DNA of 64,000 nucleotides, from NCBI RefSeq assembly GCF_000421145.1, contig NZ_ATWH01000004.1, positions 62,001 through 126,000 on the forward strand, given 5' to 3'. The position numbers and the translations under genes are program-made. The stretch comes from Glaciibacter superstes DSM 21135 (GTDB lineage Bacteria > Actinomycetota > Actinomycetes > Actinomycetales > Microbacteriaceae). The notes under the pieces were generated by a model. That model was given only the letters and a program-made list of their open reading frames with translations, searched no databases and was not told the DNA's origin. Below are positions 1 to 64,000 of the stretch, in pieces (the first letter of the stretch is position 1; every line of letters begins with the position of its first letter).

Positions 1-2365
1 AGAGCTCGGTCGACTCACCGAAGTCTCTGATCACATGCGGAAATCGAGTCAGCAGGTCGTCGACGCGCGCGAGGAGGACGGCCGTGTCCCACCCGGCGTC
101 CCTGCACTCCTGCACCTGGTCGGCCAGGGCACGAGACGCCAACGGCATCAGCCATTCGCACATCGTCGGCGGTACGCCGGGTGAGTTCGCGCCAGCCATC
201 GCCGCATCGAAGGCGGCCGCCGGGTCCTTCGCAGCCAGGAGCACCTCAGCGCGGTTCGCGTCGAAAGTGAAATTGAGAAAGCCCGAGCTCTCCTCGAACA
301 ACTCGTCGGCGCGAGCCAAATGGGCCTGTGCCTCCTCCACGCGCCCCTGCCAGGCGGCGAGCCGAGCGGCAGCCAATCGCGCGCTGACGTCGGCGAACGG
401 TCCGGGATCTGAACCGAGCGCGACCCTCAGCCGGCTCAGGCACTCCCGCCATTCGCCGATCGCGAGCCAGCTGCTGGCTTCGTCGGCCGACAGCATCGCG
501 ATGTACGCATGCGGGCCGCCCAACTCAGCCAGCTGCTCCCTCCGCATCCGGAGGTGATCCGCATACGTCCCGCTCGACCACATCTCCAGCGCATTGGCTT
601 CCCACAGCGTGGCGTGGCAGTAGGCCCAGTAGTCGCGGGCCAGGGCGGCCGCCGCCACGGCCGCCGTCGCGAATGAAAGCGCCTGTTGGCTCTGGCCCGC
701 AATGAATACCACCATGGAGTTGGCTGACAACGCGTACGACAGCGCACGAGGGTTGCCTGCTGCCTGCGCCAGGGCCAGCGCGCGATGCGCGTTTTCGGCG
801 GCATCCGCGTCGTCCTGCCAGATCCCGGCGTGGGCCAGCTCGGCCAGGGCGAGGGCATGCTGCCAGCTCGCGGGCTCCACACCAGAGAGCCGCACGGCCT
901 CCCGCATGTCGTCTGGCGAGAGAAATGAGCGGCCGGTCGAGAACCGCAAATGCATACGGCGAACCATCAGCTCGGCCACGAGCAATGGTTGTGTGCCGGG
1001 GTCGGAGCGCTCAAGCAACGCATCGACCGCTCGGAGCTCCTCTTCGTGAGCCCCAGCGGCGCCGGCTGCGGCGGCGAGACGCGTCAAGAGCTCCTGCGTG
1101 CTCTGATCGGCCGTGGAGAGCGCGGGCCTCAGATCGGCAGCTCGACGCAGAAGGCGCAACATCTCAGCAGTTGCGCCGGCCGACTCCGCGGCATCGGCGG
1201 CGCGGATCGCCCAGCGGTAAGCCTCTGCGTGGTGACCAGCCCGAAATTGATGTTCTGCCACCGCTACCATTGTCTCGACGGCCGGCACGGCGGCATCCGT
1301 CACCCGCTTCTCGAAATGGCGGGCGAATGCGGAATGCCAGCGTTCGCGATCGACGTCGTTCATGGTCTGCTCGAGCACTTCCGCTGTCAACGGGTGGTGG
1401 AACCAATAGCGGCCATCGCGTGCCGCATCGAGCAGTCCCGCGTCGACCGCCTCCCCCAGGAGCGGCACGACGTGCTCGGCGCCGAGGGTGCTGCCTGTCA
1501 CGTCGGTGAGGTCACCAGCGGTGAGCGGGCCGCCGCCGACGGCCAGCGTTCTGGTCAGCTCTCGGGTGGGTGACGACAGGCGGCGCCACGATTGCAACAC
1601 GGCGGATCTCAGGTCGGGCGGCAGATCGGGCGGCAGATGCCGCGTATTCGGGGTGAGGTCATTCACCACGAGCCGGTTGAGGTAGGGGTTTCCACGCGTG
1701 TGCGTGAAGACATCTTCCACCAGCGATTGATGCGGAGGTGCACCCAGCAGGTGAGAGAGTTGCTCACCGGTGGCGGCACGATCGAGCGGATCAAGCGTCA
1801 GTTGTTCGTTTCGGGGCAGTCGACGGATGTCGGCCAGCCAGTTCTGCAACGGGTGGCCGCCGCTCACCTCGCCGCTGCGGATCGTGACGACCACCGCGAG
1901 GCCACGTTCGGCCGGCCCGGCCAGGAGGTAGGTCAACACATCGAGGGTGCTCTGGTCAGTCCAGTGCAGGTCGTCGATCACCAGAACCACAAGCCGATCG
2001 CGGCACAGGTCGTCGAGCCAGGCGTCGAAGGCTATCGGGACATTGGCGGGTGCGTCACCGGGAGTGATGACCGGAGGCAGGGCGATCCCCGCGCTCCTGG
2101 CTCCCCTGACGGCCGAGCGGATCGCGAGGAAGGGGACCGTCATGGAGGTCAACGGCAGGCAGGCTCCGAAGAGCACCAGTGCGGAAGAGCCAGCGCTCGC
2201 GCAGGCTCGCTGCACGAGGGTGGTCTTGCCGACTCCCGCATCCCCAAAGATCAACATCGCCCCCGCTTCGCCGGCTGCGGCGCGATTGAGGAGCGCGCTG
2301 ACGACGCCCAGCTCCCCGGTGCGTCCCACGAGAACCGGCCCGATCACGCCTGGGCGTGTGGTCAT
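1..2365 (-). CDS. LuxR/MalT-type large ATPase transcriptional regulator (C-terminus outside window)
   Basis: The reading frame stays open from an ATG at 2365 to the left edge, so 788 residues are visible and the C-terminus is cut off. Residues 41-48 read GDAGVGKT (Walker A) and residues about 125-134 read LVVLVIDDLHW (Walker B plus the DDLHW pattern usual in this family). After an NTPase module of about 300 residues comes a long Ala/Leu/Glu-rich helical region like the TPR-type sensor part of LuxR-family (LAL) regulators. The expected C-terminal LuxR helix-turn-helix would lie beyond the window, so DNA binding is inferred from family architecture. The GC-rich third positions match host genes. 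The gene it controls is unknown. It is divergent from the small secreted protein at 2523, with a 157-bp shared promoter region. Confidence 0.85.
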   Translation of the reverse strand, partial: MTTRPGVIGPVLVGRTGELGVVSALLNRAAAGEAGAMLIFGDAGVGKTTLVQRACASAGSSALVLFGACLPLTSMTVPFLAIRSAVRGARSAGIALPPVITPGDAPANVPIAFDAWLDDLCRDRLVVLVIDDLHWTDQSTLDVLTYLLAGPAERGLAVVVTIRSGEVSGGHPLQNWLADIRRLPRNEQLTLDPLDRAATGEQLSHLLGAPPHQSLVEDVFTHTRGNPYLNRLVVNDLTPNTRHLPPDLPPDLRSAVLQSWRRLSSPTRELTRTLAVGGGPLTAGDLTDVTGSTLGAEHVVPLLGEAVDAGLLDAARDGRYWFHHPLTAEVLEQTMNDVDRERWHSAFARHFEKRVTDAAVPAVETMVAVAEHQFRAGHHAEAYRWAIRAADAAESAGATAEMLRLLRRAADLRPALSTADQSTQELLTRLAAAAGAAGAHEEELRAVDALLERSDPGTQPLLVAELMVRRMHLRFSTGRSFLSPDDMREAVRLSGVEPASWQHALALAELAHAGIWQDDADAAENAHRALALAQAAGNPRALSYALSANSMVVFIAGQSQQALSFATAAVAAAALARDYWAYCHATLWEANALEMWSSGTYADHLRMRREQLAELGGPHAYIAMLSADEASSWLAIGEWRECLSRLRVALGSDPGPFADVSARLAAARLAAWQGRVEEAQAHLARADELFEESSGFLNFTFDANRAEVLLAAKDPAAAFDAAMAGANSPGVPPTMCEWLMPLASRALADQVQECRDAGWDTAVLLARVDDLLTRFPHVIRDFGESTEL

Positions 2366-2522
2366 GGTGCCAGTTTCCCACCGATCCGACTCGTCGACCG
2401 GGCGAATCTGAGGATTTTTCCCGTCAGTCTGAGGGGGTGCGCCCGATGCGGTGGCCGGGTTGCCCGGCACACAGTGAAGAGGTCAGGTTCCGTCCCGCCT
2501 CACTTTGCTGGAAGGTACGACC

Positions 2523-2816
2523 ATGTCTCACGCTCTCTCCCCACGACCGTCCGCCGGTCGCTGGATGGTTGCCGCATTCGCGGTCTCCATCCTCGCCGGC
2601 ACCGGCGTCGCTCCCGCTGCAGCGATGCAAGACCCGGGAAAGCCTCAGCAGCCCGTTGTGCAGCAGGACTCACGGCACTGCTTCCTGACGTGGATCGGTC
2701 CGCAGTTCGTACGCTGCGACGATCTCACCGGGGGCATGGGTCACCGCACCGCCCTGAGTAACGAAACAGTGAGTCCTGGGTGCGGTGCCAGTGAGTCCTG
2801 GCTGCCGGAGCACTGA
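2523..2816 (+). CDS. Small secreted protein of unknown function
   Basis: This is a 97-residue protein. The ATG at 2523 was chosen because a GGAAGG ribosome-binding site lies just upstream; an in-frame start 18 bp earlier would place that site inside the gene. Residues about 1-35 form a signal peptide: Arg residues, a hydrophobic core (VAAFAVSILAGTGVAPAAA), then an Ala-x-Ala cleavage site. The mature part is short, with two Cys residues in the segment HCFLTWIGPQFVRCDD and one near the C-terminus. I do not recognise the family. It is convergent with the sugar-permease gene ending at 2840, and no terminator hairpin was seen in the 23-bp gap. Confidence 0.55.
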   Translation: MSHALSPRPSAGRWMVAAFAVSILAGTGVAPAAAMQDPGKPQQPVVQQDSRHCFLTWIGPQFVRCDDLTGGMGHRTALSNETVSPGCGASESWLPEH

Positions 2817-2839
2817 ACGATCGGGTCTCTGCCCGGCGT

Positions 2840-3802
2840 CTACCCCTTGGTCGACCCGGCCAGCAGGCCGCGCACGAAGTACCGCTGCAGGGCGAAGAAC
2901 ACGATCAGCGGAACCAGGATCGAGATGAACGCTCCGGCCGTGAGCAGGTGCCAGTCCTGGCCCCTGGTGCCGGTGATCTCGGCGAGCAGCTTGGTCATCG
3001 GTGCTACGGCGCCATCGGCGAAGACCAACGCCACCAGCAGGTCGTTCCAGACCCAGAGGAACTGGAAGATCGCGAAGGCGGCGAGGGACGGCATCGTCAG
3101 CGGGATGATGATCCGGAAGAAGATCTGCCCGTGGCCTGCACCGTCCACGCGCGCGGCTTCGATGACCTCACGCGGAATCTCGGAGACGAAGTTGTGCAGC
3201 AGGAAGATTGCCAGAGGCAGCGCGAACATGGTGTGCGCGATCCAGACCTGCGCGTAACCGCCGCCCTCGGTCAGCGATTCCACGACCGGAAAACCGAAGA
3301 GCTCGCCTCGCGAGAAGTACTGCAGCAGAGGCACAAGCACCATCTGGATCGGCACGATCTGCAGAGCGAACACCGCGATGAACATGATGTCTTTGCCCCG
3401 GAAGTCGATCCAGGCGAACGCGTAGGCCGCCAGGCTGGCGATCATCAGCGGGATCAGGGTCGCCGGGAGGGTGATCGCGATCGAGTTGATGAAGGCCCCG
3501 GCGAGGTCGATCTGGCTGTTGCCGGCCTTCAGCACCTCGCCATAGTTGTCGAAGGTGAATCCCCAGTTCTCGAAGATCGTCCACCACCCGGTGGTGCGCA
3601 CCTGCTGGGCAGGACGAAACGACGAGACGAAAAGGCCGAAGGTCGGCACGGTCCAGAGAACGGCAATGAGCAGCGCGGCAATCGTCGCGCCACGGCTGGT
3701 CAGCCGTCTCTTGGTGCGCCGAGGCGCTGAGTCTTCACCACGACGCAGTTGCTTCTCGGTGTCAGCGTCGATGGGCAGCTCGACGGGTACGACGGCGCTC
3801 AT
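2840..3802 (-). CDS. Carbohydrate ABC transporter permease (MalG/AglG-like)
   Basis: 320 residues. It has a cytoplasmic N-terminal extension (residues 1-38), six predicted membrane segments starting near residue 40, and the permease EAA loop at about 215-235 (EAARVDGAGHGQIFFR), which docks on the transporter ATPase. It is the inner-membrane subunit of a carbohydrate-uptake (CUT1) importer. Its start overlaps the preceding permease gene by 4 bp (3799-3802), indicating translational coupling. The cluster order is binding protein, permease F, permease G. No ATPase gene is present, so a shared MsiK/UgpC-type ATPase encoded elsewhere is expected. The AglG assignment rests on remembered similarity and is moderate; the exact sugar is not certain. 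Confidence 0.88.
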   Translation of the reverse strand: MSAVVPVELPIDADTEKQLRRGEDSAPRRTKRRLTSRGATIAALLIAVLWTVPTFGLFVSSFRPAQQVRTTGWWTIFENWGFTFDNYGEVLKAGNSQIDLAGAFINSIAITLPATLIPLMIASLAAYAFAWIDFRGKDIMFIAVFALQIVPIQMVLVPLLQYFSRGELFGFPVVESLTEGGGYAQVWIAHTMFALPLAIFLLHNFVSEIPREVIEAARVDGAGHGQIFFRIIIPLTMPSLAAFAIFQFLWVWNDLLVALVFADGAVAPMTKLLAEITGTRGQDWHLLTAGAFISILVPLIVFFALQRYFVRGLLAGSTKG

Positions 3803-4932
3803 CGGATCTCCCTCTGCTTCTTGATCTGTCTCGCGTTGTAGACCACGATCGGCAACACCAGCAGGAACAGCACAACGGCAAATGCAGCCGACCGTCCCTG
3901 TTCGAAGTTCTTGAACTGGGTGTACATCTCATTGGCGATGACGCTGGTGTCGTTTGCACCGGCGGTCATGGTGCGCACGATGTCGAACACCTTCAGCGAG
4001 GCGATCGAGATGGTGGTCAGCACCACGATCAGCGAACTCCGGATGCCGGGGACCGTGACATTGGTGAAGCGCTGCCAGCCGTTGGTTCCGTCGAGCTCTG
4101 CCGCCTCGACCTGCTCGGTCGGGACACCCTTGATGGCGGCAGACAGGATGACCATGGCAAAACCGGTCTGCACCCAGATCAGCACCACTATCAGGAAGAA
4201 GGTGTTCCAGGGTTCGACCGCGAGGAAGCTGACCGGCTCCCCGCCGAACCACACGACCACCTGGTTGAGCAGGCCGATCTGGTTCTGCTCCGCCGGGCGA
4301 GCCGTGTACACGAAGCGCCAGATGATGGATGCTCCGACGAATGAGATCGCCATCGGCATGAACACCAGGATCTTGAAGTACTTCTCGCCACGACTCTTGT
4401 CGATGAACACGGCGTAGGCGAGGCCGGCGATCGTTGAGACGATCGGCGCGACCAGCACCCAGATGATGGTGTTCCCCACAGTGCGAATCGCCTCTGGCTG
4501 GGTGAAGATCCAGATGAAGTTCTCGAACCCCACAAAACGTTCGCCGCGCGAGTTCATCATCGACTGCACAATCGTCTGGATCGACGGAAGAATCAGTCCG
4601 AGCGTCAGGAGCAGCACGGCCGGCCCCAGGAAGCCGAACAACTGGAAGAGATAGCCCGCGCCCTGCTTCGAGCGGTAGTCGAGGAGGAAGAACACCCCGC
4701 CAAGCACGGCCGCCGCTGCGGCGGCCCACCAGTACGAACCGACGATGAGCAGGATGGCCAGTGGCCCCAGGATGCACACCGCTAGACGGATGATCGTGTA
4801 GATGCGGCCAGAGCGCGGGGCGATCTCGACGAAGAAGAGGATGGCCGCGACCACCACCGCGAAGACGAGGATGACGATCGGAACCTGGGCCAGCGGCGGG
4901 AGACCGGCTAACCAGGTGAAGAAGGCTGACAT
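3799..4932 (-). CDS. Carbohydrate ABC transporter permease (MalF/AglF-like)
   Basis: 377 residues. Three to four hydrophobic segments in the first 85 residues precede the usual six-helix permease core, which begins near residue 100; this longer N-terminus is typical of MalF/AglF-type subunits. The EAA loop is at about 276-296 (EAAELDGTNGWQRF). It pairs with the permease at 2840-3802 to form the membrane channel of a sugar importer. The ATG at 4932 is preceded by a modest GAGAGG site. A 153-bp gap separates it from the upstream binding-protein gene and holds a strong hairpin (5028-5065) that probably lowers permease expression relative to binding protein. Confidence 0.87.
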   Translation of the reverse strand: MSAFFTWLAGLPPLAQVPIVILVFAVVVAAILFFVEIAPRSGRIYTIIRLAVCILGPLAILLIVGSYWWAAAAAAVLGGVFFLLDYRSKQGAGYLFQLFGFLGPAVLLLTLGLILPSIQTIVQSMMNSRGERFVGFENFIWIFTQPEAIRTVGNTIIWVLVAPIVSTIAGLAYAVFIDKSRGEKYFKILVFMPMAISFVGASIIWRFVYTARPAEQNQIGLLNQVVVWFGGEPVSFLAVEPWNTFFLIVVLIWVQTGFAMVILSAAIKGVPTEQVEAAELDGTNGWQRFTNVTVPGIRSSLIVVLTTISIASLKVFDIVRTMTAGANDTSVIANEMYTQFKNFEQGRSAAFAVVLFLLVLPIVVYNARQIKKQREIR

Positions 4933-4950
4933 GTGATGCCTCTCGAGTAC

Positions 4951-4978
4951 GACGGTGGACTCAGGACGGTGGACTCAG
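4951..4978. repeat. Tandem duplication, 2 x 14 bp
   Basis: The unit GACGGTGGACTCAG occurs twice head to tail (4951-4964 and 4965-4978) in the gap between the sugar-binding-protein and permease genes, just upstream of the permease start. It is one of several short tandem duplications at gene junctions in this window. Confidence 0.9.
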
Positions 4979-5027
4979 CGGATTGGCTCCTGTGGCCCGG
5001 AGTTATCGAAACCGTACACCAGCCGAG

Positions 5028-5065
5028 GGCTGTGGGCCGCCCGATTGCTCGCGCGGCCCACAGCC
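5028..5065 (-). terminator. Intercistronic hairpin after the sugar-binding-protein gene
   Basis: A perfect 13-bp stem (GGCTGTGGGCCGC, 5028-5040, with 5053-5065) has a 12-nt loop and lies 21 bp downstream of the stop of the binding-protein gene. No T-run follows, so it is more likely an mRNA 3'-end stabiliser or partial terminator than a full Rho-independent terminator. Such stems commonly let cells make more binding protein than permease. Confidence 0.7.
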
Positions 5066-5085
5066 GGTTCGGTTGGTGCTCTGTT

Positions 5086-6408
5086 CTACTCAGACGGCCA
5101 GCCGGCTTCGATGGCGGTCAGCACCTCATCGGTCGGGGTGCCGTTGATCCAGTTGACCATGCCCTTCCAGAAGGTTCCGGCACCGACGGCGCCGGGCATC
5201 AGGTCGGAGGCGTCAAAACGGAACACCGTCTTGTCGTCCTGCAGGATGGAAATGGCCTCCTGAAGGATCGGGCTCTGCGCGTTCTTCGGGTCGAGGCCCT
5301 TGTTGGCGCTGATCACACCGCCGAGGGAGACTCTGCTGTTCGCCCAGTCTGCACTCGAGAGGTACTCCTGCACCTTCTGGGTGTCTTCATCGTCGGAGAA
5401 TGCGCCGACGATCTCGCCGCCGCCGGTGACCGCCTGGCCGCCAGCTTCAACCGCCGGGGTGATGAACGCCCACACGTCAGCGTCAGGGCCGACGGTGCCA
5501 CCGGCATCCGTGATGAAGCCGTCGAAGAACGACGCCTGGTGGGTCAGCGCGCAAGTTCCGTCTGAGATCGGTGTGGCAACGTCAGCGAACTCGGTGCTGT
5601 TGATCGAGGCGACGTCACCGAATCCGGCGTTCACGTACGCCGGGTTCAGCAGGATCTCGCCGGTCGCGTCGAACGCGGACTTGATCTGGGGGTCGGTGAA
5701 CGGAATCTCGTTTGACACCCACTGGTCGTAGACCTCAGGGCCCGCCTGGCGCAGGACCAGGTCTTCGACCCAGTCCGTTCCCGGCCAACCGGTGGCCTCA
5801 CCGGAGCCGAAGCCGGCGCACCACGGGGCTGCCCCGGTCTTCTCCTGGATGGTCTTGGTCACCGCGAGGAGGTCATCCCAGGTCTCAGGGACCTCGACGC
5901 CCCATTCCGTGAACTTCGCCGGTGAATACCAGACGAAGCCCTTGACGCTGGCCATCAGCGGCGCACCGTAGAAGGTGTCGCCGACTGTGCCGTAGGCCTT
6001 CCAGTCTTCTGACCAGCCCTCGTCGACGTTGGCTTCAACGCCCTCCGGCGCCGGCTTCAGATAGTCGCGGCTGGCGAGGTCGGCCAACAGGCCAGGCTGC
6101 GGGAAGATGGCGAGGTCTGGAGCGTTGCCGCCCTGCGCGCGAATCGAGATCTGGGCCTCGAACTCCTTCGACGCCTCGTACTTGATGTCGATGTCGTTTT
6201 CTTTTTCCCAGTCTGCCCAGGATTCTTCGAGGAGTTCGGCCTCGGTATCGGCGATCGTGCCGTACACGGTGACTTCACCGTCTCCGGCCGCGCCGGCTTC
6301 TCCGCCGCCTGTGCTGCCCGGACCGCCGGAACAACCAGCCAGGGCAAGGCCGGCGACCGCCGCAATCGCGATAGGTGCTGTGAAACGTCGATGCAGGGAT
6401 GACCGCAT
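5086..6408 (-). CDS. Carbohydrate ABC transporter substrate-binding lipoprotein (AglE-like)
   Basis: 440 residues. The ATG at 6408 was chosen because a perfect AGGAGG lies 5 bp upstream; an in-frame start 36 bp earlier would bury that site. The N-terminus is a lipoprotein signal ending in a lipobox (LALAGCSGG; Cys about residue 26), followed by a Gly/Ser-rich linker. The rest resembles extracellular solute-binding proteins of family 1 that bind oligosaccharides. It captures sugar outside the membrane and delivers it to the two downstream permeases. Overall sequence and operon order resemble alpha-glucoside (AglE) binding proteins, but the sugar is inferred. A LacI-type operator lies 22 bp upstream. 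Confidence 0.9.
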   Translation of the reverse strand: MRSSLHRRFTAPIAIAAVAGLALAGCSGGPGSTGGGEAGAAGDGEVTVYGTIADTEAELLEESWADWEKENDIDIKYEASKEFEAQISIRAQGGNAPDLAIFPQPGLLADLASRDYLKPAPEGVEANVDEGWSEDWKAYGTVGDTFYGAPLMASVKGFVWYSPAKFTEWGVEVPETWDDLLAVTKTIQEKTGAAPWCAGFGSGEATGWPGTDWVEDLVLRQAGPEVYDQWVSNEIPFTDPQIKSAFDATGEILLNPAYVNAGFGDVASINSTEFADVATPISDGTCALTHQASFFDGFITDAGGTVGPDADVWAFITPAVEAGGQAVTGGGEIVGAFSDDEDTQKVQEYLSSADWANSRVSLGGVISANKGLDPKNAQSPILQEAISILQDDKTVFRFDASDLMPGAVGAGTFWKGMVNWINGTPTDEVLTAIEAGWPSE

Positions 6409-6429
6409 TATTCCTCCTCGTTGAGATCG

Positions 6430-6443
6430 TGAAAGCGCTCCCA
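6430..6443. promoter_or_regulatory. LacI-family operator upstream of the sugar importer
   Basis: The sequence TGAAAGCGCTCCCA has an AGCGCT core within imperfect dyad symmetry. It matches the pattern recognised by actinobacterial LacI-type glucoside repressors (CebR-like sites read TGGGAGCGCTCCCA). It sits just upstream of the binding-protein start, where it would block transcription. No lacI gene is in the window, so the repressor must be encoded elsewhere. Confidence 0.75.
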
Positions 6444-6592
6444 CGCTAGCAGCCGGGGCGGCTCTGGGTGAGCAAGCGTTTACAGTCTCAACTTAGGGGC
6501 GCCGCAAGACGTCGGCAAGCACCGCGGCACAATCACCATCGGTATTTGCCAAATCGTTATCGGTCCAGAGCGCAGGCGTGGGGCAGGGCGAC

Positions 6593-7864
6593 TCAGTTCG
6601 CGTCGGCGACCGCGAGCACTTCCGCCGATTCCAGTGACGTCTCTTTGTGGCCGTCCGCCGCGCGCAGGTGACGATTGCCCACCACGACGATCACCACGGC
6701 GATGAGAACGGATGCCGCGCCGGCATAGAAAGGCGCCGCGGGCGAGAGGCCTTCGGCCAGCAGGGTCGCCGCAGGAGGTGCGATTGCGCCGCCCAGGAAA
6801 CGCACCCCCGAATAAGCGGATGACGCCACCGACCGAGGCAGGTCCGTCGCCTCCATCACACACTCGGTGAGCACCGTGTTCAGCACACCGAGTAACGTCC
6901 CGCCGATCACGACGCAGGTGATCAAGCCGACGGCCGAGTCGATCAGCAGCGCAAGGGCAACGAGGTCGGCTGCGAGCAACGGCATCACGAGCCACAGAAC
7001 GCGCGTGCGCGGCATCCTTCTGGTGAGAACGGGAGCGACCCACACGCTGGTGACGGCCACCGAGAGTCCCCAGCCGAAGAAGATGAAGCCGAGGGTGATG
7101 GCGCTGGAGAGGCCGAGGGGCACGAGGGCGAACGGTGTATAAGCGAGCAGCACGAAGAAGCCGATGTTGTAGAACAGTGCTGCGGCGGCGAGGATGCCGA
7201 GGGCCGGCCTGGCCAGGGCGCGGAACGGCGCGGAGACCCGGGTCGGAACGGGCTTCGGCCCCTCGGTCTTCAGCAGCGTGACGATGGCGATGAACCCGAC
7301 GGCCATGAGGGTTGCGGTGCCGAAGAACGGGCCACGCCAGCTGATGCTGCCGAGAAGCCCGCCCGCCAGCGGACCGATAGCCAACCCGATTCCGAGGGCG
7401 GCCTCGTAGAGGATGATGGCCGACGATGTGCCCCCTGCCGCCGCGCCGACGATGGTGGCCAGCGCCGTCGAGATGAAGAGGGCGTTGCCGAGCCCCCAGC
7501 CGGCGCGGAAGCCGATGATCGACTCGACATCGCCGGAGAGTCCGGCGGCCATGGCGAACACCACGATGAGCGCGAGGCCGATCAGCAGAGTCTTCTTGGC
7601 GCCGATGCGGCTGGAAAGCCAGCTGGTGAAGAACATCGCGATTCCGGTGATCACCAGGTAGCTGGTGAACAGCAGTTCCGCCTCTGTCGGTGTTGCCTGC
7701 AGGTCGGCGGCGATCGCCGGCAAGATCGGGTCGACCAGTCCGATCCCCATGAACGCGACCACGCAGGCGAAGGCGACGGCCCACACCGCCTTCGGCTGAT
7801 GCAGGATGCTGCTTGCCCCGTCGGTTGAGGTGGTTGGCATCAATTCTGCCGACTTCTGACTCAC
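6593..7864 (-). CDS. MFS transporter, probably drug/metabolite efflux (12 TM)
   Basis: 423 residues from the GTG at 7864, chosen because it follows GAGGGAAG at proper spacing and begins just after the stop of the MarR gene; an ATG at 7840 is a possible alternative. About 12 hydrophobic segments follow a short polar N-terminus, with an MFS motif-A-like loop (SSRIGAKKTLLIG) after the second helix. The co-transcribed upstream MarR regulator suggests an exporter induced by a small, perhaps toxic, molecule. The C-terminal tail (after NRHLRAADGHK) is polar and cytoplasmic. The substrate cannot be told from sequence. Confidence 0.85.
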   Translation of the reverse strand: MSQKSAELMPTTSTDGASSILHQPKAVWAVAFACVVAFMGIGLVDPILPAIAADLQATPTEAELLFTSYLVITGIAMFFTSWLSSRIGAKKTLLIGLALIVVFAMAAGLSGDVESIIGFRAGWGLGNALFISTALATIVGAAAGGTSSAIILYEAALGIGLAIGPLAGGLLGSISWRGPFFGTATLMAVGFIAIVTLLKTEGPKPVPTRVSAPFRALARPALGILAAAALFYNIGFFVLLAYTPFALVPLGLSSAITLGFIFFGWGLSVAVTSVWVAPVLTRRMPRTRVLWLVMPLLAADLVALALLIDSAVGLITCVVIGGTLLGVLNTVLTECVMEATDLPRSVASSAYSGVRFLGGAIAPPAATLLAEGLSPAAPFYAGAASVLIAVVIVVVGNRHLRAADGHKETSLESAEVLAVADAN

Positions 7865-7868
7865 TGCC

Positions 7869-8348
7869 TCACACTTCCCTCTTCGGTTCAACCGGCTTCT
7901 TTTCAACCGTGTCCACACGTTGCTGCACGATGTCGACCGCGCGCTGCAGGGTGACGATGTCCTCGGCTGGCAGGTCGGCGAAGAGGGGCATCATTGCGGT
8001 GGCCAGTTCGTTGCGCCACTGCGCGAGAGCCGCGTCTCCGACCGGGGTGACGTCGACCAGGCTCGCCCTGGCATCCGTCGGGTCGACGGTGCGGAGGATC
8101 CACCCGCGGGCGTCGAGGCTTTCGACGAGTTTGCTCGCGGTCGGCTGTGACACCCGGCTCAGTTCTGCGAGCTCGCCGAGCCGCATCGGGCCGGAACTGA
8201 TGAGCACGCTCAGCGTTCGCCAGACGGCTGGCGACTCTGTGCCGCCGCCAGCCGCACGAGCAGCGACCCTGGTGAGGCGGTTGTTGACGGAGACCAGGTC
8301 GCCGAGAAGGCGGTGGAGGTCGGTGAGCGTGCTGTGATCGGTGGGCAT
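7869..8348 (-). CDS. MarR-family transcriptional regulator
   Basis: 159 residues. The winged helix-turn-helix lies around residues 45-105 (MRLGELAELSRVSQPTASKLVESLDARGWILR, then the wing VDPTDARASLVDVT). It likely acts as a dimeric repressor released by a ligand. The MFS gene follows 4 bp after the stop, so the two form a regulator-transporter operon. A perfect 19-bp palindrome sits 10 bp upstream of the ATG, suggesting autoregulation. Confidence 0.92.
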   Translation of the reverse strand: MPTDHSTLTDLHRLLGDLVSVNNRLTRVAARAAGGGTESPAVWRTLSVLISSGPMRLGELAELSRVSQPTASKLVESLDARGWILRTVDPTDARASLVDVTPVGDAALAQWRNELATAMMPLFADLPAEDIVTLQRAVDIVQQRVDTVEKKPVEPKREV

Positions 8349-8358
8349 GCTGCAATTC

Positions 8359-8377
8359 TACATAGCCAGGCTATGTA
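8359..8377. promoter_or_regulatory. Palindromic operator of the MarR-MFS operon
   Basis: A perfect palindrome of 9 bp + 1 + 9 bp (TACATAGCC A GGCTATGTA) lies directly upstream of the marR start. Size, symmetry and position fit a MarR dimer site. The A/T-rich outer parts may coincide with the -10 region. Confidence 0.8.
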
Positions 8378-8401
8378 TGCGACACTATGGGGCGAGATTC
8401 G

Positions 8402-8439
8402 AGAACGGCCGGCCCGGTATGAGCCGGGCCGGCCGTTCT
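8402..8439 (-). terminator. Strong hairpin, probable terminator of the small ORF at 8459
   Basis: A perfect 16-bp stem (8402-8417 with 8424-8439) has a 6-nt loop and starts 20 bp past the stop codon at 8459. There is no T-run; such G/C-rich stems without a U-tract are common at actinobacterial gene ends. It could also serve as a barrier between this gene and the marR promoter. Confidence 0.65.
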
Positions 8440-8458
8440 GCTTATGCTCAGTGCGTGG

Positions 8459-8599
8459 TCACCGGAAGTTCCAGTGCGCACCGAGCGAATCGGTATTCGG
8501 CGGGTGCGCGGCCCGTGGGGCCGAGTCCGTCGTGAGCGCGGCAACCAACAGGTGCCGCAGTGAGCTGGCGAATCGTCGCCAGCGGGTGGGGTTGTTCAT
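8459..8599 (-). CDS. Small protein of unknown function (46 aa)
   Basis: The ORF begins MNNPTRWRRFASSL and ends TDSLGAHWNFR. It shows host-like G/C-rich third positions and is followed after 20 bp by a strong hairpin. Residues 6-22 could form a basic amphipathic helix; the tail is polar with Pro and aromatic residues. No clear ribosome-binding site precedes the ATG, so the start is uncertain, and a longer in-frame version begins at 8767. It fills part of the 586-bp stretch between marR and rplL. I do not recognise the family. Confidence 0.45.
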   Translation of the reverse strand: MNNPTRWRRFASSLRHLLVAALTTDSAPRAAHPPNTDSLGAHWNFR

Positions 8600-8767
8600 G
8601 GTGGATTCATTTCTGCATGCGTGCCCCGTTGCACGGGTGAGCGCGCCAAAATGGCGCACCAAAGTGACACAGGGTGTGAACCGTGCGACGGATGCCGCGC
8701 GGCAGGAACCGAGCATCCGCACTTGCCAAAAATGAGCCCAGCCGGAACGGGGGCTTAAACGCCGCAA

Positions 8768-8797
8768 GGGCGCCGCCCCGTTACGGGGGCGACGCCC
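8768..8797 (-). terminator. Terminator hairpin downstream of rplJ-rplL
   Basis: A 12-bp stem (GGGCGCCGCCCC at 8768-8779 with 8786-8797, one G-T wobble) with a 6-nt loop lies about 140 bp beyond the rplL stop. A smaller CCCC-TCTC-GGGG hairpin occurs earlier at 8918-8929. The T-run is missing, but stem strength and position support transcription termination of the ribosomal operon. Confidence 0.65.
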
Positions 8798-8934
8798 TCG
8801 GAACGCGGATAACTCGGGGAAGATTCGGACAAACCGAATCTCAACCCAAGGAAACCGCGATCACTGCGTGTGGCTGTCGAAAAGACGACATAAGCCGATC
8901 ACGCCTCAAGCAAGAACCCCTCTCGGGGCCTCGA

Positions 8935-9318
8935 CTACTTGAGGGTGACGCTGGCGCCTGCCTCTTCGAGAGCAGCCTTCGCCTTTTCGGCGGTTTCCTT
9001 GGTGGCACCTTCGAGGACGGCCTTTGGTGCACCGTCGACGACTGCCTTTGCTTCGCCCAGGCCGAGGCTGGTGAGCTCGCGCACAACCTTGATGACCTGG
9101 ATCTTCTTGTCGCCGACCGTCTCGAGGACGACGTCGAAGGAATCCTTCTCCTCGACCTCTTCTGCGGCGGCGGCAGGGCCGGCAGCGGCTGCGGCAGCAA
9201 CCGGTGCGGCGGCGGTGACCTCGAAGGTCTCCTCGAATGCCTTGACGAACTCGCTGAGCTCGATCAGGGTCAGGCCCTTGAACTGCTCAAGCAGCTCTTC
9301 CGTTGAAAGCTTTGCCAT
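8935..9318 (-). CDS. rplL: 50S ribosomal protein L7/L12
   Basis: 127 residues, the usual length. The N-terminal dimerisation region ([20 protein letters not shown]) is followed by an Ala-rich hinge (about residues 36-54) and the conserved C-terminal domain with [20 protein letters not shown] and the G-A-x-V-x-L-K terminus. It forms the ribosomal stalk that recruits translation factors. A good AAGGAG precedes the ATG. It lies 50 bp downstream of rplJ in the standard order, with which it is co-transcribed. Confidence 0.98.
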
Positions 9319-9368
9319 GATGTTCTCCTTAGTTGTTGAAATTACTCACCGCGGTACTGGGCTGATGC

Positions 9369-9884
9369 CTAGTTCGCGGACTCCTGCTTCTCACGCAGCG
9401 CATCGACCGTGCGAACGGCCTTCGACAGCGGTGCGTTGAACAGATATGCGGCTCCGAACAGCGAGGCCTTGAAGGCGCCGGCAAGCTTGCCGAGCAGAAC
9501 TTCACGGGACTCGAGGTCGGCGAGCTTGCCTACCTCTGCGGCGGAGAGCGGGTTACCGTCGAAGTAACCGCTCTTGATCACCAGAAAAGGGTTTGCCTTG
9601 GCAAAGTCACGCAGGGTCTTCGCGACGGCGACAGGGTCACCGTGTACAAAGGCGATTGCAGACGGTCCGACAAGCTCGTCGTCAAACGAGCTGATGCCGG
9701 CATTGTTCGCCGCGATCTTGGTCAGCGTGTTCTTTACCACGGCGTACGTGGCGTCCCCACTGATGGACTTCCGCAGCTCCTTGAGCTGGGAAACAGTGAG
9801 TCCGCGGTACTCGGTGAGCAGAACGGCGGTCGAGCTCTGGAATTTCTCCTGCAGCTCGGCGACCGATGCTTCCTTGTTCGCCAT
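9369..9884 (-). CDS. rplJ: 50S ribosomal protein L10
   Basis: 171 residues from the ATG at 9884, chosen over an ATG 12 bp upstream because GAGGAG lies just before it and homologues begin MANKEASV. The N-terminal RNA-binding domain contains [18 protein letters not shown]; the C-terminal helix binds L7/L12 dimers. L10 usually represses its own operon by binding the mRNA leader, and an attenuator-like hairpin stands upstream (9934-9961). Confidence 0.97.
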
Positions 9885-9933
9885 GGCGCTCCTCAAATGT
9901 TTTCATGTGCCGGTAGCCCCTGGCGCAGACATG

Positions 9934-9961
9934 AAAAAAGCTCCGGCACAGGGCCGGAGCT
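9934..9961 (-). promoter_or_regulatory. rplJ leader terminator-type hairpin (probable L10 attenuator)
   Basis: On the minus strand a perfect 9-bp stem (AGCTCCGGC / GCCGGAGCT) with a 5-nt loop is followed at once by a run of six T, a textbook Rho-independent terminator. It lies 50 bp upstream of the rplJ start in its untranslated leader. This fits a ribosomal-protein leader that stops transcription when L10 (with L7/L12) is in excess. The alternative, a terminator for the upstream toxin gene, is less likely because that gene ends about 170 bp away with its own hairpin between. Confidence 0.75.
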
Positions 9962-10026
9962 GGGAGCAGCTTTCACTGCGCTTTACTTCGAATCCTGCGC
10001 GGGCCGTTCACGTGAATGAACCTTCG

Positions 10027-10056
10027 ATTGCCGTTCTCATTTCTGAGCACGGCAAT
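10027..10056 (-). terminator. Hairpin downstream of the toxin gene
   Basis: The arms ATTGCCGT (10027-10034) and ACGGCAAT (10049-10056) enclose a second 4-bp stem CTCA/TGAG with a TTTC loop, separated by a single mismatch. It lies about 75 bp beyond the toxin stop. It may end the toxin-antitoxin transcript or belong to the rplJ leader structure. Confidence 0.5.
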
Positions 10057-10129
10057 AACCGGCGGTCTTTGGCTTTGTCACACGCTACCGGATGCGACGC
10101 ACAGCGTGCAAATCGATCAGTCACGTCCG

Positions 10130-10582
10130 TCACTGATTGAGGGGCGAGCTCGCGAGCGTCTGCTCGAAATCGGCCGGGTCGACTCGCGTCAGCCCTGGTA
10201 TCCCGTCAAAGGCGCGGTCGGGCGAGACGATGCGCTCAATACCGTAGACGAGTGCGGACGCGGCGTGGACCGCATCGCGCCCACGAATCGTCGGAATTCG
10301 TTCGATGAGACTCATGCTCAGGTCAAGAACCTCGCGATCAAAATTCAAGAGCGTGCAAACCGCGGAAACGTCTCTCCCGTCTGCGGCTGCGAGGGACCTG
10401 TCTCCGGTACGCCGTAAGCGATGATGCACGAGTTCCTGAATCATCTCCACGCTGGCATACGGCCTAAAGGCGCCCTTCGCGGCTGCATTCATTACACCGC
10501 GGCAGACGTCGCGGTAGCGGTGGTCCTCACCAAGCGCATAAATAGCAATCGCACTGTCCAGCAGGATCGCCTGTTCAGTCAC
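10130..10582 (-). CDS. PIN-domain ribonuclease toxin (VapC-type)
   Basis: 150 residues. The PIN active-site acids are visible: D9 (LLDSAIAIYAL), E46 (ASVEMIQELVHH), D103 (RGRDAVHAASAL) and D122 (SPDRAFD). PIN toxins are Mg-dependent RNases that cleave tRNA or rRNA. The GTG start overlaps the antitoxin stop by 4 bp, the classic arrangement. The Arg-rich middle (HHRLRRTGDRS) may bind RNA. It is expected to be inactive while bound by the upstream antitoxin. The RNA target is unknown. Confidence 0.88.
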   Translation of the reverse strand: MTEQAILLDSAIAIYALGEDHRYRDVCRGVMNAAAKGAFRPYASVEMIQELVHHRLRRTGDRSLAAADGRDVSAVCTLLNFDREVLDLSMSLIERIPTIRGRDAVHAASALVYGIERIVSPDRAFDGIPGLTRVDPADFEQTLASSPLNQ

Positions 10583-10851
10583 GGCAGGTCGCGCAGGTAT
10601 TCACGCTCGAATGACTCCTTTTCCTCTTCCCAGTCGATGGGACGGGAATCGGCGTGAGCATCTGCTCGAGCGAACAGCCTCTCTACTATTTCTTGCCGAG
10701 ATTGTCGCCGCCGGGCAAGGCGCTCATCGACGGCTTCCCGAATGACGGCTGCAACGCTTTGCCGCTCAGCCGCGGCCTCAGCTTCCAACGCGGCGTAGCG
10801 CGCGGGATCGAACAGCACCTGCACCCGGCGATCAAGAGTAGCCATGCACAT
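10579..10851 (-). CDS. Antitoxin of the PIN toxin (ribbon-helix-helix type)
   Basis: 90 residues. The N-terminus (RRVQVLFDPARYAALEAEAAAERQSVAAVIREAVDERL) has the strand-helix-helix pattern of MetJ/Arc-like DNA-binding antitoxins. The acidic tail (SRPIDWEEEKESFEREYLRDL) is the likely toxin-wrapping segment. Translation can begin at 10851 or at a second ATG at 10845. An 8-bp inverted repeat (10844-10867) overlaps the start codon, as expected for autorepression by the toxin-antitoxin complex. Confidence 0.85.
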   Translation of the reverse strand: MCMATLDRRVQVLFDPARYAALEAEAAAERQSVAAVIREAVDERLARRRQSRQEIVERLFARADAHADSRPIDWEEEKESFEREYLRDLP

Positions 10852-10867
10852 ACAGTAGCATGTGCAT
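10844..10867. promoter_or_regulatory. Inverted-repeat operator overlapping the antitoxin start
   Basis: The perfect arms ATGCACAT and ATGTGCAT are separated by 8 bp. One arm includes the antitoxin start codon. Two ribbon-helix-helix dimers commonly bind such spaced arms, so this is the likely autoregulatory operator. Confidence 0.7.
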
Positions 10868-10940
10868 GTCCTGCACCGACTGGTTATATGGGTTCAGAGA
10901 GAACTGGCATCCTCCCGCGACGGGCGTTTACGCTGGAACG

Positions 10941-12737
10941 ATGACTTCGAAGAAGCGCCCGAAGAACCGCGCCCCGCATCGCACGAGCACCCGCAAGCCT
11001 TCCTCAGTGCCTCCGCGCCTCGCCGCGGTGCCAGGCGAAGATGAGCTGCCGGAGTTGGATCTGCTTGCCGGTCTCGACGACGCCCTGCGCCAGCCGCATC
11101 CGTTCGCCCTTCTCGCCCAGGCCAGCTCGATCATGGCCGCACTCGACGAACGACAGAAGGGACACCCTGCCGCAAGGGCCGACCCCGAGGAGCTCGGCAT
11201 CTCCCTCACGGAGCTGTGCGACAGCTTCATGGACGTGGGACTGCGCCAAACGGATGCCCTGCTCAAGGTGATCGAAGCGATGACGCCCGACGAACTCCTG
11301 GCCGAACGCATTCGCCGCTCCGTCGCAGAAAGGAAGCTCCCGATTCCCGGCTGGACGCTACGGCTCGAGCAGGCCGAGCCCCACAGGATCGTGGAAATGC
11401 TCCACGTGCTGCGCGACGGCGACAACGTCTGCATCGGAGTTCACCTTCCGAACGACCGCGAACTCAGCATCATGATCTACATCGACCACAACCTCGGAAC
11501 AGTCGTGAAAGACGCATTCGTTCTCGATTTGCCCGTCGAAGACGTGATCGCCAGATGGGCTGAGATCGACAACTCGGACGACACAGAAATTCGGGAACTC
11601 TCGTTCGCTGATGCCAGAACCCGGATCACCGAGGCCACCTTCAAGGGTTCCATCACCTTTCCTCCGTTCGAGACAGAGACCTGGCCTGCCTGTCGACCGC
11701 TGGTCGAATGGATCGTGTCGAAGTTGCCAGAGGGTGGGAAGGAGTACGAGCGCCCGGAGTGGAGTGCCAAGCAGTTGGCCGAACTGACCGACGACTTCTT
11801 CGACTCAGAGTTCGGCCGCCGACTCGATGACGACGACCATCGGTCGCTTCTCGAGTCGATTCTCTGGTTCGGCACCGACTACGGCCCTGGCGACCCGCTC
11901 CGCTGGAGCCCCGTCTCTGCGGAGATCGTGTTGGGCTGGATGCCGAGGAAGGTGGTGGGACCGGTCGACTTCCTCACCAAGACGCCCGATCTGCTCCGCG
12001 CATTCGTCAGGTTCTCTCATGCCGCACGTGGCATCTCTGCTGATCTCACTCTGCAGACTCTCGCGGCGGTTGACGAATTCGAGTCCGACTTCCATGGCGC
12101 CATCCGTTCTCAGCCTCAAGACGCGGAGGCAATCCTTGAGCAGCTGGTCTCCGGAGGTGGTCCGCGACTGGGTGTGGAGAACGGCTGGCTGTCCGGCGGC
12201 CTGATCACCGACGAGGACCTCCTCACCAACTTCGCCCTGGCGATGGTGGGCAGCAGGCGCGCGCTTGACGAGATCGACACGATTCCGCTTCCGAACGAAC
12301 CATTCGACTGGGACGGCCTGCCGAGCGATATCCACGACAAGGTCGGCGAGGTGGTCACACTCGTTGACGGATGCAGCGACGAATTCTTCGACGTCGAGTT
12401 TCGAACCGCGTGCCGCCGGTTTGTTCACCGCGTCGCGACGGCCGACCCGGCCGTGTTCCGCGGCAAGGCGCGAGCGCACACCACGGCAGCGGCCGTCTGC
12501 GTGATCATTGGTCGAGCGAACGACTTTTTTCTCGGCGATCCCGGTGAGGTGCGGGTCAAGGACATTACCGCCCGGTTGGGCGTCGGCCCCAATGTCGCGG
12601 CGCGCGCCGACCCCATGCTCCGAGCCATCGGCGCCGACGAGTTCGCCGGTGGGCGAGAACTCGGCGACGCGGCATTGCTCCTGGCAGACACTCGTGAGCT
12701 GGTCATCCGGTTCCGAGATCAGCATGACGTGACCTGA
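10941..12737 (+). CDS. Uncharacterised protein with basic N-terminus and possible C-terminal HTH-like domain
   Basis: 598 residues from the ATG at 10941; an upstream in-frame start at 10860 would overlap the antitoxin operator and adds an atypical Cys-rich leader. The first 30 residues are strongly basic (TSKKRPKNRAPHRTSTRKPSS), suggesting nucleic-acid contact. The middle is acidic and has no recognisable catalytic motif. The last ~110 residues (from FDVEFRTACRRFVHRV to VKDITARLGVGPNVAARADPMLRAIG) look like a helical bundle ending in a helix-turn-helix-like segment; I recall a similar uncharacterised domain (perhaps DUF6398) but could not verify it. It is divergent from the toxin-antitoxin operon. 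Function unknown. Confidence 0.8.
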   Translation: MTSKKRPKNRAPHRTSTRKPSSVPPRLAAVPGEDELPELDLLAGLDDALRQPHPFALLAQASSIMAALDERQKGHPAARADPEELGISLTELCDSFMDVGLRQTDALLKVIEAMTPDELLAERIRRSVAERKLPIPGWTLRLEQAEPHRIVEMLHVLRDGDNVCIGVHLPNDRELSIMIYIDHNLGTVVKDAFVLDLPVEDVIARWAEIDNSDDTEIRELSFADARTRITEATFKGSITFPPFETETWPACRPLVEWIVSKLPEGGKEYERPEWSAKQLAELTDDFFDSEFGRRLDDDDHRSLLESILWFGTDYGPGDPLRWSPVSAEIVLGWMPRKVVGPVDFLTKTPDLLRAFVRFSHAARGISADLTLQTLAAVDEFESDFHGAIRSQPQDAEAILEQLVSGGGPRLGVENGWLSGGLITDEDLLTNFALAMVGSRRALDEIDTIPLPNEPFDWDGLPSDIHDKVGEVVTLVDGCSDEFFDVEFRTACRRFVHRVATADPAVFRGKARAHTTAAAVCVIIGRANDFFLGDPGEVRVKDITARLGVGPNVAARADPMLRAIGADEFAGGRELGDAALLLADTRELVIRFRDQHDVT

Positions 12738-12827
12738 CGGCGCCTGCCCGTGCGCCCTTTGTGTCGCCTGCGACCGTGATGAGGCGACACCTGGGGCGCA
12801 CGCGTCGACAAGTCGACGGCAAAGTAG

Positions 12828-12869
12828 TTGACAAGTGTCCACTAGATTTATATAGTTGACTGTTGTCAA
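12828..12869 (+). promoter_or_regulatory. Near-consensus promoter with two operator-like repeats
   Basis: TTGACA (12828-12833), a 17-bp spacer and TATAGT (12851-12856) make an almost ideal housekeeping promoter for the efflux-pump gene. Two related inverted repeats overlap it: TTGACA-AG-TGTCCA (12828-12841, one mismatch) and TTGAC-TGTT-GTCAA (12856-12869, perfect). They are probably sites for the MarR regulator encoded at 14693, one covering -35 and one just after -10. Confidence 0.75.
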
Positions 12870-12886
12870 TTACCAGCAGGAGTCAG

Positions 12887-14683
12887 ATGTCACGCGCCGA
12901 GCGCCCCGTACGAGCACCAAAACCAACCACGAAGACCGTCTCAGCCGACGGCACGATGAGCCAACGCCAGGTGCTCGAGGCGCTGTCTGGCCTCCTCCTC
13001 GGCATGTTCGTCTCGATCCTCGCCGGCACCGTGGTCAGCACATCGATGCCGCTGATCATCTCTGACCTCAAGGGCGACCAGTCCGCATATACCTGGGTCA
13101 TCACCGCCACCCTGTTGGCGACAACGGTTTCCACCCCGCTCTGGGGCAAATTCGCCGACCTGTTCAACCGCAAGCTGCTCATCCAGCTCGCCCTCATCGT
13201 CTTCGTGCTCGGCTCCGCCCTGGCCGGCTTCTCGCAGGACACCGGCACCCTCATCATGTTCCGGGTGCTGCAGGGCCTCGGTGCCGGTGGTCTGGCCGCG
13301 CTCAGCCAGATCATCATGGCCGACATCATCAGCCCGCGAGAGCGCGGCAAGTACGCCGGCCTGTTCGGTGCGGTCATGGCGCTCGGAACCATCGGCGGCC
13401 CGCTGCTCGGCGGCGTGGTGACGGATGCCTTCGGCTGGCGCTGGAACTTCTTCATCGCGCTTCCCGTTGCGATCGTCGCCATCGTGCTGCTGCAGCGCAC
13501 CCTGCACCTGCCGAAGATCGTCAAGCGCGTGGTGAAGATCGACTACCTCGGCGCAGTATTGCTCACCGGAGGAATCTCCCTGCTGCTCATCTGGGTGACG
13601 CTGGCCGGAAACCAATTCGAGTGGACATCCGTCAGCTCGTTCGTCATGGTGCTCGGCGCAGCCGTGCTGCTGATTGCGGCGGTCATCGTCGAGTTCCGCG
13701 CGAAGGAACCGATCATACCCCTCGCGTTGTTCAAGAACCGCACCTTCACTCTCTCGGTGATCGCCAGCATTTCAGTCGGCGTCTCGATGTTCGGAACGTC
13801 GGTCTACCTGGCGCAGTACATGCAGCTCGCCCGCGGTGCAACACCGACAGAGTCCGGCCTGCTCACGATCCCGATGATGGGCGGCCTGCTCATCTCGTCG
13901 ACCCTCTTCGGTAACCTGATCAGTCGCCGGGGCAAGTGGAAGGCGATCATGGTGTCCGGCTCTGTGCTGGTCGTGGCCGGGTCGGTGCTCCTGGGCAGCC
14001 TGGACTACCAGACCAGCCTCGTGCTCGTTGGCATCTACATGTTCATCCTCGGCGCCGGCGTCGGCATGATCATGCAGAACCTGGTGCTGGTCGTGCAGAA
14101 CACCACCGAGGTGTCGAACCTCGGCGTCGCCACCAGTGGCGTCACCTTCTTCCGCAGCCTGGGCGGCACCATCGGAGTCTCCGTGATGGGTTCCGTGCTC
14201 GGAACCTACGTCGCAGACCACATCAAGGACGGCATGGGCGATCTCAGCCCCGCCGACCAGGCGACCGCGGCCCAGACGCTGGGCGGCGGCACGATCCCCC
14301 ACATCGATGCACTCCCCAGTGCGCTTCGGATGCTGGTCGAGTCGGCATACGGTTCCGGCGTCGGACTGGTGTTCCTCGTGGCCGTCCCGCTCGCCGTGAT
14401 CACCCTGATCATGGTCGCGCTGATGCCGAACATCCCGCTCGGCACCAAGAACGCGATCGACCTCCAGCGCGACAGGCAGGCTGCACATGAGGCCGAGCTC
14501 GAAGACGTCGAAGACACCCTGATCGGGGTGAGCGCGGGATACGTTGCCCTCAGCCCAGCCGGACAGGCGCATCCGACCGGTTCCGTGCGGGTCATCGACA
14601 GTGCCCACGACGGTTCTGGATCGCCGGCCGCCCGGTCGTCGGCGGCTCGCCCGTCGGCGGGCGACTCGGATGGCCATCGGTAG
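12887..14683 (+). CDS. DHA2-family MFS multidrug efflux transporter (14 TM)
   Basis: 598 residues from the ATG at 12887, selected for the AGGAG 6 bp before it. About 14 hydrophobic segments are present; motif A (GKFADLFNRK) is between helices 2 and 3, and the motif-C-like stretch LFGAVMALGTIGGPLLGG is in helix 5, typical of proton-driven drug exporters of the EmrB/QacA type. The C-terminal tail (about 80 residues after MPNIPLGTKNAIDL) is polar and Ser/Ala-rich. A MarR-type gene follows 9 bp downstream and the promoter carries repeats suited to it, so the pump is probably induced when that repressor binds a drug. Confidence 0.92.
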   Translation: MSRAERPVRAPKPTTKTVSADGTMSQRQVLEALSGLLLGMFVSILAGTVVSTSMPLIISDLKGDQSAYTWVITATLLATTVSTPLWGKFADLFNRKLLIQLALIVFVLGSALAGFSQDTGTLIMFRVLQGLGAGGLAALSQIIMADIISPRERGKYAGLFGAVMALGTIGGPLLGGVVTDAFGWRWNFFIALPVAIVAIVLLQRTLHLPKIVKRVVKIDYLGAVLLTGGISLLLIWVTLAGNQFEWTSVSSFVMVLGAAVLLIAAVIVEFRAKEPIIPLALFKNRTFTLSVIASISVGVSMFGTSVYLAQYMQLARGATPTESGLLTIPMMGGLLISSTLFGNLISRRGKWKAIMVSGSVLVVAGSVLLGSLDYQTSLVLVGIYMFILGAGVGMIMQNLVLVVQNTTEVSNLGVATSGVTFFRSLGGTIGVSVMGSVLGTYVADHIKDGMGDLSPADQATAAQTLGGGTIPHIDALPSALRMLVESAYGSGVGLVFLVAVPLAVITLIMVALMPNIPLGTKNAIDLQRDRQAAHEAELEDVEDTLIGVSAGYVALSPAGQAHPTGSVRVIDSAHDGSGSPAARSSAARPSAGDSDGHR

Positions 14684-14692
14684 CCTGTGATC

Positions 14693-15178
14693 ATGACGGA
14701 TATGGCCCACATGGATGCCGCGGCGGATGTGACGGCGGACGCCGCGACGCAGGCAGCGATCACGGACGTCGAGGAGCAGATGACCGTGCTCGCCGGTCAC
14801 ATCAGGGCGAGCATCCGCGATGCCGCCGTGCGGGTCGATCCGACGCTGCAGCCTTTCGGTCTGAAGGTGCTGCGGATGCTCGCGCGGTGCGGGCCCCTCC
14901 AGGCCGGCTCACTGGCCGACCAGATGATGGTCGACCGAAGCGTGATCAGCAGGCAGGCCCGCCAGCTCGAGGAACTCGGGTTGATCGAACTTCAGGCAGA
15001 CCCGGCAGACGGTCGCGCGCGCATCATGGCGCTCACGCCGCTCGCGAAGACCCGTCTCCATGAGGTGCGCGTCGGAAACGCTGCGCTGGTGCACACGCGG
15101 CTGCGTTCCTGGCCGGTCGACGACCTCCAGCATTTCGCCGCGCTACTCGCCCGCCTGAACGGATCTCCGGAGGAATAG
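14693..15178 (+). CDS. MarR-family transcriptional regulator of the efflux pump
   Basis: 161 residues from the ATG at 14693 (a GTG at 14687 is possible; no strong ribosome-binding site favours either, and translation may be coupled to the pump gene). The winged helix region runs from LQAGSLADQMMVDRSVISRQARQLEELGLIELQ to the wing ADPADGRARIMALT. The gene lies directly behind the DHA2 exporter in the same operon, so autogenous control through the repeats at 12828-12869 is likely. Confidence 0.9.
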   Translation: MTDMAHMDAAADVTADAATQAAITDVEEQMTVLAGHIRASIRDAAVRVDPTLQPFGLKVLRMLARCGPLQAGSLADQMMVDRSVISRQARQLEELGLIELQADPADGRARIMALTPLAKTRLHEVRVGNAALVHTRLRSWPVDDLQHFAALLARLNGSPEE

Positions 15179-15285
15179 CCGCCCCGCGCTGCAGCCGCGC
15201 CATCCCATCGCTCTCTCCGCGCACCCGCTGTTGGACACTTCGTGGTCCCCGGATTCGGTTAGTCGCGCCTCAGCCGAGTGGAAGC

Positions 15286-15344
15286 GTCAGCGGAGCGGCA
15301 GGGTCAGCGGAGCGGCAGTGTCGGTCAGCGGAGCGGCAGTGTCG
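15286..15344. repeat. Tandem repeat at the 3' end of the histidine-kinase gene
   Basis: A 21-bp unit (GTCAGCGGAGCGGCAGTGTCG) occurs twice in full at 15303-15344, with a shorter copy at 15286-15302 and a partial one from 15345. It encodes the repeated C-terminal peptide LTDTAAP of the kinase and ends at its stop codon. Confidence 0.9.
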
Positions 15345-16975
15345 GTCAGCGGCAGGGAGACCCGGAAGCTGGTGAAGCCGGGGCGACTCACCACCTCAAC
15401 CTCACCGTGGTGCGCGGTCACGACAGCACGCGCGATGGCCAAGCCGAGCCCGGTGCTGCCCGTTCCACGGAATCGGGAGCTGTCGCCGCGCGCGAAACGC
15501 TCGAACAGGGTCGACTGAAGCGAATCCGGGATGCCTGGACCGTCATCCGTCACCGTGACGATCGCGCGGCCTTCTGCGATACTGCTCGACGCGGAGCCGG
15601 TCGACGCGGGGTCGGCTGGCTGAGTGGAGAGCGCTACCGTCACCGTCGTACCCTCCGGGGTGTGCACGCGCGCGTTGGCGAGCAGATTCGCGACGACCTG
15701 GTGCAGGCGGGCGTCGTCTCCCACTACCTCAACAGGCTCGTCAGGGAGATCGAGGTTCCAGACGTGGTCGCCACCCGCAACGTGCGCATCGCTCACCGCA
15801 TCGACGAGCAGCCTGGTCAGGTCAACGGGCTTCCGCTCGAGCTCGCGGCCCTCGTCGAGCCGAGCCAGAAGCAGCAGGTCTTCCACCAGCCCCGTCATTC
15901 GCACGGACTCGGACTCGATGCGGTCGAGCGCGTGCACGGTGTCGGGCGGCAACTCCTGCCCAGAGCGACGGGTGAGCTCCGAGTACCCGCGGATCGACGC
16001 GAGCGGCGTGCGTAACTCGTGGCTGGCATCCGCAACGAACTGACGCACCTTGTGCTCGCTCGCCTGCCGCGTCTCGAGCGCCAGGTCGACGTGGTCGAGC
16101 ATGCGGTTCAGGGCGGACCCGACCCGACCGACCTCGGTGCGCGGGTCGGTATCCGCCGCCGGGACACGATCGACGAGCGACACCGTGCCACGGTCAAGCG
16201 GCAGCTCTGAGACGCGCGCGGCCGTGTCGGTGACCCGGCCGAGCGGACGCAGGGCGATCCTGACGATCCACGCTGCCATGGCGGCGACCACCACGATCCC
16301 GGCGAGCGAGACCAGCGCGATGATCCAGGCCAGGTTCGCCGCTGTCTCATCGACGTCGGCCATCGGAAGGCCGATCAGGTAACTGGCGCCACCCTGTGAA
16401 TTCTGCGCGACGATCCGATACGAACCGACGTCGCCACCGAGATCGACCGTCACCGGTCCGGTCACGGTCACCTTGTCGCCGAGCACCTGGACCTGCTCCG
16501 TATCGAGGGCGCGGATAGCGCCTTCCTCATCGAGGTAACCGGCCGAGAGGCTCGCGCCGTCAAAGACCAGGGCGAGGGTTCCGGATGCCTGGGCAGGGCC
16601 GTTGAGGATTTCGAACGCCGCCGGGTTGGTGCCGATCCCCCTCAGCCCGCCGTCGATCACCACGCTCGACCGGTCGGCGGCAGAGGCGAGCTGCCGGTCG
16701 AGCTCATCGAGCAGGCGCTGGCGCAGAATGGTGACACTCACCACGCCGATCACGACGCTGACCAGGGCCAGGAGTGCAACGACCGCCACGACGAGGCGGC
16801 GGCGGAGCGTCCAGGGTGCGCGGTTCCGCGGGCGCGGGGGCTCTGTTTGCTCTGTCGGACCAGTCGACTCTGTCGCCTCGCCGGCATCCGTCGCCTCGCC
16901 CGCATCCGCCGCCTGGCCGGCATCCGTCGCCTGGCCCTCGCCTGGCGTCGGTCCTGTGTCGGCGGGATCGGTCAC
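15287..16975 (-). CDS. Sensor histidine kinase (OmpR/PhoR class)
   Basis: 562 residues starting at a GTG that overlaps the response-regulator stop by 4 bp. Domains: a low-complexity acidic N-terminal tail (residues 8-48, repeats of DAGEAT type), TM1 (about 61-83), an extracytoplasmic sensor (about 88-210), TM2 (about 215-238), HAMP (about 240-300), HisKA with the phospho-acceptor His319 (SHELRTPL), and HATPase with an N-box (NLLANARVHTPEG) and G-boxes (DDGPGIP, GLGLAI). The C-terminus carries tandem peptide repeats from the DNA repeat at 15286-15344. The architecture resembles MprB/TcrY-type kinases; the signal is unknown. Confidence 0.93.
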   Translation of the reverse strand: MTDPADTGPTPGEGQATDAGQAADAGEATDAGEATESTGPTEQTEPPRPRNRAPWTLRRRLVVAVVALLALVSVVIGVVSVTILRQRLLDELDRQLASAADRSSVVIDGGLRGIGTNPAAFEILNGPAQASGTLALVFDGASLSAGYLDEEGAIRALDTEQVQVLGDKVTVTGPVTVDLGGDVGSYRIVAQNSQGGASYLIGLPMADVDETAANLAWIIALVSLAGIVVVAAMAAWIVRIALRPLGRVTDTAARVSELPLDRGTVSLVDRVPAADTDPRTEVGRVGSALNRMLDHVDLALETRQASEHKVRQFVADASHELRTPLASIRGYSELTRRSGQELPPDTVHALDRIESESVRMTGLVEDLLLLARLDEGRELERKPVDLTRLLVDAVSDAHVAGGDHVWNLDLPDEPVEVVGDDARLHQVVANLLANARVHTPEGTTVTVALSTQPADPASTGSASSSIAEGRAIVTVTDDGPGIPDSLQSTLFERFARGDSSRFRGTGSTGLGLAIARAVVTAHHGEVEVVSRPGFTSFRVSLPLTDTAAPLTDTAAPLTLPLR

Positions 16976-17733
16976 TGTGTGGCCTTCAGCATGTAGCCTG
17001 CGCCGCGCACCGTGTGGATCATCGGTGTGCGGCCGGCGTCGATCTTCTTGCGCAGGTAGGAGATGTAGATCTCGACGACAGAGGACTTGCCGCCGAAGTC
17101 GTAGCTCCAGACCCGGTCGAGGATCTGCGCCTTGCTCAGCACCCGGCGCGGGTTGCGCATCAAATAGCGAAGCAGCTCAAACTCGGTGGCAGTGAGCTCG
17201 ATCGGTTCGCCGGCCCGGAAGACCTCGTAGCTGTCTTCATCGAGGGTGAGGTCGCCGATCGTGATGAGCGGATCGTTGGAGTCTGCGACCGCGAGGGTCG
17301 ATCGCCGGATGAGCCCGCGCAGGCGGGCGACGACCTCTTCGAGGCTGAACGGTTTGGTGACGTAGTCGTCTCCGCCCGCCGTGAGCCCGGCGATGCGGTC
17401 GTCGAGGGAATCCTTGGCGGTGAGGAAGAGCACCGGGGTCTCTTCGCCGCCGGCACGCACCCGCTGCAGAACCTGGAGGCCGTCGATATCGGGCAGCATG
17501 ATGTCGAGCAGGATGGCGTCTGGACGAAATTCGCGGGCCAGCCGCAGCGCCTGCTGGCCGTCGCCCGCGGTGCGAACCTCCCACCCCTCGTACCGCAGGG
17601 CCATAGAGAGCAGGTCGGTGAGGCCCGGTTCGTCGTCGACGACGAGCACACGGATGGCACTGCCGTCCGCCTTGGTGAGCCTCGGCGCGCGAGTGGTACG
17701 GGCGGCCCTGTTCTCGGATGCACTGGTGCTCAT
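16972..17733 (-). CDS. OmpR-family response regulator
   Basis: 253 residues from the ATG at 17733 (a TTG 9 bp earlier is disfavoured). The receiver domain has D33/D34, the phospho-acceptor D77 (LLDIMLPDIDG) and K127 (VTKPFS). The C-terminal winged helix contains TEFELLRYLMRNPRRVLSKAQILDRVW and the wing IHTVRGAGYML. It is activated by the downstream kinase, with which it shares an operon and a 4-bp overlap. Target genes are unknown; a broken FtsX-type permease gene nearby (18886) may once have belonged to its regulon. Confidence 0.95.
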   Translation of the reverse strand: MSTSASENRAARTTRAPRLTKADGSAIRVLVVDDEPGLTDLLSMALRYEGWEVRTAGDGQQALRLAREFRPDAILLDIMLPDIDGLQVLQRVRAGGEETPVLFLTAKDSLDDRIAGLTAGGDDYVTKPFSLEEVVARLRGLIRRSTLAVADSNDPLITIGDLTLDEDSYEVFRAGEPIELTATEFELLRYLMRNPRRVLSKAQILDRVWSYDFGGKSSVVEIYISYLRKKIDAGRTPMIHTVRGAGYMLKATQ

Positions 17734-17894
17734 GATGGACAAGTATCTGCGTACTTCCTATGAGTTCGCTATGTGCGCGCTTCGCGATGTCTGAGGGCGC
17801 GACAGGTGCTACCGCAGCCTCGATGCGCGTGAGGGGACGCACAGTGCTCGTCAACCGGCGCGTCAGCGGGCACCGGAAGGACGATTTGTGACCC

Positions 17895-17911
17895 CTCACG
17901 CGTCGCGTGAG
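17895..17911. promoter_or_regulatory. Palindrome in the divergent response-regulator/hydrolase promoter region
   Basis: The perfect dyad CTCACGCG T CGCGTGAG lies between the response-regulator gene (minus) and the hydrolase gene (plus). The half-site CGCGTGAG occurs again near 17825. This could be an operator, but the binding protein is not identified. Confidence 0.5.
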
Positions 17912-17954
17912 CAGAGTAGACCCGTCAGACCAGCCGCGCGAGCAGAATAGGGGA

Positions 17955-18731
17955 GTGACGACGCTCCTGCTGCACGGCCTCGGCGCCGACCGCCGCCAGC
18001 CACTCGACCTGTTCGGGCCGGTGCTGGCCGGTGGGGCGACGGTGATCGCCCCCGATGTGCGCGGGCACGGGGCGTCCGGCGTCACTGGCGACCCGGCCGA
18101 TTTCGACCTCGACCGGCTGGCAGATGATGTCACCCGCGAGGCGCTCTCTCGCCCCGACGGAGCCGGCGACGGGCATCCGTTCACCGTCGTCGGCATCTCG
18201 ATGGGCGCGGCCATCGCCCTGCGCATCCTGCTTCGCGGCCTGCTCCCGATCGAGCGGGCGGTCTTCGTGCGGCCGGCGTTCACCGACGAACCGTTGCCGC
18301 AGAACCTGCGCGCGTTCCCGGTGATCGGGCAGCTGCTCGCCGACCTCGGAGCCGTCGCCGGCGAAGACGCGTTTCGGCGCACCGCCCTCTTCGAACGCAC
18401 CCGTGTCGAGTCCCGACTCGGTGCTGCCGGGCTTCTCAGCCAGTTCCGGTCGACGGATGCTGCGGCGCGCGCCGTTCGGCTCGTCGAGATCCCACGCAAC
18501 CGGGCTTTCGACTTTGACGCGGAGCTCGCGGCGGTGGCGGGCGGCGCACACCCAACCCGCACCATGGTGGTTGCCGCCCCGCGCGACCCCGTGCACCCGG
18601 AGGCGGTCGCCGAGCGCTGGGCCGACAGCCTCGGGGCCGACCTGCTACGCGTGCCGGCCCGCGACGACGGCGCGCCGGCGCACGCGAGTGCTATGCGCGA
18701 AGCCGTCGACGGCTGGCTCGACGCGCACTGA
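17955..18731 (+). CDS. Alpha/beta-fold hydrolase
   Basis: 258 residues from the GTG at 17955, where the sequence begins VTTLLLHGLGADRR as homologues do; a GTG at 17907 is an alternative. The HG motif (LLHGLG) near the N-terminus forms the oxyanion hole. The nucleophile Ser is in GISMGAA (about residue 80), with an Asp in the APRDPVHP segment and a C-terminal His (APAHASAM) completing the triad. It is a cytosolic esterase, lactonase or peptidase-like enzyme with unknown substrate. It precedes the broken FtsX gene. Confidence 0.8.
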   Translation: MTTLLLHGLGADRRQPLDLFGPVLAGGATVIAPDVRGHGASGVTGDPADFDLDRLADDVTREALSRPDGAGDGHPFTVVGISMGAAIALRILLRGLLPIERAVFVRPAFTDEPLPQNLRAFPVIGQLLADLGAVAGEDAFRRTALFERTRVESRLGAAGLLSQFRSTDAAARAVRLVEIPRNRAFDFDAELAAVAGGAHPTRTMVVAAPRDPVHPEAVAERWADSLGADLLRVPARDDGAPAHASAMREAVDGWLDAH

Positions 18732-18885
18732 CCCCGGCAGTTGTGAACCACGGAGGGGCGTGCGGGCGCGGCGCGCGACCGCGCCACCCATAGCCGACTC
18801 ATAGCCGCACCACAGCGTCCGCATATCGGCTGTTTCTAACGTCGGCTGCAGCGCGGGAACACACCCGCTGCCCGAACGGAGACCC

Positions 18886-19607
18886 ATGTTCATCACCTAC
18901 CTGCGACGGGAACTCGCCGGTCGCCGCAAGCAGACGGCCATCGTCGCCATCGGCATGGCTCTTGCCATCGCCCTCGTCATCATCGTCAACTCCGTGTCCA
19001 GTGGAGTGCAGCTCGCCCAGGCGAAGGTGCTCGAGACCGTGTACGGAGTCGGCACCGAAGCATCAACCAAGCCCGGCTCACCGCCGGCATCGGTATGTCC
19101 ACCTTCGACGCATCCGCCCTCGATACCGTCGGCGACATCGACAACGTGTCGGCCGCAGCGGCGACACTGTCCCTGAGCAACACGACTTTCTCCGGAGAAC
19201 TACCAGACTTCTCGCAGATGCAGCAGGGCGGGGCCCCAGGGGAAGGCGAGGCACCGCCCTCCGGCGGACCGGACGGCGCCGGCGGCAGCTCATTCGACGT
19301 CGACTCGTTCACCGTGCTCGGCCTCGACCCGTCGCAAGACGCCGTTGGGCCTCTCTCGGCCGTCACATTGACCGACGGACGCACTCTTGCGAGCGACGAT
19401 GCCGGCACGAATGTTGCGGTGCTCGACTCGGCATACGCGACCACCGCATCCGTCGCCGTTGGCGACACCCTCGCGATCGCCGGCACTGACTTCGAGATCG
19501 TCGGCCTGGTGACGGCGGCGAGCGCTGATGCCGCGACGGCGTCGAACGTGTACATTCCGCTCGACGTCGCCCAGTCGCTCATGACTGCTCCGTCTAACTT
19601 CATAACA
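18886..19607 (+). pseudogene. Broken FtsX/MacB-type ABC exporter permease
   Basis: A good ATG with ribosome-binding site (GGAGA) starts a protein typical of MacB-like permeases: a basic N-terminus, a first membrane helix (IVAIGMALAIALVIIVNS) and QLAQAKVLETVYGVGTE. At about 19065 the frame changes and an expected stretch is missing; the periplasmic domain continues in another frame (ARLTAGIGMSTFDASALDTVGDIDNVSAAA...) to about 19600. There it runs into a mobile-element end. The C-terminal membrane helices and the partner ATPase are absent. The gene is inactivated by a frameshift or deletion plus truncation. Confidence 0.85.
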
Positions 19608-19672
19608 GGGCCTCTTCCTGGGTGACTTTGGTGCGTCTAGACACCGCAATCAAACCCCGGGAAGAGGCTCCC
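19608..19672. mobile_element. Tiny element: two insertion-sequence ends facing each other
   Basis: The inverted ends GGGCCTCTTCCTGGG (from 19608) and CCCCGGGAAGAGGC (to 19668) flank only about 30 bp, which includes a TCTAGA palindrome. The ends match over about 13 bp with one mismatch. It is either an insertion sequence that lost its interior or a miniature element, and it sits exactly where the FtsX gene stops. Confidence 0.6.
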
Positions 19673-19702
19673 GCCGCTCAAGCGGTCGGCCACTGAACAA
19701 GA

Positions 19703-19794
19703 AGTGGGCAGATCTCATGGCCACCAACGGGCAATTCTGCTGGCCGTCAGTGGGCAGTTCCGTGGCCGCCTATGGGCAGTTTGGCATGGCCGCT
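19703..19794. mobile_element. IS21-type terminal repeat array (remnant)
   Basis: Four degenerate units of 22-24 bp (19703, 19726, 19749, 19771) share a TGGGCAgtt...TGGCCgcc pattern. Multiple such repeats are the transposase-binding ends of IS21-family elements, as I recall them from actinobacteria. No istA/istB is attached here, but istA/istB pieces lie on the other side of the island at 43930-44423. Confidence 0.6.
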
Positions 19795-19911
19795 AACATG
19801 TGTTGGTTCTTAGACCGGTTTTTAGATCGGCCCCACTGTCGGGCTGACAAGGTTTGAACCTGCGACCCTTGACCAGCTCAGTTTGTCCCGTTCCTCGCAT
19901 GATTCCGCGGC

Positions 19912-20073
19912 TCAGCGCTTGCAGGTCAAGGCACGGCATGGCATACATGGCGCGGCGCGGGACATCGGCTTCACCCGTTCCGGGGTGAGCCGGCGATCGA
20001 TCGTCGCCGCGCTCATCCTCACCAACAGGGTCGCCTCGGCATCCGTGAGGACAAGCTCCTGATCGTGCCGCAT
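19912..20073 (-). pseudogene. Transposase fragment (integrase-catalytic, ISNCY/IS481-like)
   Basis: A 53-codon frame reads MRHDQELVLTDAEATLLVRM, then SAATIDRRLTPERVKPMSRA. The segment around MSAATIDRRL resembles the region ahead of the catalytic core in a large actinobacterial transposase family. The fragment then ends at a stop with no DDE domain. It carries one host-type GGCATCCG word (20038), so this remnant belongs to the host side of the island border. No functional gene remains in 19608-20249. Confidence 0.6.
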
Positions 20074-20249
20074 ACGCGAGCGCCTTCTTCATCGTGAAAG
20101 CCTGCCCGCTGCGTCATCGTCAACTCCATAGAAACGGGCGCAACCCACAGTCACCCGTTACCGATTCCCAAACCACGCCGAAGCGGAGGTTTTCAAATGG
20201 GACAACCAGAAGGGCTACGCGGAGGTTCCTTATGAGTCAACGCGAATGG

Positions 20250-20286
20250 TTGCATTCGTTGGGGTACTGACTATAACCTGTCAGTA
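20250..20286 (+). promoter_or_regulatory. mobA promoter with MarR-type operator
   Basis: The candidate -35 TTGCAT (20250-20255) and -10 TATAAC (20272-20277) are 16 bp apart. A perfect 7-bp inverted repeat, TACTGAC (20265-20271) and GTCAGTA (20280-20286), brackets the -10. A repressor dimer bound here would block the promoter; the MarR protein encoded just downstream of mobA is the obvious candidate. Confidence 0.65.
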
Positions 20287-20341
20287 TCGGCACTCTTGAC
20301 TTATGAAGCAGCCGCCAACGCCGCACTCAAGGAGGATTCGC

Positions 20342-22225
20342 GTGCAATTCCACCGAGACGGCTTCAGACTGGGCGACCCACGCATTCAACCAGCCGCCCC
20401 AGACACGACCGCGGAGCCCGACGTATCCGATAACGTTGACGTTCTCATCGTGGGCAGTGGTCCAGCTGGCAACCTGCTTGGAGCACATCTTTCGCAGTTT
20501 CCGACCGTTACCACGATGCTCGTAGAGCGGAGGCCGGGCCGCCTCGAACTCGGCCAAGCTGACGGTATCGCTTGCCGTACCGTCGAGATGTTTGAATCGT
20601 TTGGTCTTTCGCGAAAACTGCTTGAAGAGGCCTACTGGGTGAATGAAACAAGTTTCTGGCGCCCTGCCACCGACAACCGTGAGAACATCGTGCGCACCGG
20701 TCGAATTCAGGACGTCGAAGACGGACTGAGTGAGTTCCCGCACGTCATCGTAAATCAGGCGCGAATCCATGACTATCTGCTCGATTTCATGGAGCGCAGT
20801 CGAACGCGACTCGTGCCAGATTACAGCTTCGAGTTTCTCGACCTCGAGGTGAATCGCGCTCGTGAGTATCCTGTCACGGCGCAACTACGCGATGTGCGGA
20901 GCAGCGAAGTTCGCACCGTGCACGCCAAGTACGTCGTGGGTGCCGACGGGGCTCGAAGTAACGTACGTAGGGCAATCGGTCGCGAGTTGTACGGAGATTC
21001 GGCCGGTCACGCCTGGGGCGTAATGGATATCCTCGCCATCACCGATTTCCCAGATATTCGGCTGAAGGCAGCGATCCAATCCGCCGAGTCCGGAAGCATC
21101 CTCCTGATCCCACGCGAGGGTGGATACCTGGTGCGCCTGTACGTTGATCTCGGCGAGGTCGACGAGAGTAACAGGGCCGAAGTTCGAAGTCGTACCGCGG
21201 AACAGATCATCGAGATCGCGAATCAGGTGCTGCACCCTTACACCCTCGACGTCCAAGAGATCGCTTGGTGGTCCGTCTACGAGGTAGCGCAGCGAGTCAC
21301 CGACGGCTTCGATGACGTGGCAGGGTTCGATCTCGACCCGCGGGTCTTCATCGCTGGGGATGCTTGCCACACGCACAGCGCCAAGGCGGGCCAAGGCATG
21401 AACATCTCGATGCAGGACGCACTTAACCTCGGATGGAAACTCAGTTCCGTACTCCAGGGCCTCGCCGACCCCTCGCTACTCGAGACATACTCTCTCGAAC
21501 GTCAGCCGACCGCCCAGCAACTTATCGATTTCGACCGCGAGTGGTCCACCATGATGGCAGCTGGCCCGCGCGACCCGAATCACCCGGAGCGCGGGGGCGT
21601 CGATCCCGAAGAGCTGCAAGAATACTTCACCAGATCGGGGAAGTACACCGCGGGCCTCGGGATTCGCTACGCTCCTTCTCGGCTGACCGGCCAAGGTGAG
21701 GCTCAGCTGCTCGCGACCGGTTTCGAGGTTGGTACCCGGATCCACTCCTTCCCCGTCACCAGAGTGTCCGATGCGAAACACCTCGAACTCGGACACGTAC
21801 ATCGGGCCGATGGGCGCTTCCGGGTCTACCTCTTCAGCGACGAAGATGAGACAGCGTTCGTTCAGCTCTGCGATTGGCTCGAGCGGGATCCCACCTCACC
21901 AATCGTGCGCCACACCCCGGCGGGGTGGAACATTGACGACGTCATCGATGTACGCGGTATCGTGCAGCGGCCGCACCGCGACGTTGGTCTCCACGAGTTA
22001 CCGAACCTCTTGCGCCCCCGCACTGGTAGTCATGGTCTCATCGACCAGGAGAAGGTTTTCTCATCGGTAACCCGATCCGGAGAACTCTTTAACGCTCGCG
22101 GCATTGATCGGAAACAGGGCGCCGTGGTGATCGTCCGTCCGGATCAGTACATCGCCGATGTGCTAGCGCTGAACGACTTTAACGGTCTATCGGGCTACTT
22201 CGACGGCGTGCTACGTCTCGTTTGA
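20342..22225 (+). CDS. mobA: 3-hydroxybenzoate 4-monooxygenase (MobA-like, FAD-dependent)
   Basis: 627 residues from the GTG at 20342, chosen because AAGGAGG lies 6 bp upstream and homologues begin at this QFH..GFR..G motif; the upstream ATG would bury that site. The FAD-binding GSGPAG is at 38-43, the second FAD motif is in GDACHTHSAKAGQGMN, and a thioredoxin-like C-terminal domain ends with RGIDRKQGAVVIVRPDQYIADVL. Similarity to Comamonas MobA extends over the whole length (LGQADGIACRT, TFW-like, LSEFPHVI, NQARIHD). The reaction is 3-hydroxybenzoate + NADPH + O2 to protocatechuate, the substrate of the pca operon at 44.9-54 kb. Base composition is more A/T-rich than the flanks. A phenol hydroxylase with another substrate cannot be excluded. 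Confidence 0.88.
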   Translation: MQFHRDGFRLGDPRIQPAAPDTTAEPDVSDNVDVLIVGSGPAGNLLGAHLSQFPTVTTMLVERRPGRLELGQADGIACRTVEMFESFGLSRKLLEEAYWVNETSFWRPATDNRENIVRTGRIQDVEDGLSEFPHVIVNQARIHDYLLDFMERSRTRLVPDYSFEFLDLEVNRAREYPVTAQLRDVRSSEVRTVHAKYVVGADGARSNVRRAIGRELYGDSAGHAWGVMDILAITDFPDIRLKAAIQSAESGSILLIPREGGYLVRLYVDLGEVDESNRAEVRSRTAEQIIEIANQVLHPYTLDVQEIAWWSVYEVAQRVTDGFDDVAGFDLDPRVFIAGDACHTHSAKAGQGMNISMQDALNLGWKLSSVLQGLADPSLLETYSLERQPTAQQLIDFDREWSTMMAAGPRDPNHPERGGVDPEELQEYFTRSGKYTAGLGIRYAPSRLTGQGEAQLLATGFEVGTRIHSFPVTRVSDAKHLELGHVHRADGRFRVYLFSDEDETAFVQLCDWLERDPTSPIVRHTPAGWNIDDVIDVRGIVQRPHRDVGLHELPNLLRPRTGSHGLIDQEKVFSSVTRSGELFNARGIDRKQGAVVIVRPDQYIADVLALNDFNGLSGYFDGVLRLV

Positions 22226-22285
22226 TAATGGCAGGTCCGGCCAACCGCACGATTCCTGCTGCTGAACAGTGCCACACTGAGATTT

Positions 22286-22753
22286 ATGAGCCACGATCAT
22301 CCAGCTGGGTACCACACCGGCCACCTGTTGCGCCGCGCTCAGCAGCTACACCTGGCACTGTGGAACCGCGAGGTCTCGTCCGAGGTTTCAAGCGTGCAGT
22401 TCACCGCACTCTCCGTGCTCCAGCGCCGCCCTGGCATCAGCCAAGTGGATCTGGGCCACGAACTCGATCTCGACCGCTCGACGATTGCTGACCTCGTGGA
22501 GCGCATGATACGTAATGAGCTCATCGACCGAGTGCAGAGCACGAAGGATCGCCGAAGGAAGGTGCTGACTCTCACGCCCCTCGGAGATTCCACCGTACGA
22601 GCGCTTCGTCCCGCGGTAGACCGGGTCGAAGTGCTACTCACGGAAAGCCTGGACTCCCGCGCCAGCGCCGTACTGTGCTCCACGCTACTCACCATGCTTG
22701 CGCATGGAGTCGAGCAGGGGGCGCTTCAGAACGCGGCGACTGCGACCCGATAA
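22286..22753 (+). CDS. MarR-family regulator, probable repressor of mobA
   Basis: 155 residues. The winged helix spans about 45-100 (ISQVDLGHELDLDRSTIADLVERMIRNELIDRVQ, then the wing STKDRRRKVLTLT). It lies 60 bp behind mobA on the same strand. In Comamonas the MarR protein MobR controls mobA and responds to 3-hydroxybenzoate; the same logic is inferred here, acting at the inverted repeat around the mobA -10 box. Confidence 0.88.
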   Translation: MSHDHPAGYHTGHLLRRAQQLHLALWNREVSSEVSSVQFTALSVLQRRPGISQVDLGHELDLDRSTIADLVERMIRNELIDRVQSTKDRRRKVLTLTPLGDSTVRALRPAVDRVEVLLTESLDSRASAVLCSTLLTMLAHGVEQGALQNAATATR

Positions 22754-22810
22754 CACGCAGTATTATGGGCGCCATTCCGGTTGCGGTGTTGCATTGCCAC
22801 GCCCGTTTCA

Positions 22811-24805
22811 TCAAATATTTGCGCCAAAGCGCGCACCCTCCAGCGCAGCGTGTGTCATTCGGCGAGGGGCCAGCGCGTCGCCGAGTAGATACGTCTGCGT
22901 CGTCGTTTCCGGAGTGTCTGCATCCGCCGGCGTCGCAGCGGCGAGCCTCCCCCTGGCCAGGACTACCGCGCCCGCTTCCAGTGCTTCTGCCCTGCCGCCG
23001 AATGTCTGTTCCGTGCGAAGCACTCCCCGTTCCCAGGCGAGCGGTCTGGTCATCGGCATGAGGCGAACGCCCTGACGCATCAGCCGACCAAAAATTGCGT
23101 TCAGCGTGCGTGGCTCAATATCGGTGCCGAACACCGGTCGCTCCGAGATCAGCGTGACACTCCAGCCCTCCGCGGACAGAAGATCGGCGGCGATGAAAGG
23201 CTCCAAATGAGGCTCGGCACCTCCCACGACCACGACAGGGACCCCCGCCGGCGGCCGCTTGCCCTCGAGTAGCTCCTCGGTAGTGTGCACCGCTGAATCA
23301 GCATCGAAGTCGAGCGGCAACGCGATGGAACCCGTCGCCCAAACCACGCGATCAGCTTTGAGGCCGGAGACCGTCTCTTCGGTTGCGACGACACCGGGCC
23401 TGAACTCAACGCCGGACTCCGCGACCCGGCGCTCGAGTTGCTCAATCATGGCAGACCACTCGGAAAGCAACGGTGAATTGACCAGCTTGCGCAGCATCCC
23501 ACCGACCCCGTCGGCTCGATCGATCAGGACGACATCGTGGCCGCGATCCGCTGCCCTGATCGCGAGGTTCGCTCCGGCCGGGCCGGCACCAATCACCGCA
23601 ATTCGTCGTGATTGGTCAACCGGCACACTCTCGTGCGCCCCCTCCCGTCCCGCATCGGGGTTGACCGGGCACGAGAGTGGCACTCGAACACACTCGTTGC
23701 AGCCGATACACCGGTTGATCTCGGCGTCTTTGCCCGCTATCGCTTTGGCCGGGAAATCCGGGTCGGCGATGAGTGCCCTCGCGAGCCCCACCATATCGGC
23801 GACGCCGTTCTCGAGGATACCGCGGGCGAAAGCAGCGCTGGTGATGCGACCGGTGACCAGTAGCGGGCGCGCTAGACCCGCATCGGAAAGGGCTCGTCGG
23901 ACCTGTTGCGCGCCGTCGAGAGCGGGGCCATACTCGTTGAGCCATGGGCTCGTGTAGGAAGTCGCCGGGCGATTATCGCGCAGCCCGGTATGGTTCCCGA
24001 TCGAGACGCTGAGAAAATTGAGATAGGGCGCGACCGCTACCGCAACATCCGATGCACCGTCTGTCGTTAGGCCACCGGTGATCTCCTCGTCCGCCTGCAA
24101 TCGGATGCTCAAGGACGGGGCATCCCCGACTCTCTCCCTGATCGCTTCCAGCAGTCGTGCGAGTAGTGTCGGGCCGGCCGCCCACTCGTCCGTGCGCCGG
24201 TTGTAATAGGGCGAGATGAAGCGATTGAGCAAATAGCCGTGACTCGCATGAAGCTCGACCCCATCAAACCCCGCCGCGACAATGGACGCTGAGGTATCAA
24301 CATAGGCATCTATCAGGTGCCCAATCTCGCGGGCCGTCAGCGCATGCGGCACGGTTCCGAACTCATCACCGCGAATCGCTGATGGTGCAATTGCCGGTGC
24401 GAAACTATCCCAGGATTGCTCGGCGCCGGGGTGATGAACCTGCCCGATGGCGAGCGAGCCGAATTGCTGTACCGCGTTCGCGAAGGCACCGAGCACATCA
24501 CCATATTTCTGTTGGTGATGATTCGCGTAGCGTGGATCTGCGGGGTGCAATGGGACGCCATCCTGGTCAGAACGGCCGCGCTCGAGTCCCGCGACAATTT
24601 CCGGTGGATACACGGGGAAACCCAGCATGCCGGCCCCAGCGGGGAGGATTGCCATGCCATAACCTGGTGCGCGCCTGGCAAGGTAAGTGGGAAGCCGTAT
24701 TGCACCGAGACGCCCCAGATGGGGAGTCATCACGAAACGATTGCGCAGGGTGAGTGAACCCGAACCCCCGAGATCCAGCGGCTGGGCAAGTAAGTTCGGA
24801 TTCAC
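22811..24805 (-). CDS. NADH:flavin oxidoreductase / enoate reductase (old yellow enzyme + NAD(P)-FAD domains)
   Basis: 664 residues from the GTG at 24805, the point where similarity to family members begins; the in-frame ATG at 24886 is possible. Domains: an FMN-binding TIM barrel (1 to about 370; HHPGAEQS, HASHGYLLNRFISP with N-R-R-T-D-E-W), a [4Fe-4S] Cys cluster (CIGCNECVRVPLSC, about 380-395), and a C-terminal FAD/NAD(P) domain (VIGAGPAGANLA near 420). This layout is that of 2,4-dienoyl-CoA reductase and 2-enoate reductases, which move hydride across an activated C=C bond. In the island it could reduce or rearrange a cyclic enone or enoate. The substrate is unknown. Confidence 0.88.
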   Translation of the reverse strand: MNPNLLAQPLDLGGSGSLTLRNRFVMTPHLGRLGAIRLPTYLARRAPGYGMAILPAGAGMLGFPVYPPEIVAGLERGRSDQDGVPLHPADPRYANHHQQKYGDVLGAFANAVQQFGSLAIGQVHHPGAEQSWDSFAPAIAPSAIRGDEFGTVPHALTAREIGHLIDAYVDTSASIVAAGFDGVELHASHGYLLNRFISPYYNRRTDEWAAGPTLLARLLEAIRERVGDAPSLSIRLQADEEITGGLTTDGASDVAVAVAPYLNFLSVSIGNHTGLRDNRPATSYTSPWLNEYGPALDGAQQVRRALSDAGLARPLLVTGRITSAAFARGILENGVADMVGLARALIADPDFPAKAIAGKDAEINRCIGCNECVRVPLSCPVNPDAGREGAHESVPVDQSRRIAVIGAGPAGANLAIRAADRGHDVVLIDRADGVGGMLRKLVNSPLLSEWSAMIEQLERRVAESGVEFRPGVVATEETVSGLKADRVVWATGSIALPLDFDADSAVHTTEELLEGKRPPAGVPVVVVGGAEPHLEPFIAADLLSAEGWSVTLISERPVFGTDIEPRTLNAIFGRLMRQGVRLMPMTRPLAWERGVLRTEQTFGGRAEALEAGAVVLARGRLAAATPADADTPETTTQTYLLGDALAPRRMTHAALEGARFGANI

Positions 24806-24910
24806 TGCACACTCTCTTTTCGAACGTCTGTGGAGCTCGGACGGACAGGTCATGGTTCTGGAGGATAGGACCTGGTCGTTGGCCACCTATTAGGAGCTAT
24901 CCCTGAGGCG

Positions 24911-26536
24911 CTACCCCTGAGAAGAAGCCAAAGCCTTTGCACTCAAATAGCCGGACACCATGCCAGCACCGAGGGTCGCACCCGCGCCAGGGTATCCAGC
25001 CCCGAACCAGCTCGCCGCAACATTTCCCGCCGCGTAAAGTCCAGGAATCGGGCCACTTCTATCGGCACGAAGTACGTTGCCGGTGGCGTCTGTGAGCGGG
25101 CCGCCTTTGGTGCCGAGCGCCCCGAGTCGGATCTGAACGGCATAGTACGGGCCGCCTTCGAGTGGGCGGAGGTTACGGTGCGGTGTTACCCGCGCATCTC
25201 CTCGATAGGTGTCGTAAGCAGACTCGCCACGGTGGAACTCAGGATCCTTACCCGTCGCGGCGTACTCGTTGTACCGCGTGATCTGGTCGTTGAAGCCGGC
25301 CTTATCGATACCGACCTTCTCAGCGAGCTCGTCGAGTGAATCCGCCACTGTAATCCATGCCGGTGTAAAGGCATCCGGAGTGACCATTCCCACCGAATAG
25401 GAGTCGCGGAAGCGCTGATCGAAGATCAGCCAGCATGGCTGGTTAGCGTATGCGTAATTCTGCGGATCGAAGTTGCCGAGCGCCTTGCCCATGTCGTTGT
25501 AGTTCATCGCCTCATTCACGAAGCGGTGCCCAGCTTGGTTGACAATGATGCCGCCGGGCAGCGTACGCAAACTGCTGGTCGGGCGGTAGAGTGGCTCGTC
25601 ATCGTAGGTGTCTCCTTCGGCGTAGAGCGTCGGGGTCCACCAGGCTTCACTCATATTGCCCAGCGCAGCTCCGGCCTCCATCGCCATGATGAGACCGTCG
25701 CCGGTATTCGCTGGCGGGCTAGCCGGGGAGTTCAGGGGCTTGCCAAGGAATTGATCGACCAGATTCTTGTTCCACTCGAACCCACCGCTCGCGAGTACGA
25801 CACCGCGCTCCGCGCGGATCTCCTCTTCGAGGCCGTTGTGTTCGATGACAACACCGGCGACTACGCCGTCATCACCGCGGATGAGTGAAAAGGCAGGCGA
25901 GTCAACGAGCACCGTCACACCGCGGTCGAGACATCCCTTGAGTAGAGCGCCACAGAGCGCTGCCCCCATCCCGACGATGCCCTGGGACACCCGATCAGCG
26001 ACGAGAGCCCAGTCCCAGCGGTCCATCGTGTCCTGACCCCACGCATCCACCTCGAGGCGGGTGATCGGAACGCCACTATGGGACGTCCGTAGCTTGGTTT
26101 GAAAGTCCCCGAGCAGTGTACTGTCGAAAAGATCGCCCTGCAGAGTGCGACCGCCCTCGGCCTTGGCACCCGGCAACTCCGGCTGGTAGTCGGGATGATG
26201 AGGATTCGCCTCAAACTTGATCCCGGTTAGAGCGACGACCTCGTCGAGCATTGGATTCACCGTGTCCACGAAGGTGGTGTAAAGCTCCTCGTCCACCCGG
26301 TCAAGGGTTAGTGCGCGCAAATACTCGATCACCTCGTCACGGCTGTCACCGCGGCCAAGCTCCGCCATATAACGATTCCCCGGCGCCCAGATGGAGCCGC
26401 CCGAGACCACGCTGGTACCACCGATCACTCCCGTCTTCTCGACAACGGTTACCTTGAGACCTTCCGCGGCGGCGATAAGTGCGGCGGTGAGCCCGGATGC
26501 ACCGGAACCAATGACGACCACGTCTGTGTGCTGCAT
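24911..26536 (-). CDS. FAD-dependent dehydrogenase, 3-ketosteroid-dehydrogenase/fumarate-reductase-like
   Basis: 541 residues. It starts with the dinucleotide-binding motif VVVIGSGASGLTAALIAAAEG and then GGTSVVSGGSIWAPGN, a hallmark of the FAD_binding_2 family, which includes 3-ketosteroid delta-1-dehydrogenases. A C-terminal FAD motif GLYAAGNVAASWFGAGYPGAGATLG closes the fold. Such enzymes put a double bond next to a ring ketone or reduce activated alkenes. A good ribosome-binding site (CGAGGAAA) precedes the ATG. It lies downstream of the Opp-type transporter genes and upstream of the enoate reductase on the same strand, so the genes are probably co-transcribed. The substrate is unknown. 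Confidence 0.87.
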   Translation of the reverse strand: MQHTDVVVIGSGASGLTAALIAAAEGLKVTVVEKTGVIGGTSVVSGGSIWAPGNRYMAELGRGDSRDEVIEYLRALTLDRVDEELYTTFVDTVNPMLDEVVALTGIKFEANPHHPDYQPELPGAKAEGGRTLQGDLFDSTLLGDFQTKLRTSHSGVPITRLEVDAWGQDTMDRWDWALVADRVSQGIVGMGAALCGALLKGCLDRGVTVLVDSPAFSLIRGDDGVVAGVVIEHNGLEEEIRAERGVVLASGGFEWNKNLVDQFLGKPLNSPASPPANTGDGLIMAMEAGAALGNMSEAWWTPTLYAEGDTYDDEPLYRPTSSLRTLPGGIIVNQAGHRFVNEAMNYNDMGKALGNFDPQNYAYANQPCWLIFDQRFRDSYSVGMVTPDAFTPAWITVADSLDELAEKVGIDKAGFNDQITRYNEYAATGKDPEFHRGESAYDTYRGDARVTPHRNLRPLEGGPYYAVQIRLGALGTKGGPLTDATGNVLRADRSGPIPGLYAAGNVAASWFGAGYPGAGATLGAGMVSGYLSAKALASSQG

Positions 26537-26592
26537 GTTCGTGTTTCCTCGTTCTGCCCGGAATGCGGGCGGGTCATGTTATTCGGAGTTTG

Positions 26593-27603
26593 TTATTTGG
26601 AGAGACTTGCGACGTTGTGACACGCAATGAACTGACCGCGTGCCTTTTCTTCCAGTTGTGGTTCTTCTTCCACGCAAAGCGCTGTCGCCAGCGGACACCT
26701 GGTTCGGAACCGGCATCCGCTCGGTGGGTTCAACGGCGACGGGAGTTCCTGCACCTCCCCTGGAAGACCGGGGAACACTCGCTCCCCGGTAACCTTGGGC
26801 ACTGATTCCAACAACAGATCGGTATAGGGGTGATGAATGGTCTCCCGATCAAGGGCCTCAACGTCCATGACCTCGGCGACCTTGCCGAGATACATAACGA
26901 TGATGCGGTCGCTGATGTTTTTCACGACACCGAGGTCGTGTGAGATGAACATCAGCGAGAGCCCGAGCTCGCGCTTCGTGCGCTTCAAAAGATTCAACAT
27001 CTGACTCTGCACCGACACATCGAGGCTCGAGAGGATCTCGTCACAGATGAGTAGCTCGGGTCGCATCATCAGTGCACGTGCGATCGACACCCGCTGGCAC
27101 TGCCCCCCGGAGAGCTCGTATGGGTAGCGGTTCCAGATCGTGTCGGGGTCGAGTCCGACCGATTCAAGCAGCTCGCGGACCCGGGACTCGGTTCGAGCCT
27201 TGTCATCGCCCCGGTTCCAAATCGAGACACCCTCGGCCACCAAATCTTTCACCCTGCGGCGCGGGTTGAGCGAAGCGATGGGGTCCTGGAAGATTAACTG
27301 CATCCTGACCCGAGATTCACGTAGCTTCTCCGCGCTCAACTCGGTCAGGTCGATGTTATCGAGAACAACACTCCCCGAGGTGGGCTGCGGCAGGTGCATA
27401 ACGGCGCGAGCCACCGTCGACTTGCCGCAGCCGGATTCGCCCACGATTCCGACGGTTTCTCCGGGGAGAATATCGAAACTAATTCCCGAAACCGCGTGCA
27501 CACGCTGCCCACTCTTGGCCTGGAACTCGACAACGAGATCCTCGACCCGGAGCCGCGCGTCTGTTTTCTCCTTGAGATGGGCCTTTCCGGTGCCAGCCAT
27601 CAC
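26593..27603 (-). CDS. Oligopeptide/dipeptide-type ABC transporter ATPase (OppF/DppF-like)
   Basis: 336 residues. Walker A is GESGCGKST (about 56-64), the signature is LSGGQCQRVSIARAL, the Walker B region reads LLICDEILSSLD, and the C-terminal oligo_HPY segment contains PSPLNPPSGCRFRTRCPLA. It hydrolyses ATP to drive import through the Dpp-type permeases. The GTG start overlaps the stop of the OppD-like gene by 4 bp. Opp/Dpp-type importers carry many solutes besides peptides; the island context suggests an organic growth substrate. Confidence 0.92.
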   Translation of the reverse strand: MMAGTGKAHLKEKTDARLRVEDLVVEFQAKSGQRVHAVSGISFDILPGETVGIVGESGCGKSTVARAVMHLPQPTSGSVVLDNIDLTELSAEKLRESRVRMQLIFQDPIASLNPRRRVKDLVAEGVSIWNRGDDKARTESRVRELLESVGLDPDTIWNRYPYELSGGQCQRVSIARALMMRPELLICDEILSSLDVSVQSQMLNLLKRTKRELGLSLMFISHDLGVVKNISDRIIVMYLGKVAEVMDVEALDRETIHHPYTDLLLESVPKVTGERVFPGLPGEVQELPSPLNPPSGCRFRTRCPLATALCVEEEPQLEEKARGQFIACHNVASLSK

Positions 27604-28679
27604 GGAGCTCCTTCCTGGCTATTGTCGACAGTGGTTCGCACGGCCAACCCATCAATGGGGAAGAAGCAAGCCGCCTTATGTTCGGGCGCAGCATCCGAGA
27701 CTGGTTCGAGAAGTGGCTCTTGCTCTCGACAGATAGCCCTCGCGTTCTGGCAACGCGGTGCGAAGCGACAACCTGGAAAACGGTCGGTCGGATCCGGCGG
27801 ACGGCCAGTGATCGACAGTAGTTCGGCGTGGGCGGGACTATCGAGCATTGGTTTCGAGGCCAGCAGACCATAGGCGTATGGATGATACTGGCGCACGAAG
27901 AACTCGCTGGCGGGTGCTTTCTCTTGGATTCGACCCGCGTACATCACCATCACCTCATCACTTCGTCCCGCGACTACCCCGAGATCATGACTGACCAGGA
28001 TCATGGCCATGCCCTGCTCCTCACAGATCGCGCCGAGCAGGTCGAGCACGTGCTTCTGCACTGTCACATCGAGTGCGGTCGTCGGCTCATCAGCGACCAG
28101 CAGCTGAGGGCTACACGCGAGCGCGATCGCAATTCCGACGCGCTGGCGCATACCACCCGAAAGCTCGTGGGGATACTGGCCGAAGCGCCGCTGAGGATCG
28201 GGGATGCGTACTTTGTCGAGCAAGCCGATTGCCTGCTCCTTCGCATCCCGGCGGCTCAGCGAACGGTCGTGCTGACGGAGAGTCTCGGTGACGTGCGTGC
28301 CAACCAACTTGACCGGGTTGAGTGAGCTCAGCGGATCCTGGAAGATCATGGCAATTTTGGAGCCGAGAAATTCCGAACGGAGCTTCTTATCCGGGTTCGT
28401 AAAATCAACGCCGTCAAAGAGAATTTGCCCGGACACCGTCGCATTTCCGGACAGACCGGTCAGACCCATGATGGTACGTCCCAAAACGGATTTTCCGCTG
28501 CCGGACTCTCCAACGATGCCCAGCGTTTTCCCGCGATGAAGATCGAAAGAAACCCGCTCCACGGATACCACTTCTCCGCTCGGGGTGGAAAAGGAAGCAC
28601 TCAGATCGCGCACCCGCAATAGCGTCTTGCTCGGCTCAATATCGGCGGGTACTGCGTGGAGTGTGTTGGTCCCGATCAT
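27600..28679 (-). CDS. Oligopeptide/dipeptide-type ABC transporter ATPase (OppD/DppD-like)
   Basis: 359 residues. Walker A is GESGSGKSV (about 55-63), the signature is LSGGMRQRVGIAIAL, Walker B is LLVADEPTTALD, and the C-terminal oligo_HPY region has the PGCRFAPRCQNA cysteines. It pairs with the OppF-like ATPase as a heterodimer. It overlaps the preceding permease gene by 4 bp, so the four transporter genes are translationally coupled. Confidence 0.92.
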   Translation of the reverse strand: MIGTNTLHAVPADIEPSKTLLRVRDLSASFSTPSGEVVSVERVSFDLHRGKTLGIVGESGSGKSVLGRTIMGLTGLSGNATVSGQILFDGVDFTNPDKKLRSEFLGSKIAMIFQDPLSSLNPVKLVGTHVTETLRQHDRSLSRRDAKEQAIGLLDKVRIPDPQRRFGQYPHELSGGMRQRVGIAIALACSPQLLVADEPTTALDVTVQKHVLDLLGAICEEQGMAMILVSHDLGVVAGRSDEVMVMYAGRIQEKAPASEFFVRQYHPYAYGLLASKPMLDSPAHAELLSITGRPPDPTDRFPGCRFAPRCQNARAICREQEPLLEPVSDAAPEHKAACFFPIDGLAVRTTVDNSQEGAP

Positions 28680-29590
28680 AGTGATACCTCTCGTTTATCC
28701 CAACGCTTGCGCATTCGTTCTCCCAAAAGGTTGAATGAGAACACCGTAAGGAAGAGCACTGTCGCGGGGATAAAAACAAGATGCGGATACTGCTCCATCT
28801 TGCCTCCCAATCCTTCAGCAATCATGTTTCCCCAGGACGGCGTCGGCTGGCGAATGCCGACTCCAAGAAAGCCGAGAGACGCCTCGGCCACAATGAGCAC
28901 GGAGATGTACACGAAGCTGAGCGACATCATCGAAAGCAACACATTCGGAAGAAGCTCGCGGAGGATTACGCGGCCCGGCTTTGCGCCGAGCGCACGGGCA
29001 ACGGTGATGAATTCCCGTTGTGTAAACGCAAGTGTATTTGCCCGAGCCAATCGGATGAGACCGGGGGAAGCAACCAGCGCAAGCGAAAATGTCAAACTCA
29101 CAACGCTCGGACGCAGCACCGTGGAGAGTGCGATCAGAAGGATAAGTGCGGGCACCGCCAGGAGCGTATTCGTGAGGACACCGATGACGGCCTCCCAAGC
29201 CCCACGCAGGTAGCCCGCTGAGGTACCGAGCATGGCGCCAACCGCCATGCCAATTGCCACAGCCGCAACGCCAACAGTAAGAGAGATCCGAGCGCCATAG
29301 ATTAACCGAGCGAAGATGTCGAGCCCAAGTCCGTTGGTTCCTAATGGATGTCCCGGCACTGTGAACGGCGGCTGATTCGTCGGTTCCATAAGAGTCTTGG
29401 ACGCGTCCTGCGCCTCCGCAAGCGGAAGCAGCGGTGCAAATATCGCGGCGAGGACAATCGCACCGAGCCAGAGAATGCAGAACCACAGAAGTAGGTCGAC
29501 GTGGAAATTCTTGCGGGGCTTTTCGAAAGAGACCGGGATGGGAGTTGTCTTCGGTGCGGCGAGTGGCCGCCTTGTTTCATGTTGTGGCAC
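28676..29590 (-). CDS. Dpp/Opp-type ABC transporter permease (DppC-like)
   Basis: 304 residues from the GTG at 29590, which has GAGGAT upstream and overlaps the preceding permease gene by 14 bp; an earlier in-frame start at 29650 would overlap it by 74 bp. The polar N-terminus contains the TPIPVSFEKPRKNFHVD segment. The first membrane helix (LLLWFCILWLGAIVLAAIFAPLLP), a periplasmic loop, five more helices and the permease loop ARALGAKPGRVILRELLPN follow. It is the C-type membrane subunit of the importer. Confidence 0.9.
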   Translation of the reverse strand: MPQHETRRPLAAPKTTPIPVSFEKPRKNFHVDLLLWFCILWLGAIVLAAIFAPLLPLAEAQDASKTLMEPTNQPPFTVPGHPLGTNGLGLDIFARLIYGARISLTVGVAAVAIGMAVGAMLGTSAGYLRGAWEAVIGVLTNTLLAVPALILLIALSTVLRPSVVSLTFSLALVASPGLIRLARANTLAFTQREFITVARALGAKPGRVILRELLPNVLLSMMSLSFVYISVLIVAEASLGFLGVGIRQPTPSWGNMIAEGLGGKMEQYPHLVFIPATVLFLTVFSFNLLGERMRKRWDKREVSL

Positions 29591-30527
29591 GACGGATCCT
29601 CGGGTCGATGACGGCGTAGAGCAAATCCACGACGGCGTTGATGAGCACATAACAGACCGCGATGACTAACACAGCACCCTGCACGACTGTCACATTGCCG
29701 ACATAGGAGGCATTGACGATAAGGGAACCCATTCCCGACAGCGAGAACAGCGTCTCGACGATGACGGTACTGCCGATCAACGAGGCAAGTGCGAGCCCAA
29801 CCACCGTAATAAGCGAATAGGAGGACGGACGGAAAGCGTCAAAAATCATGATCCGCCACGCTGGCATACCCTTCGCGCGCGCCGAAAGAATGAAGTCCTC
29901 CTGCAGCGTACTCACGAGATCGCCACGGAGTACGCGGGTGAAGGTGGGCACTTCTGCGAGGGCGATGGTAATTGCCGGCAGCGCAGCGTGATAAAGGTTG
30001 TCTAGCGGGTTCTCTGTGAACGGAATCCATTGTGTTCGAGGGAATATATTCAATTGATTCACCACGAGCGCAATCAGGATTAGACCGGCGACGAAACTGG
30101 GGACCGCGAGAATTCCGAAGGTTAGCGCGCTGATCGCACGGTCGATAGCGCCATCTGGTCGGCGCGCAGAGACCATCGCAAGAGGAATCGAGATCGCGAG
30201 GGAAATGATCAAGCCCATAGCCGCGAGCTGGAAGCTTACCGGGAAGGCACCTCCGACGAGTTCGTTGACGCTTCGGAAAGGAGTAACCAGCGAATTACCG
30301 AGATCGCCTTGAAGCGCGTGACCGAGCCAGCCAAAGTAGCGTGCGAGTACCGGATCGTTCAGGCCGAGCTCCTCGCGGAGCTCGATATAGGCCTCAGCCG
30401 GCTGGTCTGGGCCAAGTATTGCGGTTGCGGGATCTCCCGGCATCAATGAGGTCAGCGCGAATGTGCCGATGCTCACCAAGAGCAGCACAACCACTAGTTG
30501 AACGACCTTATTGATCATGAGTTTCAC
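29577..30527 (-). CDS. Dpp/Opp-type ABC transporter permease (DppB-like)
   Basis: 316 residues from the GTG at 30527 (AAGGG 8 bp upstream); an in-frame ATG 9 bp later is possible and a longer version from 30620 is unlikely. The typical DppB start (KVVQLVVVLLLVSIGTFALTSLMPGDPA) is followed by six helices and the ATPase-contact loop SARAKGMPAWRIMIFDAFRPSS. It is the first gene of the coupled permease-permease-ATPase-ATPase unit. The cognate binding protein is probably the one at 32044-33717, separated by an alcohol-dehydrogenase gene. Confidence 0.9.
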   Translation of the reverse strand: MKLMINKVVQLVVVLLLVSIGTFALTSLMPGDPATAILGPDQPAEAYIELREELGLNDPVLARYFGWLGHALQGDLGNSLVTPFRSVNELVGGAFPVSFQLAAMGLIISLAISIPLAMVSARRPDGAIDRAISALTFGILAVPSFVAGLILIALVVNQLNIFPRTQWIPFTENPLDNLYHAALPAITIALAEVPTFTRVLRGDLVSTLQEDFILSARAKGMPAWRIMIFDAFRPSSYSLITVVGLALASLIGSTVIVETLFSLSGMGSLIVNASYVGNVTVVQGAVLVIAVCYVLINAVVDLLYAVIDPRIRRATT

Positions 30528-30684
30528 GGTGTCACCCTTGTGTGAGGAATGGAGGAATAGGTCTTTCCGGGTCCCAGCGAAACAATCATCCGACGCGGAC
30601 GAGAGTCTTCGCCTCGACAACCGGCACGGGTCTCCACGCGACCGGCTGAAAGCTCAGCCCATCGAGTGGAGACACCGTCCGATG

Positions 30685-31920
30685 TCAAGAGAAGGTTATG
30701 ATCGGCAGCAATCCATCACGATTCGCCGCGCTCCACAACGCCTCGTCTGCCCGCTCGAAGGGGAATACTGGATCAACCAGCGCCTTCGCGTCGAGATATC
30801 CGTCCTCGATCAGGTGTGCGAGTCGTGGAATGTCGCGCAACACGTTGGCACCACCGTATGCAGCGGAAAGGTACCGCTTGCCGTGGTAGTCGAATGGACC
30901 GGGTGCTGGACCCCACACCTTCGGGTCGCTCGTTGGCGCAATCACCCCGGTCGCGACGAATGTGCCGCCACGACGCGTAAGCTTCGGTCCGAGCGTTATG
31001 AAGTGTGCACCAGTTTTGTCATCGGGGCTGCCGGTTGTCGGATCCCCGAATGTAATTCCAGCGGCTTCGAAAACGTGATCCGCCCCGAGTCCGTTGTACA
31101 TGCCGTCGTACGGCTTGCCGCCAGCATACATATTGTCCGTGGAGGGGCGGCACATTTCACGAATCATCGGAACCAACTCGTCCATACCGGTTTCGTCCGA
31201 GTTGATAACGACGTGCGCACCGGCCTTCTTGGCCGCCTCCAAGCGGTGAGGAATGCGTTCGACGGCAATAATTAGCCTCGCCCCAGCCATCTTCGCGGCT
31301 TGGATGATGGAGAGGCCGAGCGGGCCGGCCCCAAGGACAACCACGGAGGAGGCGATCTCGACAGGCATGCCGATCAGCCCAAACGCCCAACCGGGGCCGG
31401 GAACGCAGGCGAGCGTCGCAAGCTCAATATCGGAGAGCTTGCTTTCATTCACCGGCACTACCCACGACTCATCATTCACCGCATACTCGGCGAATCCGCC
31501 GGTGTGATCCTGCCATACCGGCTCGTCGGTATCATTCATGACCGCAAAAGGCGGGTTATCGGGGTGCGCGAAATCAATGTCGTTCTTATGTCCGCAGCAC
31601 CACCACTCGCCCCGCAAACAGCTGTAGCAGGTTCCACATGCCGGAAGCACGGGCGTGACGACCCGGTCGCCAGGCTTGACCCGGGTGACGAGCGGACCGA
31701 CCTCCTCAACAATTCCCATGGCGCCGTGGCCAGGGCTGCGGGTACGCCAGGCCTCTTCGGGCAATTCCGTAACGTTGGTCACAATGGTGTAGCACGCCTG
31801 TGCTGCAAGATTCCGAATGACCACGTCCTTGGGCCGGATCGGGTTCAGCCTGAGCTCTTTCATTTCGAACTTGTCCCGATGGCGAACCCACCCTTTGAAC
31901 ACACGAGCTTCATTACTCAT
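30685..31920 (-). CDS. Zinc-dependent medium-chain alcohol dehydrogenase
   Basis: 411 residues from the ATG at 31920 (GAGGG upstream); a much longer in-frame extension to 32010 has no support. Visible features are a GHGAMGIVEEVGPLVTRVKPGDRVV catalytic-domain motif, structural-zinc cysteines (CGTCYSCLRGEWWCCG) and a Rossmann motif VVVLGAGPLGLSI (about residue 195). An insert of about 30 residues after the nucleotide-binding region (STDNMYAGGKPYDGMYNG) is unusual for the family. It oxidises an alcohol to an aldehyde or ketone with NAD(P). It sits between the transporter permeases and the solute-binding protein, which ties it to the imported compound. An aldehyde dehydrogenase lies 2 kb upstream. 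Confidence 0.88.
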   Translation of the reverse strand: MSNEARVFKGWVRHRDKFEMKELRLNPIRPKDVVIRNLAAQACYTIVTNVTELPEEAWRTRSPGHGAMGIVEEVGPLVTRVKPGDRVVTPVLPACGTCYSCLRGEWWCCGHKNDIDFAHPDNPPFAVMNDTDEPVWQDHTGGFAEYAVNDESWVVPVNESKLSDIELATLACVPGPGWAFGLIGMPVEIASSVVVLGAGPLGLSIIQAAKMAGARLIIAVERIPHRLEAAKKAGAHVVINSDETGMDELVPMIREMCRPSTDNMYAGGKPYDGMYNGLGADHVFEAAGITFGDPTTGSPDDKTGAHFITLGPKLTRRGGTFVATGVIAPTSDPKVWGPAPGPFDYHGKRYLSAAYGGANVLRDIPRLAHLIEDGYLDAKALVDPVFPFERADEALWSAANRDGLLPIITFS

Positions 31921-32043
31921 CTTCATTTCCCTCATCTTTAAAGCAAACGTAAATACTTTGGATATTGACTTTGGCGCTTTGCCCGGATCCGTAGTGATCG
32001 AGCCGAACATCGTCTGGGTCTTTGAGCCCGAACCGATGATCCA

Positions 32044-33717
32044 CTAGCCTTCGATCCACGCCTTTGAGAAATCAAGCGTGACACGAGACGAGACCGTGAT
32101 CCCGTGCACGTTTCCTGCCCACGTCACGACACCGATACCGCCGCCGAGGGGCACGGCAGGAACGTCCTTCGTAAACTCTGCCTGGACGTCCGCCAGCTTG
32201 GCCTTCTTCTCCTCTTGGTCATCGGTCGCAGCGAAGCTCTTGAGCGCATCTTCGAGGCTCTCACTGTAGAAACCGGTGGGGTTGCCCTCCACGCCGAATC
32301 GTCCCAGGTAGCTGGTAAAAAGCTCTCCTGGCTCATCCGGCACCGGCCAGCCGTACATCGCAAGGTCGTAGTCCTTGTTGACGAGGACGCGGGTGATAAT
32401 GTCACCGATCGCCGAGGTCGGGGTGGTCGATACCTCGAAACCTGCCGTCTGCAGTAGCGCCTGCACCGTTAGGGCGGCCTGTTCTCCGGTTGTCTGGTAG
32501 AGCAGATCGAGCTTTCCGTCGAAGCCATCAGCCTTAGCCTTCTTAAGGGAGGCCTTGGCAGCATCGAGATCGAACTTCAAGCCGGGGTCGTCATTTTGCC
32601 ATATCGACGGCGCATCCCACACGACCATTCCGCTGTTTGGGAGGCCGAGGCCGTCATCGGCACGCTGATCGATGACCGTCGTGTCCATCGCCTGCGCGAT
32701 CGCCCTCCTGACGTTGATGTCCTTGGCCGATGCATCTGGATTTCCAGGGGTGCCATTATTCATGAGCAATACCGCGGAGGTGTTGGCCACGCGAGCGTAG
32801 CCGTTGAGACCATTTGCGGGATCAAGCCACTCCAACGCAACTGGAATATTGCCAGTGTATGAACCCTGGGCGTTACCGGCAAGAAGTGCGTCGGATGCTG
32901 CTTGGTCTCCGCCGGTGACCGTCTGGAAAATCACCGAATCAAGATTCGGCCGACCGTCCCAATAATCGTCATTCGCAATAACCTCGAGCGATTGACCCGG
33001 CGTCCAGCTCTTCAGCACGAATGGACCAGCGCCCACTGGCTGATTCAGGTAGTTTTCACCCTCGGTTTGCACTACCGTAGGGGAAGCGATCATGCCGGGT
33101 GCTTGCGAAAGCAAGAACTGGAAATCGGCCCAAGCACTATTGAGTTTTACTTCAACCGTCTTCGGGTCTTTCACCGTCACGCTCGATACCATCTGCTTCC
33201 AGAGCGTGGACCATCCCTTGCCACTCTCTGCGACGCGGTCCAGGTTAAATTTCACCGCTTCGGCATCGTAGGGCGTTCCGTCGGTGAACATTACGCCATC
33301 GCGAAGCCCTATGGTCCAGAGCGTGAAATCGTCGTTTGCTTTGACCGATTCTGCCATCGCGGGCACGTACTTCCCGGCCTCAGAGTCATACTCGGAAAGC
33401 ACGCCGTACACCGCCGCGGCCTCGTTACCACCGGAGGTGCCCGAGTACTGTTGCGTCGCCGGATCAAAACTCAGGATTGATCCCGTGTACGCGAACGTGA
33501 AAGTACCACCGGTCACCGGCCCGCCCGATCCCTCCGTATTCCCGAAATCGAAATAGCCGGTCGTGATCTCTGCCGCTGTCCCGGGAGCAACGGCGGCAGT
33601 TCCCGCGTTCTCCCCACCGTCGCTACCTCCACCGGCCGCATCCGAAGAACAGCCGGCGAGCACGAGCGCTCCTACGAGCGCCATCGCGCTTAGAGATGTA
33701 AATACTTGCTTTCTCAT
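32044..33717 (-). CDS. ABC transporter substrate-binding lipoprotein (peptide/opine/nickel family, SBP_bac_5)
   Basis: 557 residues from the ATG at 33717, preceded by GGGAGA; an upstream in-frame start would place a nonsense leader before the signal peptide. The signal ends in a lipobox (LVGALVLAGCSSD, Cys about residue 23) followed by a Gly/Ala linker. The long two-lobed domain contains SYTGNIPVALEWLD and NVRRAIAQAMD typical of family-5 binding proteins. It is the solute receptor for the Dpp-type transporter; the ligand is unknown and need not be a peptide. Confidence 0.9.
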   Translation of the reverse strand: MRKQVFTSLSAMALVGALVLAGCSSDAAGGGSDGGENAGTAAVAPGTAAEITTGYFDFGNTEGSGGPVTGGTFTFAYTGSILSFDPATQQYSGTSGGNEAAAVYGVLSEYDSEAGKYVPAMAESVKANDDFTLWTIGLRDGVMFTDGTPYDAEAVKFNLDRVAESGKGWSTLWKQMVSSVTVKDPKTVEVKLNSAWADFQFLLSQAPGMIASPTVVQTEGENYLNQPVGAGPFVLKSWTPGQSLEVIANDDYWDGRPNLDSVIFQTVTGGDQAASDALLAGNAQGSYTGNIPVALEWLDPANGLNGYARVANTSAVLLMNNGTPGNPDASAKDINVRRAIAQAMDTTVIDQRADDGLGLPNSGMVVWDAPSIWQNDDPGLKFDLDAAKASLKKAKADGFDGKLDLLYQTTGEQAALTVQALLQTAGFEVSTTPTSAIGDIITRVLVNKDYDLAMYGWPVPDEPGELFTSYLGRFGVEGNPTGFYSESLEDALKSFAATDDQEEKKAKLADVQAEFTKDVPAVPLGGGIGVVTWAGNVHGITVSSRVTLDFSKAWIEG

Positions 33718-33886
33718 CAAATCTCCCAAGGTATATTGGTGGGCGTCCTTGCCGACCATTAGTTGTCCGGCGACTGTGCCAGTTCGGAGTCGAGTAATTG
33801 TAATCAGGGTGAAGAATGGCAAATTTAGTTTCCTTCTCGCCATCCTGCGTGCGAAAACGACAGTCTGAGGCAGTGCTAAAGTTCGT

Positions 33887-35317
33887 TCACTCTAGCTTCA
33901 CGGTCACCGCCTTATTGACGGTGAATGAGTGCAACTCATCGACGCTCTCCTCGCTACCGAGGCCGGAGTCTTTGACGCCACCGAACGGCATTCCTGCGAA
34001 GTGACGCGAACTGGTGTTTATCCATACGTAGCCGGCCTCAACCTGACGTGCGAGAAGGTGCGCCCGAGCCACATCCTGTGTCCAGATACTCGCCGTAAGT
34101 CCGAAGTCGCTATTATTCGCCAGCGCGATGGCCTCCTCTTCGGTGTCGAAGGGAGTAACGGAAAGTACCGGTCCGAAGATTTCTTCCTGAAAGAGCTTGG
34201 AGCTCGCGGGCACATCGGCGAATATTGTCGGCTCGACGAATGCTCCGGGTCCAGGGGTATTCCCTCCGGTAACGAGCTTGAGACCCTCCGCGCGTCCCGC
34301 CTCGATGTACGAGGCCACATTGTCGCGATGACGCAGAGTGACCATGGAACCCATTTCGGTTTCAGGATCAAGGGGGTCGCCCATGCGTACGGCCTGCGCT
34401 CCAGCCACAATGCGATCAAGCATGTCGGGGTAGAGCGACCTGTGCACGAGCAGTCGCGACGTCGAGCCGCAAGACTGTCCTGCTGTCCAGTGGAAGTTCA
34501 TCCCCGTGACTGCGCCGCGGGCGGCGGCGTCAAGGTCGGCGTCTTTCAGTACGATCAAAGGGTTCTTGCCGCCAAGCTCCAGGCTCACATTCTTGATACC
34601 TTGCTCTGCCGCGTTGCGGAGGATCGCTTGACCCGTCGGGACACTGCCGGTAAACGCGATGCGACGAATGAGTTTGTGGCCGACAAGTGCGCTGCCAACC
34701 CGTGAGCCGGGGCCGGTGAGCACTGAAAGCACACCCGGTGGGAGCACCTCGGAGAATAGCTCTGCCATACGCAGAGCGGAGAGCGGCGTCTGATCTGGAG
34801 CCTTGAGCACGACGGAGTTGCCCGCCATCAGTGGCGCCGCAATGCGTGTGGTGGCAAACATGATCGGATGGTTGTAGGGAATCAATCGCGCAACGACACC
34901 GTATGGCTCGCGAACCGTGTAATGAAGCAGTTTGGGATCACCCGCCATCGTCGTTCCGCCGAGATGCGTACCCCATTCTGCGAAGAGCTCGAGCATCTCT
35001 GCCCCAAGTTCAACGTCGCCTGTCATGGCGGTCACGGGATTGCCGCCATCCTGTGCGTCGAGACGGCCTAGCTCCTCGCGGTTTGCGCGAAGCACGGCAG
35101 CCATCTTGCGCAGTACCGCCCCGCGTTCACCAGGGAGCAGCGCCGCCCACTCGCCCTGTGCTGCGGCAGCACTTGTTACTGCAAGCTCGACGTCGTCCGG
35201 TGAGGCCGCCGGGAATTCGCCCAGCAGCTCTCCCGTCGACGGCGAGTAGGTCGGGGTCAAACTTCCGTCCGAGGCCGATACCATTTTGCCATTGATCAAC
35301 ATTTTCCAAGTGCTCAT
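33887..35317 (-). CDS. NAD(P)-dependent aldehyde dehydrogenase
   Basis: 476 residues. All family hallmarks are present: the oxyanion Asn in PYNHP, the cofactor Gly motif FTGSVPTGQ, the general-base Glu in LELGGKNP, the catalytic Cys in GQSCGSTSRL, and EEIFGPVLSV. It converts an aldehyde to a carboxylate (or an acyl-CoA in some relatives). With the alcohol dehydrogenase it would turn an imported alcohol or aldehyde into an acid. The gene is alone between the binding-protein gene and an IclR regulator, all on the minus strand. Confidence 0.93.
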   Translation of the reverse strand: MSTWKMLINGKMVSASDGSLTPTYSPSTGELLGEFPAASPDDVELAVTSAAAAQGEWAALLPGERGAVLRKMAAVLRANREELGRLDAQDGGNPVTAMTGDVELGAEMLELFAEWGTHLGGTTMAGDPKLLHYTVREPYGVVARLIPYNHPIMFATTRIAAPLMAGNSVVLKAPDQTPLSALRMAELFSEVLPPGVLSVLTGPGSRVGSALVGHKLIRRIAFTGSVPTGQAILRNAAEQGIKNVSLELGGKNPLIVLKDADLDAAARGAVTGMNFHWTAGQSCGSTSRLLVHRSLYPDMLDRIVAGAQAVRMGDPLDPETEMGSMVTLRHRDNVASYIEAGRAEGLKLVTGGNTPGPGAFVEPTIFADVPASSKLFQEEIFGPVLSVTPFDTEEEAIALANNSDFGLTASIWTQDVARAHLLARQVEAGYVWINTSSRHFAGMPFGGVKDSGLGSEESVDELHSFTVNKAVTVKLE

Positions 35318-35410
35318 GCTCCCGAAACTTAGCCTCAGTCCCCGGGGTCGCTGTGAAACCAGAGGGCATCGTTCTTCAGTGCAGAATTCCGTTGCGCACT
35401 GTCGAACGCT

Positions 35411-36226
35411 TTAGACAAAGGTGTCGAGCCGAGGTGCAAGCTCCTTCGCCTCCAACATGAGCATCGAACCGATCTGATGCAACCGGCTTCCCGAGCAGTG
35501 CGAGGATTGAAGCGCCACCGCTATCGCGCCGTGCACCCTCCCCTTCGTATCGCGAAGCGGAGCTGCGACACCCGCGATGCCGCGTTCGCTTTCGTCGAGG
35601 CTCACCGCGTAGCCGCGCCGAAGCACGGACGTAAGTTGACGACTCAACTCGAACAGATCAGTTACCGTTGCCGCATATAACGCTGGTAGCCCATGAGGAT
35701 AGAGTGCCGCGAGTTCAGCCGCGGCCAGATGCGCGAGTAGCGCACGACCCCCCGCAGTGGTGTGCGCCGGCAGCACCATGCCCTCTTTACTATCGATCCG
35801 GTCCGGGTCCTCACCCTCAATGCCGCTAAGAAAACGAACGCTGGGCCCCTGGAGCACCATCAAGTGCACTGTTTCTTTCGACTCAGCGCTGATCTTTGCG
35901 AGAGTGCCCCGCGTCACCGCGCGTAGGTCCGGCGTGTTTGGATTTTCGGGCAACGACGCGAACGAAGGCCCCAGGCGATATCGTTTGGCCGCGTCTTGCA
36001 CCGCAAAGCCGTGATAGACCAACATGGAAAGCATTCGATGCGCCGTTGAGGGTGCCACGCGCAGCTTTCGGGAGGCCTCAATAACCCCGATTCCGTTACC
36101 GAGCTGACCACCCATCACATTATTCGGGGCGTATTCGACGGCCCGGTTGCGGAGCAGGTGCAAAAGACGCAACGCATTGTCGACAGATTCAATCGGGTAC
36201 GTCACGACCTTGGGTGAATTCTGCAT
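35411..36226 (-). CDS. IclR-family transcriptional regulator
   Basis: 271 residues. The N-terminal winged helix includes IGVIEASRKLRVAPSTAHRMLSMLVYHGFAVQD. The C-terminal effector domain includes VHLMVLQGPSVRFLSGIEG and GVAAPLRDTKGRVHGAIAVAL. An insert of about 15 residues (NRAVEYAPNNVMGGQLGNGIG) before the recognition helix is unusual. It is divergent from the SRPBCC gene at 36339 and sits at the head of the aldehyde-dehydrogenase/transporter unit. IclR proteins often control aromatic catabolism, so it probably responds to an island metabolite. Confidence 0.92.
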   Translation of the reverse strand: MQNSPKVVTYPIESVDNALRLLHLLRNRAVEYAPNNVMGGQLGNGIGVIEASRKLRVAPSTAHRMLSMLVYHGFAVQDAAKRYRLGPSFASLPENPNTPDLRAVTRGTLAKISAESKETVHLMVLQGPSVRFLSGIEGEDPDRIDSKEGMVLPAHTTAGGRALLAHLAAAELAALYPHGLPALYAATVTDLFELSRQLTSVLRRGYAVSLDESERGIAGVAAPLRDTKGRVHGAIAVALQSSHCSGSRLHQIGSMLMLEAKELAPRLDTFV

Positions 36227-36338
36227 AGTAGAATCATAGGCGCGAAACTAAGTCACCACAATGACGCAGTGCATAGCCTGATTGACAAGGCATCAACAGC
36301 AGCGACCAACGAAGGTCGCCAGCCGCATCGGAGGTTTT

Positions 36339-36953
36339 ATGTCTGAAATTGAGTACACCGTGCAGATCAACGCACCCGTCGATGAGGTCTGGAGTTTCAT
36401 TGAGGACTTCCAAAACTGGGCTCGCTTCGTGATCGGCTACCAGAAGATGGAGTTAGTCAACGAGAAGCGTTCTACGTGGACGTTACGCGGCGACGTTGGA
36501 ATGCTCGCGCGCGAGGTAGACATTCAGGTCGACATCACCGAATGGATGCCGGGTGAGCGAGTCGAATTCCAACTTACCGGGCTTACAGAGCGCATTTCCG
36601 GGTCCGGCTCAATGGTCATGACCGCGGTGCAACCCGGTGAAAAGGTTATTGAGGGCAGGGTAGACGCCGACGGGAGTAGTCCATCCTGGGGCAAACGACT
36701 CCAGGCAAAGGTGGCGCGTTCCGTCATTGATCGCGCCACGACTGATGGCGGCCATGCCGAGGTCACGAACGAACCCGATGTACCCTTCGAAGGCGAGTCA
36801 TCTCGCCTAACCGGAAGACTACAGTTGCAACCGGGCGGCGCGATGGCGCCAATGCTCGATATGTTGATGGCGCCAATGCTGCAACCTGCTGCTGAAGATC
36901 TCGTACGAGGTATCCGTGGGGCATTGGAGAAGAACGGGAGCGCTATGCGCTGA
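36339..36953 (+). CDS. SRPBCC-family protein (CoxG-like)
   Basis: 204 residues from the ATG at 36339, chosen for the GGAGG just upstream. The sequence starts EIEYTVQINAPVDEVWSFIEDFQNWARF, the usual first strand and helix of START/Bet v1-like folds, with a G-x-G-x motif (ISGSGSMVMTAVQPGEKVIEG) in the sheet. The tail is hydrophobic and Met-rich (APMLDMLMAPMLQP). Relatives (CoxG) help mature or anchor molybdenum hydroxylases, but no coxLMS genes are nearby. Here it may bind a hydrophobic pathway intermediate; this is inference. Confidence 0.85.
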   Translation: MSEIEYTVQINAPVDEVWSFIEDFQNWARFVIGYQKMELVNEKRSTWTLRGDVGMLAREVDIQVDITEWMPGERVEFQLTGLTERISGSGSMVMTAVQPGEKVIEGRVDADGSSPSWGKRLQAKVARSVIDRATTDGGHAEVTNEPDVPFEGESSRLTGRLQLQPGGAMAPMLDMLMAPMLQPAAEDLVRGIRGALEKNGSAMR

Positions 36954-37044
36954 ACAGATGCTGTCTGTCGTTAACCACTGTTGCCACAGCAAGCTTGTGC
37001 CATGCTTTATCTCAATCACATCACGCTAGTACTCAGGAGTTCTC

Positions 37045-37827
37045 TTGACAGTTGCTGCTGAGACACCATCGGATCAGGGCTATCCCATTAGTTCGGTCGA
37101 CAATGCGCTGCGTCTCCTCGAGCTGTTTGCACAAGGTACGCCGAGTATCCGGGTTGCCGAGGCCAGTCGGATACTCGGTGTCGCGCGCTCCACAGCTCAC
37201 CGGCTGCTCCAGGTATTAGCCGTTCGAGAATTTGTCCGGCAAGATCCAGACAGCCGCGTGTATCTCATTGGGCCAGCCCTCATCCGGTTGTCCATCGCTG
37301 TATCACGCGGATTAGATCTCGCCACGGTCGCGCGCCCCATCATGAGCGATCTCGTCGAGACAACGGGCGAAACAGTCCACCTCGTGGTGCTGCACGGCGC
37401 CGACGCCTTTTTTCTCGAATCGATTGAAACATCAAAGGGCCTTCGAGTCGGCGGCCGCGCGGGACAACTGCTGCCCGCTTATGCCACCGCAAGCGGGCGT
37501 GTATTGCTCGCAGAGTTCAGTGCAGACGAATTGCACCACCTGTTGCAGAGTCCAACGCTACCTCGGTTGACGCCCCACACGGTTGGGCAACGATCAAAGC
37601 TTGAAAGCATACTCGCAGACACCCGCCAGCGCGGATATGCGACCTCATATGGGGAGAGCGAGGAGGACGTGTCGTCTGTTGCTGTCCCGGTGCGACGGCA
37701 CGACGATAGCGTTATTGCTGCGTTGGCAGTCGGAGCACCCCCCTCTCGTCTTTCCGACGATGACGCGCCAGCCATCGCGAAAGCGCTGCAGGCCGCGGCC
37801 CGTCAAATCAGTGATCGTCTCCCCTGA
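37045..37827 (+). CDS. IclR-family transcriptional regulator (second in island)
   Basis: 260 residues starting at a TTG with CAGGAG 8 bp upstream. The winged helix is IRVAEASRILGVARSTAHRLLQVLAVREFVRQD. The effector domain contains ETVHLVVLHGADAFFLESIETSKGLRVGGRAGQLLPAYATASGRVLLA. It has no insert before the recognition helix, unlike the IclR at 35411, so the two are distinct. It follows the SRPBCC gene on the same strand after 91 bp, and a strong terminator ends the unit. Confidence 0.92.
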   Translation: MTVAAETPSDQGYPISSVDNALRLLELFAQGTPSIRVAEASRILGVARSTAHRLLQVLAVREFVRQDPDSRVYLIGPALIRLSIAVSRGLDLATVARPIMSDLVETTGETVHLVVLHGADAFFLESIETSKGLRVGGRAGQLLPAYATASGRVLLAEFSADELHHLLQSPTLPRLTPHTVGQRSKLESILADTRQRGYATSYGESEEDVSSVAVPVRRHDDSVIAALAVGAPPSRLSDDDAPAIAKALQAAARQISDRLP

Positions 37828-37868
37828 GCAACATCACTCGGTGCAGGGTTACGCTGCATTCTTATTCA

Positions 37869-37909
37869 CCCCGCTGAAGACGCCTCGCGGCATCTTCAGC
37901 GGGGCGCTT
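37869..37909. terminator. Bidirectional terminator between the IclR and MFS genes
   Basis: A 12-bp stem (CCCCGCTGAAGA, 37869-37880, with 37893-37904) encloses a smaller GCC-TCGC-GGC stem and is followed by CGCTTTT on the plus strand. It separates convergent genes and can end transcripts from both sides. Confidence 0.85.
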
Positions 37910-37922
37910 TTCGAGCCGCGCG

Positions 37923-39299
37923 CTAACCCCTACTCTGCACGTGGGTCCTTGGGATGAAGAATCCGATCACGGTGCAGACAGTTGCGGCGACTAAGCCCAA
38001 GATGAAGATAAGAGAGAACGACGCGACGATATCGTCGCCAGCGGAAGCAGCGATGATGGCCCCAGCCACGACCGAAGCGGCGGTGGTACCAAAGGACCGC
38101 ATGAGCGTATTCACTCCGTTTGCGGATCCGATCTCGTTCTTCGGAACCGCGCCCATGATGAGTGCGGGCATCGCCGCATAACCGAGTCCGACACCCGCCC
38201 CAATCACGATGTTCGCGACCACAATCGTCCACACCTGTAATGGCATGAAGAGACACACGAGATAGGCGGCAGTAATCACCATTGCTCCGGCGATCAATAA
38301 GGGTCTTGGCCCCGCGGTGCGCCCGACTCGCCCCGCGATCGGCGACATAACGAGCATCGCAAGACCGGCGGGGACCAGCACCAAACTAGCGGAGAGCAAA
38401 TCTAGGCCGAGGCCGCCCACCACTCCCGGAAGCTGTAGGAGCTGCGGAAACGCGACGCTTGATGCAAATAAGGCGAAACCCATCGCGACAGATGCCAGGT
38501 TCGTGGTCAATACCGTCCTACGGACGCTCACTCGTAGATCGACGAGCGGGTCGTCGATACGCAGCTCGTGCCCTGCCCAGGCGACGAGCACGATGAGGCC
38601 ACCGATTAGACAGCCGAGCACCCCCGCAGAGTTCCAGCCCCAGACATTGCCTTGAGACACGGCAAGTAGAATTCCGCTGAGACCCACCGTAAGGCCAATT
38701 ACACCAACGACATCAATGCGGCCCCGTTGCGAAACTCCACCGTCCGGCACCACCAAGTACACCAGGACAAAGTTAATCAGCGCAAGAGCCGCAGCGACGA
38801 GAAAGAGCACGTGCCAATCGGCGTTTTGTACCACCACTGCGCTGACCGGAAGACCAATGGCTGCACCGACGCCGAGCGTCGCGGAAACCAAGGCGATAGC
38901 GGTCCCGAGTCGCCTGGTGTCAACCACGTCACCCAGCAGCGAGATACCAAGTGGAATGATGCCCATGCCAAGTCCTTGAAGAGCGCGACCCAAGATCATC
39001 GTGCCCAAACCGGGGGCAAGTGCGCAGACAAGGGAACCCAGGAAAAGCACGCCAAGCAGAACGAGTGCAACCGCACGTTTCCCATACATATCGCCGAGCT
39101 TGCCGGAGATGGGAACCGAAATAGCAGAAGAAAGGAGCGTGACCGTGATCACCCAGGCCGTTGCCGATGGACTCGCCCCGAGCAGACGCGGCAGCTCCCC
39201 CTGGATCGGCATGAGAATGGTCTGCATGAATGATGCGCCCATGCCGGCGGATGAGAGCGCGCCAACCGCAAGGTATTGCCGAGCTCGGCTATATAACAA
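37923..39299 (-). CDS. MFS transporter, DHA2-like (13-14 TM)
   Basis: 458 residues with about 13-14 hydrophobic segments, motif A as GKLGDMYGKRAVA, and LGRALQGLGMGIIPLG before the motif-C region. It resembles drug/H+ antiporters of the DHA2 type but lacks a long tail. In the island it may export a toxic intermediate or import an organic acid; sequence alone does not decide direction. It lies 8 bp downstream of the decarboxylase-like gene and is probably part of the unit SDR - decarboxylase - MFS. Confidence 0.88.
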   Translation of the reverse strand: MLYSRARQYLAVGALSSAGMGASFMQTILMPIQGELPRLLGASPSATAWVITVTLLSSAISVPISGKLGDMYGKRAVALVLLGVLFLGSLVCALAPGLGTMILGRALQGLGMGIIPLGISLLGDVVDTRRLGTAIALVSATLGVGAAIGLPVSAVVVQNADWHVLFLVAAALALINFVLVYLVVPDGGVSQRGRIDVVGVIGLTVGLSGILLAVSQGNVWGWNSAGVLGCLIGGLIVLVAWAGHELRIDDPLVDLRVSVRRTVLTTNLASVAMGFALFASSVAFPQLLQLPGVVGGLGLDLLSASLVLVPAGLAMLVMSPIAGRVGRTAGPRPLLIAGAMVITAAYLVCLFMPLQVWTIVVANIVIGAGVGLGYAAMPALIMGAVPKNEIGSANGVNTLMRSFGTTAASVVAGAIIAASAGDDIVASFSLIFILGLVAATVCTVIGFFIPRTHVQSRG

Positions 39300-39307
39300 A
39301 GCGCTGC

Positions 39308-40324
39308 TCAGATGCGGAAGCTCTCGAGCACCGAGCTCGGGAACAGGTCCTCGACCTTGAGTAGCTCCTTGGTCAGGCGCTGCTCATGGGCATAGGTCAT
39401 GAAAGCTTCGAGCGTCTTGAGATTCGCGTCCACACCATAGGGCCATAGATCCGGCCCCAATACTTTGGTAGCCGCCCGGGCAGTCGTTGGACCCCACGGC
39501 ACCGGAATGTGCGGCGCTGTGCCACTGAGCATGCGCTTAACGCTACGATCCTTCGCTTCAGTGAAGGCGGTGACCAGGTTCGGGGCGAGCCAGGGATATC
39601 TGTCGAAAATGTCCTTGCGCATGACGAGTAGGTGCATAATCGGGAAAATGCCGGTGCGTCGGTAGTAGTCTTCCTCAACAGCGCGGACGTCCGAAAACAG
39701 CTGGACGATGCGACCAGACCCATCCTCGGCGGCCTCGGGCGCGTGCGGAACGACCATCGCGTCGAGATCTCCGTCCAACATAAGTTGATTAAGAGAGCGC
39801 TCTCGTTCGGCGCGAACGCTCACGCCATCTGGCAATCCAACCGGTAGCGTCTCAATACGACCAGGCTCGTTGATTCCGCCCTGAACCCAATCAATGCCGG
39901 TGAGATCAATCCCGAATTCGCTCTGCAACAGCGCACGCTGATAAACGGTCGCCGTCACGGTCCACTCGGGAAACCCAATCCGCGCACCAACTAGGGCCGA
40001 TGGATTGTCTACCGGACCATCCGCCCGCACGTAGATGCCGGAGTGCCGGAACGACCTGGAGGGAAAGACTGGCAAGCCCACCACGGAATCGTCCCCCGCA
40101 CCGCGCAACGAACAGTACTTCGCCAGCGAGAGTTCGGTGATTTCCCATTCTCGGAACTTCGTGAAGCGGAAGAATATCTCCTCCACTTCGTGATGCACCG
40201 TTCGCAAACGTACGCCATTCACCGGCACGACACCGGAGGAGATGTCACGTACCTGATCCGATTCGTTGATTGCCAGGGTCAGTTCAACACGCTCGTCAGC
40301 GCCACCCGAGTATCCAGTGCTCAT
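39308..40324 (-). CDS. 4,5-dihydroxyphthalate decarboxylase-like protein
   Basis: 338 residues. The sequence LPVFPSRSFRHSGIYVR, followed by LVGARIGFPEWTVTATVYQRALL and WVQGGINEPGR, matches proteins annotated as 4,5-dihydroxyphthalate decarboxylase (Pht5 type), a fold related to periplasmic binding proteins. There is no signal peptide, so it is cytosolic. True members remove CO2 from 4,5-dihydroxyphthalate to give protocatechuate. No phthalate dioxygenase genes are here, so the substrate may be another beta-keto or hydroxylated ring acid. Its start overlaps the SDR gene stop by 4 bp. Confidence 0.75.
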   Translation of the reverse strand: MSTGYSGGADERVELTLAINESDQVRDISSGVVPVNGVRLRTVHHEVEEIFFRFTKFREWEITELSLAKYCSLRGAGDDSVVGLPVFPSRSFRHSGIYVRADGPVDNPSALVGARIGFPEWTVTATVYQRALLQSEFGIDLTGIDWVQGGINEPGRIETLPVGLPDGVSVRAERERSLNQLMLDGDLDAMVVPHAPEAAEDGSGRIVQLFSDVRAVEEDYYRRTGIFPIMHLLVMRKDIFDRYPWLAPNLVTAFTEAKDRSVKRMLSGTAPHIPVPWGPTTARAATKVLGPDLWPYGVDANLKTLEAFMTYAHEQRLTKELLKVEDLFPSSVLESFRI

Positions 40325-41103
40325 AGGAAATTCGACCCGCCATCTACTACCATCGTCTGTCCCGTAATAGCGCTCGCCGCCGAAGAGGCCAGAAACACCG
40401 CCGCGCCGACGATGTCCCCTGGCACCAAACGGCGTTTGATCGATTGACCGCCAACAATTTGCTCGACCGCCTCTGGACGCGCGGAGTCTCGCGCGATGCC
40501 AGTGTCCACGGAGCCCGGCATGATCACATTCACGGTGACACCGTCGGGGCCGAGCTCACGAGCGAGCGAACGCGTGAGTCCCACGAGGCCGGCCTTCGAC
40601 GCGACGTAGTGCAGATAGTTGGGCCGTCCGCTGAGCACGGTCGCGGACGAAATATTGATGATCGTGCCCGAACCCTGCGCTCGCATATGTGCTGCTACTG
40701 CCTTTGTGCAGAGAAAAGTTCCCGTGAGATTGACATCGATGACCTTGCGCCACTCCGACGCAGATATTTCGTCGAATGGCTTCATCGTGAGTGTGGAGAA
40801 GATTGCAGCACTGTTGAGCAGAACATCCAGGCGGCCGAAGGCGCCGAGAGCCACCTTGACCGCGGTCTCGACGGCTTCTTCATCCGCCACATCGACCCCG
40901 ATGCCTATCGCCCGACCACCCACCGCAATAATTTCATCGGCAACAGCTTGAGCCTGACGCTCATCGAGGTCCGCGACCGCAACTGCCGCGCCGGCCGAGG
41001 CGAATCTCAGTGCAAACTCACGCCCGATCCCTTGACCACTACCCGTAATAAAGCTGGCCTTGCCCAATAGCGGTTGCTCAGTTGATGTGGTCTCCACACT
41101 CAT
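40321..41103 (-). CDS. Short-chain dehydrogenase/reductase
   Basis: 260 residues from the ATG at 41103 (AGGA upstream); a TTG 30 bp earlier is disfavoured. It has the cofactor motif TGSGQGIG, an NSAA motif (LLNSAAIF) in place of NNAG, the catalytic Ser in NISSATVLSG, and Y-x-x-x-K as YVASKAG. Asp in VADLD at the end of strand 2 indicates NAD(H) preference. It is translationally coupled to the decarboxylase-like gene, hinting that it makes or removes the keto group that the decarboxylase needs. It is divergent from the flavin oxidoreductase at 41266 across a strong inverted repeat. Confidence 0.92.
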   Translation of the reverse strand: MSVETTSTEQPLLGKASFITGSGQGIGREFALRFASAGAAVAVADLDERQAQAVADEIIAVGGRAIGIGVDVADEEAVETAVKVALGAFGRLDVLLNSAAIFSTLTMKPFDEISASEWRKVIDVNLTGTFLCTKAVAAHMRAQGSGTIINISSATVLSGRPNYLHYVASKAGLVGLTRSLARELGPDGVTVNVIMPGSVDTGIARDSARPEAVEQIVGGQSIKRRLVPGDIVGAAVFLASSAASAITGQTMVVDGGSNFL

Positions 41104-41182
41104 CCCCGTTCCTAATTCTCCTCGAAGAGTCAACCGTCTATTTCAGAAAGCCTTGACTCCGCTGCGTCGTGGAAATAGCATC

Positions 41183-41231
41183 TCATATGTTCGACGTTGC
41201 GGGCTAGCATTCTGCATACCCGAACATATGA
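41183..41231. promoter_or_regulatory. Divergent promoter with 11-bp inverted repeat
   Basis: The arms TCATATGTTCG (41183-41193) and CGAACATATGA (41221-41231) are a perfect inverted pair 27 bp apart in the region between the two divergent transcription units. Arm centres about 38 bp apart could hold a tetrameric regulator such as an IclR protein. A strong AAAGGAGGG ribosome-binding site for the plus-strand gene follows. Confidence 0.7.
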
Positions 41232-41265
41232 ATATCAGTCGAACTCAAAGGAGGGCTTAAACACG

Positions 41266-42882
41266 ATGTCGGAGAGTTATGACGGAGTCATCATTGGAGC
41301 GGGCCAGCACGGCTTGATCCTTGGCACCTACCTAGCGAAGCTCGGTCTAAAAATTGCGGTACTCGAACGGCGGCTGCAGTTTGGCGGTGGTCTGAGCACC
41401 ATCGAGCCGGGCCCCCCTGGTTTCTACCAAAACCCGCATTCGATCAACCATTTCAACATCACAAACGCCCCATGGTTCAAAGATCTGGGACTCTCGGCGA
41501 CGGTGAACTACGTCACGCCGCAGTACGAGTTCGCCCAGCCGCACCTTGACGGCTCTTCATTGGTGATCTCCCGCAGTCTTGAAGAAACGGTCGCTTCGAT
41601 TGCGCAGTTCTCGAAGAAGGATGCGGAGACGTTCCGTGACTGGAACAGTCGCTCCGAGAAGATCAGTAACGCCATATTTCTCGCCGAGCGTTATTCGGAA
41701 CCGCTCTCCGAGTTGGAACGTGAAGAACTACTCAGCAAGAGCGCGATCGGCCGAGACTTCCTCGAAATTATCGAGCACCAGCCGCTCGATCTGATCAAGG
41801 AAATGTTTGAGCACGAGAAGGTTCAGCTGCTCATGCTGTTCAAGCTCTCCCTGTTCGGTACCGTGCTCTACGACAGCGTCACGGAGAAAAGCCCAATGGG
41901 TGCTGCCGTGCGCGCCTTCGATCTTTCCGCAGGCTACCAAGTTTGCGTGGGGGGTAGTTGGAACTTGGCTCGTGGCCTCCACGAAGCCTTCATCCGTGCT
42001 GGCGGTACGTACATCAACAAAGCCGAGGTCTCGAAAATTGTCGTCGATGGAGACAAGGCCACCGGTGTCGTGCTCAGTGATGGTCGCGAGATCGGCGCTC
42101 GTCAATTCGTTGCGAGCTGCATCGACGTGCCGCAGACTTTCAATAAGCTCGTCGGTCGAGACCAGATGTCTACCGAATACCTCACTAAGGTAGACAATTT
42201 CAAGCAAACGGCATGGGGCCTTTTCGGTATTCACCTCGCACTCAACGAGGCACCCCGCTACATCGGCTCAGACTTCAACCCCAACATTAACCACGCCTTG
42301 AAGTACAACGTCGGCGCAGAGACGATGGAGGACCTCTTCGGCCTGCATGCTCAAGTGGCAGAAGGTCGCGTACCCGATCTGGTCTCGTTTGGCACCGGAC
42401 ACATTACCCAATTCGATCCATCTCAAGCGCCGGAGGGGAAGTCCACGGCCTACGCCTGGTACGCGGTTCCCTACGCCCCCGACGGAGACCCGAAGAGCAT
42501 CATGTCGAGGAAGGACGAGATCACAACCAAGGTGATGGATGTCTGGCGGCAATACGCCCCCAACCTGACAGAAGACAACATCATCGATTCCTGGGCGTAC
42601 ACGCCCTACGAATACACGGAAGAGTTCCCCGAGATGGTCAACGGTGACATCTTTATCGGCTCGTTCGCTGGTGAGCAGAGCATGTGGAACCACTTTGGAT
42701 ACCGCACACCGATTAGCAACCTCTACATGGCGGGATCACCCACCCACCCGGGCGGAGCAATCTCTGGCGGTGCCGGCTACATCGTTTCACAAATCATCGC
42801 GGATGACCTTGGGCTGACCCCCTGGTGGGACCCGATCGATGTTCGCGAAGCAATGAAGAACGCTGCTGAGCAGGCTCCCTGA
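41266..42882 (+). CDS. FAD-dependent oxidoreductase, phytoene-desaturase (CrtI)-like
   Basis: 538 residues from the ATG at 41266 (AAAGGAGGG upstream). The N-terminal FAD motif is GVIIGAGQHGLILGTYLAKLGLKIAVLERR, then FGGGLSTIEPGPPGF. The C-terminal FAD motif is NLYMAGSPTHPGGAISGGAGY. It belongs to the amine-oxidase/CrtI superfamily, whose members desaturate or isomerise C-C bonds. Carotenoid genes are absent, so it more probably desaturates an alicyclic or unsaturated island substrate. The following SDR gene (31-bp gap) is probably co-transcribed. Confidence 0.88.
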   Translation: MSESYDGVIIGAGQHGLILGTYLAKLGLKIAVLERRLQFGGGLSTIEPGPPGFYQNPHSINHFNITNAPWFKDLGLSATVNYVTPQYEFAQPHLDGSSLVISRSLEETVASIAQFSKKDAETFRDWNSRSEKISNAIFLAERYSEPLSELEREELLSKSAIGRDFLEIIEHQPLDLIKEMFEHEKVQLLMLFKLSLFGTVLYDSVTEKSPMGAAVRAFDLSAGYQVCVGGSWNLARGLHEAFIRAGGTYINKAEVSKIVVDGDKATGVVLSDGREIGARQFVASCIDVPQTFNKLVGRDQMSTEYLTKVDNFKQTAWGLFGIHLALNEAPRYIGSDFNPNINHALKYNVGAETMEDLFGLHAQVAEGRVPDLVSFGTGHITQFDPSQAPEGKSTAYAWYAVPYAPDGDPKSIMSRKDEITTKVMDVWRQYAPNLTEDNIIDSWAYTPYEYTEEFPEMVNGDIFIGSFAGEQSMWNHFGYRTPISNLYMAGSPTHPGGAISGGAGYIVSQIIADDLGLTPWWDPIDVREAMKNAAEQAP

Positions 42883-42913
42883 CCGCACGCCCAACATTAA
42901 GAAAAGGATCTTC

Positions 42914-43663
42914 ATGGGATTCGTAGGTAGGACAGCATTTATCACCGGCGCCGGAAACGGTATCGGCAAGGACATGGCGAAACATATCGTCGCAAACGGC
43001 GGAAACGTCATCATCGCAGATGTCGACGAAGCCGCTGGACGAGCTGCAGCGACGGAAATCGGAGCGGATCGTGTCCTCGCTGTACACTGTGACGTTGCAG
43101 ATCAGAACTCGGTCGAGTCCGCGGTCAAGGCCGGTGCAGAGCGCTTCGGCGGGCTAGATATCCTGGTCAACAATGCTGGACTGCATCTCACAAAATGGAA
43201 TGTACCCATCACCACGTTGGACGAAGATGCTTGGAAACTCATCCTGGGCGTCAACGTCATCGGCATTGTGAATTGTGCACGGGCGGCCCGGCCATTTCTC
43301 GCGGAGGGAAAGAGCCCTGCGATTGTTAGTCTCTCGTCAATCACGGGTTATCTTTCGAATACGGTCTACGGCATCACCAAACTCGCGGTACGAGGGCTCA
43401 CGGTCGGTCTGGCAAGCGAATTTGCACCCGATGGTATTCGGGTAAATGCGATCGCGCCCGGAGCAATCGCGTCGGAAAATGCCTTGGCAGAGTTGGCCGA
43501 AAACGATGTGATCAATCAGATGATCAACAACTATCAGCTCATTCACCGAGGCGGGACGACAACCGATATTGTGCAGGCGATGGAGTTTCTCTGCACCGAC
43601 AGCGCGAGTTTCATCACCGGTCAGACTCTGCAGGTCTCCGGCGGCTTCCCGCTCTACATCTGA
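42914..43663 (+). CDS. Short-chain dehydrogenase/reductase
   Basis: 249 residues. It has the cofactor motif TGAGNGIG, NNAG (LVNNAGLH), the catalytic Ser in SLSSITGYLS and Y-x-x-x-K as YGITKLA. Asp in IADVD suggests NAD(H). It is the last gene of the island, 31 bp behind the CrtI-like gene, and would interconvert a hydroxyl and a keto group on the same compound. AAAAGGA precedes the ATG. Insertion-sequence debris starts about 36 bp after the stop. Confidence 0.92.
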   Translation: MGFVGRTAFITGAGNGIGKDMAKHIVANGGNVIIADVDEAAGRAAATEIGADRVLAVHCDVADQNSVESAVKAGAERFGGLDILVNNAGLHLTKWNVPITTLDEDAWKLILGVNVIGIVNCARAARPFLAEGKSPAIVSLSSITGYLSNTVYGITKLAVRGLTVGLASEFAPDGIRVNAIAPGAIASENALAELAENDVINQMINNYQLIHRGGTTTDIVQAMEFLCTDSASFITGQTLQVSGGFPLYI

Positions 43664-43699
43664 GTGCGAGAAACATCGGGTCCAGGTTCGCGCGTATCT

Positions 43700-43790
43700 A
43701 GTGTTACTCGATGTGCGCGGACCTGGCCGCTAGTCAAGATCGTGGTCACGCCATAGACATTCTCTTGTGAGATACCCACTAAACGGGGTC
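43700..43790 (-). mobile_element. IS3-family right end, copy 1
   Basis: A 27-bp end sequence (43700-43726) and a 60-bp tail (43731-43790) recur nearly unchanged at 44563-44589 and 44710-44769. The tail in copy 2 is the last coding part of an IS3 orfB; here it is fused out of frame to the istB remnant. It marks the right border of the island. Confidence 0.7.
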
Positions 43791-43929
43791 GCGGCAAGAC
43801 GTGAGCACACCGCAGCACCACCCGTCGCAGCCGTGATGGCCACCACTGGCGGGTCCGCAACGACCGCGTCCATAACGGCGGCACCATCACCGTCCGCTGC
43901 GCCGGGCCGAGGTGCCTCACTGAAATGTG

Positions 43930-44143
43930 AGCGCGTCGGGAAACGCCTCTCCGCCCACCGGATCAGGCCCGCGACCTTGGAATGCGTGAACGTGGAGTAG
44001 GCGTCATCGACGACCAACCTGACACGGTCCTCGATCGGCAGGCCCATGCTGAGTGTCTCGTCCTGGGTGTCGATGGCCTTCAGCAACTCGCCCGCGTTCA
44101 TCTCGCGCAGCTTGCGTTTGGTTTCCCCATCCAGCCGACTCAT
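43930..44143 (-). pseudogene. istB fragment (IS21-family helper ATPase, N-terminal part)
   Basis: The frame from the ATG at 44143 reads LREMNAGELLKAIDTQDE, then IEDRVRLVVDDAYSTF and KVAGLIRWAERRFP, as in the N-terminal part of actinobacterial IstB helper proteins. After about residue 70 the similarity stops, before the Walker A motif. The frame then runs through unrelated sequence into the IS3 tail and ends at 43730. Not functional. Confidence 0.75.
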
Positions 44144-44423
44144 CGGACCCCTCCGGCGTAGTAGGCGACGCCGCGCACGTATCCGCCATTGTCACCCTCC
44201 GGCGCATCGGGGACGGGGCCGGTGTTGTCTTGCCCGGCGTCGAGGATTGGTCGCAGGTGCGCATATCACGGCGATCGAATCGGCCCCCGCAAAGCGAATG
44301 CGCAGGCCGCTTCCGCCCGCGATGGGGTCACCCCGGCCCGGCCCAGCTCGCAGCAATAGCCCTGCCCGACAAACCCTGGTTGCGAAACTGCAAGACAAGT
44401 TTCGCCCTGATCTTTCGTACCAT
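44140..44423 (-). pseudogene. istA remnant (IS21-family transposase) with large internal deletion
   Basis: From the ATG at 44423 (GAGGAG upstream) the frame starts MVRKIRAKLVLQFRNQGLSG and RAIAAS, the typical IstA N-terminus with its helix-turn-helix. It breaks at about 44350. The C-terminal end HLRPILDAGQDNTGPV...GGVR reappears at 44262 and its TGA overlaps the istB ATG by 4 bp, the normal istA-istB junction. The DDE catalytic core is missing. Confidence 0.75.
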
Positions 44424-44562
44424 TACCGATACTCCTCGACCACGTGGCCGTCACATGTGGAAGGAGCTTTTCAGGTGGCTCTCGCTCACACCAACAGTGG
44501 CTCTGAACGACGCGATCTGGGGTTTGGAGCAGTGGTGCTGGACCCCTCAGAGGCGAATATTC

Positions 44563-44589
44563 AGTGTTACTCGATTTGCGCGGACCTGG
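44563..44589 (-). repeat. Insertion-sequence end, copy 2
   Basis: 26 of 27 bases are identical to 43700-43726 (AGTGTTACTCGATTTGCGCG and on). It probably represents the right terminal repeat of an IS3-type element. About 45 bp of anonymous sequence separate it from the next coding-like debris. Confidence 0.7.
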
Positions 44590-44709
44590 GAGCGTCAAGC
44601 CCCGATGATGTCCTATGGTTACAACTCTCGATGAATAGATCCCTGTCCAAGGAGACGGATTTGGCATCGTTTCGGTTAGCCTGCCGAACTGTCAGGACTA
44701 GCTATGCCT

Positions 44710-44850
44710 AGTCAAGGTCGTGGTCACTCCGTGGACATTCTCTTGTGAGATATCCACCAAACGGGGTCACGCCAGAGCGGGGTGAGGTAGTCGAGGGTTG
44801 AGTGCACCCGTTTCCGGTTGTAGTAGACCTCACCCTCGGCATCAACAGTT
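44710..44850 (-). pseudogene. IS3-family transposase (orfB) C-terminal fragment, with IS tail copy 2
   Basis: On the minus strand the frame reads GEVYYNRKRVHSTLDYLTPL followed by WRDPVW and ends at a stop at 44725. This is the well-known C-terminus of IS3 OrfB. Nothing upstream of the fragment belongs to a transposase. It lies directly next to the end of pcaF and forms the outermost right border of the debris zone. The remaining bases from 43664 to 44911 hold no gene I can support. Confidence 0.75.
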
Positions 44851-44911
44851 GCGCAGCCGCTGACGGGCATCCTTGCCGTCAATCCGGCCGGGCCTGGTTA
44901 CCGTCATGGTG

Positions 44912-46132
44912 CTAGACCCGTTCCCAGACCGCGGCGAGGCCCTGCCCGCCACCGATGCACATGGTCTCCAGCAGGTAGCGGCCGTTGTCGCGCTGCAGCT
45001 GGCGGGCGCCGGTGGCGAGGATGCGCGCGCCGGTGGCGCCCACCGGATGCCCGAGCGAGATGCCCGATCCATTCACGTTGGTGCGCTCCCAGTCGGCTTC
45101 GGTGAAACCCCATTCGCGGCTGACCGCGAGCACCTGCGCCGCAAACGCCTCGTTGAGTTCGATCAGGTCCATGTCGGCGAGGGTCAGCCCGGCGCGTTCC
45201 AACGCCTTCGCCGAGGCGGGAACCGGCCCGATGCCCATCAGGGTGGGGTCAACGCCGGCGCGGGCCCACGATACCAGCCGCACCAGTGGGGTGAGGCCCA
45301 GCTCTGCAGCCCGCCCCGGCGTGGTGACGATGCACGCCGCTGCCGCGTCGTTCTGCCCACTCGCGTTGCCTGCGGTGACGGTGGCGTCGGCATCCGTCTT
45401 CACCATGATCGGACGCAACCCTGCCAGCGCCTCGATGGTGGTCTCCCGCGGTGTCTCGTCGGTGTCGACGATCACGACGGCGCCCTTCCTGCCCGGCACA
45501 GAGACCGGCACGATCTCGTCGTCGAAGCGCCCATCGGCCACGGCACGGGCCGCCCGCTGCTGGGAGCGCAGCGCCAGTGCGTCTTGCTCGGCGCGGTCGA
45601 TGGAGTAGTCACGGCGCAGGTTCTCCGCGGTCTCGATCATGCCGCCGGGGATCGGGAAGCGGGTGCCGCCCGCTGTCTCCCTTGCACGGCCGAGCGCGTC
45701 GCGCAGCAGCACACCGGTGGTGCCTGAGAGCCCCCAGCGGGAATCGACAGTGTAGATCGGCGCCTGGCTCATCGAGTCGACTCCGCCGGCGATCGCGACG
45801 TCGCTCACCCCGGTCTGCACCTGCATTGCCGCGTCGAGGATCGCCTGTAGCCCTGAACCGCAGCGGCGGTCGAGCTGCACTCCACCGACGGTGACGGGGA
45901 GACCCGCGTTAAGGGCGGCGACCCTGGCGATCGGCGGCGCCTCGGCCGATGGGTAGCCCTGGCCGAGGATGACGTCGTCGACGACCGAACCGTCCAGGCC
46001 AGTGCGCGACATGAGCGCGGCGATCACGGTGGCGGCGAGTTCCACTGGCGCGACCGCCTTGAACACACCGCCGAACCGCCCGATCGGGGTTCGCAGCGGC
46101 TCGCAGATCACGACCTCCCGCATGGCCGTCAT
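44912..46132 (-). CDS. pcaF: Beta-ketoadipyl-CoA thiolase
   Basis: 406 residues. The catalytic Cys91 is in DRRCGSG, the His in [10 protein letters not shown], and the second Cys in CIGGGQG near the C-terminus, all as in acetyl-CoA acyltransferases. It cleaves 3-oxoadipyl-CoA with CoA to succinyl-CoA and acetyl-CoA, the last step of the beta-ketoadipate pathway. The ATG overlaps the pcaJ stop by 4 bp, so the assignment as PcaF rather than a fatty-acid thiolase is secure from context. It is the last gene of the operon, 62 bp from the IS3 fragment. Confidence 0.95.
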
Positions 46133-46815
46133 GAGCCGGCCTCGTCTTCCGACGACAGGATGGTGGTGATGACCGTCGGCGCGCTCTCCACGATCAGTGG
46201 AACGCCGGTCGCCGCCTGAACCTCTTCGACGGTGAGACCAGGGGCGACCTCACGCAAGACGAGGCCGGCATCCGTCACATCGATCACGGCGAGATCGGTG
46301 ATGATGCGCGTGACGACCTTCTTGCCGGTCAGCGGCAGGGTGCACTCCGGCACGATCTTGAACGACCCGTCCTTCGCCGTGTGCTCCATCACGACGATCA
46401 CGTTGTCGGCGCCGTGCACGAGGTCCATCGCGCCGCCCATGCCCTTGATCAGCTTGCCGGGGACCGCCCAGTTGGCGAGGTCGCCAGCGGTCGACACCTG
46501 CATGGCACCGAGCACGGCGACGTCGATCAAGCCGCCACGGATCATTCCAAAGCTCTGCGAGGAGTCGAAGTACGCGGCTCCCGGGTTGACCGTGATGGTC
46601 TCCTTGCCCGCGTTGATGAGTTTCGGGTCTGCCTCCCCCTCCCACGGATACGGGCCGACGCCGAGTACACCGTTTTCGGAGTGCAGGATCACGTGCACGC
46701 CCTCCGGGAGGAAGTTGGGTATCAGCGTCGGCAGACCGATGCCGAGGTTCACATAGCTGTCCGGGGCGAGTTCCTGAGCCGCCCGTGCCGCCATTTCGTT
46801 GCGTGAAAGTGCCAT
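46129..46815 (-). CDS. pcaJ: 3-oxoadipate CoA-transferase, beta subunit
   Basis: 228 residues from the ATG at 46815; an open frame continues upstream to 46953 only because the tandem repeat inside pcaI has no stops in that frame (it would give an RHRTL-type repeat). The catalytic Glu47 is in HSENGVLG, and [14 protein letters not shown] matches the beta-subunit start. With PcaI it transfers CoA from succinyl-CoA to 3-oxoadipate. It starts 1 bp after the pcaI stop. Confidence 0.95.
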
Positions 46816-46816
46816 C

Positions 46817-47725
46817 TCAGTTGCCTTCCTTCGCAGTGTCCAATGTCGCAGTGTCCAATGTCGCAGTGTCCAATGTCGCAGTGTCCGATGTCGCAGTATC
46901 CGATGTCGCAGTATCCGATGTCGCAGTGTCCGATGTCGCAGCGGATGCCGCACCCGGCTTGGGCCGGGTGGTCACCTTTTCGATCGGCAGGTCGGATGCC
47001 TCGTCCGGGCTGAGCTGCACGATGCGGTCAACGTATATGCCCGCGAGGTGCACTTCGGCTGGGTCGATCTCGCCCGGCTCGACCAGTTCGTCGACCTCGG
47101 CGATCGTGATCCGGCCGGCCATGCCCGCCGGCGGGTTGAAGTTGCGTGCCGACTTCTCGAACACCAGGTTGCCGTGCCGGTCTCCCCTGGCCGCTCGCAC
47201 CAGGGCGAAGTCGGTGACAATGGCCTCCTCGAGCACATACTCGGTCTCTTTACCGAAGGTGCTGAGAATGCGGGTCTCCTTTGGCGGCGACTTCACCGTC
47301 ACCTCGCCGTCCGGGCCATAACGCCACGGGAGGCCGCCCTCTGCGACCATCGTGCCGACACCGCTGGCGGTGAAGAACGCCGGGATGCCGGTGCCGCCGG
47401 CGCGCAGCCGCTCGGCGAGCGTGCCCTGCGGAGTCAGCTCCACCTCGAGCTCACCACCGAGGTAACGGCGGGCGAAGTCCTTGTTCTCACCGATGTATGA
47501 CGCGATCACCCTGCTGATTCGCCCGGCAGCGAGTAGCTCACCAAGCCCCCAGCCGTCGACACCGCAGTTGTTGGACGCGACGCGAAGGTCGGTCGTTCCC
47601 TGGGCAAGCAGTGCACGGATCAGCACGATCGGCACGCCGACCAGGCCGAACCCGCCCACCGCCATCGATGAGCCATCGGGGATGTCGGCAACGGCCGCGG
47701 CCGCGGAGGTGTACGTCTTGTCCAT
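46817..47725 (-). CDS. pcaI: 3-oxoadipate CoA-transferase, alpha subunit, with repeat tail
   Basis: 302 residues. The core (1 to about 250) has the CoA-transferase glycine loop [24 protein letters not shown] and [26 protein letters not shown]. The last ~45 residues are a repeat tail ([10 protein letters not shown] pentapeptides, seven full copies) made by a 15-bp DNA repeat at 46831-46935, which lengthens the protein well past the usual size. The tail is polar and probably disordered. It is paired with pcaJ, 61 bp behind pcaL. Confidence 0.94.
46831..46935. repeat. Minisatellite, 7 x 15 bp, inside pcaI
   Basis: The unit TCGCAGTGTCCAATG starts at 46831, 46846, 46861, 46876, 46891, 46906 and 46921, plus a partial TCGCAG at 46936. 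Units differ at two positions (A/G before ATG, G/A in GTGTC/GTATC). Being a multiple of 3, copy-number changes keep pcaI in frame. Confidence 0.97.
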
Positions 47726-47786
47726 AGAGCTGTCCTTCGTTGGATCAGGAGGTGGTCATCAGGGTGTGTGAATCAGGAGTTGGTAG

Positions 47787-48983
47787 TCAGGAGCCAGCGG
47801 CATCCGCCGCGGCGTCGATCAGTGCGAACGTGTCGCGCGCCACAGCGAGCGCGGCGTTCGCAGCTGGCAACCCTGCGTAGATCGCGGTGTGCATGATGGC
47901 CTCGCTGATCTCGGCGCGGGTGAGCCCATTGGTCAGGGCGGCGCGCACGTGCATCGCGAGTTCGTGCTCGTGGCCACCCGTCACCAGCGATGCGATTGTG
48001 AGGAAGCTGCGGGTACGCCGGTCGAGCCCCGGCCTGGCCCAGATCTCGCCCCAGGCGTAGCGGGTGATGAACTCCTGGAAGTCGGCGGTCTCGGGGGTGA
48101 TCGCCGCCGTTGCAGCGTCAACATGGGCGTCACCGAGAACGGCCCGTCGAACCGCCATGCCCGCGGTAAAGGCATCCGTGTGTTCGCCAGCGCCCGGTGT
48201 TCCCTTCCCGGAGACGTGGGCGAGCAGCAGCGAGGCCACCACATCCGGCCGTTCGTATGCCGGCAGGTGCGCCGCGTTCGAGATGGTCACCTGGCTGGCA
48301 CCCGGTATCGCCTCTGCCAGTTCCTCGAGCAGTGCGGTTGGAGTCGCCAGGTCGAATTCTCCCGAGACGCAGAGGGTGGGCAGACGGATGTCGCCGACGG
48401 CATCCGTCACATCGAAACCCGCCAGTGCCTCGCAGCACAGCGCATACGACTCGTCGTCGACGTGCATCAACTTCTCGAGTGCCGTGGAGCCGGCGGACGG
48501 GTCGCGCTCGAGGAAACCCGGCGCGAACCAGCGCTCTGAGCTGCCGCGCACCTGCGCGGACGTGCCGCTGGCGCGAACCTGCGCCGCGCGCTCAAGCCAG
48601 CCTTGGGATGAACCGATTTTCGAAGCGGAGCAGATGACGGCCAGGGAGCGCAGCCGGTCGGGGAAGTCCAGCGCGAGTCTCAGGCCGATCGCACCGCCGA
48701 GCGAGACGCCTGCGTAATGGAATGAGCCTCCGCCGATGGAGTCAACGGCGGTGACGACGGATGCCGCAAGCTCGGCGACCGTGAACGGCTCGGTCGTCGC
48801 CGGGCCGAAGCCGTGGCCTGGCAGGTCGAATCGCAGCACCCGGTGGTGCTCCGCGAGAGCAGGGACCACTCCGTCCCAGAGCGCAGTGGTTGTGCCGAGC
48901 GAAGGGCCGAGCACGATCAGCTGCGCGTCTGCCGCGCCGCTTCGCACCGGTTCAACGACGCACCGGAGGATGGGTCTGGTCAT
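47787..48983 (-). CDS. pcaL: Bifunctional 3-oxoadipate enol-lactonase / 4-carboxymuconolactone decarboxylase
   Basis: 398 residues, a fusion of PcaD and PcaC as known from Streptomyces and Rhodococcus PcaL. Residues 1 to about 255 are an alpha/beta hydrolase with nucleophile S94 (GVSLGG) and FDLPGHG; residues about 275-398 are the decarboxylase domain (FITRYAWGEIWARPGLDRRTRSF..., GGHEHELAMHV). It converts 4-carboxymuconolactone to 3-oxoadipate enol-lactone and then to 3-oxoadipate. The start overlaps the pcaB stop by 4 bp. Confidence 0.96.
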   Translation of the reverse strand: MTRPILRCVVEPVRSGAADAQLIVLGPSLGTTTALWDGVVPALAEHHRVLRFDLPGHGFGPATTEPFTVAELAASVVTAVDSIGGGSFHYAGVSLGGAIGLRLALDFPDRLRSLAVICSASKIGSSQGWLERAAQVRASGTSAQVRGSSERWFAPGFLERDPSAGSTALEKLMHVDDESYALCCEALAGFDVTDAVGDIRLPTLCVSGEFDLATPTALLEELAEAIPGASQVTISNAAHLPAYERPDVVASLLLAHVSGKGTPGAGEHTDAFTAGMAVRRAVLGDAHVDAATAAITPETADFQEFITRYAWGEIWARPGLDRRTRSFLTIASLVTGGHEHELAMHVRAALTNGLTRAEISEAIMHTAIYAGLPAANAALAVARDTFALIDAAADAAGS

Positions 48984-50440
48984 GAGGCTGTGTTCCTTTC
49001 GGCCTGAGCGTGTGCGCGATGACGTGCGAGCACCCTGTCGATGCCGGCATCCGACCGGCCGAGGTCACCGCCGTAGTCGAACGCCGCCCACAGTGCTTCA
49101 CGCAATCGATCGTTGTGACCGTCGGAGGCGAGGGAACCGGAGAGGACGACCTGCAGTGGACGGTGGGTGTCGACAGACTCGCGAGAGGCGCGCGCGACCA
49201 TGTCAAAGGCGGCAGTCTTGCCGAGCGCCTCTGCGAGAATAGTTGTCACCCTCTCGCTGAACACGAGCCCGTCGGTGAGTTCGAGGTTGGCGCGCATTCG
49301 CTCCGCGTCGATGTCGAGTCGCCCTGCCAGCGACGATGCCCCGCTCACCGCAGACATCGCGAGACGCTCGAGCTCCCTGAGCGGGTGCCATTCCGCGTGC
49401 CAGGCGCCGCTCGGCCGCTGGTCTTCTGCGAGCATGCTGCCGTAGAGCGTGCTGAGCAACCCAGGAGCCTGACGGGCGGCCGCCGCGACGAGCACGGCCG
49501 TCACCGGATTTCGCTTGTGCGGCATGGCGCTCGAGCCGCCCTCCCCTGCGGAGAGGCGTTCGCTCACTTCGGCGATCTCGGTTCGCGAGAGCACGGTGAT
49601 GTCGAGGGCGAAGGCTCCTGCGACCCCGACTGCCTGCGCCAGCACAGACCCCAGCTCTGTGACGACCACGCGGTTGGTGTGCCAACTGAGCATTGGATCG
49701 ACGAGGCCGAGGCGCCGGGCGAACCCGGCCGTCACCTCGTCGACGACGGCGACGGGCGTGGCATCCGTTCGCCTCGACCTGGCGATCTCGGTGAGCACGG
49801 CGAGATTGCCGACCGCTCCTCCCAGCTGAACCGGGAGTCCGGCCCGCACGCGGTCGAGTGCATCGACGGTGGAAACCACCGCATCGAGCCAGCCGGCGGC
49901 CACGAGGCCGAAGCTGGTCGGGGAGGCCTGCTGGCCGAGAGTGCGGCCGGCCATCACGGTCTGCCGGTTCTCGTCGGCGAGGGTGGCCAGGTTGTCGCCA
50001 AACACGCTCAGCTGCGTGCGGATCTCGCCGGTCACACGATGGGCGATCACCATAGCTGCGGTGTCGAGGATGTCCTGGCTGGTGGCGCCGACATGGAGGT
50101 GGTCTGAGGCGCCGGGGCGGACGGCCTCTGCGGCGGCCCCGAGATGCGCGACCAGGGGAATGACCGGATTGCCACCGCCGCGTCCCTCTGCGGCGATCGC
50201 GGCGAGGTCGAGCGAATCGGCGTCAGTCAGGGTGTCGCAGACCGCTTTCATCCATTCGGGCGCCAGCCCGACGTCGATGAGGGTGCGGGTGAGGGCAAGC
50301 TCGACGTCGACCATGGCCTGAAGCCAGGCGGCGTCGCTGGTGAGTTCGGACTGGCGAGTTGCAGGACGGAACGGATCGAGGAGCCCGGCATCTCGTGTCG
50401 AGCGCGCAGGATCGGGGTGTGGGTCAGTCGTCGAAGTCAA
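48980..50440 (-). CDS. pcaB: 3-carboxy-cis,cis-muconate cycloisomerase
   Basis: 486 residues if it starts at the TTG at 50440, the only start-like codon before the conserved LLDPF; this overlaps pcaG by 17 bp. The open frame extends to 51067 but that part is the wrong frame over pcaG. The family signature GSSAMPHKRNP and the lyase segment HLHVGATSQDILDTA are clear. It lactonises 3-carboxymuconate to 4-carboxymuconolactone. The start codon is uncertain; the function is not. Confidence 0.93.
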   Translation of the reverse strand: MTSTTDPHPDPARSTRDAGLLDPFRPATRQSELTSDAAWLQAMVDVELALTRTLIDVGLAPEWMKAVCDTLTDADSLDLAAIAAEGRGGGNPVIPLVAHLGAAAEAVRPGASDHLHVGATSQDILDTAAMVIAHRVTGEIRTQLSVFGDNLATLADENRQTVMAGRTLGQQASPTSFGLVAAGWLDAVVSTVDALDRVRAGLPVQLGGAVGNLAVLTEIARSRRTDATPVAVVDEVTAGFARRLGLVDPMLSWHTNRVVVTELGSVLAQAVGVAGAFALDITVLSRTEIAEVSERLSAGEGGSSAMPHKRNPVTAVLVAAAARQAPGLLSTLYGSMLAEDQRPSGAWHAEWHPLRELERLAMSAVSGASSLAGRLDIDAERMRANLELTDGLVFSERVTTILAEALGKTAAFDMVARASRESVDTHRPLQVVLSGSLASDGHNDRLREALWAAFDYGGDLGRSDAGIDRVLARHRAHAQAERNTAS

Positions 50441-51089
50441 GGAACACCGTCTCTCCAACACCCTGCATGCGGATGTCGAATCGGTACGACGCCGGCCCGT
50501 CCGCCACGCTGATGAGCGTCGCACGCCGCTCTGTGGGGACCGCGGGCAGCACCCGGTCGCCCTCATGAGCCGCGCTCTCTGCGTCGGAGGCCGGCGGGAA
50601 GTACGCGCGGGTGAACAGGTGGTGCGTGAGCCCACGAGCAAAAATGGTGACCAGGATGTACGGGGCAGCGCCGGCTGCGACCGCACCGGGTTTGACGGTG
50701 GTGAACGAGAAGTGACCAGCCAGGTTGACACTGGTGCGGCCGAAACCGGTGAAGGTGTAACCGTCCGGCTCAAGACTGCCCAGCTGTGTGCTGAGCACCC
50801 CTTCGGAGTCGGCCTGCCAGATCTCGATGATGGCATCGGGAACAACAGCGCCGTCGCCGTCGTAGACCGTGCCGTGGAAACGGATCGCCTGCGGGTGATG
50901 GCCGGGAACCAGCTCCCACCCCTTCTCATACGGCAGCGCATATCCGAAGAACGGCCCGACCGTCTGCGACGGGGTCTGGATGCCGTCACCCTGGCGCGCG
51001 GACCCGATCTGCGACTGGTCAAGTTCCGGTGGCGCAATCGTGTCGAATTCTTCTGCCTGCTCGGCAATCGTGCGGTTCACGTCAGTCAT
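50424..51089 (-). CDS. pcaG: Protocatechuate 3,4-dioxygenase, alpha subunit
   Basis: 221 residues. TPSQTVGPFFGYALPY and VPDAIIEIWQAD are the alpha-subunit hallmarks, along with YILVTIFARGLTHHLFTRAYFP. The alpha chain lacks the iron ligands and forms the active-site wall with PcaH. The enzyme opens the protocatechuate ring between the hydroxyls to give 3-carboxymuconate. It overlaps the pcaH stop by 8 bp. Confidence 0.96.
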   Translation of the reverse strand: MTDVNRTIAEQAEEFDTIAPPELDQSQIGSARQGDGIQTPSQTVGPFFGYALPYEKGWELVPGHHPQAIRFHGTVYDGDGAVVPDAIIEIWQADSEGVLSTQLGSLEPDGYTFTGFGRTSVNLAGHFSFTTVKPGAVAAGAAPYILVTIFARGLTHHLFTRAYFPPASDAESAAHEGDRVLPAVPTERRATLISVADGPASYRFDIRMQGVGETVFLDFDD

Positions 51090-51858
51090 GGGCTTCCTCG
51101 CTCTCCATCCAGGTGGACTTCGGTCCGGTCAGAACGATGTCCCAGCGGTAGCCGAGAGAAAACTCCGGCACGCTCAGGTTGTGGTCGTACTGGCCGATCA
51201 GGCGCTGGCGCGCTGCCGGATCCGCGATCGACTGGTAGATGGGGTCGAGTGCGAACAGCGGGTCGGCCGGGAAATACATCTGGGTGATCAGGCGCTGGGT
51301 GAACGCGTTGCCGAACAGCGAGAAGTGGATGTGCGCCGGACGCCAGGCGTTGATGTGGTTGCGCCAGGGGTATGGCCCCGGCTTGATCGTCTGGAAGCTG
51401 TATTCGCCGTTTTCCCCGGTGATGGCGCGGCCGACGCCGGTGAAGTTCGGGTCGAGAGGAGCCGGATGCTGGTCGCGCTTGTGCACGTAGCGCCCCGCCG
51501 AGTTGGCCTGCCACATCTCGATCAGCTGGTTCCGCACCGGGCGGCCATCACCGTCGACCACGTGGCCGCTGACGGTGATGCGCTCCCCGATCGGCTCCGC
51601 AGAGTGTGCGATGGTGAGGTCGCTTTCCAGCGGGTTCACGTCGGTGTGGCCGAATGCCGGGGAGAACCGTTCGATCTCCTCAGGGTCGACGCGCACCAGT
51701 TCGTGGGTGGGGTGGCGGAGCACAGAACTGCGGTACGGAGCATAGTCACGGCGCGGGTGGAGCTCCGGTGAGCCGCCGGCTTCAACTTTGGCCCTGGCAT
51801 CCGCTTCGACGTCAACGATCTCTGCGGTGATCTCGTCCTGGGAAGGCAGCGTTGTCAT
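51082..51858 (-). CDS. pcaH: Protocatechuate 3,4-dioxygenase, beta subunit (Fe(III) site)
   Basis: 258 residues. The four iron ligands are readable at Y124 (GRYVHKRDQHP), Y163 (GPYPWRNH), H176 and H178 (PAHIHFS), with the spacing 39, 13 and 2 seen in known PcaH. IGERITVSGHVVDGDGRPV and QLIEMWQANSAGRY are typical intradiol dioxygenase motifs. It lies 25 bp behind pobA, so hydroxylation and ring opening are co-expressed. Confidence 0.97.
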   Translation of the reverse strand: MTTLPSQDEITAEIVDVEADARAKVEAGGSPELHPRRDYAPYRSSVLRHPTHELVRVDPEEIERFSPAFGHTDVNPLESDLTIAHSAEPIGERITVSGHVVDGDGRPVRNQLIEMWQANSAGRYVHKRDQHPAPLDPNFTGVGRAITGENGEYSFQTIKPGPYPWRNHINAWRPAHIHFSLFGNAFTQRLITQMYFPADPLFALDPIYQSIADPAARQRLIGQYDHNLSVPEFSLGYRWDIVLTGPKSTWMESEEAHD

Positions 51859-51883
51859 GATTCTTCTTTCGGTGGGTGCTGGA

Positions 51884-53065
51884 TCAAAGCGGGAGGCCGG
51901 TGTACTGCTCGGCGAGCGATCGCTGGGCGTGCAGGGAGCCGGTCACGTAGTCGATTCGGCCGAGCTGGCTGCGATAGTCAAACTCGTTCGTCTGCAGGTC
52001 GCCAGGGTGTCTGTGCAATGTTTCGGTCATCCACTGCGAGAACTGCTGCACCTTCCACTGCCTGGCGAGGGCCGCGGCGCCGTAGCGGCTGAGCAACCCG
52101 TCGTCGCCCGCGTAGTGGCTGATCAGCCCGGCGGCGAGCATGGTCACGTCGGAGATTGCCGAGTTCAACCCTTTGGCTCCTGTGGGCGGCACGATGTGTC
52201 CGGCATCGCCGACCAAAAAAAGGTTGTGGTAGTCGAGTCGCGAAGCGACGAAGCTGCGCATCGGGGTGATCGATTTTTCGGTGACGGTTCCTTCGTGCAG
52301 GGTCCAGCCCGGCACGGCGAGTCGGGTCTGCAGCGTCTCCCAGATGCGTTCGTCTGGCCAGTTCGCGATGTCTTCAGTTGGATCGACCTGCAGATAGAGG
52401 CGTGAGACCGTGTGCGAGCGCATCGAGTGCATGGCGAAGCCGTCTTCATGCAGCGCGTAGATCAGCTCATCGGTGGATGGCGCGACGTCAGCGAGGATGC
52501 CCAACCAGGCGAACGGGTAATTGCGGTCATACAGAGTGATGTCAGAGAAGGGTATCGACGGCCGGCAGACGCCGTGAAACCCATCGGCACCGACGATGAA
52601 GTCGGCCGTGATCGTGTGCTGCTCGCCGCCGTGGCCAAAGGTGACACGGGGATCGCTGGACTCCAGATCGTGCACCGAGACATCCGTTGCCTCGTAATAG
52701 ATGGTCGAGCCGGCGTCGCGGTGGGCTGCGACCAGGTCTTTCACGACTTCCTGCTGGCCGTAGACGGTCACGGTGCGACCGATGAGTTCGTTGAAGTTCA
52801 CGTTGTGGCGGACCCCGTCGGCCTGCAGATAGATGCCGTTGTGCACCATGCCATCGCTGGCTATGCGATCGCCGAGGCCGAGGCGGGTGAGGGTCTCCAC
52901 CGAGCCCTGCTCAAGCACGCCGGCACGGATGCGGGCGAGCACGTAGTCCTCCGAACGATTCTCGACCACGATCGAATCGATTCCGGCATCACGGAGGGCC
53001 CAGGCCAGGAGCAGACCGGCCGGACCTGCACCGATGATGGCAATTCGGGTTATCTCATTGGGCAC
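51884..53065 (-). CDS. pobA: 4-hydroxybenzoate 3-monooxygenase
   Basis: 393 residues from the GTG at 53065, matching the usual 390-395; the in-frame extension to 53179 would run through the operator repeats. FAD motif IIGAGPAG, ARIRAGVLEQGSVETL, the DG motif VGADGFHG and FLVGDAGHIVPPTGAKGLN are all characteristic. It makes protocatechuate from 4-hydroxybenzoate with NAD(P)H and O2. It is the first structural gene after the IclR regulator, with the regulatory repeats right upstream. Confidence 0.96.
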   Translation of the reverse strand: MPNEITRIAIIGAGPAGLLLAWALRDAGIDSIVVENRSEDYVLARIRAGVLEQGSVETLTRLGLGDRIASDGMVHNGIYLQADGVRHNVNFNELIGRTVTVYGQQEVVKDLVAAHRDAGSTIYYEATDVSVHDLESSDPRVTFGHGGEQHTITADFIVGADGFHGVCRPSIPFSDITLYDRNYPFAWLGILADVAPSTDELIYALHEDGFAMHSMRSHTVSRLYLQVDPTEDIANWPDERIWETLQTRLAVPGWTLHEGTVTEKSITPMRSFVASRLDYHNLFLVGDAGHIVPPTGAKGLNSAISDVTMLAAGLISHYAGDDGLLSRYGAAALARQWKVQQFSQWMTETLHRHPGDLQTNEFDYRSQLGRIDYVTGSLHAQRSLAEQYTGLPL

Positions 53066-53092
53066 GGCTTGCGGTGTCCTATCCTCGCGACA

Positions 53093-53134
53093 TTGACAGG
53101 TAGACGTTGACAGGTAGACGGTGACAGGTAGTTG
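53093..53134. promoter_or_regulatory. Triple 14-bp repeat upstream of pobA (probable PcaU/PobR-type operator)
   Basis: The unit TTGACAGGTAGACG occurs at 53093-53106 and 53107-53120, with a variant third copy GTGACAGGTAGTTG at 53121-53134. IclR regulators of pob/pca genes (PcaU, PobR of Acinetobacter) bind sites built of three repeated 10-bp elements, so a three-copy array here fits the upstream IclR protein. Confidence 0.65.
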
Positions 53135-53172
53135 CACCATTCTCGACCCGCCGGTCCAAAAATTGAGTGCAC

Positions 53173-53189
53173 CTTCCACTGAGTGGAAG
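53173..53189. promoter_or_regulatory. 17-bp palindrome in the iclR-pobA gap
   Basis: The perfect dyad CTTCCACT G AGTGGAAG lies between the regulator gene and pobA, 39 bp from the triple repeat. It could be a second operator or a small hairpin in the iclR 3' end. Confidence 0.6.
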
Positions 53190-53226
53190 TGACAGACCCG
53201 CAGCGGCCAGCGCGGGGACGTCGACT

Positions 53227-54051
53227 TTACGTGGCGGAGCGGCGATACCCGAGGGCGCGACTGATGCCGTGCGCAGCGACCCGCACCGCCTGCTCCTGTG
53301 CCGGATCGAGGCGCGCTCCGGTGGCCGGATCCGTGCGGGTGACGATCGAAACCGCTGCGACGACCTGGCCGGTGCGGTCGCGGATTGGAGCGGCCACGGA
53401 ACTCGACCCTGCTGTCATCTCCTCGCTCATCAGGGCGACCCCGTGCGCCCGGATGCCGGACAGCCGCGCGCGGATCTCATCGGACGACGTCATCGTCTGC
53501 GGCAGGAACTTCTGCAGCGGGTCGTTCAGGTAGGACTGGATCACGTCGTTCGGTGCGTAGGCGAGAAGGACCAGCCCCACGCCGGTGGAGTGCAGCGGGA
53601 GCCGACCGCCCACTCGAGAGATGACGTTGACTGCATGGTGTCCGGAGAGCTTCTCCAGGTAAAGGGCGTCCCCTCCGTCGAGGATGGCCAGGTGCACGTG
53701 CTCACGGGTGCTCTCGTAGAGGTCTTCGAGATAGGGCAGCGCGATGGTGCGGAGCGTTCGTGCCGTCGGCGTCTGCACACCGATCTCCCACAGCCGCATC
53801 CCCAGGGTGTATCGACCGTCCTCCTGCCTGGCCAGTCCTCCCCACGCCACCCATTCGGCCACCATGCGGTGGGTGGTGGACAGCGGAAGTCCGGCGCGCT
53901 CGGCGATGGCGCTGAGGGTGAGGGAAGCAGCGACGGTGGGCGCCGTGAAGGCGTCGAGGATGGCGAACAGCCGCGCAGCGACACCACGGTCGTCGACCGG
54001 CGCCGCCTCGGCGCCGCCCGGCGGTGCGGCTCGCGACGGTTTACCTGACAT
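53227..54051 (-). CDS. IclR-family regulator of the pob/pca operon
   Basis: 274 residues from the ATG at 54051 (a GTG 6 bp earlier is possible). The winged helix includes LSAIAERAGLPLSTTHRMVAEWVAWGGLARQ. The effector domain includes HVHLAILDGGDALYLEKLSGHHAVNVISRVGGRLPLHSTGVG and SSSVAAPIRDRTGQVVAAVSIV. It belongs to the PcaR/PcaU/PobR branch by context, likely activating pobA-pcaHGBLIJF with 4-hydroxybenzoate or protocatechuate as signal. It is transcribed in the same direction as the operon, with a 161-bp regulatory gap. Confidence 0.92.
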   Translation of the reverse strand: MSGKPSRAAPPGGAEAAPVDDRGVAARLFAILDAFTAPTVAASLTLSAIAERAGLPLSTTHRMVAEWVAWGGLARQEDGRYTLGMRLWEIGVQTPTARTLRTIALPYLEDLYESTREHVHLAILDGGDALYLEKLSGHHAVNVISRVGGRLPLHSTGVGLVLLAYAPNDVIQSYLNDPLQKFLPQTMTSSDEIRARLSGIRAHGVALMSEEMTAGSSSVAAPIRDRTGQVVAAVSIVTRTDPATGARLDPAQEQAVRVAAHGISRALGYRRSAT

Positions 54052-54186
54052 GTGCACTCACGCTACTTGGTCGCAGCAGAGCGCAGACCTCTCATCGACC
54101 TATGGGGACCGCCGTGCGGAACCGTCCTGTGACTACATATGATTCCTGACGACAAAACCAGCGTGAATCTGTGATTGAATGAAGTC

Positions 54187-55398
54187 GTGATCGACATAAG
54201 TCGCGGCGATGTGCTGGGTTCCTCCGGAGCGAGCGACCTCTTCCAGATCCTCCGCGACGGCCGCTCTCGCACGCGCACCGAACTCGCCAATCTCACTGGA
54301 CTCGCCCGTTCGACCATCGCCCTGCGAGTCGACGCGCTGATGCAGCTCGGACTGGTCTCGCCGACCGCCGACGCACCATCGACCGGAGGCCGCCCTTCGT
54401 CACAGTTCGCCCTCGCCACCGATATCAAGGTCGTCCTGGCTGTCGACATCGGCGCGTCGCACGTACGCATCGCCGTGAGTGACCCCGCCGGGCGACCCCT
54501 CGAAGAAGACTCGGCGAACATCGAAGTCGCGCGCGGCCCTGAGGCGGTTCTCAACTGGGTCATCGAGGCCGGCGACGCGCTGATCAAGAAGACCGGCCGT
54601 TCCCTCTCCGACCTGCTCGCCATCGGCGTCGGCCTCCCCGGTCCCGTTGAGTACAGCACCGGCCTGCCGATCAATCCCCCCATCATGCCCGGGTGGGACC
54701 GGTTCGACGTGCCGGCCTGGCTGAAGGGGCACTTCAACGTTCCCATCCTCGTCGACAACGACGTGAACATCATGGCGCTCGGTGAGCGCGAGGTGGCGTG
54801 GCCGGATGTCGAACACCTGATCTTCGTCAAGGTTGCGACCGGCATCGGCTCCGGCCTCATCTCCGGAGGGATCCTCCAGCGCGGCGCCCAGGGCATCGCC
54901 GGCGACATCGGCCACGTGCAGGTGCCGCGCGGCGCCGACGTTCCGTGCCATTGTGGCAACCGCGGTTGCCTCGAGGCCCTCGCCTCCGGCCCCGCGATGG
55001 CGCGCGCACTGCGCGAGCAGGGCCATGACACCGCGAGCAGCCAGGATGTCGTCGAACTCGTCAAGCACGGAAACCTCGACGCCATCCAGGCAGTTCGCCA
55101 GGCCGGGCGCGACCTCGGCGAAGTGCTGACAGCATGCGTCAGCCTGGTCAACCCCTCGGTGATCGTCATCGGCGGCTCGATGGCGCAGGCGGGCGAACAC
55201 CTCATTGCCGGCGTGCGTGAGGTCGTCTACGCGAGGTCGATGCCGCTGGCCACCGCGCACCTGCAGATCACCCAGTCGAACGTCGGCGCGAACGCTGCTG
55301 TTCTCGGTGCGGGGATGCTCGCCATCCACCACGCCCTCTCCCCCGCCAGGGTCGAGGCCATGGTGTCGAACATCGACGCCATTGCGGCCGGGGCCTGA
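54187..55398 (+). CDS. ROK-family transcriptional regulator
   Basis: 403 residues from the GTG at 54187 (a TTG at 54175 is possible). The N-terminal winged helix contains TRTELANLTGLARSTIALRVDALMQLGLV. The sugar-kinase-like domain contains LAVDIGASHVRIAV, LPGPVEYSTG, the zinc-binding CHCGNRGCLEAL and IVIGGSMAQAG. ROK repressors release DNA on binding a sugar. It is convergent with the isomerase gene (42-bp gap) and likely controls the sugar locus from 55441 to 61727. Confidence 0.92.
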   Translation: MIDISRGDVLGSSGASDLFQILRDGRSRTRTELANLTGLARSTIALRVDALMQLGLVSPTADAPSTGGRPSSQFALATDIKVVLAVDIGASHVRIAVSDPAGRPLEEDSANIEVARGPEAVLNWVIEAGDALIKKTGRSLSDLLAIGVGLPGPVEYSTGLPINPPIMPGWDRFDVPAWLKGHFNVPILVDNDVNIMALGEREVAWPDVEHLIFVKVATGIGSGLISGGILQRGAQGIAGDIGHVQVPRGADVPCHCGNRGCLEALASGPAMARALREQGHDTASSQDVVELVKHGNLDAIQAVRQAGRDLGEVLTACVSLVNPSVIVIGGSMAQAGEHLIAGVREVVYARSMPLATAHLQITQSNVGANAAVLGAGMLAIHHALSPARVEAMVSNIDAIAAGA

Positions 55399-55440
55399 CA
55401 GTCGCCACCCGCTCACGTCTCGATGACGCGAACAACCTCC

Positions 55441-56442
55441 CTAACGGGTGCTGAAGGCGGCGTCGAAGGCGGCTTCCGGGGCCTCGAACGCATGCGTGCG
55501 CACGAACTCGAGTGCGTCTGGGGCTCCGACCAGCCGGTCCATCCCGGCGTCTTCCCACTCGACGGAGAGTGGTCCGGTGTAGCCGATGGTGTTGAGCATT
55601 CGGAACGCATCCTCCCAGGGCACATCGCCTCGGCCGGTTGAGATGAAGTCCCACCCGCGGCGCGGGTCTGCCCAAGCGAGGTGTGAGCCCAGTCGGCCGT
55701 TGCGTCCGTTGGTCAGGCGCACCTTGGTGTCTTTACAGTGCACGTTGAGGATGAGGTCCTTGAAGTCCCACAGGAAGCTCACCGGGTCGATCTGCTGCCA
55801 GACCATGTGGCTCGGGTCCCAGTTCAGCCCAAAGGCCTTTCGGTGACCGATCGCTTCGAGAGTGCGCACGGTGCTCCAGTAGTCGTAGGCGATCTCACTC
55901 GGGTGCACCTCGTGCGCAAACCTCACACCGACCTCGTCGAACACATCGAGGATCGGGTTCCACCGGTCGGCGAAGTCCTGATATCCCGCATCCACCAATT
56001 CCTGTGACACCGGGGGGAACATCGCGACGTACTTCCAAATCGAGGAACCGGTGAACCCGGTGACCGTCTTCACGCCGAGCTTCGCCGCCAGCCTGGCCGT
56101 GTTCTTCATCTCCTCCGCGGCACGCTGGCGCACACCTTCCGGTTCACCGTCGCCCCAGACCACGTCTGGCAGGATGTCGCGGTGCCGCTGGTCGATCGGG
56201 TCGTCGCAGACCGCCTGGCCCTTGAGATGGTTGGAGATCGCGTACACCTTCAGGTTGTACTTCTCCAGGACCGCGAGTTTGCCGGCGACGTACTCCTCAT
56301 CGTCCCAGCGCCAGGGGTCGAGGTGGTCGCCCCAACAGGCGATTTCCAGCCCGTCGTATCCCCAGCCCGAAGCCAGTCTGGCGACCTCTTCGAAGGGAAG
56401 ATCGGCCCACTGGCCGGTGAACAGAGTGATCGGACGAGGCAT
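55441..56442 (-). CDS. Sugar phosphate isomerase/epimerase (xylose-isomerase-like TIM barrel)
   Basis: 333 residues. It starts [19 protein letters not shown], and metal-binding positions of the AP-endonuclease-2 superfamily are visible: E in [15 protein letters not shown] in ISNHLKG, E in [10 protein letters not shown] and H in [11 protein letters not shown] in NVHCKDTK and E in SVEWEDAG. It likely isomerises or epimerises a sugar or polyol intermediate, possibly after the Gfo/Idh/MocA dehydrogenase. A good AAGGAG precedes the ATG; a 3 x 20-bp repeat separates it from the dehydrogenase gene. Confidence 0.9.
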
Positions 56443-56460
56443 GGAACTACTCCTTATTAC

Positions 56461-56520
56461 TCGGAACTACTCAGGCTTGCTCGGAACTACTCAGGCTTGC
56501 TCGGAACTACTCAGGCTTGC
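56461..56520. repeat. Tandem repeat, 3 x 20 bp, between dehydrogenase and isomerase genes
   Basis: The unit TCGGAACTACTCAGGCTTGC occurs three times without change at 56461-56520. A partial match (GGAACTACTC) occurs at the isomerase start region (56443), suggesting the array arose by duplicating that stretch. Confidence 0.97.
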
Positions 56521-56545
56521 TCAGGAACGGGTACGTCAATTCTCT

Positions 56546-57784
56546 CTAGACCCCCGCGATCTGGTCTACCACTGCAGAGCTGGTGACAGCAGCCTCGCCG
56601 ACCGGCGTCCAGGCGCTGCCTGCGCCTGCACTGTGCTCGACGGCATCCAATACCTGCTGCACCTGCAGCCCGGCGTCGAACGACGGCTCCGGCTGGGTGG
56701 CCGACGAGATGGCTTCGACGAAATCCTTGGCCTGGTGCACAAACCCGTGCTCGTAGCCGAGCATGTGCCCTGTGGGCCACCAGGAGGAGAGGTACGGATG
56801 CCCCGGCTCCGTCACCAGAACGCGGGTGAAACCCTGGCGGGTGTCTGGTGCGGTCGCGTCATAGACGCCGAGCGCGTTGAGGTCTTCGAGGTCGAATGAG
56901 ATCGCGCCGGTTGAACCGGCGACCTCGATCCTGAGTGCATTCTTACGCCCGGTCGACATCCGCGTCGCCTCGAACGATCCGATCGCTCCCCCGTCGAAGC
57001 GACCGGTGAACAGGGCGAGATCGTCAACCGTGACGTCGCCGTATTCTTCTGATGCTGTGCCGGCCAGCGCGGTGCCGGCCTGCCCTGATGCGTCTGCAAC
57101 GAGTGGACGACGCTTGACGAAGGTCTCCAGGATGCCGCTGACGCTCGAGAGTCTCTGACCGGTGATGAACTGGGCGAGGTCGATGGCGTGGGCGCCGATG
57201 TCACCGAGCGCACCGGAGCCGGCGAACTGCTTCTGCAGCCGCCACGCGAGCGGAACCTCGGGGTCGACCAGCCAGTCCTGCAGGTACATAGCCCGCACCT
57301 GTCGGATCTGCCCGATCGCGCCGTCGGCGACGAGGTCACGGGCGAACGTGGCGGCCGGCACCCGGCGATAGGTGAACCCGACCATGGCGAACACCCCGCG
57401 TTTTGCGGCACGTTCGGCCGCCTCGGCCATCGCCGCGGCTTCGGCCGGGCTGTTGGCCAGCGGCTTCTCGCAGAGCACATGCTTGCCGGCATCGAGGGCG
57501 GCGATGGCAATCTCGGCGTGGGAATCGCCCGGGGTGACGATGTCGACGATGTCGATGTCGTCGCGATCAAGTACCGCGCGCCAATCGGTCGCGGTCTCCG
57601 CCCACCCCCACTTGTCTGCGGCGGCGGCCACGGCATCCGCTCGTCGTCCGACCAGAACCGACATCTCGGGGCGAGCCGGCAGATCGAAGAACCGCGGGGC
57701 GACCCGCCAGCCCTGCGAATGCGCGGCACCCATGAAGCCGTGTCCGACCATCGCGATCTTCAATGCTGGAGTGTGGTCGGTCAC
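56546..57784 (-). CDS. Gfo/Idh/MocA-family NAD(P)-dependent dehydrogenase
   Basis: 412 residues from the GTG at 57784 (GAGG upstream); the TTG at 57811 is less likely. The Rossmann motif is AMVGHGFMGAAHSQGW, the catalytic Lys is in CEKPLANS, and GDIGAHAIDLAQFITG is the substrate-binding helix. Enzymes of this family oxidise sugars and cyclitols such as myo-inositol. Together with the isomerase, binding protein and ABC genes it suggests a sugar or polyol route, but the substrate is unassigned. Confidence 0.92.
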   Translation of the reverse strand: MTDHTPALKIAMVGHGFMGAAHSQGWRVAPRFFDLPARPEMSVLVGRRADAVAAAADKWGWAETATDWRAVLDRDDIDIVDIVTPGDSHAEIAIAALDAGKHVLCEKPLANSPAEAAAMAEAAERAAKRGVFAMVGFTYRRVPAATFARDLVADGAIGQIRQVRAMYLQDWLVDPEVPLAWRLQKQFAGSGALGDIGAHAIDLAQFITGQRLSSVSGILETFVKRRPLVADASGQAGTALAGTASEEYGDVTVDDLALFTGRFDGGAIGSFEATRMSTGRKNALRIEVAGSTGAISFDLEDLNALGVYDATAPDTRQGFTRVLVTEPGHPYLSSWWPTGHMLGYEHGFVHQAKDFVEAISSATQPEPSFDAGLQVQQVLDAVEHSAGAGSAWTPVGEAAVTSSAVVDQIAGV

Positions 57785-57932
57785 GGTTACCTCAATCTGT
57801 TCTGGCGGCAATCTTTATCGCGTGTGTTCTGGCGGCGTAGGCGCGCTGGTTCTGGCGCGCCGACGTGCACGCGTTTGGCCAATGGCGGGGGCACCGGGCC
57901 CGGCGTGAGATGCCAGACCCGGCGACCGCTGG

Positions 57933-58982
57933 TTAGGATTCGAACGCGCTCGGCAGGTACTTGTCGACGTTCTCGCTGGTAACAACAGGAGCGTTCAGTA
58001 CGATGCGGTTCGGAACCTCGATCTCGACCAGGTCGCTCATCGCCTTGCCCTGCGCGATAAGACGCGCGAGACGGATGCCGTCTGCGGCCTGCGTCGACGG
58101 GTAGATGACGGTCGCCTTCAAGACGTTGTCTCCCGCCTCGATCTCGCGCATGGCGTTGGCCGAACCGGCACCACCGACCATGATGAACTCATCGCGCCCG
58201 GCAGCGTCAATAGCGGCGAGCACTCCGATTCCCTGGTCGTCGTCGTGGTTCCACAGAGCGTCGATCTTCGGCGCGGACGAGAGCAACTGCGACGTCGCCG
58301 CCTCGCCACCCTGCACGGTGAAGTCGGCAGCGACCCGGTTGGTGACCGAAAGCCCGCAGTCTTCGAGCGCATCGGCGAAGCCCTGGCTGCGATCCTGCGT
58401 GAGTGGCAGGGAGTCGATGCCGGCGATCTCGGCGATCACGGCATCGGGGTTGTCGCCGACCTCTTCGCAGATGTAGGTGCCGGCGCTGACGCCCATGCCG
58501 TAGTTGTCACCGAGGATCGTGACGCGGGCCGCGAAGGTGCTCGAGAACTCGCGGTCGACGTTGATGACGGGAATGCCGGCCTCCATCGCCTGGATGGCGA
58601 CCTCGGTCAGGGCTGCACCGTCTGTCGGCAGCAGCACGATCGCGTCGACCCCATCGTTGATGAAGCCCTCCACCTGGCTGATCTGCAGGTTGGCATCGTT
58701 GGTGCCCTCCGCGACCTTGAGGTCGATGTCCGGGTACTTCTCGGCCTCGGCGAGCGCGGCCGAGTTGATGGCGCCGAGCCAGCCGTGGTCGGCCGCAGGG
58801 CCAGAGAAGCCGATGGTGATGGTGTCGCCGGAGGCTTCGTTACCCTCCACCGACGCGTTGCTGGGCTGGGTGTTCGCCTCCGGGTCGCCTCCGGCGGTGC
58901 AACCCGCCAACAGTCCGACACTGGCAAGGGCGGCGCCGGCTGCAATGAGCATCCGCTGGCGCCTGGTGCGTAGAGCAAGCAT
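57933..58982 (-). CDS. Ribose-type sugar ABC transporter substrate-binding lipoprotein
   Basis: 349 residues from the ATG at 58982 (GGAGG 6 bp upstream). The signal peptide ends in the lipobox VGLLAGCTAG. The periplasmic-binding-protein-1-type domain reads TITIGFSGPAADHGWLGAINS, GVDAIVLLPTDGAALTEVAIQAMEAGIPVINVDR and WNHDDDQGIGVLAAID, as in RbsB/XylF-like proteins. It delivers sugar to the permease encoded divergently at 60669-61727. Confidence 0.93.
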   Translation of the reverse strand: MLALRTRRQRMLIAAGAALASVGLLAGCTAGGDPEANTQPSNASVEGNEASGDTITIGFSGPAADHGWLGAINSAALAEAEKYPDIDLKVAEGTNDANLQISQVEGFINDGVDAIVLLPTDGAALTEVAIQAMEAGIPVINVDREFSSTFAARVTILGDNYGMGVSAGTYICEEVGDNPDAVIAEIAGIDSLPLTQDRSQGFADALEDCGLSVTNRVAADFTVQGGEAATSQLLSSAPKIDALWNHDDDQGIGVLAAIDAAGRDEFIMVGGAGSANAMREIEAGDNVLKATVIYPSTQAADGIRLARLIAQGKAMSDLVEIEVPNRIVLNAPVVTSENVDKYLPSAFES

Positions 58983-59151
58983 GTGATTCCTCCAGGTGTG
59001 TGGTTCGCAGGGTGTCAACGAGAAGGAACGTCACCGCGTCGACTGCAGGTCGATCGGCGCGCCGGTCCACGCTGACGAATCACACGATAGCAGAAGTAAT
59101 GTTCATATCGGCGACTTACGTTTGTTTGTCGACATATGTTATCGTTCCGAC

Positions 59152-60672
59152 ATGATCGAAGTCGACCAGCCTGCCCTCCTGCTCGAGGTTTCGGGCATCA
59201 GCAAGAGCTTCGCGGGCGTGCAGGCGCTTCGGGGCGTGAACCTCGACGTGCGACCGGGCGAAGTGCACTGCGTGCTCGGCCAGAACGGCGCGGGCAAGTC
59301 GACCCTCATAAAAACGCTCTCCGGGGTGCACCAGCCCGACGCCGGCGAGATCCGCTGGCTGGGTGAAAAGGTGACCATTTCCGACCCGGTCGCCGCGCTC
59401 GATCTCGGCATCGCGACGATGTACCAGGAACTCGACGTCGTCGACGGGCTCACCATCGCCGAGAACATCTTCCTCGGTCACGAGCGGTCCACCGCCGGCG
59501 TGCTGCACGCCAGGAACGCCAACCGACTCGCAACCCAGCTGCTGACCAGGCTCGGCCACGGCGAGATCTCGCCGAATACCGAGGTCGGCTCGCTGTCGGC
59601 CGCCACGAAGCAGATCGTCAGCATGGCGCGGGCGCTCTCGCGCGACACGAAGCTGATCATCATGGACGAGCCGAGCGCCGTGCTCGATTCTGAAGAGGTC
59701 AACAACCTGTTCCGCGTGGTCAGGGAGCTCACCTCACAGGGCATCGCGGTCGTCTACATCTCCCACCGGCTCGAGGAGATTCGACAGATCGGCGACCGCA
59801 TCTCGGTGATCAAAGACGGCCGCAGTACCGCCAATGGATTGAGCGTCGCCGAGACCCCGACCCCCGAACTGATCCGGTTGATGACCGGGCGGGATGTCGC
59901 CAATGCCTTCCCTGCGCCGGTTCCGATTCCAGCGGACGCACCGGTGCTGATCGAGGTCGAGAACCTCGGACTGCGCGGGTACTTCGAAGGTGTCAGTTTC
60001 TCGGTGCGTGCCGGGGAGACGGTCGGGCTCGCCGGGTTGGTCGGCTCCGGGCGCTCCGAGATCCTGGAGACCATCTATGGTGCCCGCAAGGCGACATCCG
60101 GTCAGGTGAAGGTAGCCGGGAAGATGCTCGGCTCCGGCTCTGTGCAGGCAGCGGTTCGCGCCGGCATCGGCCTGTCGCCGGAGGAACGCAAGAGTCAGGG
60201 TCTCATCCTCGACGAACCGGTGTTCAAGAACGTGACGCTGTCGAGTTTCGCTCGCTTCGCGCGCGGCGGCCTGCTCAATGAGCGGCGCGAACGCCAGGCA
60301 GCGCGAGACCAGATGGTCGCCCTCGAACTTCGCCCGGCTGACCCAGATCGCCCTGCGCGCACCCTCTCCGGCGGAAACCAGCAGAAGATCCTGCTGGCGC
60401 GCTGGCTGGTGCACGGTACGCGCGTACTGCTGCTCGACGAGCCGACGCGCGGCGTCGACGTGGGAGCGCGCGCGGAGATCTACGCCCTCATCCGGTCGCT
60501 CGCTGCGGCCGGCACCGCGATCATCGTGGTCTCGAGCGAGATCGAGGAAGTACTCGGCCTCAGCGACCGGGTGCTCGTCATCGGAGACGGCGAAGTGCTC
60601 AGCACCACTAATGCAGATGAAATCGACGAGCCGGGAGTGCTCGACCTGGTCATGAAGGGAAGTGCCGCGTGA
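59152..60672 (+). CDS. Sugar ABC transporter ATPase, duplicated domains (RbsA-like)
   Basis: 506 residues from the ATG at 59152; the open frame upstream to 58996 is non-coding. The first ATPase domain has Walker A GQNGAGKST and Walker B LIIMDEPSAVLD; its signature is degenerate (LSAATKQIVSMARAL). The second has a reduced Walker A (GLVGSGRSE) and the signature LSGGNQQKILLARWL. There is no convincing ribosome-binding site; a -10-like TATGTT at 59135-59140 lies 11 bp before the ATG, so the transcript may be nearly leaderless. It is divergent from the binding-protein gene across 169 bp. Confidence 0.94.
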   Translation: MIEVDQPALLLEVSGISKSFAGVQALRGVNLDVRPGEVHCVLGQNGAGKSTLIKTLSGVHQPDAGEIRWLGEKVTISDPVAALDLGIATMYQELDVVDGLTIAENIFLGHERSTAGVLHARNANRLATQLLTRLGHGEISPNTEVGSLSAATKQIVSMARALSRDTKLIIMDEPSAVLDSEEVNNLFRVVRELTSQGIAVVYISHRLEEIRQIGDRISVIKDGRSTANGLSVAETPTPELIRLMTGRDVANAFPAPVPIPADAPVLIEVENLGLRGYFEGVSFSVRAGETVGLAGLVGSGRSEILETIYGARKATSGQVKVAGKMLGSGSVQAAVRAGIGLSPEERKSQGLILDEPVFKNVTLSSFARFARGGLLNERRERQAARDQMVALELRPADPDRPARTLSGGNQQKILLARWLVHGTRVLLLDEPTRGVDVGARAEIYALIRSLAAAGTAIIVVSSEIEEVLGLSDRVLVIGDGEVLSTTNADEIDEPGVLDLVMKGSAA

Positions 60673-61727
60673 GCGAGCAGAACAACACCGTCTCCGAGGG
60701 TGGCACCGCCACCGGATCCCCCGGCGCACCCGGTTCGAAGCCGGAGAACACCAGCGCGATCAGGAAACTGCTCGGCGGCTCTGTCGGTCGCAACCTCGGG
60801 CTGGTCATCGCCCTGGCCGTGCTGGTCGCCGTCGGCGCCCTCACCGCCGGCGACCGGTTCGCCAACATCGACAACTTCCTCACCATCATCCGTTTCGCCT
60901 CGATCATCGGCGTCATCAGCATCGGTGCGACTTTTGTCATCACGGCCGGTGGCATCGATCTCTCTGTCGGTTCGGTGATGGGCCTGGCCACGGTTGTCGC
61001 CAGCCTCACCGCGGTGCAGCTGGCCGCAACACAGAGCTCCTGGCTACTCATGGTGCTGGTCGCCCTCGCCGTCGGCGCCGGAGCCGGCTTCGTCAACGGA
61101 ATCGTCATCGCATACGGCAAGGTGGTCGCCTTCATGGCCACACTCGCCATGCTGGTCGGCGCACGTGGGCTCGCAGAGCTCATTTCCGGACGCCGCACCC
61201 AGATCGTCAACAACCAGGGGTTCCTCGACTTCACCAGGTCCGACTTCCTCGGCATCTCGATCCTCATCTGGATCTTCGCCATCGTCGCCGTCGCCGGTTG
61301 GTTCCTGCTGAACCGCACCACATTCGGGCGCCGCACCGTCGCCATCGGCGGCAACCTCGAGGCATCGCGCCTGGCCGGCATCAACGTCAAGCGACACCTC
61401 GTCTACATCTATGTGCTGGCCGGCCTCGCCTCCGGTATCGCTGCGATCATGATGCTGGGGCGCACCACAGCGGGCACCTCCACCCACGGCACTCTGTATG
61501 AGCTGGACGCGATCGCCGCCGTTGTCGTCGGTGGCACGCTCCTCATTGGCGGACGCGGCACGATCATGGGCACCGTGCTCGGTGTGCTGATCTTCAGCAC
61601 GTTGACGAACGTGTTCACACAGAACAACCTCGATACCTCTGTGCAGGCGGTCGCAAAGGGCCTGATCATCGTGGTCGCCGTACTCCTCCAGCAGCGCTTC
61701 GCCTCCCGCGGCGCCCGACGCACCTGA
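60669..61727 (+). CDS. Sugar ABC transporter permease (RbsC-like)
   Basis: 352 residues from a GTG overlapping the ATPase stop by 4 bp. A polar N-terminus of about 45 residues is followed by 8-10 membrane segments. ISIGATFVITAGGIDLSVGSVMGL and the loop GGNLEASRLAGINVKRHLVYIYVLAG are hallmarks of ribose/xylose-type permeases. It completes the importer with the ATPase and the divergent binding protein. Confidence 0.94.
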   Translation: MSEQNNTVSEGGTATGSPGAPGSKPENTSAIRKLLGGSVGRNLGLVIALAVLVAVGALTAGDRFANIDNFLTIIRFASIIGVISIGATFVITAGGIDLSVGSVMGLATVVASLTAVQLAATQSSWLLMVLVALAVGAGAGFVNGIVIAYGKVVAFMATLAMLVGARGLAELISGRRTQIVNNQGFLDFTRSDFLGISILIWIFAIVAVAGWFLLNRTTFGRRTVAIGGNLEASRLAGINVKRHLVYIYVLAGLASGIAAIMMLGRTTAGTSTHGTLYELDAIAAVVVGGTLLIGGRGTIMGTVLGVLIFSTLTNVFTQNNLDTSVQAVAKGLIIVVAVLLQQRFASRGARRT

Positions 61728-61791
61728 CGCACGCTTGGGATTGGCGCTCGTGACGGGCGCGTATGACAGACGCTGCTGACAGAATCGGCAC

Positions 61792-62511
61792 ATGCCATCA
61801 GAGACGTTCTCCCGATTTCCGGTTCTGCGGGTCGAGGAATATCCACAGTCGCACATGGACCGCACGACGTGGCCGGCGACTCTCGCGCCGGTGCGGCAAC
61901 TCCTCGACGATGGGCTCGATCTCGGGGCAGTGACGGTTCTCGTCGGCGACAACGGGGCAGGCAAATCCACCCTCGTCGAAGCCATCGCGACGTCGTTCGG
62001 CATGAATGCCGAAGGAGGGTCGACCGGCGCCATGAACCGAACCAGAAGTTCAGAGTCCGCCCTGGCGGATCATCTGCAGCTGGTCAGGGGAGCCGGTGCG
62101 TCCAAGCGCGGCTTCTTCCTCCGCGCCGAAACGATGCACGGCTTCTTCACCTACCTGGAGTCGATCGGAGACGAGGGGGTCTTCCACGAACGAAGTCATG
62201 GCGAATCGTTCCTTGACCTCGTGGCAGCCAGGTCGAAGGTGCGCGGGCTGTGGGTGCTCGACGAACCGGAGTCCGCGCTGTCGCTGCCGGGTTGCCTGGC
62301 GTTGATCGGGCTGCTCCGCGATCTTGTCGCTGCCGGATCCCAGCTCCTGCTGTCGACGCATTCTCCGATTCTTGCCGCATACCCAGGAGCCGACCTGTAC
62401 GAGGTCGGCGAGTGGGGTATTCGTTCCAGCGAGTACGACGACCTCGATCTGGTTCGCAATTGGCGTTCGTTCCTCGACTCCCCTGACCGGTTTCTCCGGC
62501 ACGTGGTGTGA
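61792..62511 (+). CDS. AAA-family ATP-binding protein (ABC/SMC-like ATPase)
   Basis: 239 residues. Walker A is VGDNGAGKST (about 52-61), Walker B reads GLWVLDEPESALSLPG, and the H-loop region LLLSTHSPIL follows. There are no membrane segments and the partner proteins are unknown. It resembles small stand-alone predicted ATPases of the AAA_21/AAA_23 kind, often near nucleases. It lies 88 bp ahead of the YqaJ-type nuclease gene on the same strand. Confidence 0.85.
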   Translation: MPSETFSRFPVLRVEEYPQSHMDRTTWPATLAPVRQLLDDGLDLGAVTVLVGDNGAGKSTLVEAIATSFGMNAEGGSTGAMNRTRSSESALADHLQLVRGAGASKRGFFLRAETMHGFFTYLESIGDEGVFHERSHGESFLDLVAARSKVRGLWVLDEPESALSLPGCLALIGLLRDLVAAGSQLLLSTHSPILAAYPGADLYEVGEWGIRSSEYDDLDLVRNWRSFLDSPDRFLRHVV

Positions 62512-62598
62512 GCTTCGTCGTCGGCTCGATCTGTTCCTGAATCGCCGCCGCGCGGGCCGGTGTTCGGCGGTGTCGCACCAAACGGGGACAATGGAGGG

Positions 62599-63324
62599 AT
62601 GACCGACACGATGCTCTCCCTCTTCGAGGTGGACGAGCATCCGTCGGCGGCCGTGGCTACTGCACCTGCCGCAGCTGCCGTGCTTGCACGGGCGGCGCAC
62701 ACCCTGCGCATCGTGGCCGACTCGACCGACAGGGTGGCGTGGCTGCGAGCGCGCAGCCAGGGCATCACGGCAACGGATGTCGCCAAGCTCGCGACCCTGA
62801 AATCAGTGCAGAACGCCGCACTCGACAAGTTGCACGGCAGCGGGTTCAGCGGCAATAGCTTCACCGACCACGGTCGCGCGCGGGAGCCGGAGATCGCCGC
62901 CTGGGTGCTCGCCAACCACGGCATCGAGCCCAGCACCAACCTGTTCCACGCCGCCGGGCAGCCGCGCCATCTTGCGACGCCGGACGGCGTGGTCGTGAGC
63001 ACCAGCGGTGAACTTCAGCTGGCTGAGATCAAGACCACCAGCAAACCCTGGCGCAGCATCCCGCGGTCATATCTGCGGCAGGTCTGGTGGCAGCAGTACG
63101 TGCTCGGCGCTGAGCGCACGCTGCTGGTCTGGGAAGAGCACCGCGACTTCGTGCCCGTCGGGGCAGAACCGGAGTGCCGCTGGATCGATCGCGACGAAGA
63201 TCAGATCGCCATTCTGGTCGGGTTCGCAGACCAGCTGCTGGAGATCCTCACCCGGCAGCGGGCCAGGGCGGCGAAGTATCCGCCAGACGACGATTACGAC
63301 TACTACGCGCCCGCCTACCGCTGA
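62599..63324 (+). CDS. YqaJ-type (lambda exonuclease-like) nuclease
   Basis: 241 residues; the ATG at 62599 is set by similarity, though GGAGGG directly abuts it, so the ATG at 62611 is possible. Nuclease residues of the PD-(D/E)xK fold are visible: E in HGRAREPEIAAW, D in TPDGVV and E-x-K in LAEIKTT, then RQVWWQQYVLGA. YqaJ proteins are phage-type recombination exonucleases, but no phage genes or recombinase (RecT/Bet) are here, so this is an orphan, chromosomal form. The role in repair is inferred. Confidence 0.82.
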   Translation: MTDTMLSLFEVDEHPSAAVATAPAAAAVLARAAHTLRIVADSTDRVAWLRARSQGITATDVAKLATLKSVQNAALDKLHGSGFSGNSFTDHGRAREPEIAAWVLANHGIEPSTNLFHAAGQPRHLATPDGVVVSTSGELQLAEIKTTSKPWRSIPRSYLRQVWWQQYVLGAERTLLVWEEHRDFVPVGAEPECRWIDRDEDQIAILVGFADQLLEILTRQRARAAKYPPDDDYDYYAPAYR

Positions 63325-63388
63325 CCTGGTGCCGCACGCTCGACCCGCTCCGCGGCCAGCGCGTTCACGAGGCCGCGCGTTCAATAGG

Positions 63389-63422
63389 CCACCGTTTTCA
63401 ATAAGCAACCGTTTTCAATAAG
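63389..63422. repeat. Tandem duplication, 2 x 17 bp
   Basis: The unit GTTTTCAATAAGCAACC is repeated head to tail and includes the stop codon of the NAD(P)-binding protein gene in the second copy. It is another short duplication at a gene end. Confidence 0.85.
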
Positions 63423-64000
63423 CAACCGTGAAGTGGCGCCCACCATCGTGGGGCAGTTCAATCTCATCCACCACGGCGAGCGCGAGGTCTTCGGCCGATA
63501 TGCGCGACACCCCGTGCGCATCGACGAGCAATTCGGTTCCTCCGCGTCGATAACGGCCGGTGCGCGTACCGGGCTCGAAGAGCGCGGGCGGGCTCAGGTA
63601 CGTCCAGTTTGCGCCGTGTGCGGCGCAGGCGGCGAGCTGGTCGATGCTTGCCTGGGCGCTCGCGCGCCACCGGTTCGAAACGAAGCGCGAATCGTCGATC
63701 ACGAGCCGGGATGGGCTGTCTGGGCTTCGCAATGGCCCCGCACCGCCGATCACGATGACGCGCCGCCCTGACGCCAGGCCCGAATCAAGCACTCGGGACA
63801 CCACAGCGCCCACATCGCTCTCGCCGCCTGTGGCCGGCCTGGTGGCCAGAACGATCACCTCGTTGGCTTCCGCGATGCGGGCCATGGCCTCCACGTCGGT
63901 GGCATCGGCGCTGGCCAACGTGACGCCGACGAGTTGTTCGGCGATGGGGCATCTCGAGCGCGAGAACCCCGACACCCGATGCCCTCGACGGGCCGCTTCG
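63415..64000 (-). CDS. NAD(P)-binding protein, NmrA/epimerase-like (N-terminus outside window)
   Basis: 195 residues are visible and the frame is open to the right edge (EAARRGHRVSGFSRS precedes the first in-frame GTG at 63975), so the start lies outside. RRVIVIGGAGPLRS, SIDQLAACAAHGANWTYLSPPALFEPG and the C-terminal ISAEDLALAVVDEIE match NAD(P)-binding proteins of the atypical SDR type. The expected N-terminal G-x-x-G-x-x-G is beyond the window. Substrate unknown. Confidence 0.8.
   Translation of the reverse strand, partial: EAARRGHRVSGFSRSRCPIAEQLVGVTLASADATDVEAMARIAEANEVIVLATRPATGGESDVGAVVSRVLDSGLASGRRVIVIGGAGPLRSPDSPSRLVIDDSRFVSNRWRASAQASIDQLAACAAHGANWTYLSPPALFEPGTRTGRYRRGGTELLVDAHGVSRISAEDLALAVVDEIELPHDGGRHFTVAY

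Follow-up and report, generated by a model that had tools for sequence, protein, structure and literature searches.

The octamer GGCATCCG, abundant in the chromosome of Glaciibacter superstes DSM 21135 and nearly missing from a catabolic island therein, may be the core of an 11-base self-recognition word acting like the DNA uptake sequences (DUS, USS) of Neisseriaceae and Pasteurellaceae, a reading by analogy to which we assign a probability of about 0.43. The word is abundant, maintained at the DNA level and symmetric between strands, it has a strict core and dialects, it is depleted both in the island and among atypical genes, and the genome carries ComEA/ComEC and Flp-pilus genes; from these observations we infer a receptor, an uptake step and a drive. 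Somewhat more tentatively, Microbacteriaceae could be the third family to use self-specific uptake words and the first among Gram-positives; their eight TCC-core spellings would then mark genus-level gene-exchange groups and imply a specificity-evolving DNA receptor on an actinobacterial competence pilus. According to PMC12616744, uptake words are known only from two Gram-negative families.

Abundance of the word in the host and in the island

The window, i.e. the whole 64-kb stretch of DNA analysed, contains 33 copies of GGCATCCG, 31 of them in the host flanks (40.4 kb) and two in the island (23.6 kb; Table 1), compared to a mean of 5.7 and a maximum of 14 in 100 whole-window dinucleotide shuffles; for the flanks, trinucleotide counts predict 4.2 copies. 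All 28 positions listed in a preliminary description of this DNA were exact, while five further flank copies (4040, 45044, 53450, 56795 and 58072) had been missed. Across the genome (4.80 Mb), 2,590 copies, or one per 1.85 kb, are found versus 135 of the reversed word. The enrichment in the host proposed earlier held against a codon-shuffled null in this genome: 404 predicted genes carry 234 copies, compared to approximately 44-47 after within-gene synonymous codon shuffling (z = 31), and among octamers ranked by z on these genes GCATCCGT comes first and GGCATCCG second. As expected of a DUS or USS, GGCATCCG is a short motif occurring far above chance on both strands and genome-wide.

Table 1 Features of the 64-kb window; (-) marks GGCATCCG copies on the minus strand, each copy spanning 8 bases from its start
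Feature	Position	Strand	Description
Left host flank	1..20073		15 copies of GGCATCCG; extended consensus CGGCATCCGTY
GGCATCCG starts, left flank	800, 1292, 4040(-), 5503, 6709(-), 8070, 8689(-), 11251(-), 13422(-), 16025, 16582(-), 16883, 16919, 18172, 20038		
Host segment	2835..17670		in two Mycetocola loci adjoins the segment beginning at 47.8 kb
Catabolic island	20074..43700		23.6 kb; GC 0.59; 2 word copies, equal to codon null; Pfam content: FAD monooxygenase (phenol hydroxylase type), MarR, Oxidored_FMN/Pyr_redox protein, FAD_binding_2, oligopeptide-type ABC transporter with SBP_bac_5, Zn alcohol dehydrogenase, aldehyde dehydrogenase, IclR, Polyketide_cyc2/COXG protein, MFS, SDRs, amine oxidase-like
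GGCATCCG, island copy 1 of 2	25370..25377	+	
GGCATCCG, island copy 2 of 2	26712..26719	+	
Word-free stretch	26720..45043		18.3 kb
Right host flank	43701..64000		16 copies of GGCATCCG
GGCATCCG starts, right flank	45044(-), 45389, 46267, 46942(-), 46993(-), 47799, 48171, 48399, 48758(-), 49046, 49760, 51796, 53450(-), 56795(-), 57632, 58072(-)		
GGCATCCG nearest to island on right side	45044..45051	-	overlooked in the preliminary description
Aromatic-catabolism cluster	44912..54066	-	mostly syntenic in compared Cryobacterium loci; thiolase, hydrolase/carboxymuconolactone decarboxylase fusion, lyase, protocatechuate 3,4-dioxygenase type

The island, previously described as nearly free of the word, indeed holds exactly the two copies at 25370 and 26712. 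Its genes are at the synonymous codon null (2 vs 1.9) and thus unlike the flank genes (28 vs 4.4), and the counts of island and flanks differ with a Fisher p of 8e-5. The gap of 18.3 kb between the copies at 26712 and 45044 is wider than any in 400 kb of a second contig from this genome, where gaps reach 12.0 kb at most and every 23.6-kb stretch has at least three copies. Since word density increases with GC in that contig (Spearman 0.62, 40 blocks) and GC is lower in the island (0.591) than in the flanks (0.655), base composition also marks the island, for which the codon null controls. Additionally, the least typical quintile of genes carries 0.235 words per kb compared to 0.56-0.77 in the other quintiles. 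Depletion in recently acquired DNA, another property of DUS/USS, is therefore seen for one island and by one proxy of gene typicality. The earlier proposal that the island came from a lineage without the word agrees with its density at the codon null. In the two Mycetocola loci, the island together with 44.9-47.8 kb is missing between the counterparts of 2835..17670 and of the 47.8-kb segment. ARAGORN detected no tRNA in the 64-kb window, and no integrase was among the 30 window proteins (comprising a subset of the island ORFs) scanned with Pfam.

Maintenance at the DNA level

The earlier suggestion that the word is kept at the level of DNA is borne out by several measurements. GGCATCCG is raised in all six reading frames, and its density is similar in coding (0.586 per kb) and intergenic DNA (0.555 per kb), the latter thus not being enriched. 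Between orthologs of 85-90% identity, the word is kept at 285 of 389 sites versus 37.5% for matched 8-mers. Synonymous retention of GAT-GCC amounts to 0.738 inside the word and 0.292 outside (87 vs 67 sites, p = 2e-9), while the corresponding tests for A-S and G-I gave no difference between inside and outside. The use of otherwise rare codons, noted before for flank copies, is pronounced: GAT makes up 25% of Asp codons overall, yet 56 of 58 in ACG-GAY-GCC, and GCA makes up 15% of Ala codons, yet 75 of 96 in NNG-Ala-TCC-G. Close pairs are not in excess, as 12 neighbouring pairs within 100 bp compare with 13.7 by chance, six of the 12 being arranged + then -. With regard to strand distribution, a check already named in the preliminary description, no polarity was found: 118 copies on the + and 119 on the - strand in 400 kb, the most uneven of ten 40-kb blocks being split 20:13 (strands as read along the contig). 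This argues against polar sites of the KOPS or Chi type.

Anatomy and dialects of the word

In this genome, the extended word is the 11-base CGGCATCCGTY with GGCATCCG as core and little information beyond approximately 11 nt; in 14 Cryobacterium loci, GGCATCCGCT is a strong 10-mer. One-off variants of CGGCATCCGT reveal a strict ATCC core with graded edges: changes at the four ATCC positions are found 23 times versus 40.4 expected, those at positions 4 and 9 fall in between (23 vs 11.5), and those at positions 1-3 and 10 reach 207 versus 42.6. The word is enriched in 49 of 49 genomes searched of the host genus (Cryobacterium-group Microbacteriaceae) and in none of 31 genomes of other families.

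Within the family, eight spellings are used by different genera, GGCATCC, CAGCATCC, CCGCATCC, GCGCATCC, GAGCATCC, GATCCTGC, GCGGATCC and CGCCTCC, all of which keep TCC. These dialects were taken from samples of 21-106 kb, with genus labels assigned without a tree and the common frame aligned by eye. A top-ranked word with a rounded z of at least 8 over the codon null was obtained in 15 of 36 sample sets, and TCC is present in all 15. An invariant inner core with variable edges and clade dialects is what characterizes DUS/USS. The palindrome GGATCC lies within the words of g58, G241 and g71. In g28, the candidate word GCTCCTGC attains a z of only 5 (as CTCCTGCG) over the codon null, which is below the dialect threshold, and AACCCATCCCGAA in Pseudoclavibacter AY1H1 was dropped as a dialect, not being among the top octamers over that null. 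In the literature accessible to the search, no publication prints the words looked up.

Rhodoluna and Aurantimicrobium belong to the Microbacteriaceae. Both have been reported as naturally transformable (PMC11577799). Genomes of the species concerned are small, and four family members with small genomes sampled here show no word, a point against the uptake reading.

Competence and pilus genes

The competence machinery expected for DNA uptake is represented in the genome, judged by gene presence, by adjacent ComEA/ComEC genes. Moreover, three Flp-type clusters are present; in one of them the TadB- and TadC-like T2SSF genes are separate, and another, near topA, has a single T2SSF gene. These two layouts resemble tad-1 and tad-2 of Micrococcus luteus, both of which are needed for transformation of that species (PMC4322843). 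ComEC, found in 245 of the 249 genomes of the family and also where the word is lacking, does not discriminate for the word. A tad-1 or PilC-type pilus was found in 17 of 22 word genera versus 3 of 8 wordless ones (p = 0.078; 30 genera, some word calls by raw count); once g45 and four genera with small genomes are added, in which such pili occur but no strong word does, 8 of 13 wordless genera have a pilus (p = 0.44). As the association is weak or absent depending on the genera included, confidence in an uptake function and in its extension to the family is slightly lowered. In eight checked genomes of g31, g35, g67, g27 and g43, word-rich by raw count, no close tad-1 TadA or strong PilC-type match was present. 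Judged by T2SSF counts, a second pilus had at first seemed to be missing from wordless genera (g75, g69, g38); this was undone, since five genera word-rich by raw count among the 249 genomes are also without one. For PF00482, at most 16 candidates per genome entered the scoring, so low counts may be underestimates.

Proposed mechanism and alternative explanations

If the word serves DNA uptake, the competence apparatus would include a DNA receptor at the cell surface that favours word-bearing fragments, and these would recombine into the chromosome once taken up. Such biased DNA traffic would spread and maintain the word in vertically inherited DNA, while DNA recently arrived by another route, e.g. 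the island, would yet have to gain it. A change in receptor specificity could then give rise to a new spelling and, thus, to genus dialects around the fixed TCC core. For the known systems, a single motif is described as sufficient for uptake (PMC12616744).

The main rival, which we consider unlikely though the most serious, resembles HIP1: an orphan DNA methyltransferase would have the word, or else its ATCC/GGAT core, as target, and about one site per 1-2 kb would be kept through repair linked to methylation, replication control or selection for methylated sites. An N6_N4 methyltransferase of approximately 300 aa indeed occurs in all 27 word-rich genomes examined, 19 relatives being 69-86% identical to the copy in this genome and lplAB lying nearby in 20 of 20 loci, its own included; the enzyme may, however, simply be family-wide. 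Its nearest solved sequences are the RsrI and CcrM methylases. PF02384 methylases are patchy (20 of 27 genomes). In G100 (genus g45), where the word reaches only 14 versus 7.0 in the codon null, a methyltransferase is missing from the 14 kb that contain lplAB, in line with this explanation, but the gene may be located elsewhere; synteny yielded the locus in G100 only and not in G300 or G241. Against this rival, actinobacteria are not known to possess methyl-directed repair, and GGCATCCG differs from its reverse complement. The palindromic HIP1 accompanies orphan methyltransferases in cyanobacteria, and the mismatch-repair model set out in PMC4390886 needs methyl-directed repair.

The remaining candidates attribute the word to functions other than uptake or to none. 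A Chi-like word would mark self DNA and stimulate homologous recombination by a resident nuclease of RecBCD/AddAB/AdnAB type. Traits of Chi include over-representation, enrichment in the core genome and relative scarcity in genes acquired recently (PMC8022716), but the leading-strand polarity of Chi is not matched by the strand balance given above, which renders this explanation improbable. Sites of an abundant nucleoid or chromosome-organizing protein unconnected with DNA uptake are less probable again: strand symmetry, coding and intergenic placement and maintenance at orthologous positions would fit, but genus dialects would be harder to explain for a core organizer. We also know of no site-specific organizer using anything near thousands of 11-base sites per genome. 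A context-dependent mutation or repair bias producing a functionless word appears very improbable; GGCGTCCG, one transition away from the word, is depleted (27 vs 84 in the codon null) where GGCATCCG is raised, but further octamers with CGGACG/CGTCCG are also among the most depleted, the gain of the word exceeds the loss of this neighbour, and the enrichment, which varies by genus, covers an 11-base pattern whose edges are graded. The causes named in the preliminary description, an organizing or repair protein or mutational bias, are thereby narrowed: sites of polar type are disfavoured, and dialects that all keep one core are better explained by a recognition protein than by plain mutational bias. 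An artefact of codon usage, protein or base composition, to which the correlation of word density with GC along the contig might point, deserves next to no weight; it is refuted for this genome by the codon null, as the enrichment persists after synonymous shuffling within genes and intergenic density is equal.

If true, uptake words with dialects would have arisen independently in an actinobacterial family, and the many natural specificity switches would make the receptor findable by covariation. Counting one word would also allow DNA acquired recently, such as this island, to be recognized. Even if a methyltransferase or another protein is the cause, an explanation is needed for sites that number in the thousands, are maintained and switch dialect within a large environmental family.

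Comparison with known systems

Chi sites, too, are octamers over-represented in the core genome (PMC8022716), but they are leading-strand polarized in E. coli, unlike the word described here. Cyanobacterial HIP1 shares with it the very high abundance of an octamer, a possible link to an orphan methyltransferase and alternative words in some genomes (PMC4390886), while being palindromic, in contrast to an asymmetric word with graded edges. Known uptake words are described as approximately 9-12 nt long, having a conserved inner core and occurring in dialects (PMC12616744; PMC3630211). Pasteurellaceae USS have a 9-nt core with a conserved inner part and two dialects, and extend to 17 nt (PMC12616744) versus approximately 11 nt here. 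Neisseria DUS show an intergenic bias and close inverted pairs at terminators, neither of which applies to GGCATCCG; moreover, the present word belongs to another phylum with a Gram-positive envelope and differs in sequence. It resembles Neisseriaceae DUS in its length (there 10-12 nt), very high copy number, invariant inner core, dialects by clade and atypical distribution in mobile DNA, a property that has been used to find integrative elements (PMC7371117).

Distribution of the word in the window and the host genome

The octamer GGCATCCG, read on either strand, occurs 33 times in the window; the flanks (40.4 kb) hold 31 of the copies and the catabolic island (23.6 kb) 2. All 28 positions listed in the preliminary description were exact on recount, although its flank list was incomplete, five additional copies having been overlooked. 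Shuffling the window by dinucleotide gave a mean of 5.7 copies and a maximum of 14 (100 shuffles). Against a codon null, obtained by shuffling synonymous codons within genes, the 35 predicted flank genes hold 28 copies vs 4.4 expected (200 shuffles), while the 18 predicted island genes hold 2 vs 1.9; hence, the density in host genes does not equal that of the island. The longest word-free gap in the window measures 18.3 kb; a second contig of this genome, sampled over 400 kb, has no gap as long, and any 23.6-kb stretch of that sample contains a minimum of 3 copies. Along with an ABC transporter of the oligopeptide type, the island encodes regulators, oxidoreductases and dehydrogenases. Two Mycetocola loci have the host segment that ends at 17.7 kb only 143 and 271 bp from the segment that begins at 47.8 kb. 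Since the flanking segments nearly adjoin there, 17.7–47.8 kb is extra relative to the Mycetocola arrangement; most of the cluster at 44.9–54 kb is common to Cryobacterium relatives. The null density of the island is consistent with its recent acquisition from wordless DNA.

Across the own genome (4.80 Mb, 38 contigs), 1,316 forward and 1,274 reverse copies were counted, compared to 63 and 72 for the reversed-letter control. Ranked by z, the excess over the codon null, GCATCCGT comes first and GGCATCCG second of all octamers in 404 predicted genes, so that an excess over codon shuffling does exist, and the word is raised in all six frames. Several octamers with CGGACG/CGTCCG lie strongly below the codon null in the same genes, e.g. 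CGCGGACG with 32 vs 98.9. Word density is 0.586 per kb in genic and 0.555 per kb in intergenic DNA, part of which may be missed genes because genes were called by a simple purpose-written predictor. The use of otherwise rare codons in word copies, as first noticed, is confirmed: GAT accounts for 25% of Asp codons overall, compared to 56 of 58 within ACG-GAY-GCC, and GCA for 15% of Ala codons overall, compared to 75 of 96 within NNG-Ala-TCC-G. Strands are balanced (118 vs 119 in 400 kb; at most 20 to 13 among ten 40-kb blocks). The least host-like gene quintile carries 0.235 words per kb, the remaining quintiles 0.56–0.77.

In 464 kb analysed in detail, the pattern extends to CGGCATCCGTY; the octamer is preferentially followed by T in the own genome and by CT in 14 other Cryobacterium loci. 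CGGCATCCGT occurs 111 times vs 4.5 expected. One-off variants at its four ATCC positions total 23 vs 40.4 expected, none above 1.3 fold, whereas those at positions 1–3 and 10 total 207 vs 42.6, with 10 of 12 up 3.3–10.8 fold and C at position 3 and A at position 10 near expectation. Intermediate totals are found at positions 4 and 9 (23 vs 11.5). These features are consistent with a sequence-specific recogniser that has a fixed core and would act at the level of DNA, not of RNA or protein; no replication polarity is visible, and its action would fall on inherited DNA rather than new arrivals.

Maintenance at orthologous sites

Retention was followed in every ordered pair of 14 Cryobacterium loci (about 17–21 kb each; pairs not independent), using neighbouring 8-mers matched for frame and GC as controls. 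The partner locus carries an intact word in 176 of 322 cases at 80–85% identity (controls 21.5%) and in 285 of 389 at 85–90% (controls 37.5%), with the same direction at 70–80% and >90%. With amino acids constant, GAT-GCC is kept in 74% of comparisons in the word vs 29% outside (87 vs 67 sites, p = 2e-9). Smaller tests of GCA-TCC (0.69 inside vs 0.83 outside) and GGC-ATC (0.75 vs 0.64) were not significant; as their controls hold near-words and have high baselines, they are read as uninformative, yet give no support. The earlier view that the word is kept at DNA level thus stands on the six raised frames, the similar genic and intergenic densities and ortholog retention above controls.

Dialects within the Microbacteriaceae

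Among 249 genomes of 85 Microbacteriaceae genera, word counts span 17 to 4,093. In the host genus, Cryobacterium sensu lato, 49 genomes hold 787–3,177 copies each (0.31 per kb or more), and in other families of the order 31 genomes hold 142–560 each (about 0.13 per kb or less; genome sizes rounded). The most over-represented words vary with genus (samples of 13–289 kb). Over the codon null, the top word reaches a rounded z of at least 8 in 15 of 36 sample sets; all 15 top words contain TCC, on which the dialects were aligned by eye. Within g108, two spellings occur in two genomes. Weaker words of the same type (z 5–7) appear in seven sets (g72, Mycetocola, g26, g52, g107, g28, Pseudoclavibacter AY1H1), and a z 8 word is missing in 14: g38, g41, g48, g57, g79, g74, g69, g45, g75, four small-genome genera and Streptomyces. 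A further word of G311 (g98), GCACGAGC, lacks TCC and likewise reaches z 8, which is therefore not far over background there.

Further repeats were observed. Samples L133, L153, L204 and L205 of G096 from wordless g41 contain CCGTGACCG 25 times vs 2.8 expected, and one 21-kb locus of AY1H1 (L043) contains AACCCATC 16 times vs 0.5 and CATCCCGAA 11 times vs 0.2; the list of top octamers against the codon null includes none of these. The TACAGAGCTA-type repeat of G138 (L177, L178; 14 copies of overlapping 10-mers) is probably a tandem array.

Leading words and candidate genes (g, genera; G, genomes; C, contigs; L, fetched loci)
Feature	Genome or genus	Position	Remarks
Leading word GGCATCCG or CGGCATCC	g81, g49, g102, g108 (G184, CGGCATCC), g30, Agromyces		
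Leading word CAGCATCC	g25		
Leading word CCGCATCC	g44		
Leading word GCGCATCC	three Pseudoclavibacter		
Leading word GAGCATCC	g98		
Leading word GATCCTGC	g71		
Leading word GCGGATCC	g58; G241 of g108		
Leading word CGCCTCCT or GCGCCTCC	two g59 genomes		
N6_N4 DNA methyltransferase	own	L213:6869-7762 = C1, about 404.9-405.8 kb	lplAB nearby
Flp-type cluster 1	own		TadA, two T2SSF genes, TadE, Tad-domain gene, in a row
Flp-type cluster 2	own		single T2SSF gene, near topA
Flp-type cluster 3	own	contig 17	assigned solely by ORF order plus matches to T2SSF, TadE and TadA
Split tad-1 TadA	G225 (CAGCATCC dialect)	C1:2604404-2617706	two fragments separated by 12 kb; two in-frame stops in one of them
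PilC-type T2SSF	Cryobacterium relatives	G003:C90, G035:C11, G013:C10	three strong matches on one contig

Candidate recognisers

Neither GGCATCCG nor six further words of 8–10 letters occurred as whole words in the literature searched, with subscription papers, preprints and supplements outside its scope; the word was also undescribed among the matches listed on Microbacteriaceae over-represented octamers, Actinobacteria uptake sequences and natural transformation in Microbacteriaceae/Cryobacterium. A conserved methyltransferase may cause the word. An N6_N4-type enzyme (298 aa in the own genome) occurs in each of the 27 word-rich genomes examined, and weak-word genome G100 has lplAB without an adjacent methyltransferase (14-kb stretch, L234). 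Nineteen fetched relatives share 69–86% identity with the own copy (nine aligned), and lplAB lies nearby in 20 of 20 fetched loci, the own one included, where an oxidoreductase is the other identified neighbour. As these presence figures cover word-rich genomes and the G100 stretch, short of strongly wordless genera, the gene may be the cause or merely family-wide.

Because this rival stands, we keep the probability of the preferred reading, in which the word is DNA uptake sequence-like, below one half. Adjacent ComEA and ComEC genes are present in the own genome; ComEC passes the Pfam cut-off. Of the NCBI models, those for the helix-hairpin-helix domain of ComEA and the N-terminal domain of ComEC pass, with scores for the full-length ComEA and ComEC/Rec2 models under their cut-offs. 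Three Flp-type clusters were found; T2SSF matches of the strength seen in the Cryobacterium relatives were not found in the own genome. Against an uptake role, ComEC occurs in 245 of 249 family genomes irrespective of the word, and eight word-rich genomes (g31, g35, g67, g27, g43; 0.27–0.45 words per kb by raw counts, two further g35 genomes being low) lack tad-1 TadA or strong PilC-type matches. Word and pilus are associated with p = 0.078 over 30 genera, or p = 0.44 with g45 and four small-genome genera included. A TadA relative was found in 43 of 43 genomes checked, which leaves room for a universal Flp pilus of some kind.

Rhodoluna lacicola and Aurantimicrobium photophilum are presumably Microbacteriaceae. 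Natural transformation is reported for both (PMC11577799). In Micrococcus luteus, transformation is described as requiring two clusters with layouts as in Flp-type clusters 1 and 2, TadB and TadC being fused in the second (PMC4322843). DNA uptake sequences are portrayed in two papers as about 9–12 nt long, with an invariant inner core (CTG or GCGG) and clade dialects (PMC12616744, PMC3630211), and their atypical distribution serves, according to another, to find mobile elements (PMC7371117). The word resembles them in its fixed core, its clade dialects and its scarcity in newly arrived DNA.
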